Made by a program: the position numbers and the translations under genes
Assembly: GCF_040529065.1 (NCBI RefSeq)
Contig: NZ_CP132343.1
Location: 1,798,001 to 1,862,000, forward strand
Length of the DNA stretch: 64,000 bases
Origin: Xanthomonas sacchari
GTDB lineage: Bacteria; Pseudomonadota; Gammaproteobacteria; Xanthomonadales; Xanthomonadaceae
Direction: 5' to 3'
Notes under the pieces: model-generated
Databases searched by the model: none
Told to the model about the DNA's origin: nothing
Seen by the model: only the letters and a program-made list of their open reading frames with translations
Shown here: positions 1-64,000 of the stretch, in pieces
How the letters are laid out: each line of letters opens with the position of its first letter
How positions within the stretch are numbered: the first letter of the stretch is position 1

Positions 1-1
1 G

Positions 2-868
2 CTGGCGCTGAAGGCCGCCGCCGACCGCGCTGGCGTGCCGGCCTATGTCGAACTGTCCAGCGTCAATCCGGTGTTCCTGCTGCCGGGCGCGCTGGCCGAA
101 CGCGGCACCGCGCTGGCGCAGGAGTTCTTCGCCTCCTGCACCATGGGCAGCGGCCAGTTCTGCACCAACCCGGGCATCGTGGTGGTGCCCGAGGGGGAGG
201 CCGGCGATGCCTTCGTTGCCGCAGCCACCGCGCATTTCACTGCGGCCGCGCCGGCGCTGCTGTTCTCGCGCGGCGTGCTGGAGCATCTGCAGCGCAGCGT
301 GGGCATGCTGCGCGATGCCGGCGCCACGGTGCTGGCCGGTGGCGAGGCCGACAAGGGGCCCGGCTATCGGCATGCGCCGACGCTGCTGCAAGTGTCGGCC
401 GAGGCCTTCCTGCAGCAGCCGGAGGCGCTGCAGACCGAGGCGTTCGGCCCGGTCAGTCTGATCGTGCGCGGCGGCGGGTTGGGGCAATTGACCGCCCTGG
501 CGCGCAGCTTCGAGGGCAATCTCACCGGCACGCTCTATCGCGCCGCCGATGGCAGCGACGACATGGCCTTCGCCGCGCTGGCCGCGGCGTTGCGTCCGCG
601 TGTCGGTCGCCTGATCTGCAACAAGATGCCGACCGGCGTGGCGGTGAGCCCGGCAATGAACCATGGCGGCCCGTATCCGAGCACCGGCCATCCGGGCTTC
701 ACGGCCGTCGGCATGCCCGCGGCGATCCGCCGCTTCGCCGCGCTGCACAGCTACGACGGCGTGCCCGACGCGCTGCTGCCGCCGTTGCTGCGCGATCGCA
801 ATCCCGGCGGCGTGCAGCGCTTGATCGACGGCAGCTGGAGCACCGCCGACGTGGAGCCGCGCGCATGA
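2..868 (+). CDS. Aldehyde dehydrogenase, alpha-ketoglutarate semialdehyde type (3' part)
   Basis: The frame is open from the window edge, so only the C-terminal 288 residues are present. The catalytic-cysteine motif GQFCTNPG (Cys codon at 161) and the C-terminal layout fit the NADP-dependent 2,5-dioxovalerate (alpha-ketoglutarate semialdehyde) dehydrogenase branch of the aldehyde dehydrogenase superfamily. Such enzymes make the last step, semialdehyde to 2-oxoglutarate, in hydroxyproline, L-arabinose and glucarate catabolism. The stop overlaps the next ATG (ATGA), so it shares an operon with a Xaa-Pro-type peptidase, which favours the hydroxyproline pathway. The pathway assignment is inference; the dehydrogenase family is well supported. 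It is cytoplasmic, with no signal sequence visible in what remains. Confidence 0.85.
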   Translation: MALKAAADRAGVPAYVELSSVNPVFLLPGALAERGTALAQEFFASCTMGSGQFCTNPGIVVVPEGEAGDAFVAAATAHFTAAAPALLFSRGVLEHLQRSVGMLRDAGATVLAGGEADKGPGYRHAPTLLQVSAEAFLQQPEALQTEAFGPVSLIVRGGGLGQLTALARSFEGNLTGTLYRAADGSDDMAFAALAAALRPRVGRLICNKMPTGVAVSPAMNHGGPYPSTGHPGFTAVGMPAAIRRFAALHSYDGVPDALLPPLLRDRNPGGVQRLIDGSWSTADVEPRA

Positions 869-2073
869 GCGAGCAGGCCCAGATCGGCGGGTTGACCCTG
901 GAGCAGGCGCACGCACAACTGTCGCCGTGGCCGCACCGCGCGCCGGCGATCCAGCAGCAGGAGTACCGGCAGCGCCTGGCCAACGCGCGTGCGCTGATGC
1001 GCGCGCACGGCGCCGACGCGTTGCTGATCGGTGCCGGCGCTTCGTTGCGCTACTTCACCGGCGTGCCGTGGGGCGCCAGCGAGCGCCTGGTGGCGATGCT
1101 GCTCACCGCCGAAGGCGATCCGCTGCTGATCTGCCCGGCGTTCGAGGAAGGCTCGCTGGACGCGGTGCTGTCGGTGCCGGTGCGCAAGCGCCTGTGGCAG
1201 GAACACGAGGATCCGCACGCGTTGGTCGCCGAGGCCTTGCTGGAACTGGACGCGCAGAGCCTGGCGCTGGACCCGGGCGTGGCCTTCGCGGTGCACACCG
1301 GGCTGACGGCGGTGCTGGGCAGGATCGCGATCCGCGATGCGGCGGCGATCGTCGACGGCTGCCGCATGCGCAAGTCGCCGGCGGAACTGGCGCTGATGCA
1401 GCAGGCCTGCGACATGACCCTGCAGGTGCAGCGGCTGGCCGCCGGGCTGATCCGCGAGGGCATCACCACCGCGGAACTGACCCGCTTCATCGACCAGGCG
1501 CACCGCGCGCTCGGCGCCGACAACGGCTCGACCTTCTGCATCGTGCAGTTCGGCCACGCCACCGCGTATCCGCACGGCATTCCCGGCGTGCAGGCGCTGC
1601 GCCCGGGCGAGCTGGTGCTGATCGACACCGGCTGCACGGTGCAGGGCTACCACTCCGACATCACCCGCACCTACATCTTCGGCGAGCCCAGCGAGAAGCA
1701 GCGACGCATCTGGCAGCTGGAACACGATGCGCAGGCGGCGGCCTTCGCCGCGGTGCGGCCGGGCGTGGCCTGCGCCGTAGTGGACGAGGCCGCGCGCAAG
1801 GTGCTGCAGCGCGCCGGGCTCGGCCCGGACTACCAGTTGCCGGGACTGCCGCATCGCACCGGCCACGGCTGCGGCATGAGCATCCACGAGGCGCCGTACC
1901 TGGTGCGCGGCAATGCGCTGGCGCTAGCCCCGGGCATGTGCTGCAGCAACGAGCCGATGATCGTGGTGCCAGGCGAGTTCGGCGTGCGCCTGGAGGATCA
2001 TTTCTACGTCACCGAGGACGGCGCGCAGTGGTTCACGCCGCCGTCGCCGGCGATCGACCGGCCGTTCGCCTGA
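865..2073 (+). CDS. M24 family metallopeptidase (Xaa-Pro dipeptidase/aminopeptidase type)
   Basis: This 402-residue cytoplasmic protein has a creatinase-like N-terminal domain (about 30-160) and a pita-bread M24 domain (about 170-395). The dimetal ligands are recognisable: Asp in LIDTGCTVQ, Asp in YHSDITRTY, His in HRTGHGCG, Glu in NEPMIVVPG and Glu in VRLEDHFYV. Family members cleave X-Pro bonds in peptides. It overlaps the upstream dehydrogenase stop by ATGA, indicating translational coupling. In this neighbourhood it is a good candidate for releasing proline or hydroxyproline from imported peptides, though creatinase-like amidohydrolase activity cannot be excluded from sequence alone. Confidence 0.85.
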   Translation: MSEQAQIGGLTLEQAHAQLSPWPHRAPAIQQQEYRQRLANARALMRAHGADALLIGAGASLRYFTGVPWGASERLVAMLLTAEGDPLLICPAFEEGSLDAVLSVPVRKRLWQEHEDPHALVAEALLELDAQSLALDPGVAFAVHTGLTAVLGRIAIRDAAAIVDGCRMRKSPAELALMQQACDMTLQVQRLAAGLIREGITTAELTRFIDQAHRALGADNGSTFCIVQFGHATAYPHGIPGVQALRPGELVLIDTGCTVQGYHSDITRTYIFGEPSEKQRRIWQLEHDAQAAAFAAVRPGVACAVVDEAARKVLQRAGLGPDYQLPGLPHRTGHGCGMSIHEAPYLVRGNALALAPGMCCSNEPMIVVPGEFGVRLEDHFYVTEDGAQWFTPPSPAIDRPFA

Positions 2074-2155
2074 TGCGCAGGGCGGCCGCCTGCCACGTTT
2101 GCGCGGCGGCCGCCGCGGTGTGTCACGGGTGCATGTCGCCCTGCGGAGTTCCACG

Positions 2156-3988
2156 ATGAAGCACATGCGTCTGCCCGTCGCCAGCATCCTGGCGCTGGCC
2201 CTGCTGAGCGCCTGTCAGCCGTCGACACCGTCGGCGCCTTCCACGCCGGCGGCAACGGCGCCGGACAAGGCGTCCACCTCGCCATCGCAGGCCTTCGCCG
2301 CGCTGCTCGATGCGCAGTGGCAGTACCAGCTCGAACACCATCCCGAGTTCGCCAGCATCATCGGCGACAGCCGCTACAACGACCGTTGGACCGACTATGC
2401 GCCGGCCGCGTTGGAAGCCGAACGCCAGGCGACCGTCGGGTTCCTGGCGCGCTTCGATGCGGTCGATGCCAAGGCGCTGTCGGCGCAGGAGCAGTTGAGC
2501 CTGCAGATGATGCAGCGGCAGTTGCGCGACCGGCTGGAGGCAATCGCGCTGAAGAACGACGAGATGCCGCTGGAGCCGGTCGGCGGCATCCAGGTGGCGC
2601 TGCCGGGCTATGCGCAGGCGTTTCCGTTCGCCAGCGTCAAGGACTACGAGGACTACATCAAGCGCCTGCAGGCGATCCCGGCGCTGCTCGACCAGGTGGT
2701 GGCGCTGTCGCGCGCCGGCGCCAGGGACGGGTTGGTGCAGCCGAAATACCTGCTAGAGCGTATTCCCGCGCAGGTGCGCGAGATCGCCGCACCGGCCGGT
2801 GCCGACAGTCCGTTCGCGCTTCCGCTGCAGCAGTTCCCCGCGGCAGTGCCGGAGGCCGAGCGGCCGCGGCTGCGCGCGGCGATGATCGCGGCGATCGACC
2901 AGCAGGTGCGGCCGGCCTATCGCAAGCTCGCCGATTTCGTCGCCAACGAATATGCGCCGCAGGGCCGCGTCCACGAAGGCCTGTGGTCGCTGCCCGATGG
3001 CGAGCGCCGCTACCGCTACGCGATCCACACCCAGACCACCACCGATCAGTCGCCCGAGCAGATCCACCAGACCGGCCTTGCCGAGGTTGCGCGCATCGAG
3101 GGCGAGATGGGCGTGATCGCCAAGCAGCTCGGCTACGCCGACCTGCCGGCGTTGCGTCAGGCGGTGGCCCATGACCGCAAGTTCTTCGCCAGTTCGTCCG
3201 AGCAGATCCTGCAGCGCTACCGGGACGACATCGCGCAGATGCAGCCGCAGTTGCCCAAGCTGTTCGGCACCTTGCCAAAGACGCCGCTGGAGGTGCGCGC
3301 GATGCCCGCGTTCCGCGCCACCGCGCCTGGTGCCGAGTACTGGCAGAGCGATGCGCAGGGCAGCAAGCCGGGGCTGGTGATGGTCAACACCAGCGATTAC
3401 GCGCACCGTACCCTGGTCAACATCGAAGCCACCGCCTACCACGAGGGCGTGCCCGGTCATCACCTGCAGATCTCGCTGGCGCAGACCCTGCCGCTGCCGC
3501 CGTTCCGCCAGCAATCCAGCTACAACGCCTATGTGGAAGGCTGGGCGCTGTACGCCGAGCGGCTGGGCAAGGAGGTGGGCTTCTACCGCGATCCGTACAG
3601 CGATTACGGCCGCCTGGCCGGCGAACTGCTGCGCGCCAACCGGCTGGTGCTGGATACCGGCGTCCACTACAAGCGCTGGACGCGCCAGCAGATGATCGAC
3701 TTTTTCCACGCGCATCCGTCCGACGACGAACCCAGCATCCAGGCCGAGACCGATCGCTACATCGTCTGGCCGGGCCAGGCGCTGGGCTACAAGCTCGGCG
3801 AGCTGGACATCCTGGCGCTGCGCGAGAAGGCCAAGCGCGCGCTGGGCGATCGTTTCGACATCCGCGCCTTTCACGATGCCATCCTCGGCGGCGGCGCGAT
3901 GCCGCTGGACCTGCTGGACGCGCGCATCGATGCCTGGATCGCCCAGGTCCAGACCGGCGCTCCCGCCACTCCGGAGACTTCGCGATGA
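2156..3988 (+). CDS. DUF885 family lipoprotein, probable metallopeptidase (paralogue 1)
   Basis: A 610-residue protein starting at ATG 2156, with GGAG at 2145-2148; an in-frame TTG at 2099 is rejected because the signal peptide begins at 2156. The N-terminus MKHMRLPVASILAL runs into a lipobox LLSAC (Cys about residue 18), followed by a low-complexity Ser/Pro/Ala linker, so it should be a lipid-anchored periplasmic or outer-membrane protein. It belongs to DUF885 (PF05960). The conserved HEGVPGHH segment begins at His429 and NAYVEGWALYAE follows, a zinc-peptidase-like arrangement. The substrate is unknown. It is followed by a paralogue with ATGA overlap. Calling it a peptidase is inference from the HExxxGH motif and from the peptidases around it. 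Confidence 0.8.
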   Translation: MKHMRLPVASILALALLSACQPSTPSAPSTPAATAPDKASTSPSQAFAALLDAQWQYQLEHHPEFASIIGDSRYNDRWTDYAPAALEAERQATVGFLARFDAVDAKALSAQEQLSLQMMQRQLRDRLEAIALKNDEMPLEPVGGIQVALPGYAQAFPFASVKDYEDYIKRLQAIPALLDQVVALSRAGARDGLVQPKYLLERIPAQVREIAAPAGADSPFALPLQQFPAAVPEAERPRLRAAMIAAIDQQVRPAYRKLADFVANEYAPQGRVHEGLWSLPDGERRYRYAIHTQTTTDQSPEQIHQTGLAEVARIEGEMGVIAKQLGYADLPALRQAVAHDRKFFASSSEQILQRYRDDIAQMQPQLPKLFGTLPKTPLEVRAMPAFRATAPGAEYWQSDAQGSKPGLVMVNTSDYAHRTLVNIEATAYHEGVPGHHLQISLAQTLPLPPFRQQSSYNAYVEGWALYAERLGKEVGFYRDPYSDYGRLAGELLRANRLVLDTGVHYKRWTRQQMIDFFHAHPSDDEPSIQAETDRYIVWPGQALGYKLGELDILALREKAKRALGDRFDIRAFHDAILGGGAMPLDLLDARIDAWIAQVQTGAPATPETSR

Positions 3989-5814
3989 CCGCTCATTCCC
4001 GACTGCGCACCGCGCTGGCCCTGGCTATCGCCTGCACCCTGGCCTGGCAGGGGGCCGCCCATGCCGCGCCGGCAAAGAGCGCGGCGCCAGCGGCCGCCGC
4101 GCCTGCCGACGATGCCGGTGCGCGCTTCAAGGCGCTGTACCAACGCGAGTGGAAATGGCGCCAGGAGCAATTCGCCGGCGCCGACGACGAAGACGCGCAA
4201 GGGCAGGCAGCCGATCACCTGCCCAAGGTCGATCCGGCCACCCAGGCGCAGCGCACCGCGTACTGGCAGCAGGTGCTGCGCGACCTGGACGCGATCGACC
4301 CGACACAGCTGGCGGCGCAGGACCAGGTGAACTACCAGGTCTATCGCCAGCAGTTGCAGGTGCTGCTCGACCAGCAGCGTTTCCGCGTCTGGGAAATGCC
4401 GTTCAACAGCGATTCCGCGTTCTGGAGCGACCTGGGATTCACTGCGCGCGCCACCCTGCGCAACCGCGAGGACTACCAGCGCTACCTCGGGCAGCTTGCC
4501 GACATCCCGCGCTACTTCGACGAGCAGATCGCCAACATGCGCGCCGGCCTGGCGCGCGGTTTCGCCCAGCCCAGCGTGATCCTGCAGGGCCGCGACCAGT
4601 CGATCGCTGAGGTCGCGCAGGCGGCGGGCGAGACCAATCTGTTCTACACCCCGTTCAAGCAGATGCCGGCGACGATCCCGGCGCCGTTGCAGGCGCAGTT
4701 GCGCGCGCAGGCGCGCACGGCGATCGCCCAGCAGGTGGTACCGGCCTACGCCAAGCTGCTGCGTTTCATGCGCGAGGAATACCTGCCCAAGGCACGCCCG
4801 GCGCTGGCCGCCGAATCGATGCCCGACGGCGCGGCGTACTACCGCGCGCAGATCCGCGAATACACCACGCTCGATCTCAGCCCCGAGCAGATCCACGCGG
4901 TGGGGCTGGAGGAAGTGGCGCGGCTGCGCAAGGAGATGGACCAGGCGATCGTCGACAGCGGCTTCAAGACCCCGCCCGGCCAGCAGACCTTCCCGGCGTT
5001 CCTGCACTACCTGCGCACCGATCCCAAGTTCTACGCCAAGACCCCGGAGGAACTGCTCAAGGACGCGGCGTGGATCGCCAAGCGCGTGGACGGCAAGATC
5101 GGCGACTACATCGGCCGGCTGCCGCGGCAGCGCTTCGCGATCGAGCCGGTGCCCGCGGACCTGGCGCCGTTCTATACGGGCGGGCGCGGTGGCCCCGGCA
5201 TCTACCTGGTCAACACCTACGACCTGCCGTCGCGGCCGCTGTACAACCTCGCTGCGCTGACCCTGCACGAGTCCTCGCCTGGCCATGCGCTGCAGATGCC
5301 GTTGGCGGCCGAGCAGGACAACCTGCCGGATTTCCGCCGCTACACCTTCATTTCCGCCTATGGCGAGGGCTGGGCGGTGTACTCGGAATACCTGGGGCAG
5401 GAGATGGGGATATACGACACCCCGTACGACCGCTTCGGCTACCTGACCTACCAGATGTGGCGTGCGTGCCGGCTGGTGATCGATACCGGCATCCACCACG
5501 ACGGCTGGACGCGGGAACAGGCGCAGGCGTTCCTGCGCGACAACACCGCGCTCAGCGAGCACGAGGTAACCACCGAGGTCGACCGCTACATCGCCTGGCC
5601 CGGACAGGCGCTGTCGTACTACCTGGGTGAGTTGAAGATCCTCGAGCTGCGGCGCAAGGCGGAGCAGGCGCTGGGCGAGAAGTTCGACATCCGCGCGTTC
5701 CATGACGCGGTGCTGGAAACCGGTTCGGTGCCGCTGCCGGTGCTGGAGCAGCGCATCGACCGGTTCATTGCCGAGGGTGGGAAATCGCCTTGGTCGAAGG
5801 AGGCGGCGAAGTAA
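3985..5814 (+). CDS. DUF885 family secreted protein, probable metallopeptidase (paralogue 2)
   Basis: A 609-residue protein whose ATG overlaps the stop of the preceding DUF885 gene. It has a Sec signal peptide (TALALAIACTLAWQGAAHA, cleavage likely after residue 28) without a lipobox, so it is probably soluble in the periplasm or secreted, unlike its lipidated neighbour. The same family core is present: HESSPGHA beginning at His428, then SAYGEGWAVYSEYLGQE and DRYIAWPGQAL. The two proteins look like an old tandem duplication with divergent localisation. The substrate is unknown; a peptidase role in the periplasm is inferred. Repeat units of the downstream array start three bases after the stop. 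Confidence 0.8.
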   Translation: MTAHSRLRTALALAIACTLAWQGAAHAAPAKSAAPAAAAPADDAGARFKALYQREWKWRQEQFAGADDEDAQGQAADHLPKVDPATQAQRTAYWQQVLRDLDAIDPTQLAAQDQVNYQVYRQQLQVLLDQQRFRVWEMPFNSDSAFWSDLGFTARATLRNREDYQRYLGQLADIPRYFDEQIANMRAGLARGFAQPSVILQGRDQSIAEVAQAAGETNLFYTPFKQMPATIPAPLQAQLRAQARTAIAQQVVPAYAKLLRFMREEYLPKARPALAAESMPDGAAYYRAQIREYTTLDLSPEQIHAVGLEEVARLRKEMDQAIVDSGFKTPPGQQTFPAFLHYLRTDPKFYAKTPEELLKDAAWIAKRVDGKIGDYIGRLPRQRFAIEPVPADLAPFYTGGRGGPGIYLVNTYDLPSRPLYNLAALTLHESSPGHALQMPLAAEQDNLPDFRRYTFISAYGEGWAVYSEYLGQEMGIYDTPYDRFGYLTYQMWRACRLVIDTGIHHDGWTREQAQAFLRDNTALSEHEVTTEVDRYIAWPGQALSYYLGELKILELRRKAEQALGEKFDIRAFHDAVLETGSVPLPVLEQRIDRFIAEGGKSPWSKEAAK

Positions 5815-5816
5815 AG

Positions 5817-6280
5817 CCCCTCTCCCACCGGGAGAGGGGTTGGGGTGAGGGTCGGGGCGCGAAGCGCATGCGGTGTTTCAGCTGCATGAGGCTTCGCCCG
5901 GACCCTCATCCGCCCCTGCGGGGCACCTTCTCCCGGAGGGAGAAGGGGACGTAAAAGCCCCTCTCCCACCGGGAGAGGGGTTGGGGTGAGGGTGGGGGCG
6001 CGAAGCGCATGCGGTGTTTCAGCTGCATGAGGCTTCGCCCGGACCCTCATCCGCCCCTTCGGGGCACCTTCTCCCGGAGGGAGAAGGGAGTGCTAAGCCC
6101 CTCTCCCTCCGGGAGAGGGGTTGGGGTGAGGGTCGGGGCGCGAAGCGCGTGCGGTGTTTCAGCTGCATGAGGCTTCGCTCGGACCCTCATCCGTCCCTTC
6201 GGGGCACCTTCTCCCGGGGGAGAAGGGAAACGCCGAGTCCCGCTCCTTCCGGGAGAGGGGTTGGGGTGAGAGTAGGGAAC
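5817..6280. repeat. Tandem array of about 140-base intergenic repeat units (3 full plus 1 partial)
   Basis: Units start at 5817, 5958, 6097 and about 6238, giving periods of 141, 139 and 141. Each full unit opens with CCCCTCTCCC and a matching GGGAGAGGGG hairpin, passes through GGTTGGGGTGAGGG, a central segment bounded by GCGAAGC and GCTTCGCCC, then GGACCCTCATCCG, and ends in a second hairpin (CCTTCTCCC ... GGGAGAAGG). The fourth copy stops after the first hairpin and its flank. Unit ends match those of the array at 10.43 kb, in opposite orientation. This type of element is common between genes in Xanthomonas. It fills the gap between the DUF885 gene and the permease. Confidence 0.9.
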
Positions 6281-6327
6281 GCGCAGATCATCGAATCGCC
6301 AGTGACACCAATCCAGCGGGAGACGCC

Positions 6328-7899
6328 ATGGCCGCACAAGGCAAGTTCCACAAGCGTTTGAGCCTCACCGATCTGACCTTCATCGGGTTGGGCTCGATCT
6401 TCGGTTCCGGTTGGCTGTTCTCGGCCAGCCACGTCTCGGCGATCGCCGGGCCGGCCGGCATCGTCTCGTGGATCGCCGGCGGCGTGGCGGTGCTGCTGCT
6501 GGGGCTGGTGTACTGCGAACTGGGCGCCGCCCTGCCGCGTGCCGGCGGCGTGGTGCGCTACCCGGAGTACTCGCACGGTGTGCTGCTCGGCTGGCTGATG
6601 GGCTTCATCACTTTGATCGCCTTCTCCAGCCTGATCGCGATCGAAGTGGAAGCAGCACGGCAATACGCCGCAGCGTGGTTCCCCTGGCTCAACCAGGCCG
6701 GCAGCACCCATCCCAGCGTCGCCGGCTGGCTGCTGCAACTGGCGCTGCTGGTCGCGTTCTTCCTGCTCAACTACTACAGCGTCAAGACCTTCGCCACCGC
6801 CAACAACATCGTCAGCGTGTTCAAGTTCCTGGTGCCGGTGCTGGTGATCGTGCTGCTGATGGCGCATTTCGATGCGCGCAACCTGCACGTGCAGGGCTTC
6901 GCGCCGTTCGGTGCGGCCGGGGTGGAGGCGGCGATCTCCGCGGGCGGCATCATCTTCGCCTACCTCGGACTCACGCCGATCGTGTCGGTGGCCAGCGAGG
7001 TGCGCGATCCGCAACGCAATATCCCGATCGCGCTGATCCTGTCGGTGGCGCTGTCCACGGTGATCTACGTGCTGCTGCAGCTCGCCTTCCTCGGCGGGGT
7101 GCCGGCGCAGCATCTGGCCAACGGCTGGGGCGGCATCGACAAGGCGTTCTCGCTGCCATATCACGACATCGCCCTGGCGCTGGGCATGGGCTGGCTGGCG
7201 GCATTGGTGATCTGCGACGCGATGATCTCGCCCAGCGGCACCGGCAACATCTACATGAACGCCACGCCGCGGGTGGTCTACGGCTGGGCGCGCAGCGGCG
7301 GTTTCCTGCCGGTGCTGACCAAAGTGGACGCCACCTCCGGCATCCCGCGCCCGGCGCTGTGGCTGAGCCTGGGTCTGTCGGTGTTCTGGACCCTGCCGTT
7401 CCCCTCGTGGGAGGCGCTGATCAACGTGGTGTCGGCGGCGCTGGTGCTGAGCTATGCGGTGGCGCCAGTGACCGTGGCCGCCTTGCGGCGCAGCGCGCCG
7501 GAGCTGCCGCGGCCGTTCCGGTTGCGCGGCATGGCGGTGCTCGGGCCACTGTCGTTCATCGTCGCAGGCCTGATCGTGTACTGGTCGACCTGGAACACGC
7601 TGTCGTGGCTGCTCGGCCTGCAGATCGCGATGTTCGCCCTGTACGTGTTGTACCGCCTGCCCAACGCGGCCGGCCGCGCGCGGCTGTGGCGGCAGGTGCG
7701 CGGCGTGCTGTGGCTGATCGTGTTCTTCGCGCTGGTGCTGGTGGTGTCGCGTCTGGGCACCTTCGGCGGCAGCGGCTGGATCGCGCATCCCTGGGACACG
7801 CTGTGCGTGGCCGCGATCGCGCTGGGCTGCTACCACTGGGGCGCGCGCAGCGGCCTGCGTCCGGAGGAACTGGCACTGGAAGAGGATGACGGGGAGTAG
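6328..7899 (+). CDS. APC superfamily amino-acid permease (YveA-like)
   Basis: A 523-residue integral inner-membrane protein. The start is ATG 6328, preceded by GGGAG at 6318-6322; the same frame is open upstream only through the repeat array. About 12 hydrophobic helices can be read, beginning with FIGLGSIFGSGWLFSASHV, the APC glycine-rich first helix, and including a conserved NIYMNATPRVVYGWAR loop. Overall form resembles the AAT/YveA acidic amino-acid:proton symporter group, but substrate cannot be fixed from sequence. Its position between peptidase genes fits uptake of amino acids released from peptides. A small DUF885 to permease operon is possible, but the repeat array between them may separate transcripts. 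Confidence 0.85.
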   Translation: MAAQGKFHKRLSLTDLTFIGLGSIFGSGWLFSASHVSAIAGPAGIVSWIAGGVAVLLLGLVYCELGAALPRAGGVVRYPEYSHGVLLGWLMGFITLIAFSSLIAIEVEAARQYAAAWFPWLNQAGSTHPSVAGWLLQLALLVAFFLLNYYSVKTFATANNIVSVFKFLVPVLVIVLLMAHFDARNLHVQGFAPFGAAGVEAAISAGGIIFAYLGLTPIVSVASEVRDPQRNIPIALILSVALSTVIYVLLQLAFLGGVPAQHLANGWGGIDKAFSLPYHDIALALGMGWLAALVICDAMISPSGTGNIYMNATPRVVYGWARSGGFLPVLTKVDATSGIPRPALWLSLGLSVFWTLPFPSWEALINVVSAALVLSYAVAPVTVAALRRSAPELPRPFRLRGMAVLGPLSFIVAGLIVYWSTWNTLSWLLGLQIAMFALYVLYRLPNAAGRARLWRQVRGVLWLIVFFALVLVVSRLGTFGGSGWIAHPWDTLCVAAIALGCYHWGARSGLRPEELALEEDDGE

Positions 7900-7925
7900 C
7901 CGGCCGCGTGTGTGTGTGCGTGTGC

Positions 7926-8010
7926 GTAGGAGCGGCGCTTGTCCCCTTTGTTGTGATTGGTTGTGACAGACGTTATCGGGAACGCCCGTCGCGGCTTAAG
8001 CCGCTCCTAC
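7926..8010. repeat. GTAGGAGCGGC inverted-repeat element
   Basis: GTAGGAGCGGC at 7926-7936 is matched by its exact reverse complement GCCGCTCCTAC at 8000-8010. Just inside the right arm lies a 14-base palindrome GCGGCTTAAGCCGC (7991-8004). It lies in the 150-base gap between the permease and the S9 peptidase. Elements with these ends are familiar dispersed intergenic repeats in Xanthomonas. Transcribed, it could form a long stem that acts as a terminator for the permease mRNA; that role is inferred. Confidence 0.7.
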
Positions 8011-8047
8011 GGAAACCAAGCACGTCATGAAATTTTTTGGAAACCGC

Positions 8048-10360
8048 ATGAACAAGTTTTTTGTGTCTCTCGTCATGGCACTGGCCTGCTGCGCCGGCGC
8101 CGCCCACGCTGCGCCCAGCGTCGCCGACTACCAGCGCTCGCTGGGCCTGCGCGAGGCCTGGATCGGCCTGACCGAGAACGTGACCTGGCCGGCGCAGTGG
8201 CGCGACGACGGCGCGTTCTACTACCGCAAGACCGTGCCGGGCGGCTTCGCCTTCGTGGTCGAGGACGTGGCCAGCCAGCGCAAGCAGCCGGCGTTCGACC
8301 AGCAGCGGCTGGCGCGCGCGCTGAGCGCGGCGACCGGCACCGCCTACCCGGCGCTGCGCCTGCCGTTCGTGCGTTTCGCCTACGTCGCCGAGGGTGGCAA
8401 GGCGCAGGCGGCGATCGTCTTCGAGCTCGACGAACTGCCGTGGCGCTGCACCCTCACCACCTACGTCTGTGCGCGCGCCGACAGCGGTCCGCAGCCGCGG
8501 CCGCGCGGGTTCGGCGTGGTGCGCGATCTCAGCGTGCCGGCCGACGCCACCCCGCGGCGCTCGCCGGACGGGCGCTGGGAGGCCTATGTCGACGGCAACG
8601 CGGTGATGCTGCGCGCGGTGGCCGACGGGCGCACGCTGCGCCTGGCCGACGATGGCCGCAGCGACGATTTCTACGATCCGGAAACCATCGCGTGGTCGCC
8701 GGATTCGCAGCGGCTGGCGTTGTACCGGGTGAAGCCCGGCTTTCCCCGCCGCGTCACCCGGGTGGAGGCGGCGCCGCCCGGCGGCGGCCAGCCGATCGTG
8801 CGCACGCAGCTGTATCCCAAGCCCGGCGATGCGGTGGACATCGAGCGACCGGTGCTGTTCGACCTCGGCGCGCTGGCGCGCGGTGGTGCGCCGAGGCGTG
8901 TGGACATCGACGATGCATTGTTCGCCAACCCGTACCAGCTCTCGCCGATCCAGTGGCGACGCGACAGCGCCAGCTTCGTGTTCGACTACGTACAGCGCGG
9001 CTTCCAGCGCATGCGCGCGATCGCGGTGGACGCGGCCACGGGCAAGGCGCATGTGGCGGTGGGCGAGGACGCCAAGACCTTCGTGTACGCCGACCGCAGC
9101 TACCACCACGATGTCGATGGCCTGGGCCAGGAAATCCTGTGGATCTCCGAGCGCGACGGCTGGCGCCACCTGTACCTGTTCGACGGTGCCAGCGGCCGGA
9201 TCAAGACGCAGATCACCAAGGGCGAGTGGATCGTGCGCGACGTGCTGCGCGTGGACGATGCACAGCGGCGCATCTGGTTCACCGCCAGCGGCATGGATGC
9301 GGGCAAGGATCCGTACTACCGGCAACTGTTCGCGGTGGATTTCGACGGCGGCCACCTGACCCGGCTGACCCAGGCCGATGCCGACCACGACGTGGCCATC
9401 GCCGACGACGGACGCCATTACGTGGACGTGTACTCGCGTCCGGACATGGCGCCGGTGATGGAACTGCATGCCATCGACGGGCGCCTGCTGCAGGTGGTGG
9501 AACGCGGCGACATCCGCAAGCTGCAGGCCGCCGGCTGGCGCGCGCCGCAGACCTTCGTCGCCAAGGGCCGCGACGGCAAGACCGACATCTGGGGCATGGT
9601 GGTGCGCCCGCGCGACTACGACCCGCACAAGAAGTATCCGGTGATCGAGAACATCTACGCCGGCCCGCACGATTCCTTCGTGCCCAAGACCTTCTGGCCG
9701 TTCGGCTACCACTCCGGCGGCGACAAGCAGATCGGCATGCAGGCGCAGGCCGACCTGGGCTTCATCGTGGTGATGATCGACGGCATGGGCACGGCCAACC
9801 GTTCCAAGGCCTTCCACGACGTGGCCTGGAAGAACCTCGGCGATTCCGGCTTCCCCGACCGCATCGCCTGGCACAAGGCGATGGCCGCGCAGGATCCGTC
9901 CTACGATATCGGTCGCGTCGGCATCTACGGCGCGTCGGCCGGCGGACAGAGCACGCTGGGCGCGTTGGAGCGGCATCCGGATTTCTACAAGGTGGGCGTG
10001 GCCTATGCGGGGTGCTACGACAACCGCATGGACAAGATCAGCTGGAACGAGCAATGGATGGGCTGGCCGGTGGACGCCAGCTATGCACGCGCCTCCGGCG
10101 TGGACAATGCTGCCAAGCTGCGTGGCGACCTGCTGCTGATCGTCGGCGAGCAGGACAGCAACGTCGACCCGGCCTCGACCGGGCAGGTGGTGGACGCGCT
10201 GATCAAGGCCAACAAGGACTTCGACCTGCTGGTCGTGCCCGGCGGCGAACACACCGTCGGCCGCTCCACCGGCCCCATCGACTATGTGCAGCGTCGCCAG
10301 TACGACTTCTTCGTGCGGCATCTGTTGGGGGAGCCGACGCCGGCGTGGAATCGGTTGTAG
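8048..10360 (+). CDS. S9 family serine peptidase (DPP-IV / prolyl oligopeptidase type), secreted
   Basis: A 770-residue protein from ATG 8048; ATG 8027 (7 residues longer) is an alternative. Its signal peptide (NKFFVSLVMALACCAGAAHA) sends it to the periplasm. Residues about 60-490 match a DPP-IV-type beta-propeller, followed by an alpha/beta-hydrolase domain. The nucleophile is Ser630 in YGASAGGQS, the acid is probably the Asp in GEQDSNVDP and the base is His in PGGEHTVG. Family members remove dipeptides or cleave after proline, giving a possible role in degrading proline-rich peptides near the hydroxyproline-linked genes. Only the serine-peptidase family is directly supported; specificity is inferred. 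Confidence 0.88.
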   Translation: MNKFFVSLVMALACCAGAAHAAPSVADYQRSLGLREAWIGLTENVTWPAQWRDDGAFYYRKTVPGGFAFVVEDVASQRKQPAFDQQRLARALSAATGTAYPALRLPFVRFAYVAEGGKAQAAIVFELDELPWRCTLTTYVCARADSGPQPRPRGFGVVRDLSVPADATPRRSPDGRWEAYVDGNAVMLRAVADGRTLRLADDGRSDDFYDPETIAWSPDSQRLALYRVKPGFPRRVTRVEAAPPGGGQPIVRTQLYPKPGDAVDIERPVLFDLGALARGGAPRRVDIDDALFANPYQLSPIQWRRDSASFVFDYVQRGFQRMRAIAVDAATGKAHVAVGEDAKTFVYADRSYHHDVDGLGQEILWISERDGWRHLYLFDGASGRIKTQITKGEWIVRDVLRVDDAQRRIWFTASGMDAGKDPYYRQLFAVDFDGGHLTRLTQADADHDVAIADDGRHYVDVYSRPDMAPVMELHAIDGRLLQVVERGDIRKLQAAGWRAPQTFVAKGRDGKTDIWGMVVRPRDYDPHKKYPVIENIYAGPHDSFVPKTFWPFGYHSGGDKQIGMQAQADLGFIVVMIDGMGTANRSKAFHDVAWKNLGDSGFPDRIAWHKAMAAQDPSYDIGRVGIYGASAGGQSTLGALERHPDFYKVGVAYAGCYDNRMDKISWNEQWMGWPVDASYARASGVDNAAKLRGDLLLIVGEQDSNVDPASTGQVVDALIKANKDFDLLVVPGGEHTVGRSTGPIDYVQRRQYDFFVRHLLGEPTPAWNRL

Positions 10361-10430
10361 GTGGGGCCGGGATTTGAGATTGGGGATTCGTAAAGACGCG
10401 GTGGCTCTTGTTCCCGCAGGACTCGGCTTT

Positions 10431-10967
10431 TCCCTTCTCCCCTCGGGAGAAGGTGCCCCGCAGGGGCGGATGAGGGTGCGGGAGATGCACCAGGTTCTGG
10501 AGCATCGCGCGGCTCCGTACCCTCACCCCAACCCCTCTCCCGAGGGGAGAGGGGCTTTGGCTCTTCCCTTCTCCCCTCGGGAGAAGGTGCCCCGTAGGGG
10601 CGGATGAGGGTACGGGGAATGCACCAGGTTCTGGGGCATCGCGCGGCTCCGTACCCTCACCCCAACCCCTCTCCCTAGGGGAGAGGGGCTTTGGTTTTTC
10701 CCTTCTCCCCTCGGGAGAAGGTGCCCCGTAGGGGCGGATGAGGGTACGGGGGATGCACCAGGTTCTGGGGCATCGCGCGGCTCCGTACCCTCACCCCAAC
10801 CCCTCTCCCGAGGGGAGAGGGGCTTTGGCTTTTCCCTTCTCCCCTCGGGAGAAGGTGCCCCGCAGGGGCGGATGAGGGTACGGGAGATGCGCCAGGTTCT
10901 GGGGCATCGCGCGGCTCCGTACCCTCACCCCAACCCCCTCCCGGGGGGAGAGGGGCTTTCGCTGTCA
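10431..10967. repeat. Tandem array of four 134-base intergenic repeat units
   Basis: Units start at 10432, 10566, 10700 and 10834, an exact 134-base period; the last is a few bases shorter. Each unit runs from a CCTTCTCCCC/GGGAGAAGG hairpin through GGTGCCCCG and GCGGATGAGGG to a CCCTCACCCCAACCCC segment and a CCTCTCCC/GGGGAGAGG hairpin. The outer parts are the reverse complement of the array at 5.8 kb, but the roughly 40-base centre (ACCAGGTTCTGG and GCGCGGCTCCG) is different. The array is flanked by short AATCCC/GGGATT repeat fragments at about 10372-10392 and 10988-11020. It fills most of the gap after the S9 peptidase, and no gene is seen there. Confidence 0.9.
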
Positions 10968-11078
10968 GCGCAGACGCGCCCGCTCTTACCAATCCCAATC
11001 CCGACTCCCCAATCCCACCCTAAAGCCACCGCCAACTCCGCCGATAACCCGGCAAGTCTCCCTGCGCCCCGGCCCGCC

Positions 11079-11387
11079 ATGACCGCCATCGCTCCCAGTT
11101 CCTCGATCGCGCTGTCCGGCATGCGCGCGGCGACGTCCGGCTTGCAGGTGCGTGCCAACAACATCGCCAATCTCGCCACCGACGGGTTCCAGCGTTCGGT
11201 GCCGGTGAACCAGGCGAGCGCCGGCGGTGGCGTGGTCGGCCAGGTGCAGCAGGCCGACGGGCAGGGCAGCGATCTGGTCGACGACATGGTCGGCACGCTG
11301 ACCGAACGCACCGCGTTCCAGGCCAACGCGCGCGTGCTGCGTGCGGCCGACGACAGCATCGGCAGTCTGCTCGACGTGCTCGCCTAA
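11079..11387 (+). CDS. Minimal flagellar-rod-like protein
   Basis: A 102-residue protein with two recognisable pieces. The N-terminus (about 8-36, SGMRAATSGLQVRANNIANLATDGFQ) matches the flagellar basal-body rod N-terminal signature (ANNIANxxTxGFQR). The C-terminus (about 60-102, DDMVGTLTERTAFQANARVLRAADDSIGSLLDVLA) matches the Flg_bbr_C helix. The variable middle of FlgB/FlgC/FlgG-type proteins is almost absent. No other flagellar gene is nearby, and it stands alone between a repeat array and the carbohydrate island. It may be a stand-alone axial-like protein or a relic; the heptad-like ends appear intact. Its function is not known. Confidence 0.7.
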   Translation: MTAIAPSSSIALSGMRAATSGLQVRANNIANLATDGFQRSVPVNQASAGGGVVGQVQQADGQGSDLVDDMVGTLTERTAFQANARVLRAADDSIGSLLDVLA

Positions 11388-11443
11388 GCCGTCGCTGACG
11401 CGCCGGGCTCCCGCAACGCAGCATCGGCGCGACCCCGCGGCTG

Positions 11444-11485
11444 TGCGGTTTTCCGCATCCATCCTCGGCACAGCGCACAAGACGC
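11444..11485 (+). promoter_or_regulatory. Bipartite island motif, site A
   Basis: TGCGGTTTTCCGCA (a TGCGG/CCGCA palindrome, 11444-11457) is followed after exactly 19 bases by ACAAGACGC (11477-11485). It lies 52 bases before the ATG of the Tat-exported protein. The same layout recurs at sites B, C and D. A third, weaker element CACGATGCGACG begins 16 bases further on. Its role as an operator or promoter of a shared regulon is inferred from the repetition. Confidence 0.7.
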
Positions 11486-11537
11486 TGCGGCGCGCGCAGC
11501 GCACGATGCGACGATCGCATTGCATCGGGGACGGTAG

Positions 11538-13904
11538 ATGGATCGGAGAGATTTCCTGCGGCAGGGCCTGGCCGTTGGCGCGGTTGCCGGCGTGGAAGCG
11601 CTGGCCGGGCGTGCCGCCGCGGCACCCATAGCGGCCAGCGCCGCGCGTGCGCCTGCGCCGCCGCAACTGCAGCCGCTGGCGGCCGACGCGCTGGCCGGGC
11701 ATACCCTGCAATGCCGTTTCGTCGAGGCCGGCGCGACCTGGGAGGTGTACGAAGACCTGCGCCAGCCCGACGGCGATCTGACCCTGCGCGGGCCGGGTGG
11801 GGCGTTGGTGCTGGGCAAGCGCACCGAAGCGGTGTTCCCGGCGGCGCAGGCGCCGTATTTCGGCATGGCCCTGGCCGAGGTGGCGATGGCCGATGCCGAC
11901 CTGCTCGCCGACCGCCTGCTGCGCGACGGCGATCCGCGCGCCGACGAGGTGCGCGACGTGGCGCCGCCGCCGGCCTCGCAACTGGATCCCAAGGACTACA
12001 ACGGGCGCCTGCCGTGGACCACCTTCGTCGGTACCCGCGAATGCGCCGACACCATGCCGGTGTACCCGGACGGGCGCACCCGCTGCTACCGCGCGATCCA
12101 GGCGTTCCCGGAACTGGGCAAGGACGAACTGGTGCGGCGCCGCAGCGAAGGCCTGCTCGGCGGCTGGATGCCGGCGGTGCGCAAGGTGGTGCCGGCCGGC
12201 GAGGGCCGCTACTACGACATCCTGCTGTTCGCCGACGTGCTGGCCGAGGATCGCTTCGTGGTGCAGACCTGGCACCGCAGTGCGCTGGTCGAGCACGGCA
12301 AGGTCAGCAAGGTGGTGTACGGCTACAGCTATCCCGACTACCCGCCGCGGCGCGGCCCGCGCAGCGCCGAGGATTTCTACCGCGGCCTGCTCGCCTTCGC
12401 CGGCTACTGGCAGGCGCAGCTCGCCGACACCGTGCAGGCGCAGACTCCGGATGCGAGCTGGCGCGACATGGCGCGCTTCGCCTTCGCCCGCGAACTGGTG
12501 GTGCGCCCGGGCGGAACCTATCCCAAGTACGGCGCGGTGGACCGCGACTACTACGGCAACGAGTACGATGGTTTCCAGGACACCTTCACCAGTTCGCTGT
12601 ACGCCAACCTGGAGTGGGGCCGCTTCGCCCAGGCCGCGGCGGTGCTGGACGGGTATTTCAGCGATTTCGTGCAGGCCGATGGCATGGTCAACATGCGCGG
12701 CCCGGAGACCGGGCAGTTCGGGCTGACCCTGTCGCTGCTGGCGCGCTACCTGCGCTACACCGGCGATGCCGCGCTGCTGCGCAAGCACCGCGACAAGATC
12801 GCCGCCACCGCGCAGGTGCTGGTCGAACTGCACGATGCCAGCCTGCGCCTGCCGGCATCGGCACCGGGGCATGGCCTGCTCCACGGCTGGAACGAATCCG
12901 ATGCCTGCCTGTTCCCCGATCCGCAGGTGTGGTGGAAGCCGTACTACGCCAACAGCGCGCTGACGGTGCGCGGCTGGCAGGACCTGGCGGCGGTGTGGAG
13001 CGACATCGCCGGGCCGGGCGGGCAGGCCGCCGCGGCGCAATGGCAGCGCCGTGCGCAGCAACTCTCTGCGCAGCTGCTGCGCACGCTGCGTGGCAACATC
13101 CGCCGCGATCTGCAGCCGCCTTACATCGGCCCGCTGCCGGGGGTGAAGCTGACGTTCCGCCAGTCGCTGCAGCAGGAGCATCCCAGCGAGCAGGGCTGGC
13201 CGCACCGCGCCTATGCCGAACTGCTGCAGGCCGACGTGCTGCCCGACGACCTGGCGCACCTGGTCATCGACTGCGTACGCGGCCACGGCGGCACCAGCCT
13301 CGGTGTGGTCGGCAACATCACCGCGCCGACCCCGGAGGCGCGCGACCTGCTCGGCTTCATCTCCTACGGCTACGCGCAGCAGTTGCTGCGCCTGGACCGG
13401 ATCGAGGAATACCTGCTGTTCCTGTACGCGCACCGCTTCCACGTGCATACCCGCGGCAGCTGGACCGCGGGCGAGGTCAGCGGCATCACCGGCGGCATGC
13501 CGCTGTTCTGCATCCCGGCGCAGCTGACCATTCCGCTGCTGCTGCGCTGGATGCTGGTGTTCGAGGACAGCACCGGCGAGGAACTGTTCCTGGCGCGGGC
13601 GGTGCCGCGCGACTGGCTGGGCAGCGGCGAGACGATCGCGATCGACGCGGCGCCGACGCGCTGGGGCAGGGTGTCGCTGGCGCTGCACGCGGATCCGGCG
13701 CGCAAGCGCATCGACGGCAGCGTGACGCTGCCGGCGCAGCGGCCGGCACGCACCTGGCTGACCCTGCGCGTGCCGGCCGGCACTCGCCTGCAGGAAGTGC
13801 GGCTGGACGGGCAGCCGGCGGTGCTGTCCGGGCCGCACAACGAGCGCGTACTGGTGCCGGCCGGCAGCGCGGCGACGGTGGCGATTTCGGCCGTCTACGG
13901 CTGA
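11538..13904 (+). CDS. Tat-exported (alpha/alpha)6-barrel-like putative glycosidase, family unassigned
   Basis: A 788-residue protein whose N-terminus MDRRDFLRQGLAVGAVAG is a textbook twin-arginine signal (RRDFLRQ), so it is exported folded to the periplasm. GGGGACGG at 11527-11534 precedes the ATG. I cannot place it in a named family. Residues about 300-660 have the look of a six-hairpin glycosidase: alternating aromatic-rich helices, FQDTFTSSLYANLEWGRF, a likely acidic pair in LLHGWNESDACLF, and AGEVSGITGGMPLFC. The C-terminal 120 residues look like a beta-sandwich, as in GH78/GH127-type enzymes. It carries the same upstream motif as the other island genes, so a role in arabinose- or galactose-containing glycan breakdown is inferred. 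Confidence 0.65.
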   Translation: MDRRDFLRQGLAVGAVAGVEALAGRAAAAPIAASAARAPAPPQLQPLAADALAGHTLQCRFVEAGATWEVYEDLRQPDGDLTLRGPGGALVLGKRTEAVFPAAQAPYFGMALAEVAMADADLLADRLLRDGDPRADEVRDVAPPPASQLDPKDYNGRLPWTTFVGTRECADTMPVYPDGRTRCYRAIQAFPELGKDELVRRRSEGLLGGWMPAVRKVVPAGEGRYYDILLFADVLAEDRFVVQTWHRSALVEHGKVSKVVYGYSYPDYPPRRGPRSAEDFYRGLLAFAGYWQAQLADTVQAQTPDASWRDMARFAFARELVVRPGGTYPKYGAVDRDYYGNEYDGFQDTFTSSLYANLEWGRFAQAAAVLDGYFSDFVQADGMVNMRGPETGQFGLTLSLLARYLRYTGDAALLRKHRDKIAATAQVLVELHDASLRLPASAPGHGLLHGWNESDACLFPDPQVWWKPYYANSALTVRGWQDLAAVWSDIAGPGGQAAAAQWQRRAQQLSAQLLRTLRGNIRRDLQPPYIGPLPGVKLTFRQSLQQEHPSEQGWPHRAYAELLQADVLPDDLAHLVIDCVRGHGGTSLGVVGNITAPTPEARDLLGFISYGYAQQLLRLDRIEEYLLFLYAHRFHVHTRGSWTAGEVSGITGGMPLFCIPAQLTIPLLLRWMLVFEDSTGEELFLARAVPRDWLGSGETIAIDAAPTRWGRVSLALHADPARKRIDGSVTLPAQRPARTWLTLRVPAGTRLQEVRLDGQPAVLSGPHNERVLVPAGSAATVAISAVYG

Positions 13905-14236
13905 GTGGCGAAAAAGTCGGAAACGTCCCGCCGGCCCGCGGGGCAGTGCGGTATTCCGCACGTTTTCCCGATAAATACGACAAGACGCCGCGCGCGTCCT
14001 ACGCGCACATTGTGACCGTGCAGTGAATGTCCAGGGGGAGATTCGTTGCACGTCACCGGGGACGCAGCGCATGGGTCGTGCGCGTCGCCGTGCAGGCGGC
14101 GTCGGGATCGTCCCGTCCGGCGGCGCATGCGTGGACACGTCCGTTTTCGTATCCGCCACACGCGCTGGCGACGGGGCCCCGCCTGGGGAAGGGCGGCGCT
14201 CCGACGAACGCCAGGCTGCCGCTCAGGAGATTTCCG
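13905..14236 (+). promoter_or_regulatory. Leader region of TonB receptor 1 (332 bases)
   Basis: No convincing gene is seen here. It contains site B of the bipartite motif at its 5' side, then about 248 bases before the receptor ATG. A CACATTGTGACC element at 14006-14017 has close counterparts downstream of sites C and D. If transcription starts near site B, the mRNA has an unusually long 5' leader. The receptor frame happens to be open through the leader from ATG 14027, but that stretch is Arg/Pro-rich and has no signal-peptide character. Confidence 0.5.
13947..13988 (+). promoter_or_regulatory. Bipartite island motif, site B
   Basis: TGCGGTATTCCGCA (13947-13960) is followed after exactly 19 bases by ACAAGACGC (13980-13988). 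The first box is a perfect TGCGG-N4-CCGCA inverted repeat, as at site A. It lies 43 bases after the stop of the Tat-exported protein and upstream of the receptor / GH121 / GH43 operon, which suggests that this operon has its own promoter. Confidence 0.75.
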
Positions 14237-17065
14237 ATGCCGTCTTTGCTCGAACGCGTTGCGCCGCTGCTCCCGTGTTCCTGGCGCGCCGCGCCGCAGC
14301 CCGGTCCGCTGGCCGCGGCCATCTGCACCGCCCTGGCCCTGCTCGCGCCGGCAGCGCAGGCGCAGGAGGCGCAGACCCAGGACACCCAGGCGACCACCCT
14401 GGAACGGATCAGCGTCACAGGCAGCCACCTGCGCCGCGTCGATGCGGAGACCGCCAGCCCGGTCATCACCATCGACCGCCAGCGCATCGAGGACAGCGGC
14501 CAGGACACCCTCGGCCAGCTGCTGCAGCAACTGCCGGCGATGGCCGGCAACATGCCCAACGTCTCGCTCAATTCCGGCTTCAGCCATGGCCGCGCGCTGG
14601 TGTCGCTGCGCAACCTCGGCCCCGAGCGCACCCTGGTGCTGGTCAACGGCCACCGCATGGCCGGGCCGGCCAGCAGTGTCTCGGCCGCGCCCGGCGTGGA
14701 CGTCAACGCGATTCCGGCGGCGATGGTCGAGCGCATCGAGGTGCTCACCGACGGCGCCTCGTCGGTGTACGGCTCCGACGCCATAGCCGGCGTGGTCAAC
14801 ATCATCCTCAAGGACAAGTACGATGGCTTCGCCGCCACCGCCGACTACGGCCTGAGCACGCACGGCGACGGCAACCGCCGCTCGCTCGGGCTGGAGTGGG
14901 GCAAGACCTGGGAGCGCGGCGGGCTGATCCTCGGCGTGAGCCGCAGCTCGATGAACGCGCTGTACGACAGCGATCGCGACTACGCGCGCACCGCGCAGAA
15001 CTACCTCAACGGCCAGGTGGTCGAGCGCCGCGGCAACGGCACCCGCGCCTTCCTCAGCAACGGCAGCGTGCTGACCCCCAATGCCGACCTGCCGCCGGGC
15101 CAGGTCACCGCCAGCGACTTCCACACCTACAGCCAGGCGGTGGAAGGCTACAACTCCTACACCGGGCAGTACCTGATCACCCCGGTGCAGCGCACCAACG
15201 CCTCGGCGCACGCCAGTTTCGACTTCACCCCGAACGTGCAGGGCTACCTGGACATGTTCTGGACCCGCAGCGAGACCACCTCGCAGCTCACCGCCTACGG
15301 CCTGGAACTGCCCAACGCCGCGCAGAACTACTACAACCCCTTCGGCAGCCAGCTCAGCCGCTACCTGCTGCGCTCGGTGCCGGCCAACACCCGCGTCTAC
15401 ACCTCGACGATGTACCAGACCAACATCGTCGCCGGGTTGCGCGGCAAGTTCGGCGACAGCAGCTGGCAATGGGACGCGGCGGCCGGCTACGCGCACTACA
15501 AGGACACCCTGGTGCGCAACGGCTTCTCCATCACCTCGGCACTGAACAACGCGGTCGGCGCCTCGTTCCGCGACACCGACGGCACCATCAAGTGCGGCAC
15601 GCCCGGCAACGTCATCGCCGGCTGTACCCCGATCAACGTGTTCAACCCGGACGATCCGGCCACCATCGCCGCGATCAAGGCCACCCAGAGCGCGGTCGAC
15701 CTGATCGACGAGAGCACGATGAAATTCGCCGAGGCCAGCGTCAACGGCGACCTGTTCGCGATGCCGGCCGGTGCGGTGCAGGCGGCGTTCGGCCTGTCGT
15801 TCCGCAAGAACGGCTTCTCGCAGGGCACCAGCAACCCGGTGGCGGCGGCCGATGCGGAAGGCAACTGCGACTACAACGACGGTTGCATCATGAACCAGGG
15901 CCACGACGAAACCATCAAGGAGGCCTACGCCGAAGTGCTGGTGCCGCTGCTCAAGGGCGTGACCGGCGCGCAGGCGCTGAACCTCAACCTGGGCACGCGC
16001 TACTCGCGCTACGACTACTGGGGCAGCACCACCAACAGCAAGGTGGCGCTGGAATGGCGGCCGATCGACAACCTGCTGATCCGCGCCACCGGCTCGCAGG
16101 TGTTCCGCGCGCCCGCGCTGGGCGATCTGTACGGCTCGCCGTTCAACGGCGTGGTCGACGACGCCGGGACCTACACCGATCCGTGCAACGGCTACACCGG
16201 CGGCGGCAACCCCGCGGCCTGCGCCAACGTGCCGACCAACGGCAGCTTCGTCAACAGCTCGTCCTTCACCGTGCTCACCACCGGCTCGGCCAACGCGGGC
16301 TTCGCGATCAAGCCCGAGCAGGGCCGCTCCTACAACATCGGCGCGGTGTACGACCCGGGCTGGGCCGAGGGCCTGTCGTTGAATCTGGACAGCTGGCGCG
16401 TCACCCTGGACGACATGATCAACGGCACCGGCCTGGATCAGGTGCTGCAGAACTGCTACGACGGCCAGAGCGCCTATTGCCCGCTGATCAAGCGCGGCCC
16501 CACCGGCCAACTGGTCAGCGTCACCGTGCCGTTCGCGATCAACAGCGGCAAGGTCGACATCCGCGGCGACGACGTCGGCATCAAGTACGCCTTGCCGGAG
16601 ACGGCCTGGGGCCGCTTCCGCGCCGGCGTCGATGCCACCTACCTGTCCAGCTACAAGTTCAGCGGCGATCCGCACAACTACGTGGGCGAACAATCCAGCT
16701 ACGGCAACATGCCGCGCTGGCGCGCCAACTTCACGCTCGACTGGGACAACGGCCCCTGGCACGCGAGCTGGAACACGCGCCTGATCGGGCGCACCACCGT
16801 CGGCAGCGCCTACGAGGACTTCTGCGTCAACACCGCCGCCGACGGCAGTTGCGTGTACTTCCCGGTCGGCGCGGTGACTTATCACGACGCCAGCGTGAGC
16901 CGGAAGTTCGAGAGCCTGCATACCACCCTGGCGCTGGGCGTGAACAACCTCGGCAATCGCACGCCGCCGCGCTACTACGGCTATGCCAGCGCGGCCAACA
17001 CCGATGCGTTCACCTACGACACGCTGGGGCGCTACTTCTGGGCACGGATCAGGACCGAGTTTTGA
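14237..17065 (+). CDS. TonB-dependent outer-membrane receptor 1
   Basis: A 942-residue protein from ATG 14237, preceded by CAGGAGA at 14223-14229. The signal peptide is long (about 43 residues ending APAAQAQ). A plug domain follows (about 60-190, with SVTGSHLRRVD, LVLVNGHRMAG and VERIEVLTDGASSVYGSDAIAG), then a 22-strand-type beta-barrel ending in the terminal aromatic YFWARIRTEF. Such receptors import ligands with TonB-ExbBD energy. No N-terminal signalling domain or linked sigma/anti-sigma pair is seen. It is a paralogue of the receptor at 28.5 kb, sharing CNGYTGG and AACANVPT loops. The next gene begins within six bases, so it is co-transcribed with the GH121-like and GH43 enzymes; arabino-oligosaccharide or glycopeptide import is inferred. 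Confidence 0.93.
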   Translation: MPSLLERVAPLLPCSWRAAPQPGPLAAAICTALALLAPAAQAQEAQTQDTQATTLERISVTGSHLRRVDAETASPVITIDRQRIEDSGQDTLGQLLQQLPAMAGNMPNVSLNSGFSHGRALVSLRNLGPERTLVLVNGHRMAGPASSVSAAPGVDVNAIPAAMVERIEVLTDGASSVYGSDAIAGVVNIILKDKYDGFAATADYGLSTHGDGNRRSLGLEWGKTWERGGLILGVSRSSMNALYDSDRDYARTAQNYLNGQVVERRGNGTRAFLSNGSVLTPNADLPPGQVTASDFHTYSQAVEGYNSYTGQYLITPVQRTNASAHASFDFTPNVQGYLDMFWTRSETTSQLTAYGLELPNAAQNYYNPFGSQLSRYLLRSVPANTRVYTSTMYQTNIVAGLRGKFGDSSWQWDAAAGYAHYKDTLVRNGFSITSALNNAVGASFRDTDGTIKCGTPGNVIAGCTPINVFNPDDPATIAAIKATQSAVDLIDESTMKFAEASVNGDLFAMPAGAVQAAFGLSFRKNGFSQGTSNPVAAADAEGNCDYNDGCIMNQGHDETIKEAYAEVLVPLLKGVTGAQALNLNLGTRYSRYDYWGSTTNSKVALEWRPIDNLLIRATGSQVFRAPALGDLYGSPFNGVVDDAGTYTDPCNGYTGGGNPAACANVPTNGSFVNSSSFTVLTTGSANAGFAIKPEQGRSYNIGAVYDPGWAEGLSLNLDSWRVTLDDMINGTGLDQVLQNCYDGQSAYCPLIKRGPTGQLVSVTVPFAINSGKVDIRGDDVGIKYALPETAWGRFRAGVDATYLSSYKFSGDPHNYVGEQSSYGNMPRWRANFTLDWDNGPWHASWNTRLIGRTTVGSAYEDFCVNTAADGSCVYFPVGAVTYHDASVSRKFESLHTTLALGVNNLGNRTPPRYYGYASAANTDAFTYDTLGRYFWARIRTEF

Positions 17066-17070
17066 GTCGC

Positions 17071-20000
17071 ATGCCTGTCCCCGGTGGCGCCGCATCGCGC
17101 GTGCGGCGCGGCGCTGCCGTTCTCCTGGGGGGGCTGCTGTGCGTCGCTGCCGCGGTGGCGGCGGCGGCCAACGCTGGCGATCGGTTGGACCGCGATGGCG
17201 AAGGCCTGCAGCCCAGCAATGCCGCGATCGGGATGCCGCGCTTCAGCGGCGATGCGCAGCCGCTGCCGGACAGCGGCGTGGCGTTCGCGCCGGGGCAGGC
17301 GCAGGGCCAGTTGCAGCGCGTGTTCGCCGCCGACCTGGCGGCGGGTGCCGGCCGCGCGCCCGGCCGTGATTTCTGGATCGACCGCCTGCTGGCGCGGCAG
17401 GGCACCGGCGGCGGCTTCGGCGACAGCAACAACTGGCTGTTCACCCGCGGCCGTGCCACCTACCTGTACACGCACAAGCCGGAGGAGCCCGGCTTCGTCG
17501 GCGACGTGGCCTACGTGCACAAGACCGGCCACGACGCGCTGTTCCGCCTGCAACTGGAGCGCGACGGCGTGCCGATCGCGCTGGTCGAGGACAGTGCGCA
17601 GCGGCGGCAGACGCCGAGCTATTTCAGCAGCGTGTACGCAGGCGGCGGCGTGCGCCTGCAACTGGTCAAGTTCATCAGCGAGCAGAACGTGGCGGTGGCC
17701 GAGCTCACCGTGTCCAGCACTGACGGCGCGGCGCATGCGCTGACCGTGCGCGCGGTCTCGCCGATGGCTACGCATCCCGACGGTGCCGAGCTGACTGGCG
17801 CCTTCGTCACCCACAACGCCATCACCACGCTGTTCCCGCGGCTCTCCGGCGACGGCTTCGCGGTCGATGGCGCAAGCATCGCGCGGCCGCTGGCGGTGCC
17901 GGCGCACGGTGCCGCGCCGACGCTGAAGGTGCAACTGGGGCTGATCGCGCGCGAACTGCCGGCCGCACAGCAGGAATACCGGCGCATCGCCGCGCAGTCG
18001 CCGCAGCAGGCCTACCGCGACCACGTCGTCGCCTACAACCGCTGGTGGGCCGACAACCTGCCGTACCTGGACACGCCCGAGGACAATCTCGACAAGACCC
18101 TGTTCTACCGCTGGTGGTTGTTGCGCTTCAATTTCCTGGACGCGGCGGTACCCGGCAACGACTACCAGTTCCCGGTGGCGATCGAAGGCGTGCTCGGCTA
18201 CGACAACGCCATCGTGCTCACCACCGGCATGTTCATCGACGACCTCAAGTACCTGCGCGATCCGCTCTACGCCTACGGCTCCTGGCTCGGCGCCGGCGAG
18301 ACCGCCGGCGGCGGCAAATACGTGGACAATCCCGGCGCGCCGGAGAACTGGTCCAATTCCTACGCGCAGTACCTCAGCGCTGCCGCCTGGCGCGCCTACC
18401 AGGTGCACGGCGGGCCGCCGGCGATCGCCGGGCAACTGGCGCGCTACGCCAGCGACGACGTGGACGCGCTGCTGCGTGCCTACGACCACAATGGCAACGG
18501 CCTGATCGAATACGACTGGGCGGCGATGACCGGCAACGACGCCGACGCGGTGTCCTTCGACTGGGCCAAGCGGCATGGCGCGCCGCGCATGGATCGCAGC
18601 GAGAGCGCGTACGTGTACGCCAATGCGCTGGCCGCCGCGCAGGCCGCGCAGTTGGCCGGCGATGCCGCCACGGCCACGCGCATGCAGGCGCTGGCGACGA
18701 AGATCCGCCGCGCTGTGCTGGACGTGCTGTGGCAGGACCACAGTGCACAGGCCGACGGCATGGGCCTGCACGGCGACCTGCTCAAGCAGCGCCAGGCCGA
18801 CGGGCCGCGCCTGCCGGTGGACTGGAAGGAAACCAACAATTACTACCCCTTCAGCGTCGGCCTGATGCCCAAGCACGGCGATGCCGACGACGACCCCAAG
18901 TACGTGCGCGCGCTGCGCCTGTTCGCCGATGCGCGGCAGTTCCCGCTGTTTCCGTTCTATACCGCCAACCAGACCGATGCGCAGGCGCGCGGCGCCGGCG
19001 GCAGCAACAATTTTTCGGTGATCAATTCCACCGTGGCGTTCCGCCTGCTCGGCAGCGTGTTGCGCGACTACCCGAGCCCGTACCTGGATGCGTCCAGCTA
19101 CCGCAAGCTGCTGTACTGGAACGCGTGGGCGCACTACATCGACGGCGACAACCGCTACCCGGACCAGAACGAATTCTGGGCGCAGGGCAGCGCCGCCGAT
19201 GGCGGCCACATCGGCTATCGCTCGTGGATCCACCACACCCAGCTCGGCGCCACCAACTTCACCGTGATCGAGGATGCGATGGGCCTGCGCCCGCGCAGCG
19301 ATGCCCTGATCGAGCTGTATCCCATCGACATCGGCTGGGACCATTTCGCCGCCGACCGCCTGCGCTATCGCGATCGCGACCTGAGCATCGTCTGGGATCG
19401 CGACGGCCGCCGCTACGGCGGAGCGGCGCCAAAGGGCTATTCGCTGTACCTGGACGGCCACCTGGCCTTCACCGTCGACCGCCTGGCGCACGTGCTGTAC
19501 GACCCGGCCAGCGGCCGCGTGCAGGCCTTGCCGGATGTGGTCAATGCCGGTGCCGCGCAGATGCAGGTGCTGGCCGCGCATCGGCTGGCGCTGCAGGCGC
19601 CGCAGCAGGTGCGGTTTCCAGGCCAGGCGCGGATCGGTGCGGTACTCGCCGATGCCGGGCTCGACATCGCGCTGCCGCACGGCGCGCGCAATCTGGCGCA
19701 GGGTGCGGCGGTCAGCGCGAGCTATGCGGTCGACGGATTTCCGGCCACGGCCGCGGTCGACGGCAGCACCTCCAACGAGCCGTTCTGGGGCACCGCCGGT
19801 TCGAGCAGCAGCAGCGATTGGCTGGAACTGGATCTGCAGCGCCCGCAGACCCTGGACGACGTGCGCGTGTACTTCTATCGCAGTTCCTCGCCGCCCGGCG
19901 AACAGCATGGTTTCCCGTCGGGCACGCGCGCGGGCTACGCGCCGCCGTGGCTGTACGTGCTGCAGTACTTCGACGCCGGCGTGTGGAAGACCGTGCCGGG

Positions 20001-21411
20001 TCAGGTGCGCGATGCGCCGATCGCACAGGGCAACCGCAACCGCATCCGTTTCCCGCCGCTGCGCGCGCAGCGCTGGCGCGTGCAGGTCACGCATGCCGGC
20101 CCCCTGCGCACCGGCATCAAGGAGATCCAGGCCTATGCCAGCGGCGTCCCGGCGCCGGCGGCGCACGGCAACCAGGCGCCGCAGGTCGAGGTCTGGCAGG
20201 AAGACGGCAGCAGTGCCGGCGGCGTGGTGCGCCTGGCCGGGCGGGTCGGCGACGACGCGCTGCCGAACGGCAGGCTTTCCCTGCACTGGCGCATGCTGCA
20301 GGCACCGCCCGGTGGCGCGGCGTTGTTCGAGCAGCCGCAGGCGGCTACCACGCAGGTGCGCTTCACCGCGCCCGGCGCCTACACCCTGCAGTTGCAGGCC
20401 GCCGATGGCGCGTTGCAAGGGCACGCCGAGGTCAAGGTGATCGCGGCGGCGGCTCCGGCCGGGCAGACCCTGCAGGTGCAGGGCGAGGCCACGCCGAGCG
20501 CGCAGTTCACCGCCGGCCATCACCGCCTGCAGGCGCTCAACGATGGGCTGCTGCCGGCGCCGGGCCAGGTGCCGGCCGCCGACCGCCGCTGGGGCAGTTG
20601 GGGGCGCGCGCAGCCGGCCTCGGTGTGGGTGCAGTACGAGTGGCCGCAACCGCAACGGCTGAACGCGGCGGCGCTGTATTTCTGGGACGACCAGCCGCAG
20701 GGCGGGGTGGCGTTGCCGCGCGCGTGGACGTTGCAATACCGCGACGACACGCAGTGGCGCGACATCGCGGTGCGCGGCGGTTATCCGGTGCAGGGCGATG
20801 GCGCGCCGAGCCGGGTGACGTTCGCGCCGGTGGTCACCACGGCCTTGCGCGCGGTGCTGCAGACCGCGGCGCAGGGCGAGGGTCACTACGCGGTCGGGCT
20901 GGACGAATGGCAGGTGTTCGCCGAGCGCGCGGTGGCGACCGAAGCGGTGGACGTGCGTATCGCGCCCGGGCAGGCGACGACGCTGCCGGCACGCATTGCC
21001 GGCTACTTCGCCGACGGCAGCTGGGCCTGGCTGGGCGTGCGCTGGTCGCAGGTCGATGCGGCGGCGCTGGCCGGCGAGGGCCGCGTGCAGGTGCGGGGCC
21101 TGGCCGACGGCGGCGTGCCGGTGACGGCCAGCATCTGGGTCCGCGCGACCGCGCCGGGCCAACTCACCACCGTGCAGGCGCCGCCGCCGCTGCATGTGCC
21201 TGCCGGGCAGACGCCGGTGCTGCCGGAACTGGTCTCCGTGCAGTACAACGACGGCTCGCGCGAGCGCGTGCCGGTACGTTGGGCGCCGCTGGCGTCGGCC
21301 GCCTATGCCAAACCTGGTCGCCTGAGCGTGGTCGGGCAGGCGCAGGGGCGCGAGGGCAGCGGCGAACTGCCGGTGCGGCTGGAACTGGTGATCGAGGCGG
21401 AGGCGCCATGA
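17071..21411 (+). CDS. Large multimodular secreted glycosidase, GH121 (beta-L-arabinobiosidase)-like
   Basis: A 1446-residue protein from ATG 17071 (TTG 17062 is an alternative). A signal peptide is followed by a beta-rich region and then an (alpha/alpha)6 catalytic region at about 320-750 (WWLLRFNFLDAA, NGNGLIEYDW, DWKETNNYYPF, DQNEFWAQGS; the Glu residues in the last three are candidate catalytic acids). Next come a discoidin/F5-8C domain (about 873-1023), a PKD/Ig-like domain (1033-1127), a second discoidin-like module (1137-1287) and two bacterial Ig-like group 4 domains (1290-1446). This order of a clan-G-like barrel plus BIg_4 modules recalls HypBA2 (GH121), which releases beta-arabinobiose from hydroxyproline-linked arabinan. 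A more general GH63/MGH1-like assignment is the alternative. It overlaps the GH43 gene by ATGA. Confidence 0.7.
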   Translation: MPVPGGAASRVRRGAAVLLGGLLCVAAAVAAAANAGDRLDRDGEGLQPSNAAIGMPRFSGDAQPLPDSGVAFAPGQAQGQLQRVFAADLAAGAGRAPGRDFWIDRLLARQGTGGGFGDSNNWLFTRGRATYLYTHKPEEPGFVGDVAYVHKTGHDALFRLQLERDGVPIALVEDSAQRRQTPSYFSSVYAGGGVRLQLVKFISEQNVAVAELTVSSTDGAAHALTVRAVSPMATHPDGAELTGAFVTHNAITTLFPRLSGDGFAVDGASIARPLAVPAHGAAPTLKVQLGLIARELPAAQQEYRRIAAQSPQQAYRDHVVAYNRWWADNLPYLDTPEDNLDKTLFYRWWLLRFNFLDAAVPGNDYQFPVAIEGVLGYDNAIVLTTGMFIDDLKYLRDPLYAYGSWLGAGETAGGGKYVDNPGAPENWSNSYAQYLSAAAWRAYQVHGGPPAIAGQLARYASDDVDALLRAYDHNGNGLIEYDWAAMTGNDADAVSFDWAKRHGAPRMDRSESAYVYANALAAAQAAQLAGDAATATRMQALATKIRRAVLDVLWQDHSAQADGMGLHGDLLKQRQADGPRLPVDWKETNNYYPFSVGLMPKHGDADDDPKYVRALRLFADARQFPLFPFYTANQTDAQARGAGGSNNFSVINSTVAFRLLGSVLRDYPSPYLDASSYRKLLYWNAWAHYIDGDNRYPDQNEFWAQGSAADGGHIGYRSWIHHTQLGATNFTVIEDAMGLRPRSDALIELYPIDIGWDHFAADRLRYRDRDLSIVWDRDGRRYGGAAPKGYSLYLDGHLAFTVDRLAHVLYDPASGRVQALPDVVNAGAAQMQVLAAHRLALQAPQQVRFPGQARIGAVLADAGLDIALPHGARNLAQGAAVSASYAVDGFPATAAVDGSTSNEPFWGTAGSSSSSDWLELDLQRPQTLDDVRVYFYRSSSPPGEQHGFPSGTRAGYAPPWLYVLQYFDAGVWKTVPGQVRDAPIAQGNRNRIRFPPLRAQRWRVQVTHAGPLRTGIKEIQAYASGVPAPAAHGNQAPQVEVWQEDGSSAGGVVRLAGRVGDDALPNGRLSLHWRMLQAPPGGAALFEQPQAATTQVRFTAPGAYTLQLQAADGALQGHAEVKVIAAAAPAGQTLQVQGEATPSAQFTAGHHRLQALNDGLLPAPGQVPAADRRWGSWGRAQPASVWVQYEWPQPQRLNAAALYFWDDQPQGGVALPRAWTLQYRDDTQWRDIAVRGGYPVQGDGAPSRVTFAPVVTTALRAVLQTAAQGEGHYAVGLDEWQVFAERAVATEAVDVRIAPGQATTLPARIAGYFADGSWAWLGVRWSQVDAAALAGEGRVQVRGLADGGVPVTASIWVRATAPGQLTTVQAPPPLHVPAGQTPVLPELVSVQYNDGSRERVPVRWAPLASAAYAKPGRLSVVGQAQGREGSGELPVRLELVIEAEAP

Positions 21412-23003
21412 GTCGCCAGCCGTTGCGCAGAGCCGCTGTGTGTCTGTTGCTGGCATGCGTTGGCTGCATCGGCCTGGTCGCGGCTGCCGCACCGGCAGTG
21501 CCGCGGTCGCGGCAGGTGCAGGCGCCGGGCAATCCGATCCTGGCCGACGGCCGCGACTATGCGGCCGATCCGGCGCCGCTGGTCGCCGACGGCAAGCTCT
21601 ACATCATCGCCGGCCGCGACGAGGCGCCGCCGGAGCTCAACGACTTCGTCATGGACCGCTGGCAACTGCTGGTCACCGACGACGTCGGCAGCGGTCGCTG
21701 GACCTATTACCCGGCACTGCTGCGTCCGCAGCAGGTGTTCGCCTGGGCCGCGCCCGGGCATGCCTACGGCGCGCAGATCGTGCAGGGCCCGGACCGGCGT
21801 TACTACCTGTATGCGCCGGTGCAGGAAGCGCAGTCGCGCAATGCCGACCCGTTCGCGATCGGCGTGGCGGTGGCCGACAGCCCCGTGGGGCCGTGGCGCG
21901 ACGCGCATCCGCAGGGACCGATCCTGTCGCAATCGCTGCCGACGCCCAACGCCATCCAGAACATCGACCCGACCGTGCTGGTCGACGACGACGGGCGCGT
22001 GTACGTGTACTGGGGCACCTTCGGCAAGCTGTTCGGCATCGAACTGGAACGCGACATGGTGACGCCGAAGGGGCAGCCGGTGGCGGTGACCACGCTGGAC
22101 GGCTACTTCGAGGCGCCGTGGCTGTTCAAGCGCAACGGTACCTACTACATGGCCTACGCCGGCAACCATGCCGGTCCGGATTCGGACTGCACGCCGACGC
22201 TGTACCACGCGTGCCTCGCCTACGGCAGCGCGCCGTCGCCGCTGGGGCCATGGACCTACCGCGGCGTGATTCTGCCGCCGGTGTCCTCGACCACCTCGCA
22301 CTCGGGCATCGTGCAGTTCAAGGGACAGTGGTACCTGGTCTATCACACCGCCGACGCCAAGGGCGGCGGGCATTTCCGCCGCAGCGTGGCGATCGACCGA
22401 TTGCAGTGGGACGACACCCGGCAGCCGGCGCGGATCCTGCCGGTGGTGGCCACGCGGCGGCCGCAACCGCCGCTGCCGCCGCAGCGCAACCTCGCCCGCT
22501 ATGCGCAGGCCAGCGCGTCCAATGGCCCGGACATCCCGCACCAGTACTGGATCGCCGCGCTCAACGACGGCCGGGTCAAGCGCAATCCGTTGCCGCCGCA
22601 GCTATGGGGCAGTTGGACGCCGCACAACCCACCGCAGCAATGGCTGCAGTACAGCTGGGCGCAACCGGTGACGCTGCAGGGCAGTCGCATCCTGTTCTGG
22701 GCCGATCATCCGCCGGGCGCGGACAGCGGCGTGGCGCCGCCGGCGCGCTGGCGGCTGGAGTACCGTCGCGACGGCCGCTGGTGGCCGCTGGCAGAAAGTG
22801 CGCGCGCACCCGTCGCCGGCCGCTGGCAGACGCTGCGCTTCACGCCGGTGACCACGCGCTGCGTGCGCGCGGTGCTGGACGCCGCCGGCGGCGGCGAGCG
22901 CTACGCGGCGCTGGCGGTGCAGGAGTGGGAGATGCTGGCGCCGCAGGCGCAGCGCCTGCCGCAGGCCACCGCGGCGGATGCGCAGCGCTGCGACACGCCT
23001 TGA
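21408..23003 (+). CDS. GH43 family glycosidase with C-terminal discoidin-like module (HypAA-like)
   Basis: A 531-residue protein with an N-terminal signal peptide (RRAAVCLLLACVGCIGLVAAAA). The five-bladed propeller of GH43 covers about 35-345. The expected catalytic residues are visible: base Asp in RDYAADPAPLV, pKa-modulating Asp in NIDPTVLVDDDG and acid Glu in YFEAPWLFKRNG. Residues about 360-510 form a discoidin-like module that is clearly related to the second such module of the preceding gene (ALNDG, WGSW, FW..D.P, RFTPV and EW blocks). GH43 enzymes are arabinofuranosidases, arabinanases or xylosidases. With a GH121-like partner in the same operon, removal of the terminal alpha-1,3-arabinose from Ara4-Hyp, as HypAA does, is the leading hypothesis. 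It starts inside the upstream stop (ATGA). Confidence 0.85.
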   Translation: MSRQPLRRAAVCLLLACVGCIGLVAAAAPAVPRSRQVQAPGNPILADGRDYAADPAPLVADGKLYIIAGRDEAPPELNDFVMDRWQLLVTDDVGSGRWTYYPALLRPQQVFAWAAPGHAYGAQIVQGPDRRYYLYAPVQEAQSRNADPFAIGVAVADSPVGPWRDAHPQGPILSQSLPTPNAIQNIDPTVLVDDDGRVYVYWGTFGKLFGIELERDMVTPKGQPVAVTTLDGYFEAPWLFKRNGTYYMAYAGNHAGPDSDCTPTLYHACLAYGSAPSPLGPWTYRGVILPPVSSTTSHSGIVQFKGQWYLVYHTADAKGGGHFRRSVAIDRLQWDDTRQPARILPVVATRRPQPPLPPQRNLARYAQASASNGPDIPHQYWIAALNDGRVKRNPLPPQLWGSWTPHNPPQQWLQYSWAQPVTLQGSRILFWADHPPGADSGVAPPARWRLEYRRDGRWWPLAESARAPVAGRWQTLRFTPVTTRCVRAVLDAAGGGERYAALAVQEWEMLAPQAQRLPQATAADAQRCDTP

Positions 23004-23388
23004 GGCGAAGCGGGGATGCCGATTGCGCCAACTTCGCCGACCTTCGCATGCGTTCCAGTGGCGAGCCCGCTGCAGACATCGGCCGCAGTTGCCGGCCGCA
23101 TCATGTTCCTGTCGTGACGTCAGTTTGATTTTCGCAATGTGTGCGGAATTAGCCCGATTCCGTGGGGATAACCGTAAGGTGGATTGCGTTTCACTGCATT
23201 AGTCTGCCCACGGGCTAGCGATATGCGCGTGGCTGACGCCGCTGTTGTCGGCGTTGCGCCGGCCGCGTTCCTCTACCGGCATGCCATCGGGGTGATGGCG
23301 GATCATCCATCAAGGCACGCTGTTGCAGCGCATCGCGTGTCGCTCGCCCAACTCATCCACTGTCATCGAACAAGAGGAGTGTGGAGCC
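23004..23388 (+). promoter_or_regulatory. Upstream region of the Svx/AvrXca-like gene (385 bases)
   Basis: No gene is seen. A six-base inverted repeat CGGAAT-N7-ATTCCG lies at 23144-23162, and TGCGGAAT at 23142 is the reverse complement of the first box of the island motif, but no ACAAGACGC follows at 19 bases. One TTCGC occurs, but without a partner 15 bases away, so no PIP box is called. The operon upstream ends at 23003 and the next GTG is at 23389, so an independent promoter for the metalloprotease is likely. Confidence 0.4.
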
Positions 23389-25239
23389 GTGAAAATTGCT
23401 GCTTCTCGATTCGTGCGTCTGGTGTCCACGGTGTGCCTGTCGGCCGTTTTGGCGCTGGCTGCGCAGTATGCGCATGCGGCGGCTGCGGCCGCATGCACCG
23501 CCGGCCAATGGATCGCCAATCCCGACGACACCGACATGCCGGCCGTTCGCTACGAAACCCAGCACTTCGCGTTCCGCTGGAAGGACGGACAAGCGGTTTC
23601 GCAGGACGACGTGACGTCCGCAGCCAAGGAGCTGGAGCTGATCTGGGACGACTACATGAGGCGCGTCGGGTTTCCCGAGCCGTATTGCAATACGGCAACG
23701 AAGTACAAGGTCAGCGTCTACCTGGACCACAGCTTCGGCCTGAACGGCGGTACCTCCGCCAGCGGCGGCATGGGCATGTGGATCAATCCGGACCAGTTGG
23801 GCTATCACTGGGGCCTGGCGCATGAATTGACCCATGGCTTGCAGGGCAGCACCGGCGGCTTGCGCGACTCGCCGTACGTCGGCTGGATCTGGGAATCGCA
23901 TGCCAACTGGATGGCGCATCAGTATTTCCACGACGACGTGCAGTGCTCGGAGATGTTGGTGAATTACCCGTATCTCTATCTTGGCTCGACCCGCGACCGC
24001 TACTGCAACTGGCAGTTCATGGAGTACCTCAAGGATCGTTTCGGTTACGCGATCATCAACGATCTGTGGGCCAAGGCGCCCAAGCCCGGCGATTCGCGCC
24101 AGGCCGATGCCGATCCGTTCTCGATCATTCGCGACAACATGGGCTGGAGCCAGTCGCAGCTCAACGACGTGCTCGGCGACTGGGCCATGCACAACGTGCA
24201 GTGGGACTACACCGACCCGGACGGCCGCGACCATGGCGCCGTGATGCGCCAGCAATACGGCAGCAATACCGCGTTCGATCCGGAAAACCTGGCCGATGAG
24301 ACCAATCGCGATCGCGCACTGCGCCTGACCCAGCTGGATCCGGTGCAGGGCCAGACAGGCGTCTACCGAGTGCCGTTCGACTGGGCGCCGCAGCGTTGGG
24401 GCTACAACCTGGTCCGGCTGATTCCCGCGCAGGGCGCCGAGGCGGTCGTGGTGCGATTCCATGGCGACGTGCAGCAGGCGTCGGCGGTCGACACCTTGCC
24501 TGGGCTGGCGAACGATCCTGATCGCATCGGCGCGCCGGACTCGGATTGGCGCTGGGGCCTGGTCGCGATCGATGCCAACGGCAAGCCGCGCTACAGCGCG
24601 CTGCAGCAAGGCGCCGAGGCCGCGCTGTCGTTCCAGCTCCGCAGCGGCGACAGCGACCTGTATCTGGTGGTGATGGGGACGCCGAGCAAGATGCAGAAGA
24701 TCAAGTGGGATCAGTCCTACTATTCGGTCTACCGCTACCCGTGGAGCGTCACGTTGGAGAACGCGTATCCGTCGGGCCAGCAGCCCGGGGCGCCGACGCC
24801 GACGCGCGTGGGCGGCCGTCACCCCAACGGCGGTGGCTGGGTCGCCCAGAACGCGTACGTCGCGTCGACGGCCTATGTCGGCCCGCATGCGCGGGTGCTG
24901 GGGGGCAAGGTGCTGGGCGATGCGCGCATCGAGGATCATGCGACGATCCTGGGCGGGCAGGTGCAGGACGGCGCCGTGGTCGGCGGGTTGAGCCTGCTGC
25001 AGGACGGGGTGACGGTGAAGGATCGCGCCCAGTTGCATACGGTGTTCAAGCCGGCGGGGGCGTTCGGCGGGTTCACGCTGTCCGGCTCCGCGCAGTTGCG
25101 TGGCGACGTCGAGCAGCGCGGCGCGTCGGCCAGCAAGGGCGTGTTCTATGGATACGTCGATGCGGATACGGTGACCAACCCCGACTATGGCGCCGACCTG
25201 ACCGACGCGGTGCCAGAGGTCACGGCGAAGCCGCAATGA
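23389..25239 (+). CDS. Svx/AvrXca-type secreted zinc metalloprotease with beta-helix tail
   Basis: A 616-residue protein from GTG 23389, chosen for GAGGAG at 23374-23379 and because it opens a clean signal peptide ending QYAHA. The catalytic domain carries HELTH at 145-149 and a probable third zinc ligand Glu169 in WIWESHA, a gluzincin-like layout. Residues about 480-570 form a left-handed beta-helix of hexapeptide-type repeats (AYVGPHARVLGGKVLGDARIE). This resembles Svx of Pectobacterium and AvrXca of Xanthomonas, proteins secreted through the type II system and linked to virulence or avirulence. That identity is recalled knowledge, not a search result. Its position inside a plant-glycoprotein island suggests a protease acting on cell-wall proteins outside the cell. 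Confidence 0.75.
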   Translation: MKIAASRFVRLVSTVCLSAVLALAAQYAHAAAAAACTAGQWIANPDDTDMPAVRYETQHFAFRWKDGQAVSQDDVTSAAKELELIWDDYMRRVGFPEPYCNTATKYKVSVYLDHSFGLNGGTSASGGMGMWINPDQLGYHWGLAHELTHGLQGSTGGLRDSPYVGWIWESHANWMAHQYFHDDVQCSEMLVNYPYLYLGSTRDRYCNWQFMEYLKDRFGYAIINDLWAKAPKPGDSRQADADPFSIIRDNMGWSQSQLNDVLGDWAMHNVQWDYTDPDGRDHGAVMRQQYGSNTAFDPENLADETNRDRALRLTQLDPVQGQTGVYRVPFDWAPQRWGYNLVRLIPAQGAEAVVVRFHGDVQQASAVDTLPGLANDPDRIGAPDSDWRWGLVAIDANGKPRYSALQQGAEAALSFQLRSGDSDLYLVVMGTPSKMQKIKWDQSYYSVYRYPWSVTLENAYPSGQQPGAPTPTRVGGRHPNGGGWVAQNAYVASTAYVGPHARVLGGKVLGDARIEDHATILGGQVQDGAVVGGLSLLQDGVTVKDRAQLHTVFKPAGAFGGFTLSGSAQLRGDVEQRGASASKGVFYGYVDADTVTNPDYGADLTDAVPEVTAKPQ

Positions 25240-25383
25240 TCGACCGGCAATGACTGCCAGGCGGTGTCGTGGCGGATGCACGGTGCATCCGCTGCGACAC
25301 TGCCGCAGTTTCCCTGCGCCGTTCGCGTTCGCAGGCGCTGCCCGCAGGGCGTGGTCGCCTGCGGCAGGCGATGCGGGTGATTC

Positions 25384-25425
25384 GGCAGAAATCCGCATCT
25401 GCACGCATCAGTGGGGACAAGACGC
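25384..25425 (+). promoter_or_regulatory. Bipartite island motif, site C
   Basis: GGCAGAAATCCGCA (25384-25397; right half ATCCGCA conserved, left half degenerate) is followed after exactly 19 bases by ACAAGACGC (25417-25425). A perfect inverted repeat TGTCA-N6-TGACA (25428-25443) follows at once and runs into CAGTGACC. The site precedes the small ORF and GH127/GH146 gene. Confidence 0.65.
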
Positions 25426-25513
25426 GCTGTCACCCGGATGACACAGTGACCATGGATCCGCTGGTCGTTGCCCTGCGGCGTCGGCGTCCCGACATCTCAC
25501 ACAGGAGCAGTCC

Positions 25514-25570
25514 ATGCCTCGATGCGTTTCTTTCCCGCATGCCGCCTCGCACGCGGGAGGCCGGCGATGA
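25514..25570 (+). CDS. 18-codon upstream ORF coupled to the arabinofuranosidase gene
   Basis: ATG 25514 is preceded by CAGGAG (25502-25507) at ideal spacing, and encodes MPRCVSFPHAASHAGGRR. Its TGA (25568-25570) overlaps the ATG of the downstream enzyme as ATGA, and the Shine-Dalgarno of that enzyme lies inside this ORF. It may be a leader peptide or a translational-coupling device. No database family is known to me, and chance occurrence cannot be excluded for an ORF this short. Confidence 0.4.
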   Translation: MPRCVSFPHAASHAGGRR

Positions 25571-27981
25571 GCGGGCAGGGCATGCATCGGCATGGCACCG
25601 CCTGCGCGCACGCTGCTGCCGACGCGGCTGGGGCCGCGCTGGATCCTTCGCGGCGCCGCTTCCTGCAATGGAGCGCACTGGCGGTGGCCGCCGGGCTGCT
25701 GCGCTTCCCGCTGGACGCCGCCGCGTCCACGCCCGGGCGGGTGCAGGCGCTGCCCCTGCAGCAGGTCACGCTGAAACCCTCGCTGTTCCTGGACTCGCTG
25801 CAGACCAACCGCCGCTACCTGCTGGAACTGGAGCCGGACCGTCTGCTGCACAACTTCCTGCAGTACGCCGGCCTACCGCCGAAGGGCGCGGTGTACGGCG
25901 GCTGGGAGGGCGACACCATCGCCGGCCACACGCTGGGCCACTACCTCAGCGCACTGGCGAAGATGCATGCGCAGACCCGCGACCCGGTGCTGCGCGAACG
26001 CATCGACTACATCGTCGCCGAGCTGGCGCGTGCACAGGCGCAGGATCCCGATGGCTACGTCGGCGGTTTCACCCGCAAGAACGACAAGGGCGAGATCGAG
26101 GGCGGCAAGGCGGTGCTGGAGGATGTGCGCCGCGGCATCATCAAGGGCAGCAAGTTCAACCTCAACGGCAGCTGGTCGCCGCTGTACACCCAGCACAAGC
26201 TGTTCGCCGGCCTGCTCGACGCGCATGCGTTGGCCGGCAGCAAGCAGGCGCTCGAGGTGCTCCTGCCGCTGGCCGCCTACACCGCCGGCGTTTTCGATGC
26301 ACTCGATCACGCGCAGATGCAGACCCTGCTGGACACCGAGTTCGGCGGGCTCAACGAGTCCTACATCGAACTGGGCGCGCGCACCGGCGATGCGCGCTGG
26401 GTCGCCATCGGCAAGCGCCTGCGCCACGAAAAGGTGATCGACCCGGCCGCGGCCGGGCGCGACGAACTGCCGCACATCCACGCCAACACCCAGGTGCCCA
26501 AGTTCATCGGCGAGGCGCGCCAGTTCGAGGTCGCCGGCGATGCCGATGCGGCCGCGGCGGCACGGTTCTTCTGGGAGACGGTCACCGCGCACTACAGCTA
26601 TGTCATCGGCGGCAATGCCGACCGCGAGTATTTCCAGGAGCCGGATACCATCGCCGCGTTCCTGACCGAGCAGACCTGCGAGCATTGCAACAGCTACAAC
26701 ATGCTCAAGCTGACCCGGCACCTGTACCAGTGGACGCCGCAGGCGCGGTACTTCGACTACTACGAGCGCACGCTGCACAACCACACCATGGCCGCGCAGC
26801 ATCCGGCCACAGGCATGTTCACCTACATGACGCCGATGATCAGCGGCGGCGAGCGCGGTTTCTCCGACAAGTTCGATTCGTTCTGGTGCTGCGTCGGCAG
26901 CGGCATGGAAGCGCACGCGCAGTTCGGCGATGCGATCTACTGGCAGGATGCCACCTCGCTGTACGTCAATCTCTACATTCCCTCGCGGCTGGATTGGACC
27001 GAGCGCGATCTGGCGCTGGAACTGGACAGCGGCGTGCCCGACAACGGCAAGGTGCGTTTGCAGGTGCTGCGCGCCGGGCAACGCGCGCCGCGGCGCCTGC
27101 TGTTGCGGGTGCCGGCCTGGTGCCAGGGCCGCTACGCGCTGCGCGTGAACGGCAGCCCCGCACGGGCAGCGCTGGTTGATGGCTACCTGACGCTGGAGCG
27201 CGACTGGCGCGCCGGCGACGTGATCGACCTGGACCTGGCCACGCCGCTGCGGCTGGAACACGCCGCCGGCGACGCGGACACGGTGGTGGTGATGCGCGGG
27301 CCGCTGGCGCTGGCCGCCGACCTCGGGCCCGTGAGTACACCCTACGACGCGCCGGACCCGGCGCTGGTGGCCGCGGCCGATCCGCTACGCGGCTTCGCCG
27401 AACTGCCGCAGCCCGGCCATTTCCTGGCCAGCAGCACGCAGCCGCCGGGGCTGACCTTCGTGCCGTTCTACGCGCAGTACGAGCGCCGCAGTGCGCTGTA
27501 TTTCAAGCGCATGGGCCCGACCCAGTGGGCGCAGGAATCCCAGCGGCGGGCGCGCCGCCAGGCCGAGCAGGACAAGCTGCGTGCGATCGCGGTGGACATG
27601 ATCCAGTTCGGCGACGAAGCCTCCGAGCAGGCCCACCAGTTGCGCAGCGACACCTCCTTCGGCGGCGCCTACCGCCGCCAGCAGTGCCGCGACGTGCGCG
27701 GCAAGGGCTTCGTCGAGTTCCGCATGCGCGGCAGCGCGCAGCCGCTGGTGCTGCGGCTGCGCTTCTGGGGCAGCGACAAGGGCCGCTTCAACATCCTGAT
27801 CAACGGCAAGCTGGCGGTGGAAGTGGCGGTGGAGCGCGGCCAGGTGATCGATTTCGTCGACCGCGACTACCCGTTGCCGCCGGAACTGACGCGCGATGCG
27901 CAGCCGCTGACCGTGCGCATCGAGCCGCAGCACGGCGACACCGCCGGCCCGTTGTTCGGCGGCTGGCTGATCCCGGCGTGA
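25567..27981 (+). CDS. Beta-L-arabinofuranosidase, GH127/GH146 (HypBA1-like), Tat-exported
   Basis: An 804-residue protein. ATG 25567 is chosen because GGGAGG (25555-25560) sits six bases before it; a TTG at 25468 is in frame but weaker. A twin-arginine signal (SRRRFLQWSALAVAAG, about 28-45) exports it. The DUF1680 catalytic (alpha/alpha)6 barrel covers about 60-480 and holds the zinc-thiolate residues Cys371 and Cys374 (TCEHCNSYN) and Cys441-Cys442 (FWCCVGSG), with Cys442 equivalent to the cysteine nucleophile known for HypBA1. Beta-sandwich domains (DUF4986- and DUF6805-like) complete it; its length is closer to GH146 than to the shorter GH127 prototype. It removes beta-1,2-linked L-arabinofuranose, as found on extensin hydroxyproline. 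Confidence 0.9.
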   Translation: MSGQGMHRHGTACAHAAADAAGAALDPSRRRFLQWSALAVAAGLLRFPLDAAASTPGRVQALPLQQVTLKPSLFLDSLQTNRRYLLELEPDRLLHNFLQYAGLPPKGAVYGGWEGDTIAGHTLGHYLSALAKMHAQTRDPVLRERIDYIVAELARAQAQDPDGYVGGFTRKNDKGEIEGGKAVLEDVRRGIIKGSKFNLNGSWSPLYTQHKLFAGLLDAHALAGSKQALEVLLPLAAYTAGVFDALDHAQMQTLLDTEFGGLNESYIELGARTGDARWVAIGKRLRHEKVIDPAAAGRDELPHIHANTQVPKFIGEARQFEVAGDADAAAAARFFWETVTAHYSYVIGGNADREYFQEPDTIAAFLTEQTCEHCNSYNMLKLTRHLYQWTPQARYFDYYERTLHNHTMAAQHPATGMFTYMTPMISGGERGFSDKFDSFWCCVGSGMEAHAQFGDAIYWQDATSLYVNLYIPSRLDWTERDLALELDSGVPDNGKVRLQVLRAGQRAPRRLLLRVPAWCQGRYALRVNGSPARAALVDGYLTLERDWRAGDVIDLDLATPLRLEHAAGDADTVVVMRGPLALAADLGPVSTPYDAPDPALVAAADPLRGFAELPQPGHFLASSTQPPGLTFVPFYAQYERRSALYFKRMGPTQWAQESQRRARRQAEQDKLRAIAVDMIQFGDEASEQAHQLRSDTSFGGAYRRQQCRDVRGKGFVEFRMRGSAQPLVLRLRFWGSDKGRFNILINGKLAVEVAVERGQVIDFVDRDYPLPPELTRDAQPLTVRIEPQHGDTAGPLFGGWLIPA

Positions 27982-28475
27982 CCGCAACAGCGGCATCGCC
28001 GCGCGCAGCGATGGCAGTGTGTGCCTGCCGTGTCGTGTCTGCGCGACACACAACGCCATGCCTCGCCACGAGCGCCGCATGCAGGCGCGCAGCCACGCAC
28101 GACCATGCATGATTCCGCATGCGAAACCGCGAATCGCGACAAGACGCGGGCGTGCGCACACGGCACAGTGTGACCGCGTGATGAAAATCTGATCGCATCG
28201 TCGTACCGGCCGTGGCGCCGGCGCGCGCCACCGGAGCGCCGCCATCGTCGTCGGACGTCATCGTAGGAGCGGGGAGCCGCGCACGGCCGTGCGCGCAGGA
28301 AATCGGCCTCCCCGTTGTGCGCCAGGCCGTCGTGGTCCGGTGCAGGCACGCCACCGCAGGCGCCGCGCAGGCGCCACCGTCCAGCAGGTCCGTCCGTCGG
28401 CATGGCGCCGGCATGGCGTCGTTCGGCCTGCGTTTTTTCGCTGTTTCGTCTCGCCACCTTCCAGGAGCCCGCCCC
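27982..28475 (+). promoter_or_regulatory. Leader region of TonB receptor 2 (494 bases)
   Basis: No convincing gene is seen. GTGTCG-N8-CGACAC at 28030-28049 is a possible terminator hairpin for the arabinofuranosidase mRNA. Site D of the bipartite motif follows at 28106-28147, CACAGTGTGACC at 28164-28175, and then about 300 bases of GC-rich leader before the receptor ATG. The long leader parallels that of receptor 1. Confidence 0.5.
28106..28147 (+). promoter_or_regulatory. Bipartite island motif, site D
   Basis: TGCATGATTCCGCA (28106-28119) is followed after exactly 19 bases by ACAAGACGC (28139-28147). It precedes TonB receptor 2 and its GH43 partner by about 328 bases. The downstream CACAGTGTGACC starts 16 bases after the second box, almost as at site B (17 bases). 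Confidence 0.75.
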
Positions 28476-31352
28476 ATGTCGTTTCCGCAGCCACGCCCTT
28501 CCTTCCGTCATGCCGCGACGCCGCTGGCGCTGGCAGTCGCCACGGCCCTGTCGCTGGGGAGCGCAGGGGCGGCGCAGGCGCAGGAGGCGAGCGCCGACAG
28601 CGCCACCCAGACCCTGGACAGCATCGTGGTCACCGGCTCGCGCCTGCGCCGCGTCGATACCGAGACCGCCAACCCGGTGGTGACCATCAGCCGCGCGCAG
28701 ATCGAAGCCACCGGCAAGGCCACGCTCGGCGACTTGGTGCAGGAACTGCCGTCGATCGCCGGCAACGCCACCAATCCCAACACCAACAACGGCGGCGGCA
28801 CCGGCGCCTCGGTGATCTCGCTGCGCGGCCTCGGCGAGAAGCGCACCCTGGTCCTGGTCAACGGCACGCGCCTGGCCAGCAACGACGTCAATGCGATCCC
28901 GGCGACCATGATCGAGCGGGTGGAAGTGCTCAGCGACGGCGCCTCGGCGGTGTACGGCTCGGACGCGATCGGCGGCGTGGTCAACTTCATCCTGCGCAAG
29001 GGCTTCGACGGCGTCGAGGCCAGCGCCGATTTCGGCACCAGTTCGCGCAGCGACGGCAACCGCCGCAACTTCTCGCTCACCGCCGGCAAGACCGGCGAGC
29101 GCGGAAGCATCGTCGCCGGTCTGTCCTACCACGACATCGACCCGGTCTCGGCCGGCGCGCGCGCGTATTCCAAGGACGCGCTGTCGCTGATCGACGGCGT
29201 CGGGGTGAAGCAGGGCTCCTCGGCCACGCCGACCGGCAGCATCAGCTTCAACGACGGCTCTGCCGCGGCCAAGGCGCTGGCGGCCAGCAACGGCTGTTCG
29301 CGGGTCACCTTCAACGGCGGCAGCAGCAGCCCGACCAACGCCAGCCAGTACCACTGCTACGTCGCCTCCACCGATTCCTACAACTACCAGCCGTACAACC
29401 TGCTGCAGACCCCGCAGGAACGCACCAACGCCTTCGTGCTCGGCAGCTACCGCTTCAGCGACCACCTGGAAGGCTACGTCAACACCTATTTCAGCAAGAC
29501 CACCTCGTCCTCGATCATCGCGCCGATCCCGATCTTCGCCAACGGCGACAACTTCCTGGTCTCCTCCGCCAGCTACTACAACCCGTTCGGGGTCAACTTC
29601 GGCACCGACCGCAGCACCGGCACCTCGTACAACAACTTCAACACCCGCGCCACCGTGCTGGGCAACCGCCGCTACGAGTACAACACCTACAATTTCCAGA
29701 TCAATCCGGGCCTGCGCGGCAGCTTTGGCGACAGTTCCTGGCAGTGGGATGCCAGCCTCAACTACGGCAAGGTCAAGCAGAAGTCGATCAACTACGGCTT
29801 CCTCGACTACGCCGGCTTCAATGCCGCGGTGGGGCCGTCGTTCCTGGCCGCCGACGGCACGGTCAAGTGCGGCAGCGCCGGCGCGGTGATCGCCGGCTGC
29901 ACTCCGATCGACGTGTTCAACCTCAACGCCGCCAGCAACAAGGCCGCGCTGGAAGCGCTGGTGGTCAACCCGATCGTCACCAACGTCTATACGGTCAAGC
30001 AGTTCGAGGCCAACGCCAACGGCGAACTGTTCGCACTGCCGGCCGGCACCGCGAGCCTGGCCGTGGGTGTCTCCTATCGCAAGGAAAGCACCAGCACCGC
30101 CGCCGATCCGCTGTGGACCGGCGACGAGAACGGCATGTGCGGCGTGATCGAGTACTGCGCCTCGGTGCTCGGCGGCAGCTTCAGCGTCAAGGAAGCCTAT
30201 GCCGAAGCGCTGTTCCCGCTGCTGGCCGGGCTGCCGGGCGTGCATTCGCTCAACCTGACCGTGGGCAGCCGCTTCTCCGACTACGACACCGTCGGCAGCA
30301 AGACCAACAGCAAGGTCTCGCTGGAGTATCGCCCGATCGAGAACCTGTTGTTGCGCGGTACCGCCTCGCAGGTGTTTCGTGCGCCCAACATCAGCGAGCT
30401 GTATGCCGGCGTGGCCGGCGACGCGCCATCGGTCACCGATCCGTGCAACGGCTATACCGGCGGCCATGCCGCGGCCTGCGCCAACGTGCCCACCGACGGC
30501 AGCTACCAGCAGTCGGACAACCAGGTCGGCGCCAAGGCCTCCGGCGCGGCCGTGGCCGGCTACCAGCTCAAGCCGGAGACCGGCATGTCCTACGACTTCG
30601 GCGTGGTCTACGACCCGGGTTGGGTCGAGGGCCTGTCGATGAGTGCGGACCTGTGGAAGATCAACCTCAAGGACACCATCACCCAGGTCTCGGCGCAGAC
30701 GGTGCTCAACCAGTGCTACGCCAACGACGCCAGCGCGTTCTGCGCGCTGATCCACCGCAACGACAACGGCACCATCAACTACATCGCCGAGCCCACCGTG
30801 AACCTCGGCAAGCTGTGGGCCAGCGGCGCGGACTTCAGCCTCACCTACCGCCTGCCGGACACCGCCTGGGGCAACTTCAGCGCCGGCCTCAACGGCACCT
30901 ACGTGATCCGCTACGACATCAACCCCGATACCACCGACGCCAGCACCGTCACCATCCACAACGCCGGCAAGTACACCTATGCCTACGGCAACTTCCCGCG
31001 CTGGCGTGCCCTGGGCACACTGAACTGGAACCTGGGCGACTGGAGCGCCTCGTGGCGCATCCGCTACATCGGCCGCACCGAGATCGGCAGCGCCGATACC
31101 CGCCAGAGCCTGTCGGCCGATGCCGACCAGCCCGCCGTGGTCCGCGACATCGGCGCCTACGTCTACCACAGCGTGCAGGTGGGCTATCAGGTCAAGCCGT
31201 GGAACACCCGTTTCGAAGTGGGCGTGGACAACCTGGCCGACCGGCAGCCGCCGCTGTACTACGCCAACAACGTCACCAACGCCAACACCGACGTGGCCAC
31301 CTACGATCTGCTCGGCCGCTACTACTGGGCGCGGGCGACGGTGAAGTTCTGA
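28476..31352 (+). CDS. TonB-dependent outer-membrane receptor 2
   Basis: A 958-residue receptor from ATG 28476, with AGGAG at 28463-28467. The signal peptide ends about residue 36 (GAAQAQ); the plug (VTGSRLRRVDTETANPVV, LVLVNGTRLASNDV, SDGASAVYGSDAIGG) is followed by a barrel ending YYWARATVKF. It is the paralogue of receptor 1 and shares its extracellular-loop blocks (DPCNGYTGG, AACANVPT), which suggests related ligands. The stop is three bases from the start of the GH43_24-like gene, so the two are an operon that pairs an importer with an exo-acting galactosidase. No signalling domain is present. Ligand identity is inferred from the partner enzyme only. Confidence 0.93.
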   Translation: MSFPQPRPSFRHAATPLALAVATALSLGSAGAAQAQEASADSATQTLDSIVVTGSRLRRVDTETANPVVTISRAQIEATGKATLGDLVQELPSIAGNATNPNTNNGGGTGASVISLRGLGEKRTLVLVNGTRLASNDVNAIPATMIERVEVLSDGASAVYGSDAIGGVVNFILRKGFDGVEASADFGTSSRSDGNRRNFSLTAGKTGERGSIVAGLSYHDIDPVSAGARAYSKDALSLIDGVGVKQGSSATPTGSISFNDGSAAAKALAASNGCSRVTFNGGSSSPTNASQYHCYVASTDSYNYQPYNLLQTPQERTNAFVLGSYRFSDHLEGYVNTYFSKTTSSSIIAPIPIFANGDNFLVSSASYYNPFGVNFGTDRSTGTSYNNFNTRATVLGNRRYEYNTYNFQINPGLRGSFGDSSWQWDASLNYGKVKQKSINYGFLDYAGFNAAVGPSFLAADGTVKCGSAGAVIAGCTPIDVFNLNAASNKAALEALVVNPIVTNVYTVKQFEANANGELFALPAGTASLAVGVSYRKESTSTAADPLWTGDENGMCGVIEYCASVLGGSFSVKEAYAEALFPLLAGLPGVHSLNLTVGSRFSDYDTVGSKTNSKVSLEYRPIENLLLRGTASQVFRAPNISELYAGVAGDAPSVTDPCNGYTGGHAAACANVPTDGSYQQSDNQVGAKASGAAVAGYQLKPETGMSYDFGVVYDPGWVEGLSMSADLWKINLKDTITQVSAQTVLNQCYANDASAFCALIHRNDNGTINYIAEPTVNLGKLWASGADFSLTYRLPDTAWGNFSAGLNGTYVIRYDINPDTTDASTVTIHNAGKYTYAYGNFPRWRALGTLNWNLGDWSASWRIRYIGRTEIGSADTRQSLSADADQPAVVRDIGAYVYHSVQVGYQVKPWNTRFEVGVDNLADRQPPLYYANNVTNANTDVATYDLLGRYYWARATVKF

Positions 31353-31354
31353 GC

Positions 31355-32404
31355 GTGCCTTCCGGCAGTCCGACCCAGGACGTTGCAGCGCCCGTCGCAG
31401 GCGGGCGTCTGCGCCAGCGCAGCGTGATGTGGGGCTGCGCACTGCTGCTGGCGGCCCCATGCATGGCGGCTGCCGGTGCCGGGCAGATCCGCCCCGGGGC
31501 GGTGTGGAACGATCGCCAGGGCGTTGCCATCAACGCCCATGGCGCCGGCGTGCTGCGCGACCGCGACGGCACCTACTACTGGTTCGGCGAATACAAGACG
31601 GCCGGCGCGGGCGGCAATACCGCCCAGGTGGGCGTGTCGGTGTATCGGTCGCGCGACCTGTTGCATTGGGACAACCGCGGCATCGCGCTGCAGGTAGCCG
31701 ATGACCGGCAGTCCGATATCGCCAAGGGGGCCGTGATCGAGCGTCCGAAGGTGCTGTACAACGCAGCCACCGGCCGCTACGTGATGTGGTTCCACCTGGA
31801 GCGGCCAGGGCAGGGCTACAAGGATGCACGGGTCGGGGTCGCGATGGCCGAGCGGGTGGACGGGCCGTACCGCTACCTGCGTTCGTTCCGGCCCAATGGC
31901 CAGGAGTCGCGCGACATGACCCTGTTCCAGGACGACGACGGCAGCGCTTACCTGTTCTACAGCTCCGAAGGCAACGCGACGATGCATGTCACCCGCTTGC
32001 GTTCGGATTACCTGGATACCGAACCGACTTTCGCGCGCATTTTCGTCGAGCGCTGGCTGGAGGCGCCGGCGGTGTTCAAGCAGGCGGGGCGCTACTACTT
32101 CCTTGGTTCCGAATGCACCGGCTGGAAGCCCAATACCGCGCATGGCGCCACCGCGCCGTCACCGACCGGGCCGTGGACCGAGTTCGGCAATCCGGCCCGT
32201 GGCGAGGACGCTGCGCTGACCTTCCACAGCCAGAGCGCCTATGTGCTGCCATGGCCGGGAAGGCCAGGGCATTTCATCTATCTCGGCGACCGCTGGAATC
32301 CCGGCAATCCCATCGATGGGCGCTATGTCTGGTTGCCGTTGACGCTGGATGGCCAGGGCTTCCGGATCGATTGGCGCGATGCCTGGTCGCCTGCGCGGCA
32401 CTGA
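31355..32404 (+). CDS. GH43_24-like galactan 1,3-beta-galactosidase, secreted
   Basis: A 349-residue protein starting at GTG 31355, two bases after the receptor stop; ATG 31427 is an alternative giving a shorter signal peptide (MWGCALLLAAPCMAAAG). The five-bladed propeller begins with INAHGAGVLRDRDGTYYWFGEYK, a signature of subfamily GH43_24, whose members release galactose from the beta-1,3-galactan backbone of arabinogalactan proteins. Subfamily landmarks are present: Asp in SRDMTLF (pKa modulator), Glu in LEAPAVF (acid) and Gln in FHSQSAYV. The usual GH43 base Asp at the first blade is absent, as is typical of this subfamily. Family-level confidence is high; the subfamily rests on motif memory. 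Confidence 0.8.
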   Translation: MPSGSPTQDVAAPVAGGRLRQRSVMWGCALLLAAPCMAAAGAGQIRPGAVWNDRQGVAINAHGAGVLRDRDGTYYWFGEYKTAGAGGNTAQVGVSVYRSRDLLHWDNRGIALQVADDRQSDIAKGAVIERPKVLYNAATGRYVMWFHLERPGQGYKDARVGVAMAERVDGPYRYLRSFRPNGQESRDMTLFQDDDGSAYLFYSSEGNATMHVTRLRSDYLDTEPTFARIFVERWLEAPAVFKQAGRYYFLGSECTGWKPNTAHGATAPSPTGPWTEFGNPARGEDAALTFHSQSAYVLPWPGRPGHFIYLGDRWNPGNPIDGRYVWLPLTLDGQGFRIDWRDAWSPARH

Positions 32405-32447
32405 ATGCAAGCGATGTCTGGCGCGCCCACGCCATAGCCGCGCCGAT

Positions 32448-33470
32448 TTACTCCAGCAACGTCAGTAGGTCTCGATGCAGATCGCGCGGAATCCGCACGC
32501 CCTCGTGGAGGCTGCGCGCTCGCGCCTGATAGCGGCGTTGCGAGGGCAGCCGCGCACCGGTGTCCTGGTAGGCGGCGAAGAAGGCCTCGGCGCGTGCCAT
32601 GTGCGCGACCCGCTCGGCGCCCAGGAACCGCGCCGGATCGAGCGCCAGAATCAGTTCGCCATGGTAGGGCGAAGCGCCGGCGCCAGCGTCGTGGGCCAGC
32701 GATTCGGCGCTGGTCAGGTCGCCGATCAGCGGCCCGGCGATCAGTTCGATCATCGCCGACAGCGCCGAGCCCTTGTGGCCGCCAAAGGTCAGCATCGCGC
32801 CGCCGTCGGCGACCGCGGCCGGATCGGTGGTTGGCGCGCCCGCCGCATCCACCCCCCAGCCTTCGGGAATCGGCTGGCCGGCGCGGCGACGCAGCTCGAT
32901 CTCGCCGCGCGCTACCGCACTGGTGGCGAAATCGAACACGAACGGCGGCGCGTCCACGCGTGGCCAGCCGAACGCCAGCGGATTGGTGCCCAGCAACGGC
33001 GTGCGTCCGCCGGCCGGCGTGACCCAGGCGTGGCTGGGATTGCAGATCAGTGCGACCAGCCCGGCCTCGGTGGTGCGTTCGACTTCCGGCCACAGCGCAG
33101 AGAAATGCACGCAATGGTTGATTGCCAGTGCCGCCAGGCCATTGGCACGGGTCTTCTCGATCAACAGCGGCAGCCCACGCTCGAACGCCAGCAGCGAGAA
33201 CCCACCGCGTGCATCGACCCGCACGATGCCAGGCGCCTGATCGTGCACGACAGGCTCGGCATCGCCCACCACCTTGCCGTTGCGCAGCGTCGCTACGCAG
33301 CTGAGCGTCCGGTACAACCCGTGCGAGGCGCATCCGTCGCGTTCGCCGGCGACGATGGTATGGGTGAGCGCCTGCACGTGCGCGGGGCTGAAGCCGGCGT
33401 GGGTCAGGATACGCTCGACCAGGGTGGTGGCCTGGTCCAGGGACAGGGGGATGGTGTCGCTGGGGTTCAT
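32448..33470 (-). CDS. dpkA: Ldh2/malate dehydrogenase-family reductase, DpkA-like (pyrroline/piperideine-2-carboxylate reductase)
   Basis: A 340-residue cytoplasmic NAD(P)H-dependent enzyme of the atypical malate/L-lactate dehydrogenase superfamily. Features include GERDGCASHGLYR, the catalytic-region block NHCVHFSALWPEVE, GTNPLAFGWPR and DFATSAVARGEI. The HFxALWPxVE block is what I associate with Delta1-piperideine-2-carboxylate / Delta1-pyrroline-2-carboxylate reductases (DpkA), which also complete trans-3-hydroxy-L-proline breakdown to proline. It converges on the GH43 gene with 43 bases between them and no strong terminator. In the context of an extensin island it would recycle hydroxyproline-derived imines; that link is inference, and another Ldh2 oxidoreductase substrate is possible. 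Confidence 0.7.
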   Translation of the reverse strand: MNPSDTIPLSLDQATTLVERILTHAGFSPAHVQALTHTIVAGERDGCASHGLYRTLSCVATLRNGKVVGDAEPVVHDQAPGIVRVDARGGFSLLAFERGLPLLIEKTRANGLAALAINHCVHFSALWPEVERTTEAGLVALICNPSHAWVTPAGGRTPLLGTNPLAFGWPRVDAPPFVFDFATSAVARGEIELRRRAGQPIPEGWGVDAAGAPTTDPAAVADGGAMLTFGGHKGSALSAMIELIAGPLIGDLTSAESLAHDAGAGASPYHGELILALDPARFLGAERVAHMARAEAFFAAYQDTGARLPSQRRYQARARSLHEGVRIPRDLHRDLLTLLE

Positions 33471-33862
33471 CGAAAAAAAGCGAGGGGTAGAGGATGGCCT
33501 GATTCTCGCCTGCGCTGGGCATGGTGAGAAGCCAGAGGGTGTCAGCCCGAACCGAGCTGCTTGTCATGTTTGGAGTAAAGCGCGTCGAGCCGCGGTCTTG
33601 CTGGCGGTGCCAAACCTTGGGAAAGACGATCCGCCTATCGGATGTTTGAAAATTTCCTTGACAGCTATCCCTGAACCGATCCGATAATTCGACGAGGTCA
33701 GGACCTGGCCTATAGGGGATTTTGTTAGATCGATTGCCTCGTGCCCCGGCGCGATGGGGCGTTGTGTTTTTTGCGATTTCGTTACCGCGATGCCTCCCAG
33801 GAGAAGTATCGCGGTCGTCCAGAGAATTCGGCCCCTTCGGGCTGAAAGGGAAGAGGCAAGCG
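33471..33862 (+). promoter_or_regulatory. Divergent intergenic region between the reductase and the RHS gene (392 bases)
   Basis: No gene is seen. The reductase start lies at its left end on the minus strand and the RHS body at its right end. GC drops relative to the neighbours and a sigma-70-like promoter for the RHS gene is present at 33658-33688, leaving a leader of about 165 bases before ATG 33863. Confidence 0.5.
33658..33688 (+). promoter_or_regulatory. Sigma-70-like promoter of the RHS locus
   Basis: TTGACA at 33658-33663 matches the -35 consensus exactly. GATAAT at 33683-33688 matches five of six positions of the -10 box, with a 19-base spacer (18 if CGATAA is used). No other near-consensus pair was found in the gap before the RHS ATG. 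Confidence 0.55.
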
Positions 33863-36800
33863 ATGTTCAAGGTAAGGCTGGCGATCGGCATGCTGCTGGT
33901 TTGCATGGGCGCGCGTGCCCATGCGGCAGACGAAGTGGCGCCCTATGAGGAATACGAGAAGAAGATCAAGGCCGCTCAGGTCGTCGGTCCGCTGAAAGGC
34001 GACATCTTCGGCGAGAACATCAGCCTCTACGATCTCAGCGTGGGTTTCCGCGCTACGGATGTGGACATCCCGGGCAACAACGCACTGCCGGTGACGGTGG
34101 CGCGCGAGTTCAAGGTGATGAACCGGCGCCAGGAGTATGTGGCGAAGGGATTCGGTGACTGGGAAATCGATGTGCCGCGTGTCTACGGTGAGTTCCTTGC
34201 GGAGAAGGGCTGGGTGACGACCAGCGGCTTGCCCACGGCGCGTTGTTCGGTGCCGGCCCGGCCGGACGCCGCCATGACGGTCAACGGCACGACCTATCCG
34301 GGCACGGCAGACGATGTCTGGCATGGCTATTACCTGCATGTGCCAGGTGCTGGCGAACAGGAACTGCTGGTCGACAACCAGACCAAGACGCCGCGTCCGA
34401 CCGATAGCGTCTCTCGTCCGTGGATCACGAAGGAAGGCTGGCGCCTGGGCTGTCTGAGCAGCGTCAGCAATTATGCAGGCGAAGGCTTTCTCGCCATCTC
34501 GCCATCGGGTGTGAAGTACTACTTCGACTATGCCGTCGTCATCAACGTCAAGCCGTATAAGTTGACCATAAGTGGAAAGATCAATTTGGCTGCGCGCACG
34601 CGCGTCGCATTGATGGCCAGTCGCGTCGAAGACCGCTTCGGCAACTGGGTGACCTACAGCTACACGGGCGACAAGCTGTCCTCGATCCAATCCAGCGACG
34701 GGCGAGCGGTTGCACTGACCTACAACGGCGATCTGATCAGCAGCGTCCAGGCCAACGGCCAGACCTGGAGCTATGGCTACGAGTTCAGCACCGCCTATCC
34801 ATGGCCACAGGGTGCTTATCGCCTGAAGACCGTCACCGAGCCCGACGGTTCGCAGTGGACCTACACGATCGCCAGCGGCAACATGATGCCGACGCGCGAG
34901 CCGCCTGCCGGTGGTGGCGCCAGCAATTGCGTTTCCGAACCAGATCCGATGAATGGCGCTGTCTCCCTGCAGGTCACCCATCCGTCCGGTGCCAGCGGCC
35001 TGTTCGTGTTCGATTATCAGCGTCAGTATCGTGCCCATACGCCAGCCAGTCGGTGCGATGTACCTGCCGGGCAGGAGCCGCCGGTTCCTTACGTGCCAAG
35101 CTATTTCGACAACTATGTCCTCAAGTCGAAGACCGTCACCGGGCCGGGTCTTGCGCAGCAGGCCTGGCACTACATTCCTGGTGATGGGGTAACGCAACTC
35201 TACAAGACGGGCAAGGCCACCGATCCCTGCCCAACCTGCACGCCGAGTAAGACCGTCAAAGTGACCAATCCGGACGGTACCGCCACTGCTTACGCATTCG
35301 GAATGATGTACGGCCTCAACGACGGCCGCCTGCTGAGTACCACGGCCTTGGATGCCAAGGGCAATGTCGTCTCCAAGACCAGCAACACCTACTTTGCTGA
35401 TGGCGACGTGGCTGCGCAGCCATTTCCGGCGGAGATGGGACAGTCGCTGCTGGGAATTCCCAACCCACTGACCAACGTCCTGCGTCCGCTGCGCAGCAAG
35501 ACTGTGGTGCAGGACGGTACCTCCTATACCTGGACAGCAAACAGCTTCGATGCCTTTGCGCGGACGCTTAGCGTGACCCGCGCCAGCCCCTGGTATTCGC
35601 GTACGGATGCGACCGAGTATTACGACGACCTGGGTAAGTGGATCATTGGGCAGCGCGCCAGGAGTACCAACACCGACACCGGTCTGGTGGAGTCCCAGAC
35701 CAGCTACGACACCAATGCGATGCCGTCGCAGCGCTGGTCGTTCGGCAAGCTGCGCCTGACACTTGGCTACAACGGCGATGGCACGTTGGCTACCGTCAAG
35801 GACGGCAACAACAACACGACCACCGTGTCCAGTTGGAAGCGCGGCGTTCCGCAATCGATCCGTTATCCGGATGGCACCACCGATGCTGCAACGGTCAACG
35901 ACAGCGGCTGGATCACCGCGACCACCGACGAGAACGGCTACACCACCAACTATGGCTACGACGCGATGGGCCGACTGGGGAGCATCGCCTATCCGGCCAA
36001 CGACACTGTGGCCTGGGCCTCGACCACTCAAGCGTTCGAGCAGGTCGGCACCAGCGAGTACGGACTGGCCGCGGGGCATTGGCGGCAGACCGTCGCCACC
36101 GGCAATGCACGCAAGGTGACGTACTTCGACGCATTGTGGCAGCCCATGCTGACCCGCGAGTTCGATGCTGGCAACGAGGCGGCTACCCAGCGGCTCCAGA
36201 GGTTCGCCTACGATCAAGATGGTCGCACCACATTCGCCTCGTATCCGGGAGCCAGCGACGCACTGACTTCCGGAACCTGGACGAATTACGACGCACTGGG
36301 GCGCAAGACCTCGGTTTCCCAGGACAGCGAACAGGGTGGGGCGTTGATCACCTTGACAGAGTATTTGGCAGGCAACCAAACCCGCGTGACTGATCCACGC
36401 GGCAACAAGACCGTGACGGGCTATCAAGTTTTTGACCAGCCCGATTACACGACACCGGTCTGGATCCAGCATCCAGAAGGTGCCTACACCGACATCAACC
36501 GCGATATCTTCGGCAAGCCGCTGTCCATCCGCCGCCGTGATGTTAATAGCACGGTGTCGGTGACGCGCAGCTACGTCTACGACGGCTATCAGCAGCTGTG
36601 CAAGACAGTAGAACCCGAAACCGGCGCCACCGCCAACGGCTACGATGCCGCAGGCAACCTGGTCTGGAGCGCGGCGGGCCTGTCCCTGCCCAGCACGTCA
36701 TCGTGCGATGCGGATACCGCGTTTGCCTCTGGCCGCCGAGTCGACCGCAGCTACGACGTGCGTAACCGGATCAAGGCGTTGAGCTTCCCGGACGGCAATG

Positions 36801-38047
36801 GCAACCAGGCGTGGAGCTACTGGCCGGATGGGGCGGTCAAGCAGATCACCACCACCAACAACGGCGTCGCCACCTACAACAGCTACGCGTACAACAAGCG
36901 CCGCCTGCTGATTGCGGAGAGCCAGGGCCAGGCCGATGGCGAGACCTGGGCGCTGGGCTACGCCTACGATGCCAATGGCCACCTCGCCGCGCATCGCTAT
37001 CCGTCGGGGCAGACGGTGGACTACGCGCCCAATGCCCTGGGCCAACCGACCCAGGCCGGTAGCTATGCCACCAGCGTGAGCTACTACCCGAATGGCGCGA
37101 TCAAGCAGTTCACCTACGGCAACGGCATCGTCCACACCATGACGCAGAACGCGCGTCAGTTGCCGGATACCAGCCAGGATGCCTACGGCGGCACGGCGTT
37201 CCTCAGCGATGGCTACGACTACGATGCCAATGGCAACGTTGCCGCGATCAGTGACGGCGCCACCGGTCGTGGTGGACGCGGCAATCGCGATATGACCTAC
37301 GACGGGTTGGATCGCCTGATTTCCACCAAGTCGGCGATGTTCGGATCCACGCCCGCAAGCTACAGCTACGACGTCCTCGACAACCTGACCCATGTCGTGG
37401 CGCCTGGTCGGGATCAGTACTACTGCTACGACGCCAACTGGCAGCTCACCAACGTCAAGACCAGCAGCTGCGGCGGCAGCACGGTCATCGGCATGAGCTA
37501 CGACCCGCAGGGTAATCTCAGCAACAAGAATGGTCAGGCCTTCGTGTTCGATTACGGCAACCGCCTGCGCCAGGCGACCGGCAAGGAGACCTATCGCTAC
37601 GACGGCAACGGCCGCCGCACGTTGGCGCTGCAGAGCGCCGGCAACATCGGCTCGCTGTACGACCAGTCAGGGGCGTTGCGCTTCCAGAAGAACCAGCGCC
37701 AGTCCAAGTCCACGGATTACATACTGCTGAGCGGCAGCCTGGTGGCCGAGGCCGACTGGCCGCTGGGGCAGACGCTCTCGGTCAAGGACTACGTCAACTG
37801 GAACGCGGTCTCCGGCGCGACCCGCTACGTGGTGGAAGAGAGCGTGGACGGCGTCACATGGACCTCTGTGTACGACGGCAGCCAGGGCAACTGGACCTCG
37901 TTGGCCAGGCCAGCAGGGACCTACTCGTACCGCGTGACTGCATGCACGGCGGACGGTAACTGCACTGCGGTTTCGAACGTGACGCATGACCAGCGGCCTG
38001 CAGTGGATATCGTGCCGTTGCTGTATCAATTGCTATTGAACGGTTGA
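33863..38047 (+). CDS. RHS/YD-repeat secreted protein ending in a fibronectin III-like domain (lacks the RHS core)
   Basis: A 1394-residue protein from ATG 33863, with AGAGG at 33852-33856. The signal peptide (FKVRLAIGMLLVCMGARAHA) is followed by an N-terminal domain (about 20-260) and many YD repeats (YDAMGRLGSI, YDALGRKTSV, YDANGHLAAHRY, YDGLDRLIS). It runs into LSGSLVAEADWPLGQTLSV, where an RHS protein would normally enter its conserved core, but here it continues with a fibronectin type III-like domain (about 1310-1380) and stops. The core plus toxin tip is encoded separately 650 bases downstream. RHS repeats form a shell that encloses C-terminal toxins; whether this shell works in trans with the displaced tip is an open question. 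Confidence 0.85.
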   Translation: MFKVRLAIGMLLVCMGARAHAADEVAPYEEYEKKIKAAQVVGPLKGDIFGENISLYDLSVGFRATDVDIPGNNALPVTVAREFKVMNRRQEYVAKGFGDWEIDVPRVYGEFLAEKGWVTTSGLPTARCSVPARPDAAMTVNGTTYPGTADDVWHGYYLHVPGAGEQELLVDNQTKTPRPTDSVSRPWITKEGWRLGCLSSVSNYAGEGFLAISPSGVKYYFDYAVVINVKPYKLTISGKINLAARTRVALMASRVEDRFGNWVTYSYTGDKLSSIQSSDGRAVALTYNGDLISSVQANGQTWSYGYEFSTAYPWPQGAYRLKTVTEPDGSQWTYTIASGNMMPTREPPAGGGASNCVSEPDPMNGAVSLQVTHPSGASGLFVFDYQRQYRAHTPASRCDVPAGQEPPVPYVPSYFDNYVLKSKTVTGPGLAQQAWHYIPGDGVTQLYKTGKATDPCPTCTPSKTVKVTNPDGTATAYAFGMMYGLNDGRLLSTTALDAKGNVVSKTSNTYFADGDVAAQPFPAEMGQSLLGIPNPLTNVLRPLRSKTVVQDGTSYTWTANSFDAFARTLSVTRASPWYSRTDATEYYDDLGKWIIGQRARSTNTDTGLVESQTSYDTNAMPSQRWSFGKLRLTLGYNGDGTLATVKDGNNNTTTVSSWKRGVPQSIRYPDGTTDAATVNDSGWITATTDENGYTTNYGYDAMGRLGSIAYPANDTVAWASTTQAFEQVGTSEYGLAAGHWRQTVATGNARKVTYFDALWQPMLTREFDAGNEAATQRLQRFAYDQDGRTTFASYPGASDALTSGTWTNYDALGRKTSVSQDSEQGGALITLTEYLAGNQTRVTDPRGNKTVTGYQVFDQPDYTTPVWIQHPEGAYTDINRDIFGKPLSIRRRDVNSTVSVTRSYVYDGYQQLCKTVEPETGATANGYDAAGNLVWSAAGLSLPSTSSCDADTAFASGRRVDRSYDVRNRIKALSFPDGNGNQAWSYWPDGAVKQITTTNNGVATYNSYAYNKRRLLIAESQGQADGETWALGYAYDANGHLAAHRYPSGQTVDYAPNALGQPTQAGSYATSVSYYPNGAIKQFTYGNGIVHTMTQNARQLPDTSQDAYGGTAFLSDGYDYDANGNVAAISDGATGRGGRGNRDMTYDGLDRLISTKSAMFGSTPASYSYDVLDNLTHVVAPGRDQYYCYDANWQLTNVKTSSCGGSTVIGMSYDPQGNLSNKNGQAFVFDYGNRLRQATGKETYRYDGNGRRTLALQSAGNIGSLYDQSGALRFQKNQRQSKSTDYILLSGSLVAEADWPLGQTLSVKDYVNWNAVSGATRYVVEESVDGVTWTSVYDGSQGNWTSLARPAGTYSYRVTACTADGNCTAVSNVTHDQRPAVDIVPLLYQLLLNG

Positions 38048-38112
38048 AGCCCGCAGTGCCTGAAGGACGGCGGGCGCAACATAATCTTTAATTTCTTAGG
38101 GGTGGAAATTTT

Positions 38113-38430
38113 ATGCGTTGTATCTTGACGCTGGGATGTGCGCTGTTCTGGATGTCTTACAGCGATTCGGCGAATGCCTTGCAAATCATCACTGGCAAGG
38201 TGACGCAAATCGAGGCGACCTACATGCCTACCCAGATTCCTTTTCTCTTGAGCGAAGGAAATGCCACGTGCCCCGCCGGAAAGCCGGTTTATTGGGCTAA
38301 GGATCAGGAGAATAACAAGGCGATTTATGCGGCGTTGATGTCGGCGTTCGTCAGCGGGAAACGCGTGACCTTGATCATGGACGACAACGATACGTCGTGC
38401 ACCGGAAAGTTCATCTATGTGGTCGATTGA
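38113..38430 (+). CDS. Small secreted protein of the RHS locus, function unknown
   Basis: A 105-residue protein with a signal peptide (MRCILTLGCALFWMSYSDSANA). The mature part (about 83 residues) has two cysteines (ATCPAG and TSCTG) that could form a disulphide, and a beta-rich pattern with VTQIEATYMPTQIPFLL and GKRVTLIMDD. I do not recognise a family. It lies between the RHS body and the separate RHS tip on the same strand, so it may be an accessory or immunity protein. Codon use is less GC-rich than in the RHS body, in line with the start of the AT-rich tip region. Confidence 0.65.
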   Translation: MRCILTLGCALFWMSYSDSANALQIITGKVTQIEATYMPTQIPFLLSEGNATCPAGKPVYWAKDQENNKAIYAALMSAFVSGKRVTLIMDDNDTSCTGKFIYVVD

Positions 38431-38499
38431 ACTTGTTAGAGCACAAGCTAGGCAGCTATCTAGAAAAAGCAGCAATTAACGGAAGAGAAAAAAATAACT

Positions 38500-38607
38500 A
38501 TGAGAACTACATGGGCCCCGTTGTTGTTGCTTGCTAGTCTGAGTGGGTCAGCATCGCCAAACGAATCGATGCAGAACGTAGATTTCGTTGGTTACGTTGC
38601 GCCGTAA
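38500..38607 (+). pseudogene. 35-codon secreted-protein remnant
   Basis: ATG 38500 encodes MRTTWAPLLLLASLSGSAS followed by 16 residues (ending VDFVGYVAP) and TAA at 38605. It looks like the signal peptide and first mature residues of a small secreted protein resembling the 105-residue neighbour in size class and position, but cut short. GGAAGAG lies at 38481-38487. It may be a decayed copy or a real micro-peptide; the evidence is weak. Confidence 0.35.
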
Positions 38608-38697
38608 ATTTGCTAGGGAAGCGTTGTCGATCCGACGTTCATGAGAAACGTCGACTCTACATCGCGCATCTATGGTTCCAACTCGCAAGGACGAGTG

Positions 38698-39648
38698 ATG
38701 TCAAATTTCCAGGGGATTCGTGTGGCAATGCACCTGATGGCTGCAGCCGCCCTTTCATTGCTCATCGTCTTTGGCGTCTCGGCGCAAACAGTCCGCTACA
38801 TCCATACTGATGGGCTGGGGTCTGTTGTGTTGGTGACGGACAAGGACCGTAACGTTGTTGAACGCCGAGAATATGAGCCTTACGGGAGTGTGGTGAACCA
38901 ACCCGTAATGGACGGGCCTGGCTACACCGGTCATGTCATGGATGCAGCGACCGGAATGACGTACATGCAGCAGCGGTACTACGATTCAGTCGTCGGGCGG
39001 TTCTTGTCTGTAGATCCAGTATCAGTGAGTTCTGCAAAAGGTAGCAACATGAATCGCTATTGGTACTCCAATAACAACCCATATCGATTTATTGACCCGG
39101 ATGGGCGATATGTTTGTTCTTCTGGAAGTGATTCAGATTGTAAGGCAGTAAAGGCCGCACTTAGGGACGCGCGCTCTATGACGCAAAGCGCTATAAAGGT
39201 TGGTGAGGATAAGGCTGCGCTTAATTCAGTTTTGAAATTTCTTGGAAAAGATGGTGTTGATAATGGTGTGACAATAAAATTTGGTGATGGATATGGGATG
39301 GGGAATACCTTGTCTCAAGGTGGGAAAACAACAATATCTATCGACAGGGATGGGATAAATAATTTGGCTGATAGGCGCGGGATCTCTCGGGATGCTGCTT
39401 TGACGGCAACCCTATTCCATGAAGGTCAACATGGAATAGACTGGAAGCGGGATGGTATGCCTAAAACAAGCCGCCAGGAACATGCAGGAGAACTTCGTGC
39501 GGCGAGAACTGAGGCTAGTGCCTGGGAATTAATGAAAACGGATTCCTGGTGGGGTACTTGGACAAATCTTGGCGGCTACAACGAGGATGCGATAAAAAAA
39601 GAGGCCGATGCGGCCACTAGTCTTTGGTGCGGAGATTCATGTAAATGA
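38698..39648 (+). CDS. Stand-alone RHS core with C-terminal HExxH metallopeptidase-like toxin
   Basis: A 316-residue protein from ATG 38698, preceded by AAGGA (38687-38691); ATG 38641 is an in-frame alternative. It has its own hydrophobic signal segment (MHLMAAAALSLLIVFGVSAQ). Residues about 33-134 are the classic RHS-associated core: YIHTDGLGSVVLVTD, YDSVVGRFLSVDP and FIDPDG, after which variable toxin tips begin. The tip (about 137-316) carries HEGQH at 241-245 and HAGELRAARTEASAW, which suggests a zinc-dependent peptidase. Its codons are AT-rich compared with the body gene, the usual sign of exchanged tips. The stop overlaps the next ATG (ATGA), as in toxin-immunity pairs. Toxin activity is inferred. 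Confidence 0.75.
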   Translation: MSNFQGIRVAMHLMAAAALSLLIVFGVSAQTVRYIHTDGLGSVVLVTDKDRNVVERREYEPYGSVVNQPVMDGPGYTGHVMDAATGMTYMQQRYYDSVVGRFLSVDPVSVSSAKGSNMNRYWYSNNNPYRFIDPDGRYVCSSGSDSDCKAVKAALRDARSMTQSAIKVGEDKAALNSVLKFLGKDGVDNGVTIKFGDGYGMGNTLSQGGKTTISIDRDGINNLADRRGISRDAALTATLFHEGQHGIDWKRDGMPKTSRQEHAGELRAARTEASAWELMKTDSWWGTWTNLGGYNEDAIKKEADAATSLWCGDSCK

Positions 39649-40073
39649 AAAAAATTATTGGGAATTTCATTGGATTTGGATTTTTTTATTCTTTTATGGT
39701 CGCATCAGGAGTTGCTATTGCTAAAGATGAGGGGGCAGAGGACGCAAAAATTTGCTCAATAATATATTCGAAAGATAAATTTAATGATAGGCGCGTTCGC
39801 GTCAATGCATATGCTTTAACGGATATGCACATGACTATGCTTTACGATAATGCTTCTGGTGCAAAAGGTGTGGCGCTTTTTGTGCCGAAAAAGATGAGAA
39901 AAAATCCAGATGTTGTTGAGCTGGTCGGGAGTAGCTTTGGGCCAGAGGCTTTTGATGGAAGTTATCGGGTATGGGCAACATTCACGGGGAGGGTGGTAAT
40001 CAAGAGAGGGGAAAGGCCGGAAATTTTGTTCATTCTGGAGGATATTTCAGGGCTGGAAAAAAGGTCCAAATAG
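39645..40073 (+). CDS. Probable periplasmic immunity protein for the RHS tip
   Basis: A 142-residue protein starting inside the stop of the toxin-tip gene (ATGA). The N-terminal signal peptide (MKKIIGNFIGFGFFYSFMVASGVAIA) indicates periplasmic location. The mature part begins with DEGAEDAKICSIIYSKDKFNDRRVRVNAY, an OB-fold-like beta-rich pattern, and ends in ILEDISGLEKRSK. It has no family I can name. Its position and coupling are those of an immunity gene, and a periplasmic location would fit a toxin that acts in or passes through the periplasm. It is markedly AT-rich, as is the tip. The role is inferred from gene order only. Confidence 0.6.
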   Translation: MKKIIGNFIGFGFFYSFMVASGVAIAKDEGAEDAKICSIIYSKDKFNDRRVRVNAYALTDMHMTMLYDNASGAKGVALFVPKKMRKNPDVVELVGSSFGPEAFDGSYRVWATFTGRVVIKRGERPEILFILEDISGLEKRSK

Positions 40074-40429
40074 CCGTGGTGCTCAAATCTTTAAGGCGTG
40101 CTTGCTAGGCAAGTATTAAGGTGCAATAAATTTTTTAATTATTTTATTTTAATTCTGAAGCAAGCATTGATTGTGGACTTTACTCCCGCGCGTAGTGGTG
40201 GCGAGCTGGATGTCCGGCTATTTGAGAGCCTATTCAAGCTTGCTACGTTAGCAATGAAATAAGTAGCTAATACGCTTGCGATGCGATATCCGATTGCCGA
40301 CGCATCGAGTTAACCACTTTGGCGTCACCTTGAGCGAGATCGGTGGATTCAATGCGGCTAGATAATTTGCTGCAATGGAATAGGCCGTAGGTGAACGAAG
40401 GACGCAGCGGCAAGATCAGATATTAATAT

Positions 40430-40606
40430 TCAGTTCTTCACTGTAGCCAGTTCGCCGTAGCGGCCGACAAAGGCACTTCTGTGATTTGCCGCATACTTAA
40501 TTCTCAGCCAGGCTAAGCGGCCATTCCCGTCAAAAGAAACCAGCATATACTTTATTGGCAGTAACGCCGTCGTTGCTAAGCTGTGCTTAGTAACGACGGC
40601 AGTCAT
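40430..40606 (-). CDS. 58-codon ORF downstream of htpG, possible gene remnant
   Basis: The ATG complement is at 40604-40606 and TGA at 40430-40432. The product contains YMLVSFDGNGRLAWLRIKYA and VGRYGELATVKN, which read like the C-terminal part of a real protein rather than random codons. It starts 9 bases after the htpG stop in the same frame. It may be a fragment of a small lipoprotein or of an old RHS tip gene. No homologue is recognised. Confidence 0.3.
   Translation of the reverse strand: MTAVVTKHSLATTALLPIKYMLVSFDGNGRLAWLRIKYAANHRSAFVGRYGELATVKN
40566..40600 (-). terminator. Hairpin terminator candidate of htpG
   Basis: A 15-base stem (arms 40566-40580 and 40586-40600, one G-T wobble) encloses the five-base loop CTGTG, 15 bases after the htpG stop. 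There is no U-tract on either side, so it may be a transcript-stabilising hairpin or a rho-assisted end rather than a classic intrinsic terminator. Confidence 0.55.
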
Positions 40607-40615
40607 ATCGGATGC

Positions 40616-42520
<1,905 letters not shown>

Positions 42521-42537
42521 CGGTAGGTGCTCCATGA

Positions 42538-43851
<1,314 letters not shown>

Positions 43852-43891
43852 GCCGACCACCATTCACTGACGACACAGAGGGAGCCGTTCC

Positions 43892-44386
43892 ATGAACACC
43901 ACCGCACGCGCGTTGCTGATCGCTTCGCTGGCCCTGGGCTTCACCGCCTGCAAGAAGGAAGAGGCCGCCAAGCCGGCCGCCGACGCGCAGCCCGCGCTGA
44001 CCGCCCCGGCCAAGGACGACGACGCCGGCTGGAAGAAGTACCTGCAGGAAGTGGCGATCCAGAACATGGGCAACGTCACCAACAGCCCGTTCCTGTACTA
44101 CCTGCCGCCGGAATCGGATCCGGAGTTCCAGGCCAAGTACGAGCGCCAGGTCGAAAGCGCCACCACCGCCATCGGCCGCGGCATCCAGCCGGGCAACATG
44201 CTGGCGTTCGGTTCTTCGGCCTCGGCCAAGATGGCCGACCTGATCGCCGCCGCGTTCGCCAAGGTCGAGGCGAACAGCATGAAGGGCGTGCGCGTGGTCT
44301 ACATCGGCGCTCCGGCCGACAACGCCCGCGTCGAAGCCGTGGTCAAGCCGACCGGCGCCGACTACATCTTCGTCGAAGCCAAGTAA
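43892..44386 (+). CDS. Hypothetical lipoprotein
   Basis: A 164-residue protein with a lipoprotein signal (ARALLIASLALGFTAC, Cys20) followed by a Lys/Glu then Ala/Pro linker. GGGAG (43881-43885) precedes ATG 43892. The mature domain (about 45-164) has no family I recognise; it contains WKKYLQEVAIQNM, a Tyr-rich FLYYLPPESDPEF, SSASAKMADLIAAAFAKVE and an end VVKPTGADYIFVEAK, consistent with a small alpha/beta fold. It lies 40 bases after coaD and may be co-transcribed. A CCGCCCG/CGGGCGG hairpin follows at 44436-44452. The function is unknown. Confidence 0.8.
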   Translation: MNTTARALLIASLALGFTACKKEEAAKPAADAQPALTAPAKDDDAGWKKYLQEVAIQNMGNVTNSPFLYYLPPESDPEFQAKYERQVESATTAIGRGIQPGNMLAFGSSASAKMADLIAAAFAKVEANSMKGVRVVYIGAPADNARVEAVVKPTGADYIFVEAK

Positions 44387-44435
44387 GCCCCGCGCGGGCT
44401 GGCGCGCCGATGCGCGCCGGTTCCGCCATCCCGCA

Positions 44436-44452
44436 CCGCCCGCAACGGGCGG
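44436..44452 (+). terminator. Short GC hairpin after the hypothetical lipoprotein
   Basis: CCGCCCG and CGGGCGG pair as a seven-base stem around CAA, 50 bases after the stop. The following bases TTGCGTCG are not a U-tract, so terminator function is uncertain. Confidence 0.35.
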
Positions 44453-44516
44453 TTGCGTCGCGCCGACGTGCCGGATGCCGTCGCGCAGTTCCGCAGTTCC
44501 AGGCAGGGCACAGGCG

Positions 44517-45014
44517 ATGCGGATCTTCATCACCGGCCCTACCGGCGCCGGCAAGACCACACTGGCGCGCCGGCTCGGCTGCCGCCACGGCATTGCCTGC
44601 CACGCGCTGGACGACCTGCACTGGGTGCGATGTCCCGAAGGGGATGTCCGTCGTCCGCTCGAGGAGAAACTGCCGCTGCTGCAGCACATCGTCGACGGCG
44701 AGTGTTGGATCGTCGAAGGCGTGCAGTTCAAATGGGCCGACCCGGCGCTCGCACGCGCAGACCACATCGTGGTGATCGATGCGCCATCCTGGCGCACCAC
44801 CCTGCAGATCGTGCTGCGGCTGGGCCGACAGTGGCTTGGCCTGGAGGCTGCCGCCTACCGGCCGACCCTGGCGCGGTTGCCGCAGATGCTGGCCTGGAGC
44901 CGCAACTACCATCGTGAAGAGCGCGCGCTGCTGCTGGCCAAGCTCGCGCCGTTCCGCGCCAGGACCTTGCTGATTCGCCACAGCCGCGTGCGATTGCCAC
45001 CGCCGCTGGACTAG
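44517..45014 (+). CDS. P-loop NTPase, adenylate-kinase/FlaR-like
   Basis: A 165-residue cytoplasmic protein from ATG 44517. The Walker A motif is GPTGAGKTT (residues 7-15) and a Walker B-like strand is HIVVIDAP. DDLHW, the WIVEGVQ segment and the C-terminal Arg-rich region resemble the topology-modulation / adenylate-kinase-like NTPases often annotated as AAA or shikimate-kinase-like proteins. The phosphoryl acceptor is unknown. Its stop codon overlaps the stop of the convergent NmrA-like gene through the palindromic CTAG, leaving no space for a terminator. Confidence 0.75.
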   Translation: MRIFITGPTGAGKTTLARRLGCRHGIACHALDDLHWVRCPEGDVRRPLEEKLPLLQHIVDGECWIVEGVQFKWADPALARADHIVVIDAPSWRTTLQIVLRLGRQWLGLEAAAYRPTLARLPQMLAWSRNYHREERALLLAKLAPFRARTLLIRHSRVRLPPPLD

Positions 45015-45955
45015 CCGGCGGGCTGGCCGACCGGTGCCGATGAAGGTGCCAGGAATGCCTGCCGATGCGCCGCGATCCAGGCATCGATCGAACCGGGTTG
45101 AAAATCCCCAAGTCCGGGCTGCGCCTGCAGTGGCGCGGCTAGCAGCGCATCGGCCTGCTGCGGGGACGCGGCGAAGAAGCGGAACTTCGACGCCACCACG
45201 CGGCCGTGGCCGGCGCCTAGCGCCGCATCCACCTCGCGCTCGAACGCGTCCAGCGGCTGCGCGCGATAGCGCACCGGGCGGCCGAGTCCGGCGGTGAGCC
45301 GCTGCACCAGTTCCGGGCCGGTCAGGCTCTCGGTGCCGGCAATCCGGTAGCTGCCGCCGTCCACGCCCTGTCGCAGCAGCGCCAGCGCAGCCTCGGCGCA
45401 AGCATCGGCCGAGGTCCAGGCGATGCGTTGCGTGGCGGCGATCGGCGGCGCGAACATGCCATGCGCGACGATGTCGGCGCGCGCCGAGGGCTTCAGCAGG
45501 TTGTCCAGGTACAGCGTCGGCCACAGGACCGCGCCGGGCAGGTCGGCGCTGCGCGCCAGTGCTGCGAGCTCGGCATTGGTACGCAGGCTGGGTTCCGGGC
45601 ACGGCGCCGGCAGCGGCGCGCTGCTCAGTTTCAGCACGAATGAGGTCAGTCGCGCCGCGCGCGCGGCGGCCAGCGCATGTCTGGCCCGAGCCAGCGTCGT
45701 CTCGCCGGGGCCGGCGGGAAACTGCAGGACCGCGTGGGCGGCGCCGCGGCTGGCCGCGAGCACTGCGGCAGGATCGTCCAGGTCGGCTTCGACCACCTCC
45801 GCGCCCAGCGCGCGCAGCGCCGCGGTGGCGGCGCCTGCGCGAACCAGGGCGCGGACGGCGAGGCCGTGCCGCCGTGCGGCGCGAACCACGGCGGCGCCCT
45901 GCACGCCGTTGCCCAGATAGACGAGGAGGGGGCCGGAAGAGGGAATCGGGGACAT
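45011..45955 (-). CDS. NmrA/atypical SDR family NAD(P)-binding protein
   Basis: A 314-residue protein starting at ATG 45955, chosen for CAGGAG seven bases upstream. The Rossmann dinucleotide-binding loop is YLGNGVQGAAVVRAARRHG, followed by VRALVRAG and the acidic strand-end VVEADLDD. The Tyr/Lys catalytic pair of classical SDRs is not apparent, so it belongs with atypical SDRs of the NmrA type, which act as redox sensors or reductases. The PTLYLDNLL and SLTGPELVQRLTAGLG segments fit that family. Substrate and role are unknown. It is divergent from the ferredoxin gene across 345 bases. Confidence 0.8.
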   Translation of the reverse strand: MSPIPSSGPLLVYLGNGVQGAAVVRAARRHGLAVRALVRAGAATAALRALGAEVVEADLDDPAAVLAASRGAAHAVLQFPAGPGETTLARARHALAAARAARLTSFVLKLSSAPLPAPCPEPSLRTNAELAALARSADLPGAVLWPTLYLDNLLKPSARADIVAHGMFAPPIAATQRIAWTSADACAEAALALLRQGVDGGSYRIAGTESLTGPELVQRLTAGLGRPVRYRAQPLDAFEREVDAALGAGHGRVVASKFRFFAASPQQADALLAAPLQAQPGLGDFQPGSIDAWIAAHRQAFLAPSSAPVGQPAG

Positions 45956-46300
45956 GCGTTGGCTCCTGCTGAGGGATCCGCCGCAGCAAGCCCGGTCGAA
46001 GGCGCCCACGGACAGACCCCGGGACGATGGACACGGGGACTGTCGGGGAATCGCGCGGCACGGCGCGAACAGAGCCTCTCCGCCAGCGCGGAGAAGGGCC
46101 TGGGCCTACCGAGACCAGGCCAGCCATTTTCGACGCAGCGACTCTAGGCGCGGCCAATGCGGTCGTCAATCGCCACGCGCCATGCGCTCTGCGGCTCCCG
46201 GCATGGTGGCGATACAGCGTTCCGCGCCCCGGCGCCGCCTTCGCAGGGCCGTCCCGTCCCGATCCGGTAAACTGCATCGGTCAGTGCCGAATTGCGCCAC
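45956..46300. other. Divergent intergenic region before the ferredoxin gene (345 bases)
   Basis: No gene is supported. A perfect seven-base hairpin TCTCCGC-N4-GCGGAGA lies at about 46077-46094. I see no convincing -35/-10 pair; promoters for both divergent genes must lie here. Confidence 0.4.
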
Positions 46301-46585
46301 ATGTCCCTCAAGATCAACGAGCTCTGCGTCAACTGCGACGTCTGCGAGCCGGCCTGCCCGAACCAGGCCATCGCCATGGGCGAGACGATCTACGTGATCG
46401 ACCCGGCCCGCTGCACCGAATGCGTCGGCCATTTCGACGAGCCGCAGTGCGTGGTGGTGTGCCCGGTGGAATGCATCGACCCGGACCCGGCGATCCCGGA
46501 GACCCCCGCGCAGTTGCTGGCCAAGCTGCAGCGCCTGCAGCGCGACCACCCCGAGTTGTACCCACAGGAGCCCCCCGCCGCATGA
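46301..46585 (+). CDS. yfhL: 2[4Fe-4S] ferredoxin, YfhL type
   Basis: A 94-residue ferredoxin from ATG 46301. The first cluster motif is CVNCDVCEPACP. The second, CTECVGHFDEPQCVVVCP, has the insertion between the second and third cysteines that marks the YfhL/Allochromatium-type ferredoxins with very low potentials. A C-terminal helix (PETPAQLLAKLQRLQ) completes the typical length. It carries electrons in the cytoplasm; the partner enzyme is not evident. The stop overlaps the ggt start (ATGA), so it is in the same mRNA. Confidence 0.95.
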   Translation: MSLKINELCVNCDVCEPACPNQAIAMGETIYVIDPARCTECVGHFDEPQCVVVCPVECIDPDPAIPETPAQLLAKLQRLQRDHPELYPQEPPAA

Positions 46586-48339
46586 GAAGCCTCGTCCGCC
46601 GTGTCCTGCTGCTCGCCCTGGTCCTGACGCCGTCGGCGTGGGCCGAGGCGCCGGTCGCCGAGGCGACCGCCACCGCCCCGGCCGCGCACCCGCCCGGCGC
46701 CGCGATCGCCAGCGGCCACCGTCTGGCCACCGAGGCCGGCCTGCAGATCCTGCGCGAGGGCGGCAATGCCTTCGACGCCGCGGTAGCGGTGTCCTCGACG
46801 CTGTCGGTGGTCGAACCGATCAGCTCCGGCCTCGGCGGCGGCGGGTTCTTCCTGCTGCACGACGCCAAGACCGGCAAGGACGTGATGCTGGACGCGCGCG
46901 AGACCGCGCCGGAATCGGCGACGCCGGCCGCGTTCCTGGACGCCAAGGGCGAGCTGGACCGCGACCGTTCGATCAACGGTCCGTGGTCGGCCGGTATTCC
47001 CGGGCTGCCGGCGGCGCTGGTGGAACTGGCGACCAAGCACGGCCGGCTGCCGCTGCGGCAGTCGCTGGCGCCGGCGATCCGCATCGCCCGCGACGGCTTT
47101 CCCGTCTACGCGCGCATGGCCGAGGGCTACCAGTCGCGGCGCAAGGTGATGGAGCGCTATCCCGGCACCCGCGAGGTCTACCTGCGCAACGGCCGGCCGA
47201 TCGCGGTGGGCGACGTGTTCAGGCAGCCGGAACTGGCCAACACGCTGCAGCTGCTGGCCGACAAGGGCTTCGATGGCTTCTACCGCGGCGCCACCGCCAA
47301 GAAGCTGCTGTCCGGCGTGAAGCAGGCCGGTGGGCGCTGGACCGCCGAGGAACTGGCCGGCTACACGGTCAAGGAACGCATCCCGATCCGCTTCGACTAC
47401 AAGGGCTGGACCATCACCACCGCGCCGCCGCCGTCCTCCGGCGGCATCGCCCTGGCCAGCATGCTGCAGATCCTGGAGGGCTACGACCTCAAGACCATGG
47501 ACCCGGTGCATCGCGTGCACCTGACCGTGGAAGCGATGCGCCGCGCCTACCGCGACCGCACCTTCTTCCTGGGCGACCCGGATTTCACCCACGTACCGCA
47601 GCGCATCCTGCTCAGCAAGGACTATGCGGTGGGCCTGCGCTCGACCATCAATCCCGACAAGGCCACGCCCAGCGACCTGCTGTCCGGCCAGCCGACCCCA
47701 CTGGAAGACGACGAGACCACGCATTTCTCGATCATCGACGGCGAAGGCAACCGCGTCGGCGCCACCCAGACGGTCAACCTGCTGTACGGCTCCGGGCTGA
47801 TCCCCAAGGGCACCGGCGTGCTGCTCAACAACGAGATGGACGATTTCGCGCTGCGTCCGGGCACGCCCAACGCCTTCGGGGTGATGGGCTACGCGGCCAA
47901 CGCGCCCAAGCCGGGCAAGCGCCCGCTCAGTTCGATGTCGCCCACCTTCATGGAGAACGCGGACAAGGCCATCGTGCTCGGCACCCCGGGCGGCAGCCGC
48001 ATCATCACCATGGTGCTGCTCGGCATCCTCGGCTACGACGACGGCCTCACGGCGCAGCAGGTCGCCGCGCTGCCGCGCTACCACCACCAGTGGCTGCCGG
48101 ACGTGATCGAGGCCGAAACCGGCACCTTCGACGCGGCCACGGCCAAGGGCCTGGAAGCCATGGGGCACACGCTCAAGTTGCCCGGCGACACGGCCGAGGA
48201 CGGCCACGGCTCCAGCCACGTCTGGGGCAACCTGCAGACTGTGGAATGGGACAAGCGCCGCAACGTGCTCAGCGGCGGCAGCGACCCGCGCAACGAAGTC
48301 GGCAGCGCCGAAGTGCTGCAGACCGCGCCGGCACCCTGA
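46582..48339 (+). CDS. ggt: Gamma-glutamyltranspeptidase
   Basis: A 585-residue periplasmic N-terminal-nucleophile hydrolase with a signal peptide (RSLVRRVLLLALVLTPSAWA). The proenzyme should self-cleave before Thr379 in DDETTHFSIID, giving large and small subunits. SSGLGGGGFFLLHD, DARETAP and GPWSAGIPG are substrate-site blocks of the large subunit, and PLSSMSPT and GTPGGSRIITMVL are typical of the small one. It hydrolyses or transfers the gamma-glutamyl group of glutathione and related amides. The length is normal. It overlaps the ferredoxin gene; the two are not functionally linked in any obvious way. Confidence 0.96.
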   Translation: MRSLVRRVLLLALVLTPSAWAEAPVAEATATAPAAHPPGAAIASGHRLATEAGLQILREGGNAFDAAVAVSSTLSVVEPISSGLGGGGFFLLHDAKTGKDVMLDARETAPESATPAAFLDAKGELDRDRSINGPWSAGIPGLPAALVELATKHGRLPLRQSLAPAIRIARDGFPVYARMAEGYQSRRKVMERYPGTREVYLRNGRPIAVGDVFRQPELANTLQLLADKGFDGFYRGATAKKLLSGVKQAGGRWTAEELAGYTVKERIPIRFDYKGWTITTAPPPSSGGIALASMLQILEGYDLKTMDPVHRVHLTVEAMRRAYRDRTFFLGDPDFTHVPQRILLSKDYAVGLRSTINPDKATPSDLLSGQPTPLEDDETTHFSIIDGEGNRVGATQTVNLLYGSGLIPKGTGVLLNNEMDDFALRPGTPNAFGVMGYAANAPKPGKRPLSSMSPTFMENADKAIVLGTPGGSRIITMVLLGILGYDDGLTAQQVAALPRYHHQWLPDVIEAETGTFDAATAKGLEAMGHTLKLPGDTAEDGHGSSHVWGNLQTVEWDKRRNVLSGGSDPRNEVGSAEVLQTAPAP

Positions 48340-48384
48340 CGCCCGCGTTTGCGAATCCCCAATCCCCAATCCCGAATTCCCACC

Positions 48385-49278
48385 ATGAAGCTCTGGTCCA
48401 TCCAAGGCAACTCGCAGAAACTCGACGGCGGCGCGATGTTCGGCAACGCGCCCAAGGCGATGTGGCAGCAGTGGGCCGCGCCCGACGACGGCAACCGCAT
48501 CGCGCTGGCCTGCCGCGCGCTGCTGGCCAGCCCGCTGGCCGGCAAGACGGTGCTGTTCGAGACCGGGATCGGCGCGTTCTTCCCGCCGGCGCTGCGCGAG
48601 CGCTACGGCGTGCAGGAGGCGCGCCACGTGCTGCTGGATTCGCTGCAGGACGCCGGCTTCGCCCATACCGACATCGACGTGGTGGTGCTGAGCCACCTGC
48701 ATTTCGATCACGCCGGTGGGCTGCTGGCCGCGTACCGCGAGGGCGCTGCGCCGGAATTGCTGTTCCCCAACGCGCAGTTCCTTGTCGGCGCGGCGCACTG
48801 GCAGCGCGCGCTGCAGCCGCATCCGCGCGACCGCGCCAGCTTCATCCCGGAACTGCCCGGCCTGCTCGAGGCCAGCGGTCGCCTGGAACTGGTCGACGGC
48901 GACTATTCGCGCGCGCTCGGCGAGGCGGTGCGGTTCCGTTTCAGCGACGGCCACACGCCGGGACTGATGCTGGCCGAGATCGTCGGCCCCGGCCACGGCG
49001 AGGATGGCCAGGCGCACGGTGGGGTGGCGTTCTGCGCCGACCTGATCCCGGGCCGCTCCTGGGTACACGTGCCGATCACCATGGGCTACGACCGCAACGC
49101 CGAGCTGCTGATCGACGAGAAGCGCGCGTTCCTCGAAGACGCGCTGGCCCGCGACGTGCGCCTGTTCTTCACCCACGATCCGGACTGCGCGCTGGCGCAG
49201 TTGCAGCGCGATGCCAAGGGCCGTTTTGTCACCGCGCACGAAGTGCCGGCGCTGCAGGCGCGCGCGCTGGCCGCCTGA
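48385..49278 (+). CDS. MBL-fold metallohydrolase
   Basis: A 297-residue protein from ATG 48385. The metallo-beta-lactamase motif HLHFDHAGG and downstream metal ligands (His in VGAAHW, Asp/His in FSDGHTPG, Asp in FCADLIPG, His in FFTHDPD) are in place for a dinuclear site. There is no signal peptide, so it is cytoplasmic. The arrangement is like that of quorum-lactonase/AttM-like or general hydrolase members; substrate is unknown. A short AATCCCCAATCCC repeat fragment (48354-48375) separates it from ggt. Confidence 0.88.
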
Positions 49279-49293
49279 GCGCGGCCTTGCGGT

Positions 49294-50727
49294 TTACCAG
49301 CGCAGGGCAGCGTGCGCCGGCGCGCCGGTAGCCGTGCCGTTCAGCGCCACCGAAAACCCGATCGTGGTGATGCCGTCGCGGTGCTGCGCGAACACGCGCC
49401 CGCCGTGCATGGTCGCCACCGCCTTGACGATGGCCAATCCCAGGCCGTGGCTCTCGCGGCTGTTGGCGCGGGCGGCGTCACCGCGGTAGAAGCGATCGAA
49501 CAGGCGCTGCAGATGCTCCGGCGCCAGCGCCACGCTGGGGTTGGAGAAGGCGATCAGCGCCTCGCCGCCGCGCTGTGCGATCTCCACCACGATCGGCGCG
49601 TGACCGGCCGAGTGCTGGATGGCGTTGTGCAGCAGGTTGGACAGCGCGCGCCGCAGCAGCGACTTCTCGACCGGCACCACCACGTCGCCGCGCACCTCCA
49701 CCTGCAAGCCGGCCTCGTCCAGCAGCACCTCGAAGAACTCCACGGTCTTGCCGACTTCCTCGGCCAGCGACGCGTCCTCGCACTGGCGCGCGCGCTGGCC
49801 CTGTTCGGCGCGCGCCAGGAACAGCATGTCGGCGACAATCGCGCGCAGCCGCTCCAGTTCCTCCAGGTTCGACTGCAGCACCTGGCGCAACTGCTCGGCA
49901 TCGCGATGGCGGGTCAGCGCCACCTGGGTCTGGCCGATCAGGCTGGCGAGCGGCGTGCGCAGTTCGTGGGCGACGTCGGCATTGAAGCTTTCCTGCTGCG
50001 CATAGGCCGCATCGAGCCGGTCGAACGCGGCGTTCAACGAGGCGCCCAGGTCCTCCAGTTCGCGCGGCAGCCGCGGCAGGTCCAGGCGCCGCCGGTCGTG
50101 CGGGCCGATGCGCTGGGCGTCGGCCGACAGCCGTTGCACCGGACGCAGGCCGAGCTTGGCGGTCCAGTAGCCCAGCGCGCCGACCAGCGCGGTGCCGGCC
50201 AGCGTCACCAGCGCCAGGGCGATGTCGAAGCGGCGCCGGGTCAACGCGAACGGTGCGCTGTCCATCGCCGCGATCAGTTGCACCGGCGGGCGCACCGGCG
50301 TGGCCGGCAGCGCCTGGCCGATGGCCTGCCAGGCCTGCGGATGCGCATCGGCGATGCCCAGTGCCTGCGGATCGTCGATGCGTACCAGCCCGCTGTGGCC
50401 GCGCGTGGCCTGCGCCATCGCCTCGGCGCCGCGCCCGTAGCGGAGCGCCGGATCGGCGCTCCACAGCCAGAAGCGCAGGTCCGGCGCGCTGGAAAGGCTG
50501 GCCAGGCGGGTGCGCGCATGCGCCGCCAGATCCGGCGAGCGGCTGTTAACCAGCATGTACCGCACCGCGTCCATGTGCGAGCGCAGTTCTTCGCGCTGGT
50601 GCCGGCGCAGTTCGTGCTCCAGCACCTGATGCAGCACCAGCCCGATCAGGGCGAAGCCGAGCAGCGCGGTGGCCGCGAACAGGCCGGCCAGGCGCAGCGC
50701 GATCGAGGGCCGCGCCGGTGCGCTCAC
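49294..50727 (-). CDS. Sensor histidine kinase (CusS/CopS-like)
   Basis: A 477-residue inner-membrane kinase. TM1 is at about 14-36 and TM2 at about 168-192, bounding a periplasmic sensor of about 130 residues; a HAMP linker follows. The H-box is FNADVAHELRTPLASL, the N-box is LLRRALSNLLHNAIQHS and the G2 region is ESHGLGLAIVKAVATMHGG. The overall layout follows heavy-metal sensor kinases of the CusS type, but no metal-binding His/Met cluster is evident in the sensor. Its ATG overlaps the response-regulator stop. It is the last gene of the efflux operon, so it probably governs the efflux genes. Confidence 0.92.
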   Translation of the reverse strand: MSAPARPSIALRLAGLFAATALLGFALIGLVLHQVLEHELRRHQREELRSHMDAVRYMLVNSRSPDLAAHARTRLASLSSAPDLRFWLWSADPALRYGRGAEAMAQATRGHSGLVRIDDPQALGIADAHPQAWQAIGQALPATPVRPPVQLIAAMDSAPFALTRRRFDIALALVTLAGTALVGALGYWTAKLGLRPVQRLSADAQRIGPHDRRRLDLPRLPRELEDLGASLNAAFDRLDAAYAQQESFNADVAHELRTPLASLIGQTQVALTRHRDAEQLRQVLQSNLEELERLRAIVADMLFLARAEQGQRARQCEDASLAEEVGKTVEFFEVLLDEAGLQVEVRGDVVVPVEKSLLRRALSNLLHNAIQHSAGHAPIVVEIAQRGGEALIAFSNPSVALAPEHLQRLFDRFYRGDAARANSRESHGLGLAIVKAVATMHGGRVFAQHRDGITTIGFSVALNGTATGAPAHAALRW

Positions 50728-51407
50728 CCGGCCGCGTCCTCGCGTTCTTCCAGCACGTAGCCCATGCCGCGCACGGTGTGCAGCAGCGGGGCGTCGAACG
50801 GCACATCGATCTTGGCGCGCAGGCGCTTGATCGCCACTTCCACCACGTTGGTGTTGCTGTCGAAGTTCATGTCCCAGACCATCTCGGCGATCGCGGTCTT
50901 GGACAGGATCTCGCCCTGGTGCCGGGCCAGGGCCGCCAGCAGCGCGAACTCCTTGGCGGTCAGGTCCAGCCGCTGCCGCCCGCGCACGGCCTTGCGGCTG
51001 ATCATGTCGATCTGCAGGTCGCCCACGCGCAGCAGGGTGCTTTCCTGCGCGCGTCCGCGCCGCGCCAGCACCTGCAGCCGCGCCAGCAGTTCGATGAAGG
51101 AGAACGGCTTGATCAGGTAGTCGTCGGCGCCCTCGCGCAGGCCCTTGACCCGGTCCTCCACGCTGTCGCGCGCGGTCAGCATGATCACCGGGGTGGTCTT
51201 GACCGAACGCAGCGAGCGCAGGATGGCGAAGCCGTCCAGGCCCGGCAGCATCACATCGAGCACGATCACGTCGAAGTCGTAATGCAGGGCCAGGTGCTGG
51301 CCATCGATGCCGTCGTAGGCCACGTCGACCGTGCAGCCCTGTTCGCTCAGCCCCTGCTGCAGGTAGTCGGCGGTCTTGCGCTCGTCCTCGACGATCAGCA
51401 CCTTCAC
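50724..51407 (-). CDS. OmpR/PhoB-family response regulator
   Basis: A 227-residue two-domain regulator. The start is GTG at 51407, overlapping the pump stop (GTGA). The receiver domain has DE at 8-9, phospho-acceptor Asp51 (VLDVMLPG), Thr in MLTARD and Lys in LIKPFSF. The C-terminal winged helix (about 130-220) shows LTAKEFALLAAL, the recognition-helix region NVVEVAIKRLRAKID and HTVRGMGYVLE. It acts with the adjoining kinase. The 11-base-periodic repeats at 57305-57333, at the head of its own operon, are a plausible target, giving autoregulation and control of the pump. Confidence 0.95.
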   Translation of the reverse strand: MKVLIVEDERKTADYLQQGLSEQGCTVDVAYDGIDGQHLALHYDFDVIVLDVMLPGLDGFAILRSLRSVKTTPVIMLTARDSVEDRVKGLREGADDYLIKPFSFIELLARLQVLARRGRAQESTLLRVGDLQIDMISRKAVRGRQRLDLTAKEFALLAALARHQGEILSKTAIAEMVWDMNFDSNTNVVEVAIKRLRAKIDVPFDAPLLHTVRGMGYVLEEREDAAG

Positions 51408-54400
51408 GGCCGCAGCGCCTCCGGCGCGGCGATGCGGGCGCGCCGCGCCTGGCGCCGCTGCAGGTACCAGCCGTGCAGGCGGTCCAGGTACAGGTACACG
51501 ATCGGCGTGCTGAACAGCGTCAGCAGTTGCGACAGCAGCAGCCCGCCGACCATCGCATAGCCCAGCGGCCGCCGCAGTTCCGAGCCGGCGCCGTGGCTGA
51601 GCATCAGCGGCAGGCCGCCGAGCAGCGCACACAGGGTGGTCATCATGATCGGCCGGAAGCGCATCAGGCAGGCCTCGAAGATCGCATCGCGCGATGACAG
51701 CCCGCGTTCGCGTTCGGCATGCAGGGCGAAGTCCACCATCATGATCCCGTTCTTCTTGACGATGCCGATCAGCAGGATGATGCCGATCATCGCGATCACG
51801 CTCAAGTCGTAGCCGCCGGCCATCAGGATCAGCAGCGCGCCGACGCCGGCCGAGGGCAGGGTGGAGAGGATGGTCAGCGGGTGAATGTAGCTCTCGTAGA
51901 GCAGGCCGAGCACGATGTAGACCGCAACCAACGCTGCCAGGATCAGGTACGGCTGGGTGCGCAGCGAGGCGCTGAACGCCTGCGCCGTGCCCTGGAAGCT
52001 GCCGCTGAGCGTGGCCGGCACCCGCAGTTGCGCCTGCGTCTTTTGGATCGCGTCCACCGCATCGCCCAGCGCCGCGCCCGGCGCCAGGTTAAAGGAGATG
52101 GTCACCGCCGGGAACTGGCCCTGGTGGCTTACCGACAGGTAGCCGGTCTTGCTGGTGTCGAGCGTGGCGAAGGTGGACAGCGGCACCTGCTTGCCGGTCA
52201 GCGGCGAGGTCAGGTACAGCCGCTGGAACAGCGACGGATCGCCCTGCAGCGCCGGCGTCACCTCCAGCACCACGTGGTAGCTGTTGAGCTGGGTGAAGTA
52301 CTGTGCGACCTGGCGCTGGCCGATGGCGTCGTTGATGGTCGCGTCGATCTGCTGCGGGGTGATGCCGAAGCTGGCCGCGCGCTGGCGGTCGATGGTCAGG
52401 CTGGCGATCGGCGCGGCGTTCTGCTGGTCGGAGGCGACGTCGGTCAGTTGCGGCAGCGCCCGGAAGGCCTTCAGCAGCTTCGGCGCCCAGGTGTTGAGCT
52501 CGTCGAGGTTCGCGTCGGTGAGGGTGTACTGGTACTGGGTGCGAGCCAGGCGGCCGCCGACGTTGATGTCCTGCCCGGCCTGCATGAACAGGGTCACGCC
52601 CTGCACGTGCGCCAGGCGCTTGCGCAGCCGCGCGATCACCTGGTCGGCGCTGGCGGTGCGGCCCGCGTCCTTGGGCTTGAGCGCGATCGAGAAGGTGCCG
52701 GAGTTGAAGGTGCTGGCGCCGGTCTGCATGCCGAAGGACAGCACGTCCGGATCGCGGCGGATGATGTCGGCCAGTTGCAGCATGCGCGTGCGCATCGCCG
52801 CCGAGGACGAGTCCTGCGCCGAATCGGCGGTGCCGGAGATGAAGCCGGTGTCCTGTTGCGGGAAGAAGCCCTTGGGCATCACCACGAACAACGCCACGCT
52901 GGTGGCCACGGTCAGCAGGAAGCTGGCCAGGGTCAGGCGCGGGTGCCGCAGCACCGTCTCCAGGCCGCGCCGGTACGCCGCCAGCAGCGCGTCGAAGCCG
53001 CGTTCGAACGCGCGCGCCAGGCGTCCCTGCGCCTGCTCGGCGTGCGGCTTGAGCAGGCGCGCGCACAGCATCGGGGTCAGGGTCAGCGACACCAGCAGCG
53101 ACACCAGGATGGTCAGGCTCACCGTCACCGCGAACTCGCGGAACAGCCGGCCGACGATGCCGCCCATCAGCAGCAGCGGGATGAACACCGCCACCAGCGA
53201 CACCGAGATCGAGACCAGGGTGAAGCCGATCTCGGCCGCACCCTGCAGCGCCGCCTGCAATGGCGCCATGCCGTCCTCGATGTGCCGGTAGATGTTCTCC
53301 AGCATCACGATGGCATCGTCCACCACGAAGCCGACCGCAATGGTCAGGCCCATCAGCGACAGGTTGTCCAGGCTGTAGCCGAGCACGTACATCAGCGCGG
53401 CGGTGCCGAGGATCGCCAGCGGCACGGTCAGGCTCGGGATCAACGTCACCACCGCGCTGCGCAGGAACACGAAGATCACCGCCACCACCAGCACGATGGA
53501 CAGCAGCAGGGTGAACTCCACGTCCTTGACCGAGGCGCGGATGTTCTGCGTGCGGTCGGCGAGGATCTTGACGCTGACGCTGGGCGGGATCGAGGCCATC
53601 AGCTTGGGCAGCGCGGCCTTGACCTGTTCCACTGTGTCGATGACGTTGGCGCCGGGCTCCTTGGTGATGGCGATCATGATCGCGCGGCCATCGACGATGC
53701 CGCTGTCGGCCGGTGCGGCGGCGCCGGCGTAGCCCCAGGCGGCGATCTTGGCGTTCTCCGGCGCGTCCACCGCGGTGCCGACGTCGCGCACGCGGATCGG
53801 CGCGCCGTTGCGCCAGGCCAGCACCGCGTCGTTCCAGGCCTGGCTCTGCAGCAATTGGTCGTTGGTGGAGACGGTGAAGGCCTGGCGCGCGCCATCGATC
53901 GAACCGGTGGCCGCGTTCACCGTGGTGGTGGCGATCACCGAGCGGATGTCCTCCAGGCTCAGCCCCAGCGCCGCCAGCTTGGCCGGATCCACCTGCACGC
54001 GCACCGCCGGCTTCTGCGCGCCGAACAGGTTCACGAGGCCGACGCCGGAGATACGCGAGATCTGCTGCGCCAGCACGTTGTCGGCGTAGTCGTCGACCTT
54101 GGTCAGCGGCAGCACCTGCGATTGCACCGCCAGGATCAGCGCCGGCGATTCGGCCGGGTTGATCTTGCGGAAGCTCGGCGCGCTCGGCAGTGCGCTCGGC
54201 AATTGCCCGGACGCGGCGTTGATCGCGGTCTGTACGTCGAGCGCGGCGGCGTCGATGTTGCGGTCCAGGTCGAACTGCAGCGTCACCTGGGTCGAGCCGA
54301 GCGCGCTGGTCGAGGTCATCTGGCTCAGGCCCGGGATCAGCGACAACTGCCGCTCCAGCGGCTGCGCCACGTTCGAGGCCATCGTCTGTGGGCTGGCACC

Positions 54401-54556
54401 GGGCAGGTTGGCCGAGACCTGGAAGGTGGGGAAGTCGACCTGCGGCAGCGGAGCCACCGGCAGCAGCGGCCAGGCCACCAGGCCCAGCAACAGCAGCGCC
54501 ATCGCCAGCAGCGAGGTGCCGATCGGGCGTTTGATGAAAGCGGCTGAGACGCTCAC
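51404..54556 (-). CDS. RND efflux transporter (MdtB/MdtC-like inner-membrane pump)
   Basis: A 1050-residue HAE1-type RND pump with 12 transmembrane helices and two large periplasmic loops. SAAFIKRPIGTSLLAMALLLLGLVAW, LPGASPQTMASNVAQPLERQL and GFVVDDAIVMLENIYRHIEDG (the proton-relay Asp pair) mark it as the MdtBC/MuxBC group. In Escherichia coli that group works as a heteromer of two RND genes; here only one is present, so a homotrimer is expected. Its start overlaps the adaptor stop by four bases. Substrates are likely drugs, bile-salt-like or plant phenolic compounds, which sequence alone cannot decide. Confidence 0.95.
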   Translation of the reverse strand: MSVSAAFIKRPIGTSLLAMALLLLGLVAWPLLPVAPLPQVDFPTFQVSANLPGASPQTMASNVAQPLERQLSLIPGLSQMTSTSALGSTQVTLQFDLDRNIDAAALDVQTAINAASGQLPSALPSAPSFRKINPAESPALILAVQSQVLPLTKVDDYADNVLAQQISRISGVGLVNLFGAQKPAVRVQVDPAKLAALGLSLEDIRSVIATTTVNAATGSIDGARQAFTVSTNDQLLQSQAWNDAVLAWRNGAPIRVRDVGTAVDAPENAKIAAWGYAGAAAPADSGIVDGRAIMIAITKEPGANVIDTVEQVKAALPKLMASIPPSVSVKILADRTQNIRASVKDVEFTLLLSIVLVVAVIFVFLRSAVVTLIPSLTVPLAILGTAALMYVLGYSLDNLSLMGLTIAVGFVVDDAIVMLENIYRHIEDGMAPLQAALQGAAEIGFTLVSISVSLVAVFIPLLLMGGIVGRLFREFAVTVSLTILVSLLVSLTLTPMLCARLLKPHAEQAQGRLARAFERGFDALLAAYRRGLETVLRHPRLTLASFLLTVATSVALFVVMPKGFFPQQDTGFISGTADSAQDSSSAAMRTRMLQLADIIRRDPDVLSFGMQTGASTFNSGTFSIALKPKDAGRTASADQVIARLRKRLAHVQGVTLFMQAGQDINVGGRLARTQYQYTLTDANLDELNTWAPKLLKAFRALPQLTDVASDQQNAAPIASLTIDRQRAASFGITPQQIDATINDAIGQRQVAQYFTQLNSYHVVLEVTPALQGDPSLFQRLYLTSPLTGKQVPLSTFATLDTSKTGYLSVSHQGQFPAVTISFNLAPGAALGDAVDAIQKTQAQLRVPATLSGSFQGTAQAFSASLRTQPYLILAALVAVYIVLGLLYESYIHPLTILSTLPSAGVGALLILMAGGYDLSVIAMIGIILLIGIVKKNGIMMVDFALHAERERGLSSRDAIFEACLMRFRPIMMTTLCALLGGLPLMLSHGAGSELRRPLGYAMVGGLLLSQLLTLFSTPIVYLYLDRLHGWYLQRRQARRARIAAPEALRP

Positions 54557-55755
54557 GCGTGCGCTCCCGCGGTGGCCGGCGTGGCGTGTCTGGCCGGCTT
54601 GGCGTCCACCACCTTCGCCCCGGGATGCAGCCGGTACTGCCCATCCACCACCACCCGCTGCCCGGCCTGCAGGCCCTGGCCGATCACCGTCTCGCCATCG
54701 GCCTCGTCCAGCACCTGCACCGACTGGTCGCGCACGCTGCCGTCGCTGCCGATCACGTACACGAACTCACCGTCCTGGCTGCGCTGCACGGCCGCGCTCG
54801 GCACCACCAGCGCACCGCTGCGCATGCCCAGGGTGATGCGCGCATCCACGCTCTGCCCGGGCCACAGCGTGTGTGCGGGATTGGCGAAGTGCGCCTTCAT
54901 CGCGATGGTGCCGGTGCTGGTGTCGATCTGGTTGTTGAGCAGGGCCAGCGTGCCGTGCGCCAGCACCTGTCCGCTGCCGTGGTCGACCGCGTCCACGCCC
55001 ACGCTGGCCGGTGCGGCCTGCAGTGCGCGGTTGATCTGCTGGAAGGCGCTTTCCGGCAGGGTGAACTGCACCGCGATCGGGTCGATCTGGTTCAGTACCA
55101 CCAGGCCGCCGGCATCGCTGGCGTGGACGATGTTGCCCGGATCCACCAGGCGCGCGCCGGCGCGGCCGTCGATCGGCGCGCGGATGGTGGTGAAGTCCAG
55201 TTGCACCCGTGCGTTGTCGATCGCCGCCGCATCGCTCTGCAGGGTGGCGTGCAGTTGCGTCACCAGCGCCTTCTGCGTGTCCAGGGTCTGGCGGGTGGTG
55301 GCGTTGTCCTGCAGCAGTTGCTGGTAGCGCTGCAGGTCGGCCTGCGCATTGCCCAACTGCGCCTTGTCCTTGGCCAGTTGCGCGGTGGCCGCGGCCAGTT
55401 GCGCCTGGTAGGTGCGCGGATCCAGCCGCGCCAGCACCTGCCCGGCCTTGACGTCCTGGCCTTCGCTGAAGCCCACGGCGATCAGTTGCCCGTCGATGCG
55501 CGAGTGCACGGTCACCGAGGCGATCGGCAGCACTGTGCCGATCCCGGTCTGGCGGATCGGCACGTCCTTGCGCAGCACCGGCGCGCTGGTCACCGGCACG
55601 GGCGGCGTGGCCTTGGTCGGTGCGTGGCGCGGGCGCAACCACACCGCCAGCAGCAGCGCGACCAGCACTGCGGCGGCGACGAATGGCCAGCGCCGCCGCG
55701 GCATGGCATGGCGCGGTGGCGGATCGGCGGGGCGGGTGGGCGCGGCGGTGGACAT
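54553..55755 (-). CDS. RND efflux periplasmic adaptor (membrane fusion protein, MdtA-like)
   Basis: A 400-residue adaptor. An N-terminal Arg-rich segment and single membrane anchor (WPFVAAAVLVALLLAVWL) precede the barrel-sandwich lipoyl halves (VHSRIDGQLIAVGFSEGQDVKAGQVLARLD and FTTIRAPIDGRAG), an alpha-hairpin (about 120-180, QLAKDKAQLGNAQADLQRYQQ) and a beta-barrel plus membrane-proximal domain (ALVVPSAAVQRSQDGEFVYVI). It links the pump with the outer-membrane channel. Three bases separate it from the channel gene upstream, and its stop overlaps the pump start. Confidence 0.94.
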   Translation of the reverse strand: MSTAAPTRPADPPPRHAMPRRRWPFVAAAVLVALLLAVWLRPRHAPTKATPPVPVTSAPVLRKDVPIRQTGIGTVLPIASVTVHSRIDGQLIAVGFSEGQDVKAGQVLARLDPRTYQAQLAAATAQLAKDKAQLGNAQADLQRYQQLLQDNATTRQTLDTQKALVTQLHATLQSDAAAIDNARVQLDFTTIRAPIDGRAGARLVDPGNIVHASDAGGLVVLNQIDPIAVQFTLPESAFQQINRALQAAPASVGVDAVDHGSGQVLAHGTLALLNNQIDTSTGTIAMKAHFANPAHTLWPGQSVDARITLGMRSGALVVPSAAVQRSQDGEFVYVIGSDGSVRDQSVQVLDEADGETVIGQGLQAGQRVVVDGQYRLHPGAKVVDAKPARHATPATAGAHA

Positions 55756-55758
55756 GGG

Positions 55759-57246
55759 TTACTCCGGGAGGACAGGAGCCGGCGTGGCGCCCGGCGAGGC
55801 GCCGCGCACGGCGGGGAGATTGCCGCTGTCCCAGTCGCCACCCAGCGCGACCAGCAGCGCGACCTGGGCGCCGAACTGGCGCGCTTGCACTTGCAGCAAC
55901 GTGCGTTGCGCTTCCAGCGCGTTGGCTTGGGCGGTGATCACGGCGCTGTACAGGGTGGTGCCGGCGCGGTACTGATCCATCAGCACGCGCTCGGCCTGCT
56001 GCGCGGCGTCGGCGGCGCTGCGCTGTTGCTGCTCCTCGCGCGCCAGTTCGCGCGTGGCCGCGAGCTGGTCCTCCACGCCCTGGAACGCGCTCAACACGGT
56101 TTGCCGATAGCTGGCTGCGGCCGCATCGAAGCTGGCTTGCGCTTGCGCGCGTTGCGCGTGGCGGGCGCCGCCGTCGAACAGCGTGCCGGCCAGCGCTGCG
56201 CCCACCGCCCAGACCCGGTTCGGCACGCTCAGCAGCGAGGCCAGCCCGGCGCTGTCGTAGCCGCCGCTGGCGCTCAGCGACAGGGTCGGGAACCACGCCG
56301 CCACGGCCATGCCGATGCCGGCATTGGCCGCGGCCATGCGCCGCTCGGCGCCGGCGATGTCCGGGCGCCGTTGCAGCAATACCGAGGGCAGCGCTTGCGG
56401 AGTCGGCGGCAGCGCCGGCAACGGTGCGTCGCTGGCTGCCAGCGAGAATTCGGCGGGGGTGTGGCCGAGCAGCACCGCCAGCGCGTGGTCCAGTTGCCGG
56501 CGCGACAGCGCCAGGTCGGTCGATGCGGCTTCGGTGCTGTGCAGGGTGGCCTCGGCCGCGGCCACATCGGCGGCGCTGGCGACGCCGGCGCGCACCCGCG
56601 CCTGGGTCAGCCGCAGCGCGTGGCGGTAGCCGGCCAGGGTGCGTTGGTACAGCGCCATGGTCTGGTCGTCGAAGCGCAACTGCAGGTAATCGGCGACCAC
56701 CGCGGCCTGCAGCGACAGCCGCGCCTGCGCCAGGTCGGCGGCGCTGGCCTGGGCGTTGTCGCCGGCCTGTTCGACGCTGCGCCGGACCTTGCCCCAGAAG
56801 TCCGGCTCCCAACTGGCGCTGAGCCCCAGCGTATCGGCGTCGCGCAGCCCCGGCTTGGGCGAGACGGTGCGCTCGCGCGTGGTCGCGGCCTGCACGCCCA
56901 GCGTCGGCGCCTCGGCGGCACGCGCGCTGCCGACCAGCGCCTGCGCCTGCCGATAGCGCGCCTCGGCCTGGCGCAGGGTCTGGTTGGCGCGGTCGGCCTG
57001 TTCGACCAGGGCGTCCAGCTGCGGATCGCCATAGCGGGTCCACCATGCCACCTCCGGGTCGGCCGCGGCCGGCGCGGCGGGCGTCCAGCGGCCGTCGGCT
57101 TCTTCGAACGGCTGCTGCGTGCCGGCCGGCGGCGCCGGGCGCACGTAGTCCGGGCCGGCCATGCAGCCGCCGAGCAGCAGCACACTCAGCAGCGGCACGA
57201 GCGGCGCCAGGCGACGGGAAACGGGCGGTCGGGGCAGGGCGGTCAC
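55759..57246 (-). CDS. Outer-membrane efflux channel lipoprotein (NodT/TolC family)
   Basis: A 495-residue channel if translation starts at GTG 57246; GTG 57279 gives 11 more residues and lacks a better ribosome site. The signal ends in a lipobox LLGGC, giving a lipidated mature protein beginning CMAGPDYVRP. Two tandem OEP repeats with long helices (about 90-290 and 300-490; YRQAQALVGSARA and RAQAQASFDAAAASYRQ) build the TolC-like alpha-barrel. ALPSVLLQRRPDIAGAERRM is the family signature between the halves. It is the first gene of the five-gene minus-strand operon, so its promoter lies in the 150 bases shared with the divergent GH9 gene. Confidence 0.92.
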   Translation of the reverse strand: MTALPRPPVSRRLAPLVPLLSVLLLGGCMAGPDYVRPAPPAGTQQPFEEADGRWTPAAPAAADPEVAWWTRYGDPQLDALVEQADRANQTLRQAEARYRQAQALVGSARAAEAPTLGVQAATTRERTVSPKPGLRDADTLGLSASWEPDFWGKVRRSVEQAGDNAQASAADLAQARLSLQAAVVADYLQLRFDDQTMALYQRTLAGYRHALRLTQARVRAGVASAADVAAAEATLHSTEAASTDLALSRRQLDHALAVLLGHTPAEFSLAASDAPLPALPPTPQALPSVLLQRRPDIAGAERRMAAANAGIGMAVAAWFPTLSLSASGGYDSAGLASLLSVPNRVWAVGAALAGTLFDGGARHAQRAQAQASFDAAAASYRQTVLSAFQGVEDQLAATRELAREEQQQRSAADAAQQAERVLMDQYRAGTTLYSAVITAQANALEAQRTLLQVQARQFGAQVALLVALGGDWDSGNLPAVRGASPGATPAPVLPE

Positions 57247-57304
57247 GGGGCGGCGCCGGCAGTGGGGACAGGCCGTCACCGTAGGCGCCGCATGGCGACC
57301 TCAC

Positions 57305-57333
57305 GCTGACGCCTCGCTGACGACGCTGTCAGC
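57305..57333. promoter_or_regulatory. Candidate binding site for the operon's OmpR-type regulator
   Basis: GCTGACG occurs at 57305 and again 11 bases later at 57316, and GTCAGC at 57328-57333 forms an inverted repeat with the second copy (GCTGAC-N6-GTCAGC). An 11-base period is usual for OmpR/PhoB-family half-sites. It is in the divergent gap between the efflux operon and the GH9 gene. Assignment to the encoded regulator is inferred. Confidence 0.5.
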
Positions 57334-57433
57334 AAGGCCGCCTGCGGCCGTTCCGCGCCGCGTTGCAGGCCACGCCCGACATGCCCGCGATTTGGCGCTT
57401 GCAGCCGTCATCCTGGCCGGCCAGTATCGGCGC

Positions 57434-59164
57434 ATGAAACTGCCCCACGCCCTGTCCTGCCTGTTCCTCGCCTGCCTGTTGCTGGGCGGCTGCACCTCGC
57501 ACGCCGACACCGCCATGCCCTCGCCGATCCGCCTGAATCAGGTCGGTTTCCTGCCTGCCGCCAGCAAGCTGGCGGTGGTGCCGGATGGCCATGGCGACGC
57601 GTTCTCGATCGCGCGCGCCGACAGCGACGAGGTGGTGCTGCGCGGCACTCTCGGCGCCGCCGCGGTGTGGCCGCCGGCGCAGCAGACCGTGCGCATCGCC
57701 GATTTCTCCGCGCTGCGCACGCCGGGCCGCTACCGCCTGCAGGTCGACGGCCTGCCGCCGTCGGACAGCTTCGCCATCGGCGAAGACGCCTACAACGCGC
57801 TGTCGCGCGCCGCGCTCAAGGCCTACTACTACAACCGCGCCAGCACCGCGCTGGACGGCACCTACGCCGGCCGCCACGCGCGCGCTGCCGGCCACCCGGA
57901 CGACCACGTGCTGGTGCATGCCTCGGCGGCCTCGCCGGAGCGCCCGGCCGGCACCGTGATCGCCGCGCCCAAGGGCTGGTACGACGCCGGCGACTACAAC
58001 AAGTACGTGGTCAGCTCCGGCATCACCGTGTACACGCTGCTGGCCGCCTACGAGCAGTTCCCCACCTACTTCAGCACGCACCCCGAAGGCATTCCCAACA
58101 GCGGCGGCGACGTGCCGGACATCCTGCGCGAGGTCGACTGGAACCTGCAGTGGCTGCTGGCGATGCAGGATCCGCACGACGGCGGCGTGTACCACAAGCT
58201 GACCAATCTGGACTTCGCCGGCATGCAGATGCCGGACCAGGCGCGCGCGTCGCGCTACGTGGTGCAGAAGAGCACCGCGGCCACGCTCGACTTCGCTGCG
58301 GTGATGGCCCAGGCCAGCCGCATCTACGCGCCGTACGACGCGCAGTTCGGCGGCATCTCCAAGCGCATGCTGGAGGCGTCGCGGCGCGCGTGGGCCTGGG
58401 CGCAGGCGCATCCGGACGTGGCCTACCGGCAGCCGGACGATGTGCACACCGGCGCCTACGACGACACCGAGTTCGACGACGAGTTCGCCTGGGCCGCCAC
58501 CGAGCTGTACCTGGCCACCGCCGACGACGCGTTCTACGAGGCGGCGATGGCACGCAAGGTCCCGGCCAGCGTGCCCGACTGGCGCCAGGTCGGCGGGCTG
58601 GCCTGGATGTCGCTGGCGCAGCACCGCGCGCGGCTGACCCCGCGCGCCGACCAGGCGCGGATCGCCGACGAGATCGAGGGCCTGGGCGATCACCTGGTGC
58701 AGGTATGGCAGGGCTCGGCCTGGCGCGTGACCATGCGCGACGCCGACTTCCACTGGGGCAGCAACGCCACCGCGCTGAACCAGGCGATGATGCTGCTGCA
58801 GGCCTACCAGTTGCAGCACAAGCCCGAATACCTGCAGGCCGCGCAGTCGCAGCTGGACTACGTGCTCGGCCGCAATCCGCTGGGCCTGTCCTTCGTCACC
58901 GGCATCGGCGCGCGCTCGCCGATGCACATCCACCATCGCATCTCCATCGCCGACGGCGTGGCCACGCCGGTGCCGGGATGGCTGGTCGGCGGTCCGCAGC
59001 CGGGGCAGCAGGACGCCGACGCGTGCAAGCACGCCTACACGTCGTCGCTGCCGGCGCTGTCGTACCTGGACAAGGAATGCAGCTACGCCACCAACGAAGT
59101 GGCGATCAACTGGAATGCGCCGCTGGTGTACGTCAGCGCCGCGCTGCAGGTGCTGCAGCGCTGA
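57434..59164 (+). CDS. GH9 family endoglucanase, lipoprotein (CelD-like)
   Basis: A 576-residue protein from ATG 57434. The signal peptide ends in a lipobox (LLLGGC, Cys about 21), so it is probably attached to the outer membrane. Residues about 32-115 form the CelD_N Ig-like domain (RLNQVGFLPAASKLAVV). The (alpha/alpha)6 GH9 domain follows: catalytic-base segment KGWYDAGDYNKYV, GRNPLGLSFVTGIG, the substrate-binding HIHHR, and the acid Glu in ECSYATNEVAINWNAPLVY. It hydrolyses beta-1,4-glucans such as cellulose or xyloglucan oligomers. It is convergent with upp and divergent from the efflux operon; no island motif lies upstream. Confidence 0.93.
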   Translation: MKLPHALSCLFLACLLLGGCTSHADTAMPSPIRLNQVGFLPAASKLAVVPDGHGDAFSIARADSDEVVLRGTLGAAAVWPPAQQTVRIADFSALRTPGRYRLQVDGLPPSDSFAIGEDAYNALSRAALKAYYYNRASTALDGTYAGRHARAAGHPDDHVLVHASAASPERPAGTVIAAPKGWYDAGDYNKYVVSSGITVYTLLAAYEQFPTYFSTHPEGIPNSGGDVPDILREVDWNLQWLLAMQDPHDGGVYHKLTNLDFAGMQMPDQARASRYVVQKSTAATLDFAAVMAQASRIYAPYDAQFGGISKRMLEASRRAWAWAQAHPDVAYRQPDDVHTGAYDDTEFDDEFAWAATELYLATADDAFYEAAMARKVPASVPDWRQVGGLAWMSLAQHRARLTPRADQARIADEIEGLGDHLVQVWQGSAWRVTMRDADFHWGSNATALNQAMMLLQAYQLQHKPEYLQAAQSQLDYVLGRNPLGLSFVTGIGARSPMHIHHRISIADGVATPVPGWLVGGPQPGQQDADACKHAYTSSLPALSYLDKECSYATNEVAINWNAPLVYVSAALQVLQR

Positions 59165-59189
59165 TCCACCACCGGCGCCGTGGCGCCGC

Positions 59190-59822
59190 TCAGCCCAGGC
59201 GGGTGCCGAAGATGCGGTCGCCGGCGTCGCCCAGGCCCGGCAGGATGTAGCCCTTGTCGTTGAGCCGTTCGTCGATGGCGGCGGTGTACACCTCCACGTC
59301 CGGATGCGCCGCTTCCAGCGCCTGCAGGCCCTCCGGCGCGGCGACCAGGAAGATGCCCTTGATCCGCCGCGCGCCGGCGCGCTTGAGCATGTCCACGGTG
59401 GCGATCAGGGTGCCGCCGGTGGCCAGCATCGGATCCAGGATCAATGCGTCGCGTTCTTCAAGGCGGCCGGTGAGGCGTTCGAAGTAGGGCACCGGTTGCA
59501 GCGTTTCCTCGTCGCGCTGCAGGCCGACCACGCTGACCCGCGCCGCCGGAATCAGCGCCAGCACGCCCGGCAGCATGCCCAGCCCGGCACGCAGGATCGG
59601 CACCAGGGTGATCTTGGCGCCGGCGATGCGCTGCACCTGGGTCGGGCCGGCCCAGCCGTCCATGGTGTGGGTCTCGGTCTCCAGGTCGGCGGTGGCCTCG
59701 TAGCCGAGCAGGGTGCCCAGCTCGGTGACCAGTTCGCGGAAGCCCTTGGTGCTCAGCGCCGCGTCGCGCAACAGGCCGATCTTGTGCTGTACCAGCGGGT
59801 GGCGGACTTCGACGATCTTCAT
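59190..59822 (-). CDS. upp: Uracil phosphoribosyltransferase
   Basis: A 210-residue cytoplasmic enzyme making UMP from uracil and PRPP in pyrimidine salvage. The start is the Met of [16 protein letters not shown] (ATG at 59822). The PRPP-binding motif is [17 protein letters not shown] and the uracil-binding C-terminal part includes [24 protein letters not shown]. Length and sequence are those of standard Upp. The gene stands alone between the convergent GH9 gene and the chemoreceptor. Confidence 0.97.
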
Positions 59823-59907
59823 GGGCGCGCTCGCAAGGGGGAGGCGCACAGTGTGCCGCAGCCGGCTCCGGCGCCGCCAGGTGTCGGAGCCAGCGCATGC
59901 CGCGCGG

Positions 59908-59946
59908 ATGGCCTGGGGCGCGCCGATCGTGCGCGCCCCAGGCCAT
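59908..59946 (-). terminator. Perfect 16-base stem terminator downstream of the chemoreceptor
   Basis: Arms at 59908-59923 and 59931-59946 are exact reverse complements around a seven-base loop, 13 bases after the chemoreceptor stop. GC content of the stem is high but no U-tract follows. It lies upstream of upp on the same strand, so it would insulate upp from the chemoreceptor transcript. Confidence 0.65.
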
Positions 59947-59959
59947 GCCGAGACGACAC

Positions 59960-62140
59960 TCAGGCCGCGGGTTCGAGCGCCTCGGCCTGCGCTCGGGCGC
60001 GCTGCACGGTCACGGTGCGCGCCATGCCCGGCGATGCGTTGCCGCCCGCCTCGATCTTGAACAGCGCCACCGCCTGGGTCAGCTGGCCCGCCTGTTCTTC
60101 CATCGCGCGCGCGGCGGCCGTGGCTTCCTCCACCAGCGCCGCATTCTGCTGGGTGGCCTCGTCCATCTGGGTCACGGTCTGGTTGACCTGCTCGATGCCT
60201 GCCGACTGCTCCTGCGAAGCGGCGGAAATCTCGCCCATGATGTCGGTGACGCGCTGCACCGAGCTCACGATCTCCTGCATGGTCTTGCCGGCCTGGTCGA
60301 CCAGAGCCGAGCCCTCGGCGACGCGGGTGACCGAGTCATCGATGAGGTCCTTGATTTCCTTGGCGGCGTTGGCCGAGCGTTGCGCCAGCGTGCGCACTTC
60401 GCTGGCGACCACTGCGAAGCCGCGGCCCTGCTCGCCGGCACGGGCCGCTTCCACCGCGGCGTTTAGCGCCAGGATGTTGGTCTGGAACGCGATGCCGTCG
60501 ATCACCGAGATGATGTCGGCAATCTTCTTGGAGGACGCCTCGATGCCGCTCATGGTCTGCACGACCTGGCCGACCACGTCGCCGCCCTGCGAGGCCACCG
60601 AGGCCGCACCGACCGCCAACTGGTTGGCCTGGCGTGCATGCTCGGCGTTCTGGCGGACGGTGGAGGTCAGTTCTTCCATCGAAGCGGCGGTTTCCTCCAG
60701 GCTGGCGGCCTGCTGTTCGGTGCGGCGCGACAGGTCGTCGTTGCCGCTGGCGATCTCCCCGGCGGCGGCGCTGATGCTGCTGGCGGCGGTCTGGATGCGC
60801 GCGACGATGCCGGTCAATTGGTCGGTGGTGGCGTTGGCGTCCTCGCGCATCCGTGCGAACACGCCGTGGAAGTCGCCATGCATGCGGGTAGTGAGGTCGC
60901 CGGCGGCGATGGACTGCAGCAACGCCGACAGCTTGCCCAGATTGACGTCGCTGACCTCCATCATCGCGTTGAGGTCCTGCACCATCAGGCGGAAGTCGTG
61001 CTGGAAGCGCGCGGCATCGCCGCGCGTGCTGAAGTCGCCGGCCGCGGCCGACGCGGCCAGGCGCTTGATCTCGGTGTTGATCGCCAGCAGGCTCGCCTTG
61101 GCCGCATCCATCGACTCGTGCAGCACCGCGCGGCTGCCGGGCAGGCGACGCGCGTCGCGGCGCAGGTCGCCGTTGGCGTACTCGTTGAGGATCTCCACGG
61201 CCTCGACGATGGCGTCCAGGTGCTCGAACATCATGGTGTTGATGCCCTTGCTCAGCTCGCCGTACACGCCCGGGAAGTCCTGCGGCATACGGTGGCTGAT
61301 GTCCTTGTCGGCATGCAGCTCGATCATCAGCGCGGTTTCGCGGGAGAAGCGCTGCAACTGGGTCTGCATGCGGCCCATCGCGACCAGCAGGCGGCCGGGT
61401 TCGTCGCGCGCGTCGGTGGCCACGTCGTTGTCGAGGCGGCCCTCGGCGATGGCTTCGGCGGCACGGGTGGCGCGGGCCAGCGGCACGGTGAGGCTGCGGG
61501 TGATCGTCCAGGCCAGCAGGCTGCTGACCAGCACCACTGCTAAGCCGCCAGCGATCAGCAGGAAGCGGCCGCGCGCCATCACCGCGGTCGCATCGGCGTA
61601 GGCCTGTTCGCCGTTGTTGCGTTGCCAGCTGGCGTAGGCGCTGATCGCCTCGCGCCAACGCTGAGTCGCCGGCGCGGCCTGCTGCAGCAGCACCTTCATC
61701 GCGTCGTCGGACTTGTAGGTCAGGCCCAGTTCCAGCACTTGCTGGTTGACCTCGCTCGCCTGCGCGTAGGTCCGGTTCATCTGCTCGCGCAAGGTGTGAT
61801 CGCGCGCGCTGGTAGCGGGGATGGCGAACAGCTTGGTGCAGTATTCGCGATAACGGCGCAGTTCCATCACCATGATCTTGGCGAAGGCGATGTTTTCCTC
61901 CTGCGTGGTCGGCAGCACGATGTTGCGCAACTGAATGCCGATGTCCGAACTGGCATCGAGCATTTCGTTGGTATAGACGATGCTGGACACGGTGCGGTGG
62001 GCGACGGTGTCCAACTGGCTGCGCGCCTGCGACAGGGTGACCAGGCCGCCGACCACCAGCCCGCAGGACAGCAGGATGAGCAGGCCGAAGGCGAAGGAGA
62101 GGCGCCGGGAAACGTTATAGCGATGCAGAAGAGCGGTCAT
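59960..62140 (-). CDS. Methyl-accepting chemotaxis protein
   Basis: A 726-residue chemoreceptor. TM1 (about 15-37) and TM2 (about 190-213) bound a periplasmic four-helix-bundle ligand domain of about 150 residues. A HAMP domain follows, then an extended second HAMP-like region, and the signalling hairpin with the tip [10 protein letters not shown] ... [43 protein letters not shown]. Likely methylation helices flank it ([22 protein letters not shown]). No C-terminal CheR-docking pentapeptide is seen; it ends EALEPAA. The ligand is unknown. A near-consensus sigma-28 promoter precedes it, so it belongs to the motility regulon. Confidence 0.95.
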
Positions 62141-62488
62141 GCTCTGGTCCTAGCAAGAGGGATGGGAGTACCAGGGATGGTCGCGGCACTTGTTTGGTAC
62201 GAAATGCAACGAATATTTCACGCAATCGTGACGCAATTGCATATTCGTCTACCTCGTTTCCCGTTAACGGCGAGGGCATCGGGATCTTTAATCGGATCGA
62301 TCGAGATGGTCTTTCCATCCCAGTTGTAGATGTCCCACGCGTGCGCATGCACACAGCAGGTGCACGCGCCGTGAGGATGCGATTGGGATCAAGGCCGTGT
62401 CGACGCGCGTTCAAGGCGCAGGAGCATGCTGCGTCACGCTATCGCCAGGGGCGCGGCAAAGTGCGTATTGCGGCGAAGTGGGGCGGCC
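62141..62488 (-). other. Upstream region of the chemoreceptor (348 bases)
   Basis: No gene is seen. It holds the sigma-28 promoter at 62264-62290 and a leader of about 115 bases before the chemoreceptor ATG. The part beyond 62300 is the 3' flank of the Rieske gene, without a clear terminator. Confidence 0.5.
62264..62290 (-). promoter_or_regulatory. Sigma-28 (FliA) promoter of the chemoreceptor
   Basis: On the minus strand TAAA (62290-62287) is followed after exactly 15 bases by GCCGTTAA (62271-62264), seven of eight matches to the TAAA-N15-GCCGATAA consensus. Position and orientation fit the chemoreceptor gene. Confidence 0.75.
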
Positions 62489-62821
62489 TCAGTCGCGGTC
62501 GTCGCGGGTCCACAGCCCGCCGTGTTCGGACTTCACCGGAAACTTCGGCACCGGGCCATAGGCCGGTGCGCACAGGGCGCGGCCGTCGCGCACGTCGAAT
62601 CGGGCGCCGTGCAGCACGCACTCGATGCTGCCGGCAGCAGGGTCGAAGGTGCCGGGGGACAGCTCGTAGTCCTCGTGGCTGCAGCGGTCTTCCAGCGCAT
62701 AGAACTGGCCGTCGAAGTTGAACACCACGATCGGCGCATCGGTCACCTCGTCCCACACCGTCTTCATTTCGCCCGGCAGCAGTTCGCCATCGGCGCAGAC
62801 GAAGGTCCAGGTCTCGCTCAT
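62489..62821 (-). CDS. Rieske-type [2Fe-2S] ferredoxin
   Basis: A 110-residue small Rieske protein. Cluster ligands are Cys/His in RCSHEDYEL and Cys/His in ECVLHGARFD, the C-x-H ... C-x2-H layout of dioxygenase-type Rieske ferredoxins and NirD-like proteins. There is no signal or membrane segment, so it is cytoplasmic. Its ATG overlaps the stop of the GNAT gene (ATGA), so the two are coupled, and both lie downstream of sufS. It may serve in Fe-S cluster metabolism or as an electron donor to an oxygenase encoded elsewhere. Confidence 0.9.
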   Translation of the reverse strand: MSETWTFVCADGELLPGEMKTVWDEVTDAPIVVFNFDGQFYALEDRCSHEDYELSPGTFDPAAGSIECVLHGARFDVRDGRALCAPAYGPVPKFPVKSEHGGLWTRDDRD

Positions 62822-63354
62822 GCAGCACCGCCCAGCGGCTTTTCCAGCACCTCGAAGCGCAGGTCTTCGCGCTTGGGCAGGCCGAAGCGCGCATCGCCGT
62901 ACGGAAACGGCTTCTTGATGCCGGTGCGGCGGTAGCCGCGGCGCTCGTAGAAGGCGATGAGTTCCTCGCGCAGGTCGATGACCGACATCCGCATCAGCGG
63001 CAACCGCCATTCCTGCCAGGCGATGCGCTCGGCCTCGGCCAGCACGGTCTTGCCCAGGCCGCCGCCCTGCGCCTGCGGCTGCACCGAGAACATGCCGAAA
63101 TAGCCGGCACCGTCCTCGTCGGCGACATGCGCGCAGGCGATCAATTCGCCATCGCGCTCGGCCAGCAACACCAGACTGCGCGGACGCAGGATGTCGGCGC
63201 GCAGCACCTCGCGGTCGATGCGGTTGCCGTCGAGCAGGTCGGCTTCGGTGGTCCAGCCGACGCGGCTGCTGTCGCCTCGATAGGCCGAGGTGACCAGCGC
63301 GGCGATGGCGTCGAGATCGTCGACGGTGGCGGTGCGGAAGGTGAGCGTGTGCAT
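62818..63354 (-). CDS. GNAT family N-acetyltransferase
   Basis: A 178-residue protein with GNAT-fold features: the N-terminal strand-helix FRTATVDDLDAIAALVTSAY, the acetyl-CoA pyrophosphate loop QPQAQGGGLGKTVL (Q/RxxGxG/A type) and a C-terminal YERRGYRRTG. It probably transfers acetyl groups to a small molecule or protein; the substrate is unknown. It is coupled to the Rieske gene by a four-base overlap and separated from sufS by a 101-base repeat-bearing gap. Confidence 0.9.
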   Translation of the reverse strand: MHTLTFRTATVDDLDAIAALVTSAYRGDSSRVGWTTEADLLDGNRIDREVLRADILRPRSLVLLAERDGELIACAHVADEDGAGYFGMFSVQPQAQGGGLGKTVLAEAERIAWQEWRLPLMRMSVIDLREELIAFYERRGYRRTGIKKPFPYGDARFGLPKREDLRFEVLEKPLGGAA

Positions 63355-63378
63355 GGGCCGATTTTAAGCCTGGCGGCC

Positions 63379-63453
63379 GGGATTCGGGAGTGGGGATTGG
63401 GGATTGGCGAAGGCGGCGCTTTACGAATCCCCAATCCCGAATGCCCAATCCCC
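63379..63453. repeat. Inverted pair of GGGATTCGGGAxTGGGGATT repeat fragments
   Basis: A G-rich arm (63379-63407) and a C-rich arm (63425-63453) are imperfect reverse complements separated by 17 bases, filling the sufS-GNAT gap. Related fragments occur at about 10372-10392, 10988-11020 and 48354-48380. It could form a hairpin in the transcript. Confidence 0.7.
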
Positions 63454-63455
63454 GC

Positions 63456-64000
63456 TCAAACCAACAGCGCCCGCACCTTCCGCAACGCCGCCACGAAACG
63501 CTCGATCTCGGCATGCGTGTTGTAGAACGCCAGCGAGGCGCGGCAGGTGGCGGCGACGCCGTAGAACTGCAGCAGCGGATGCGCGCAGTGCTGGCCGGAA
63601 CGCACCGCCACGCCTTCCAGGTCGAGCAGGGTGGCCAGGTCGTGGGCATGCGCGCCCTCGATCAGGAACGAGACCACTGCGGCCTTGCCCGGTGCGGTGC
63701 CGAACAGACGCAGGCCGTCGATCCGCTGCAGTTCCTCGGTGAGGTGCGCGAGCAGTTCGGCCTCGCGCGCTTCCACGTGCTGCAGCCCGATCCCCTGCAG
63801 ATAGTCCACCGCCGCGCCGAGGCCGACGAAGCCGGCGATGTTCGGGGTGCCGGCCTCGAACTTGTGCGGCGGGTCGTTGAACGCGGTGCCGTCGAAGCTG
63901 ACTTCCTTGATCATCTCGCCGCCGCCCAGGAACGGCGGCATCGCCTGCAGGTGCTCGCGTCGCGCCCACAGCGCGCCGGTGCCGGTCGGGCCGCACATCT
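63456..64000 (-). CDS. sufS: Cysteine desulfurase SufS (C-terminal part, runs off the window)
   Basis: The last 181 residues of a PLP-dependent class V aminotransferase fold. MCGPTGTGALW follows the PLP-lysine region that lies beyond the window. The active-site cysteine is in RSGQHCAHPLL, the short-loop form typical of group II SufS/CsdA enzymes. EAGTPNIAGFVGLGAAVDYL is also conserved. It mobilises sulfur from cysteine for Fe-S cluster assembly, normally with SufE/SufBCD. The 5' part and the rest of any suf operon are outside the window. Confidence 0.93.
   Translation of the reverse strand, partial: MCGPTGTGALWARREHLQAMPPFLGGGEMIKEVSFDGTAFNDPPHKFEAGTPNIAGFVGLGAAVDYLQGIGLQHVEAREAELLAHLTEELQRIDGLRLFGTAPGKAAVVSFLIEGAHAHDLATLLDLEGVAVRSGQHCAHPLLQFYGVAATCRASLAFYNTHAEIERFVAALRKVRALLV

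What the first reader, a model, noticed from the sequence alone, without database searches (positions are those of the whole stretch)
11444..28147. Shared bipartite promoter motif wTCCGCA-N19-ACAAGACGC at four island transcription units
Read directly: sites at 11444-11485, 13947-13988, 25384-25425 and 28106-28147 have TTCCGCA (ATCCGCA at C), exactly 19 bases, then an identical ACAAGACGC. At A and B the first box is the palindrome TGCGG-N4-CCGCA. All four are on the plus strand just upstream of the Tat glycosidase-like gene, TonB receptor 1, the GH127/GH146 gene and TonB receptor 2. Sixteen conserved positions at fixed spacing, four times in 17 kb and only before functionally related genes, is hard to ascribe to chance. 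It is probably the operator or promoter of a dedicated regulon. I know of no described Xanthomonas box of this form.
Basis: seen in the sequence. Interest (0 to 1): 0.88.

Follow-up and report, generated by a model that had tools for sequence, protein, structure and literature searches.

The report
Shared promoter for wall-glycoprotein digestion genes
A two-part DNA signal sits before genes with which Xanthomonas and its relatives appear to take apart sugar-coated, hydroxyproline-rich plant wall proteins, and the same signal lies beside a hydroxyproline-pathway activator gene, so one sensor probably turns on the whole set.

Summary
The four sites are exact and are the only matches with at most one mismatch in the 4.96 Mb genome. 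All 20 genus genomes searched carry the motif in one cluster (77 matches, 1 control match). It stands before orthologous genes in other Xanthomonadaceae and in Dyella.

The island looks like a pathway for hydroxyproline(Hyp)-rich glycoproteins: GH121/GH43/GH127 homologues, TonB receptors, an Svx-family protein. About 17 kb before site A, outside the window, a PAS-AraC regulator is divergent from 4-Hyp epimerase; their intergenic region holds the same box 1, then after 19 bp a box-2 variant, GCTAGCCG. Dyella has TCTAGACG there.

In 55 of 56 thinned sites a NANNNT hexamer (-10) follows box 2 by 17 or 18 bp, so box 2 lies at the -35 position. Best model: activator-dependent sigma-70-type promoters bound by the PAS-AraC regulator, coupling wall-glycoprotein breakdown to Hyp catabolism. 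Binding, activation and inducer are inferred. The model would explain the reported in-planta induction of xehypBA1, which has no PIP box (PMC6085000).

The parts
11444..11457 (+). Site A box 1, palindrome TGCGGTTTTCCGCA (proposed activator operator)
   Evidence: conserved in the genus and other genera
11477..11485 (+). Site A box 2 ACAAGACGC, at the -35 position
11502..11507 (+). Site A predicted -10 CACGAT, 17 bp after ACAAGACG
   Evidence: spacing test
11538..13904 (+). Gene A: protein with a Tat-like N-terminus, no recognised family
13947..13960 (+). Site B box 1, palindrome TGCGGTATTCCGCA
13980..13988 (+). Site B box 2 ACAAGACGC
14006..14011 (+). Site B predicted -10 CACATT, 18 bp after ACAAGACG
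14237..17065 (+). TonB-dependent receptor 1
   Evidence: Pfam; start codon chosen
17071..21411 (+). GH121-type beta-L-arabinobiosidase (HypBA2-like), close behind TonB receptor 1
   Evidence: NCBIfam NF041578, 1122 bits, below its curated cut-off of 3200
21408..23003 (+). GH43 (HypAA-like), overlaps the GH121 gene
   Evidence: Pfam
23323..25239 (+). Svx/AvrXca-family protein (DUF6055); no motif before it
   Evidence: NF040510, 1106 bits against a cut-off of 625; no matrix hit there
25391..25397 (+). Site C box 1 ATCCGCA (degenerate left arm GGCAGAA, 25384-25390)
25417..25425 (+). Site C box 2 ACAAGACGC
25442..25447 (+). Site C predicted -10 CACAGT
25522..27981 (+). GH127 beta-L-arabinofuranosidase (start codon uncertain)
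   Evidence: Pfam PF07944
28113..28119 (+). Site D box 1 TTCCGCA (left arm TGCATGA, 28106-28112)
28139..28147 (+). Site D box 2 ACAAGACGC
28164..28169 (+). Site D predicted -10 CACAGT
28476..31352 (+). TonB-dependent receptor 2
   Evidence: Pfam
31424..32404 (+). GH43, behind TonB receptor 2 (start codon uncertain)
   Evidence: Pfam on 31337-32404; starts listed
1..10360 (+). Likely downstream part of the Hyp/peptide catabolism run: end of the semialdehyde dehydrogenase-like gene, M24 peptidase, two DUF885 proteins, amino-acid permease, DPP IV-like peptidase
   Evidence: operon structure inferred from orientation

Best explanation
The four sites are activator-dependent sigma-70-type promoters of one regulon for using plant hydroxyproline-rich glycoproteins such as extensins. 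Box 1 (TGCNNANTTCCGCA at its best, about -70 to -57) is the operator of a PAS-AraC activator of the LhpR type. Box 2 (consensus RCWAGWCG, here ACAAGACG) lies at the -35 position and probably serves as -35 element, as proximal activator half-site, or both. The -10 (NANNNT) follows by 17 or 18 bp. The activator gene is divergent from 4-hydroxyproline epimerase, about 17 kb before site A, and the same box 1 / N19 / box 2 / 17-18 bp / -10 array stands at the epimerase promoter. Presumably hydroxyproline, or a derivative released from the wall protein, switches the activator on, giving a positive loop that couples deglycosylation, uptake through TonB receptors and hydroxyproline catabolism. Shown by sequence: the sites, their conservation, the -10 spacing, the fifth site and the adjacent regulator. 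Inferred: binding, activation, inducer.
For: Own genome: 4 exact sites and no 1-mismatch match elsewhere; with box 2 relaxed to RCWAGNCG the exact matches are A, B, D and the epimerase promoter, and C at one mismatch because its first base is A (the other nine hits have one mismatch, control 12). Regulator: PAS_4 plus HTH_18/HTH_AraC. Neighbour: 4-hydroxyproline epimerase NF010577 just above its cut-off, 445.8 against 442 bits. The regulator-epimerase intergenic region holds the box-1 palindrome with at least 10 of 12 matches in 30 of 30 close loci and in 11 of 14 more distant loci that have the epimerase beside the regulator, against 1 of 6 loci where no epimerase was found beside it. N19 then CTAG or CTAT follows in the aligned cases. 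Dyella has TTCCGCA-N19-TCTAGACG there and the finding's motif before the glycan genes. Co-occurrence, tallied by eye: 62 of the 390 genomes carry a regulator at least 78% identical and all 62 have at least two motif matches; of the other 328, 17 have at least two, and 2 have a same-strand pair within 30 kb. A -10 at 17 or 18 bp is found in 55 of 56 thinned sites (shuffle mean 3.4, maximum 11 in 2000 shuffles). A matrix from other genera finds exactly these five sites in 97.5 kb. P. aeruginosa LhpR is described as an AraC-family activator of lhp genes that binds L-Hyp (PMC6608401, passages) and as carrying a PAS domain (PMC8694187, passages).
Against: No binding, transcript or mutant data. The regulator is a physical neighbour, so co-occurrence could reflect joint inheritance of the locus; 54 of the 62 genomes come from two genera. 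Box 2 differs between the epimerase promoter (GCTAGCCG) and the glycan promoters (ACAAGACG), and model R1 scores the own epimerase site only weakly (E 0.086; two unrelated own-genome places score better). In 3 of 14 distant epimerase loci the palindrome falls below 10 of 12: L311 has a 9-of-12 form in place, L299 and L300 none in place. The Svx-family gene and some GH127 or GH43 genes have no site of their own. The palindrome alone is not specific: 169 matches at <=1 mismatch in the own genome against 135 for the control. Beta-proteobacterial homologues keep only part of the array. As to the inducer, the paper on P. aeruginosa PAS domains lists the PAS of PA1261 in a group headed autoinducers, which does not point to hydroxyproline binding by the PAS domain.
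Confidence: 0.82

Rival explanations
1. The boxes are bound by another, unlinked transcription factor, and the PAS-AraC gene is only a neighbour.
For: No binding data exist. The glycan-side box 2 differs from the epimerase-side box 2. Co-occurrence may be joint inheritance of one locus.
Against: Box 1 stands in the regulator's own intergenic region even where the regulator homologue is only 63-74% identical, and it is missing from 5 of 6 loci without a neighbouring epimerase. Dyella shows an intermediate box 2.
Confidence: 0.12
2. The motif is the -35/-10 pair of an alternative (ECF or FecI-type) sigma factor.
For: Two boxes at fixed spacing before TonB receptor genes. No search for sigma-factor genes was made.
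Against: The two boxes are 19 bp apart and a third element NANNNT sits 17 or 18 bp after box 2 in 55 of 56 thinned sites, as in sigma-70-type promoters. Box 1 is palindromic at A, B and the epimerase promoter.
Confidence: 0.04
3. The motif is a diverged PIP box bound by HrpX, itself an AraC-type activator.
For: HrpX controls the hypBA2-AA operon in X. euvesicatoria (PMC6085000, passages).
Against: The sequence and spacing do not fit TTCGB-N15-TTCGB. The only window PIP-like match is inside the Svx-family gene, against 1.0 expected by chance. In the X. euvesicatoria genome the PIP box and this motif stand at different promoters of the locus.
Confidence: 0.03
4. An RNA element of the mRNA leaders.
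For: Long leaders before the two TonB receptors (248 and 328 nt).
Against: Both boxes lie upstream of the predicted -10. No Rfam match in window 11000-34000.
Confidence: 0.01

Closest known systems
LhpR regulon of Pseudomonas aeruginosa (PA1261; Li and Lu 2016, not read; known here only through passages of PMC6608401 and PMC8694187)
   Same: PAS-containing AraC-family regulator of hydroxyproline catabolism; reported activator binding L-Hyp
   Different: Here the same box also stands before arabinosidase and TonB receptor genes; orthology to PA1261 and its binding site were not compared
HrpX/PIP-box control of xehypBA2-AA in X. euvesicatoria (PMC6085000, passages)
   Same: Homologous enzymes; AraC-type regulator; bipartite site
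   Different: Different sequence and spacing; none before the GH121 gene of the window; the two kinds of site occur at different promoters of one locus in X. euvesicatoria
GntR-family HypR regulons (PMC5343134, PMC6608401, passages)
   Same: Control of hydroxyproline use
   Different: GntR repressor instead of PAS-AraC; the reported Streptomyces motif, CTNTGC(A/C)ATGTCAC, is of another form
hypBA1-hypBA2-hypAA cluster of Bifidobacterium longum (PMC6085000 passages; PMC7263609, start of abstract in a search listing)
   Same: Homologous enzymes for Hyp-linked arabino-oligosaccharides
   Different: ABC importer instead of TonB receptors; no hydroxyproline catabolism link taken from a source here

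Membership tests
LhpR-type (PAS-AraC) hydroxyproline regulon | Regulator with PAS and AraC HTH domains | tested here: met
LhpR-type (PAS-AraC) hydroxyproline regulon | Regulator gene adjacent to 4-hydroxyproline catabolism genes | tested here: met
LhpR-type (PAS-AraC) hydroxyproline regulon | Conserved site in the regulator-epimerase intergenic region | tested here: met
LhpR-type (PAS-AraC) hydroxyproline regulon | Regulator binds the sites and activates on hydroxyproline | not testable with these tools
   needs DNA-binding and reporter assays
LhpR-type (PAS-AraC) hydroxyproline regulon | Orthology to P. aeruginosa PA1261 | not tested
   its sequence was not at hand; the one Pseudomonas genome searched (behind L198) had no homologue at E <= 1e-30
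PIP box (HrpX) | TTCGB-N15-TTCGB before the gene | tested here: not met
ECF sigma promoter | -35/-10 pair with a 16-17 bp spacer (recalled) | tested here: not met
   the boxes are 19 bp apart and a separate -10 lies 17-18 bp after box 2
ECF sigma promoter | Cognate sigma/anti-sigma genes | not tested
   no search for sigma genes was made
Sigma-70-type promoter | -10 with A at position 2 and T at position 6, spaced 17 +/- 1 bp from a -35 element | tested here: met
   the -35 match is weak (AAGACG), which suits activator dependence

The most novel reading that the evidence does not exclude
Xanthomonadales carry a dedicated plant-wall-glycoprotein sensor: one PAS-AraC activator, sensing hydroxyproline or a hydroxyproline arabinoside, runs a regulon joining extracellular deglycosylation, TonB uptake, peptidases and hydroxyproline catabolism. 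The box was ancestral at the hydroxyproline promoter and arose again, with unrelated spacers, before the glycan genes; in the X. euvesicatoria group HrpX acts in addition at the GH121-GH43 operon.
Probability: 0.5. Interest if true: 0.75.

Novelty: new variant of a known kind. Interest (0 to 1): 0.63.

Why it matters
It gives a concrete, conserved DNA site, a candidate regulator and a candidate signal for how these plant-associated bacteria turn on digestion of extensin-like wall proteins. It offers an answer to a puzzle in print: xehypBA1 is induced in infected plants although it has no PIP box (PMC6085000, passages). In the X. euvesicatoria genome read here, a GH127 gene of 791 codons, the length given for XeHypBA1, follows by 145 bp a TonB receptor gene that has this motif. 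It also joins amino-acid catabolism and glycan use under one proposed regulator.

Tried and rejected
Ten records were used further: eight of Xanthomonas or Pseudoxanthomonas and two of Dyella. L214 (Prosthecobacter) has the pattern and a 32%-identical PAS-AraC gene on one 8-kb stretch, but the pattern lies 1.9 kb from that gene, at the end of another ORF, and was set aside as coincidence.

The palindrome alone was tried as a genome-wide probe and is not specific. Rfam found nothing in window 11000-34000. A structure prediction of gene A from 6 sequences gave mean pLDDT 47.9 and was not used. The PDB sequence search for gene A gave nothing.

Beta-proteobacterial homologues (48-52% identity) were found in 4 of 12 further genomes and their 500 bp upstream were read. 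One (L379, beside an epimerase) shows TGCAGATTTCGTCA, 19 bp, GCAAGACA; one (L382) shows TGCCGATTTGAGCC and, about 20 bp on, TCAAGACC (register); in two (L380, L381) the search for TTCCGCA, TGCGGAA, CTAG or TTCCNCA returned nothing. This is suggestive only.

Re-checked, that site lies behind the GH43 gene and 275 bp before a TonB-receptor-like gene; the claim was withdrawn.

Rows dropped before counts: of 137 matches with at most 2 mismatches in the locus stretches, 7 with 2 mismatches were taken out by hand as lying inside genes or away from the promoters (listed). 130 sites remained; 128 after removal of identical stretches; 183 with the 53 hydroxyproline promoters, 56 (38 glycan-side, 18 hydroxyproline-side) after thinning at 60% identity. 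The sites were chosen by their match to the boxes, so conservation of the boxes themselves is partly by selection. The left arm, the -10 and its spacing were not used to choose the glycan-side sites; the left arm, and box 2 at N19-20, were part of the pattern for the hydroxyproline promoters. Counts by genome were made by eye from the printed tables; G390-G394 are but not. Many single matches (157 of 395 genomes have at least one) are probably chance, since the control columns also hold matches.

Literature searches for an earlier description: in an open-access library only. The listings (titles, abstract starts) name no such box; Li and Lu 2016 on LhpR was not found in them and was not read.
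Full report
WHAT IS THERE. The motif WTCCGCA-N19-ACAAGACGC is present without mismatch at four places in the window, all on the + strand, and nowhere else in the 4,957,212-base genome with one mismatch or fewer. Five places have two mismatches, against two matches for the reversed control pattern. The shuffle test at three mismatches in the window is weak (4 of 100 shuffles reach four matches), but the exact matches are far beyond the 0.003 per genome expected from composition. The spacers share only 5 to 8 of 19 bases pairwise.

THE GENES. Pfam and NCBIfam read the island as: gene A, a protein with a Tat-like start and no known family; TonB receptor 1; a GH121-type protein (HypBA2 model, 1122 bits, below that model's cut-off); GH43; an Svx/AvrXca-family protein (above cut-off); GH127; TonB receptor 2; GH43. 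The GH127, GH121 and GH43 homologues of X. euvesicatoria were shown to degrade arabino-oligosaccharides on hydroxyproline-rich glycoproteins (PMC6085000, passages read). Svx of Pectobacterium is described as a gluzincin peptidase that may accept extensin-type substrates (PMC9266454, passages read).

CONSERVATION. All 20 genomes of the genus that were searched have the motif, 77 matches at <=1 mismatch against 1 control match, in one cluster per genome. In other genera the sites stand before orthologues of gene A, TonB receptor 1, TonB receptor 2 and GH127, and before further TonB-receptor-like genes. In ten named records the motif stands before one or more of these genes: X. albilineans, X. 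floridensis, X. euvesicatoria, X. vasicola, X. bonasiae, X. prunicola, X. arboricola, Pseudoxanthomonas wuyuanensis and two Dyella records. A matrix trained on other genera only (72 sequences) was scanned over the window and the 33.5 kb before it. It returns five hits with scores 44.8 to 33.3: A, D, B, one at L253:13664, and C. The next is 14.0, and the reversed sequence gives none above 6. A profile model searched in 20 genus genomes gives, among the hits listed with E below 0.004, only places at this locus; the own epimerase site scores weakly in it (E 0.086).

THE FIFTH SITE AND THE REGULATOR. L253:13664 lies between a PAS-AraC regulator gene (L253:12862-13530, minus strand; PAS_4 and HTH_18) and a divergent 4-hydroxyproline epimerase gene (L253:13727 onwards; NF010577, 445.8 bits against a cut-off of 442). 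The epimerase is followed on the same strand by genes matching FAD-type proteins, a DapA-like protein and a semialdehyde dehydrogenase-like protein of other genera (these functional names are recalled, not scanned), which runs into the window start. The site reads TGCGAACTTCCGCA, 19 bases, GCTAGCCG. With box 2 relaxed to RCWAGNCG, the exact matches in the whole genome are this site plus A, B and D; C has one mismatch only because it begins with A. The regulator-epimerase region was read in 30 loci from close genomes (20 of the window's genus, 10 of another) and all 30 hold the palindrome with at least 10 of 12 matches. Of 20 further loci with 57-74% identical regulators, 14 have the epimerase beside the regulator and 11 of these reach 10 of 12; the other 6 have no epimerase found there and 1 of them does. 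In two Dyella genomes the epimerase promoter has TTCCGCA-N19-TCTAGACG, which joins the two forms of box 2.

CO-OCCURRENCE. In the family, 62 of 390 genomes have a regulator at least 78% identical, and all 62 have two or more motif matches. Of the remaining 328, 17 have two or more, and only two of these have a same-strand pair within 30 kb; one of the two, G261, has a 72% identical regulator, and one of its sites lies at the start of a TonB-receptor-like gene. These tallies were made by eye. The genera are unevenly sampled (54 of the 62 come from two genera), and regulator and motif lie in one locus, so this supports but does not prove the link.

PROMOTER ARCHITECTURE. The 183 sites were thinned to 56 that share less than 60% identity in spacer and downstream stretch. 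55 of 56 (37 of 38 glycan-side) have NANNNT starting 17 or 18 bp after box 2, against a mean of 3.4 and a maximum of 11 in 2000 shuffles; 33 of 38 glycan-side sites have TGC at the left arm. Box 2 therefore sits where a -35 element would be, with a canonical spacer, and box 1 is centred near -63. This is the layout of an activator-dependent promoter. Whether box 2 is read by the sigma factor, by the proximal subunit of the activator, or by both is open.

LINK TO THE LITERATURE. In X. euvesicatoria the hypBA2-hypAA operon has a PIP box and depends on HrpX, whereas xehypBA1 was induced in plants with no PIP-like sequence (PMC6085000). In the X. euvesicatoria genome behind record L121, a PIP box stands before GH121 (L377:5760). 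The motif of this finding stands at L377:14723 before TonB receptor 2, and a GH127 gene begins 145 bp behind that receptor. The GH43 frame there has 528 aa, as given for XCV2728, and the GH127 frame 791 aa, as given for XCV2724. That the GH127 is xehypBA1 is inferred from order and size, and that it is transcribed from this promoter is inferred from position. The window has no PIP box beyond chance. LhpR of P. aeruginosa is reported as an AraC-family activator that binds L-Hyp (PMC6608401) and has a PAS domain (PMC8694187), so the regulator here is of the same build; orthology was not tested.

VERDICT. The likely regulator is the PAS-AraC protein of the hydroxyproline locus, and the proposed regulon joins removal of the arabinose chains, uptake, and hydroxyproline catabolism. 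Binding, activation and inducer are inferred.

Noticed in passing
11538-13904: Gene A, with the best-scoring site of the regulon, has no NCBIfam or PDB match and in Pfam only a sub-threshold TAT_signal hit, although it is about 70% identical in Dyella; a candidate new enzyme family.
   Followed up: partly
13989-14236 and 28148-28475: Long stretches (248 and 328 nt) between the promoter motif and the likely start codons of both TonB receptor genes; no Rfam match.
   Followed up: no
23323-25239: Svx/AvrXca-family gene lies inside the regulon island without a motif of its own.
   Followed up: no
L070, L072, L074, L076, L082, L095, L097, L101 (rows): Further site types (TTCC[AG][CT][AG]TCAAA...ACAAGACG[CT]) in other species of the genus may mark extra members of the regulon; the genes behind them were not identified. 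A site in L234 with a like spacer end precedes a third TonB-receptor-like gene.
   Followed up: partly
L377:5760 (X. euvesicatoria) and L136:1265 (X. vasicola): PIP boxes before GH121 in these species, none before GH121 in the window: HrpX control was gained or lost at this operon.
   Followed up: partly
L312-L315: PAS-AraC paralogues (57-59% identical) without a neighbouring epimerase and without the palindrome; many genomes have two such genes.
   Followed up: no
33722-38047 and 38641-39648: A large protein that looks by eye like an RHS-repeat protein, with a further RHS-like frame downstream.
   Followed up: no
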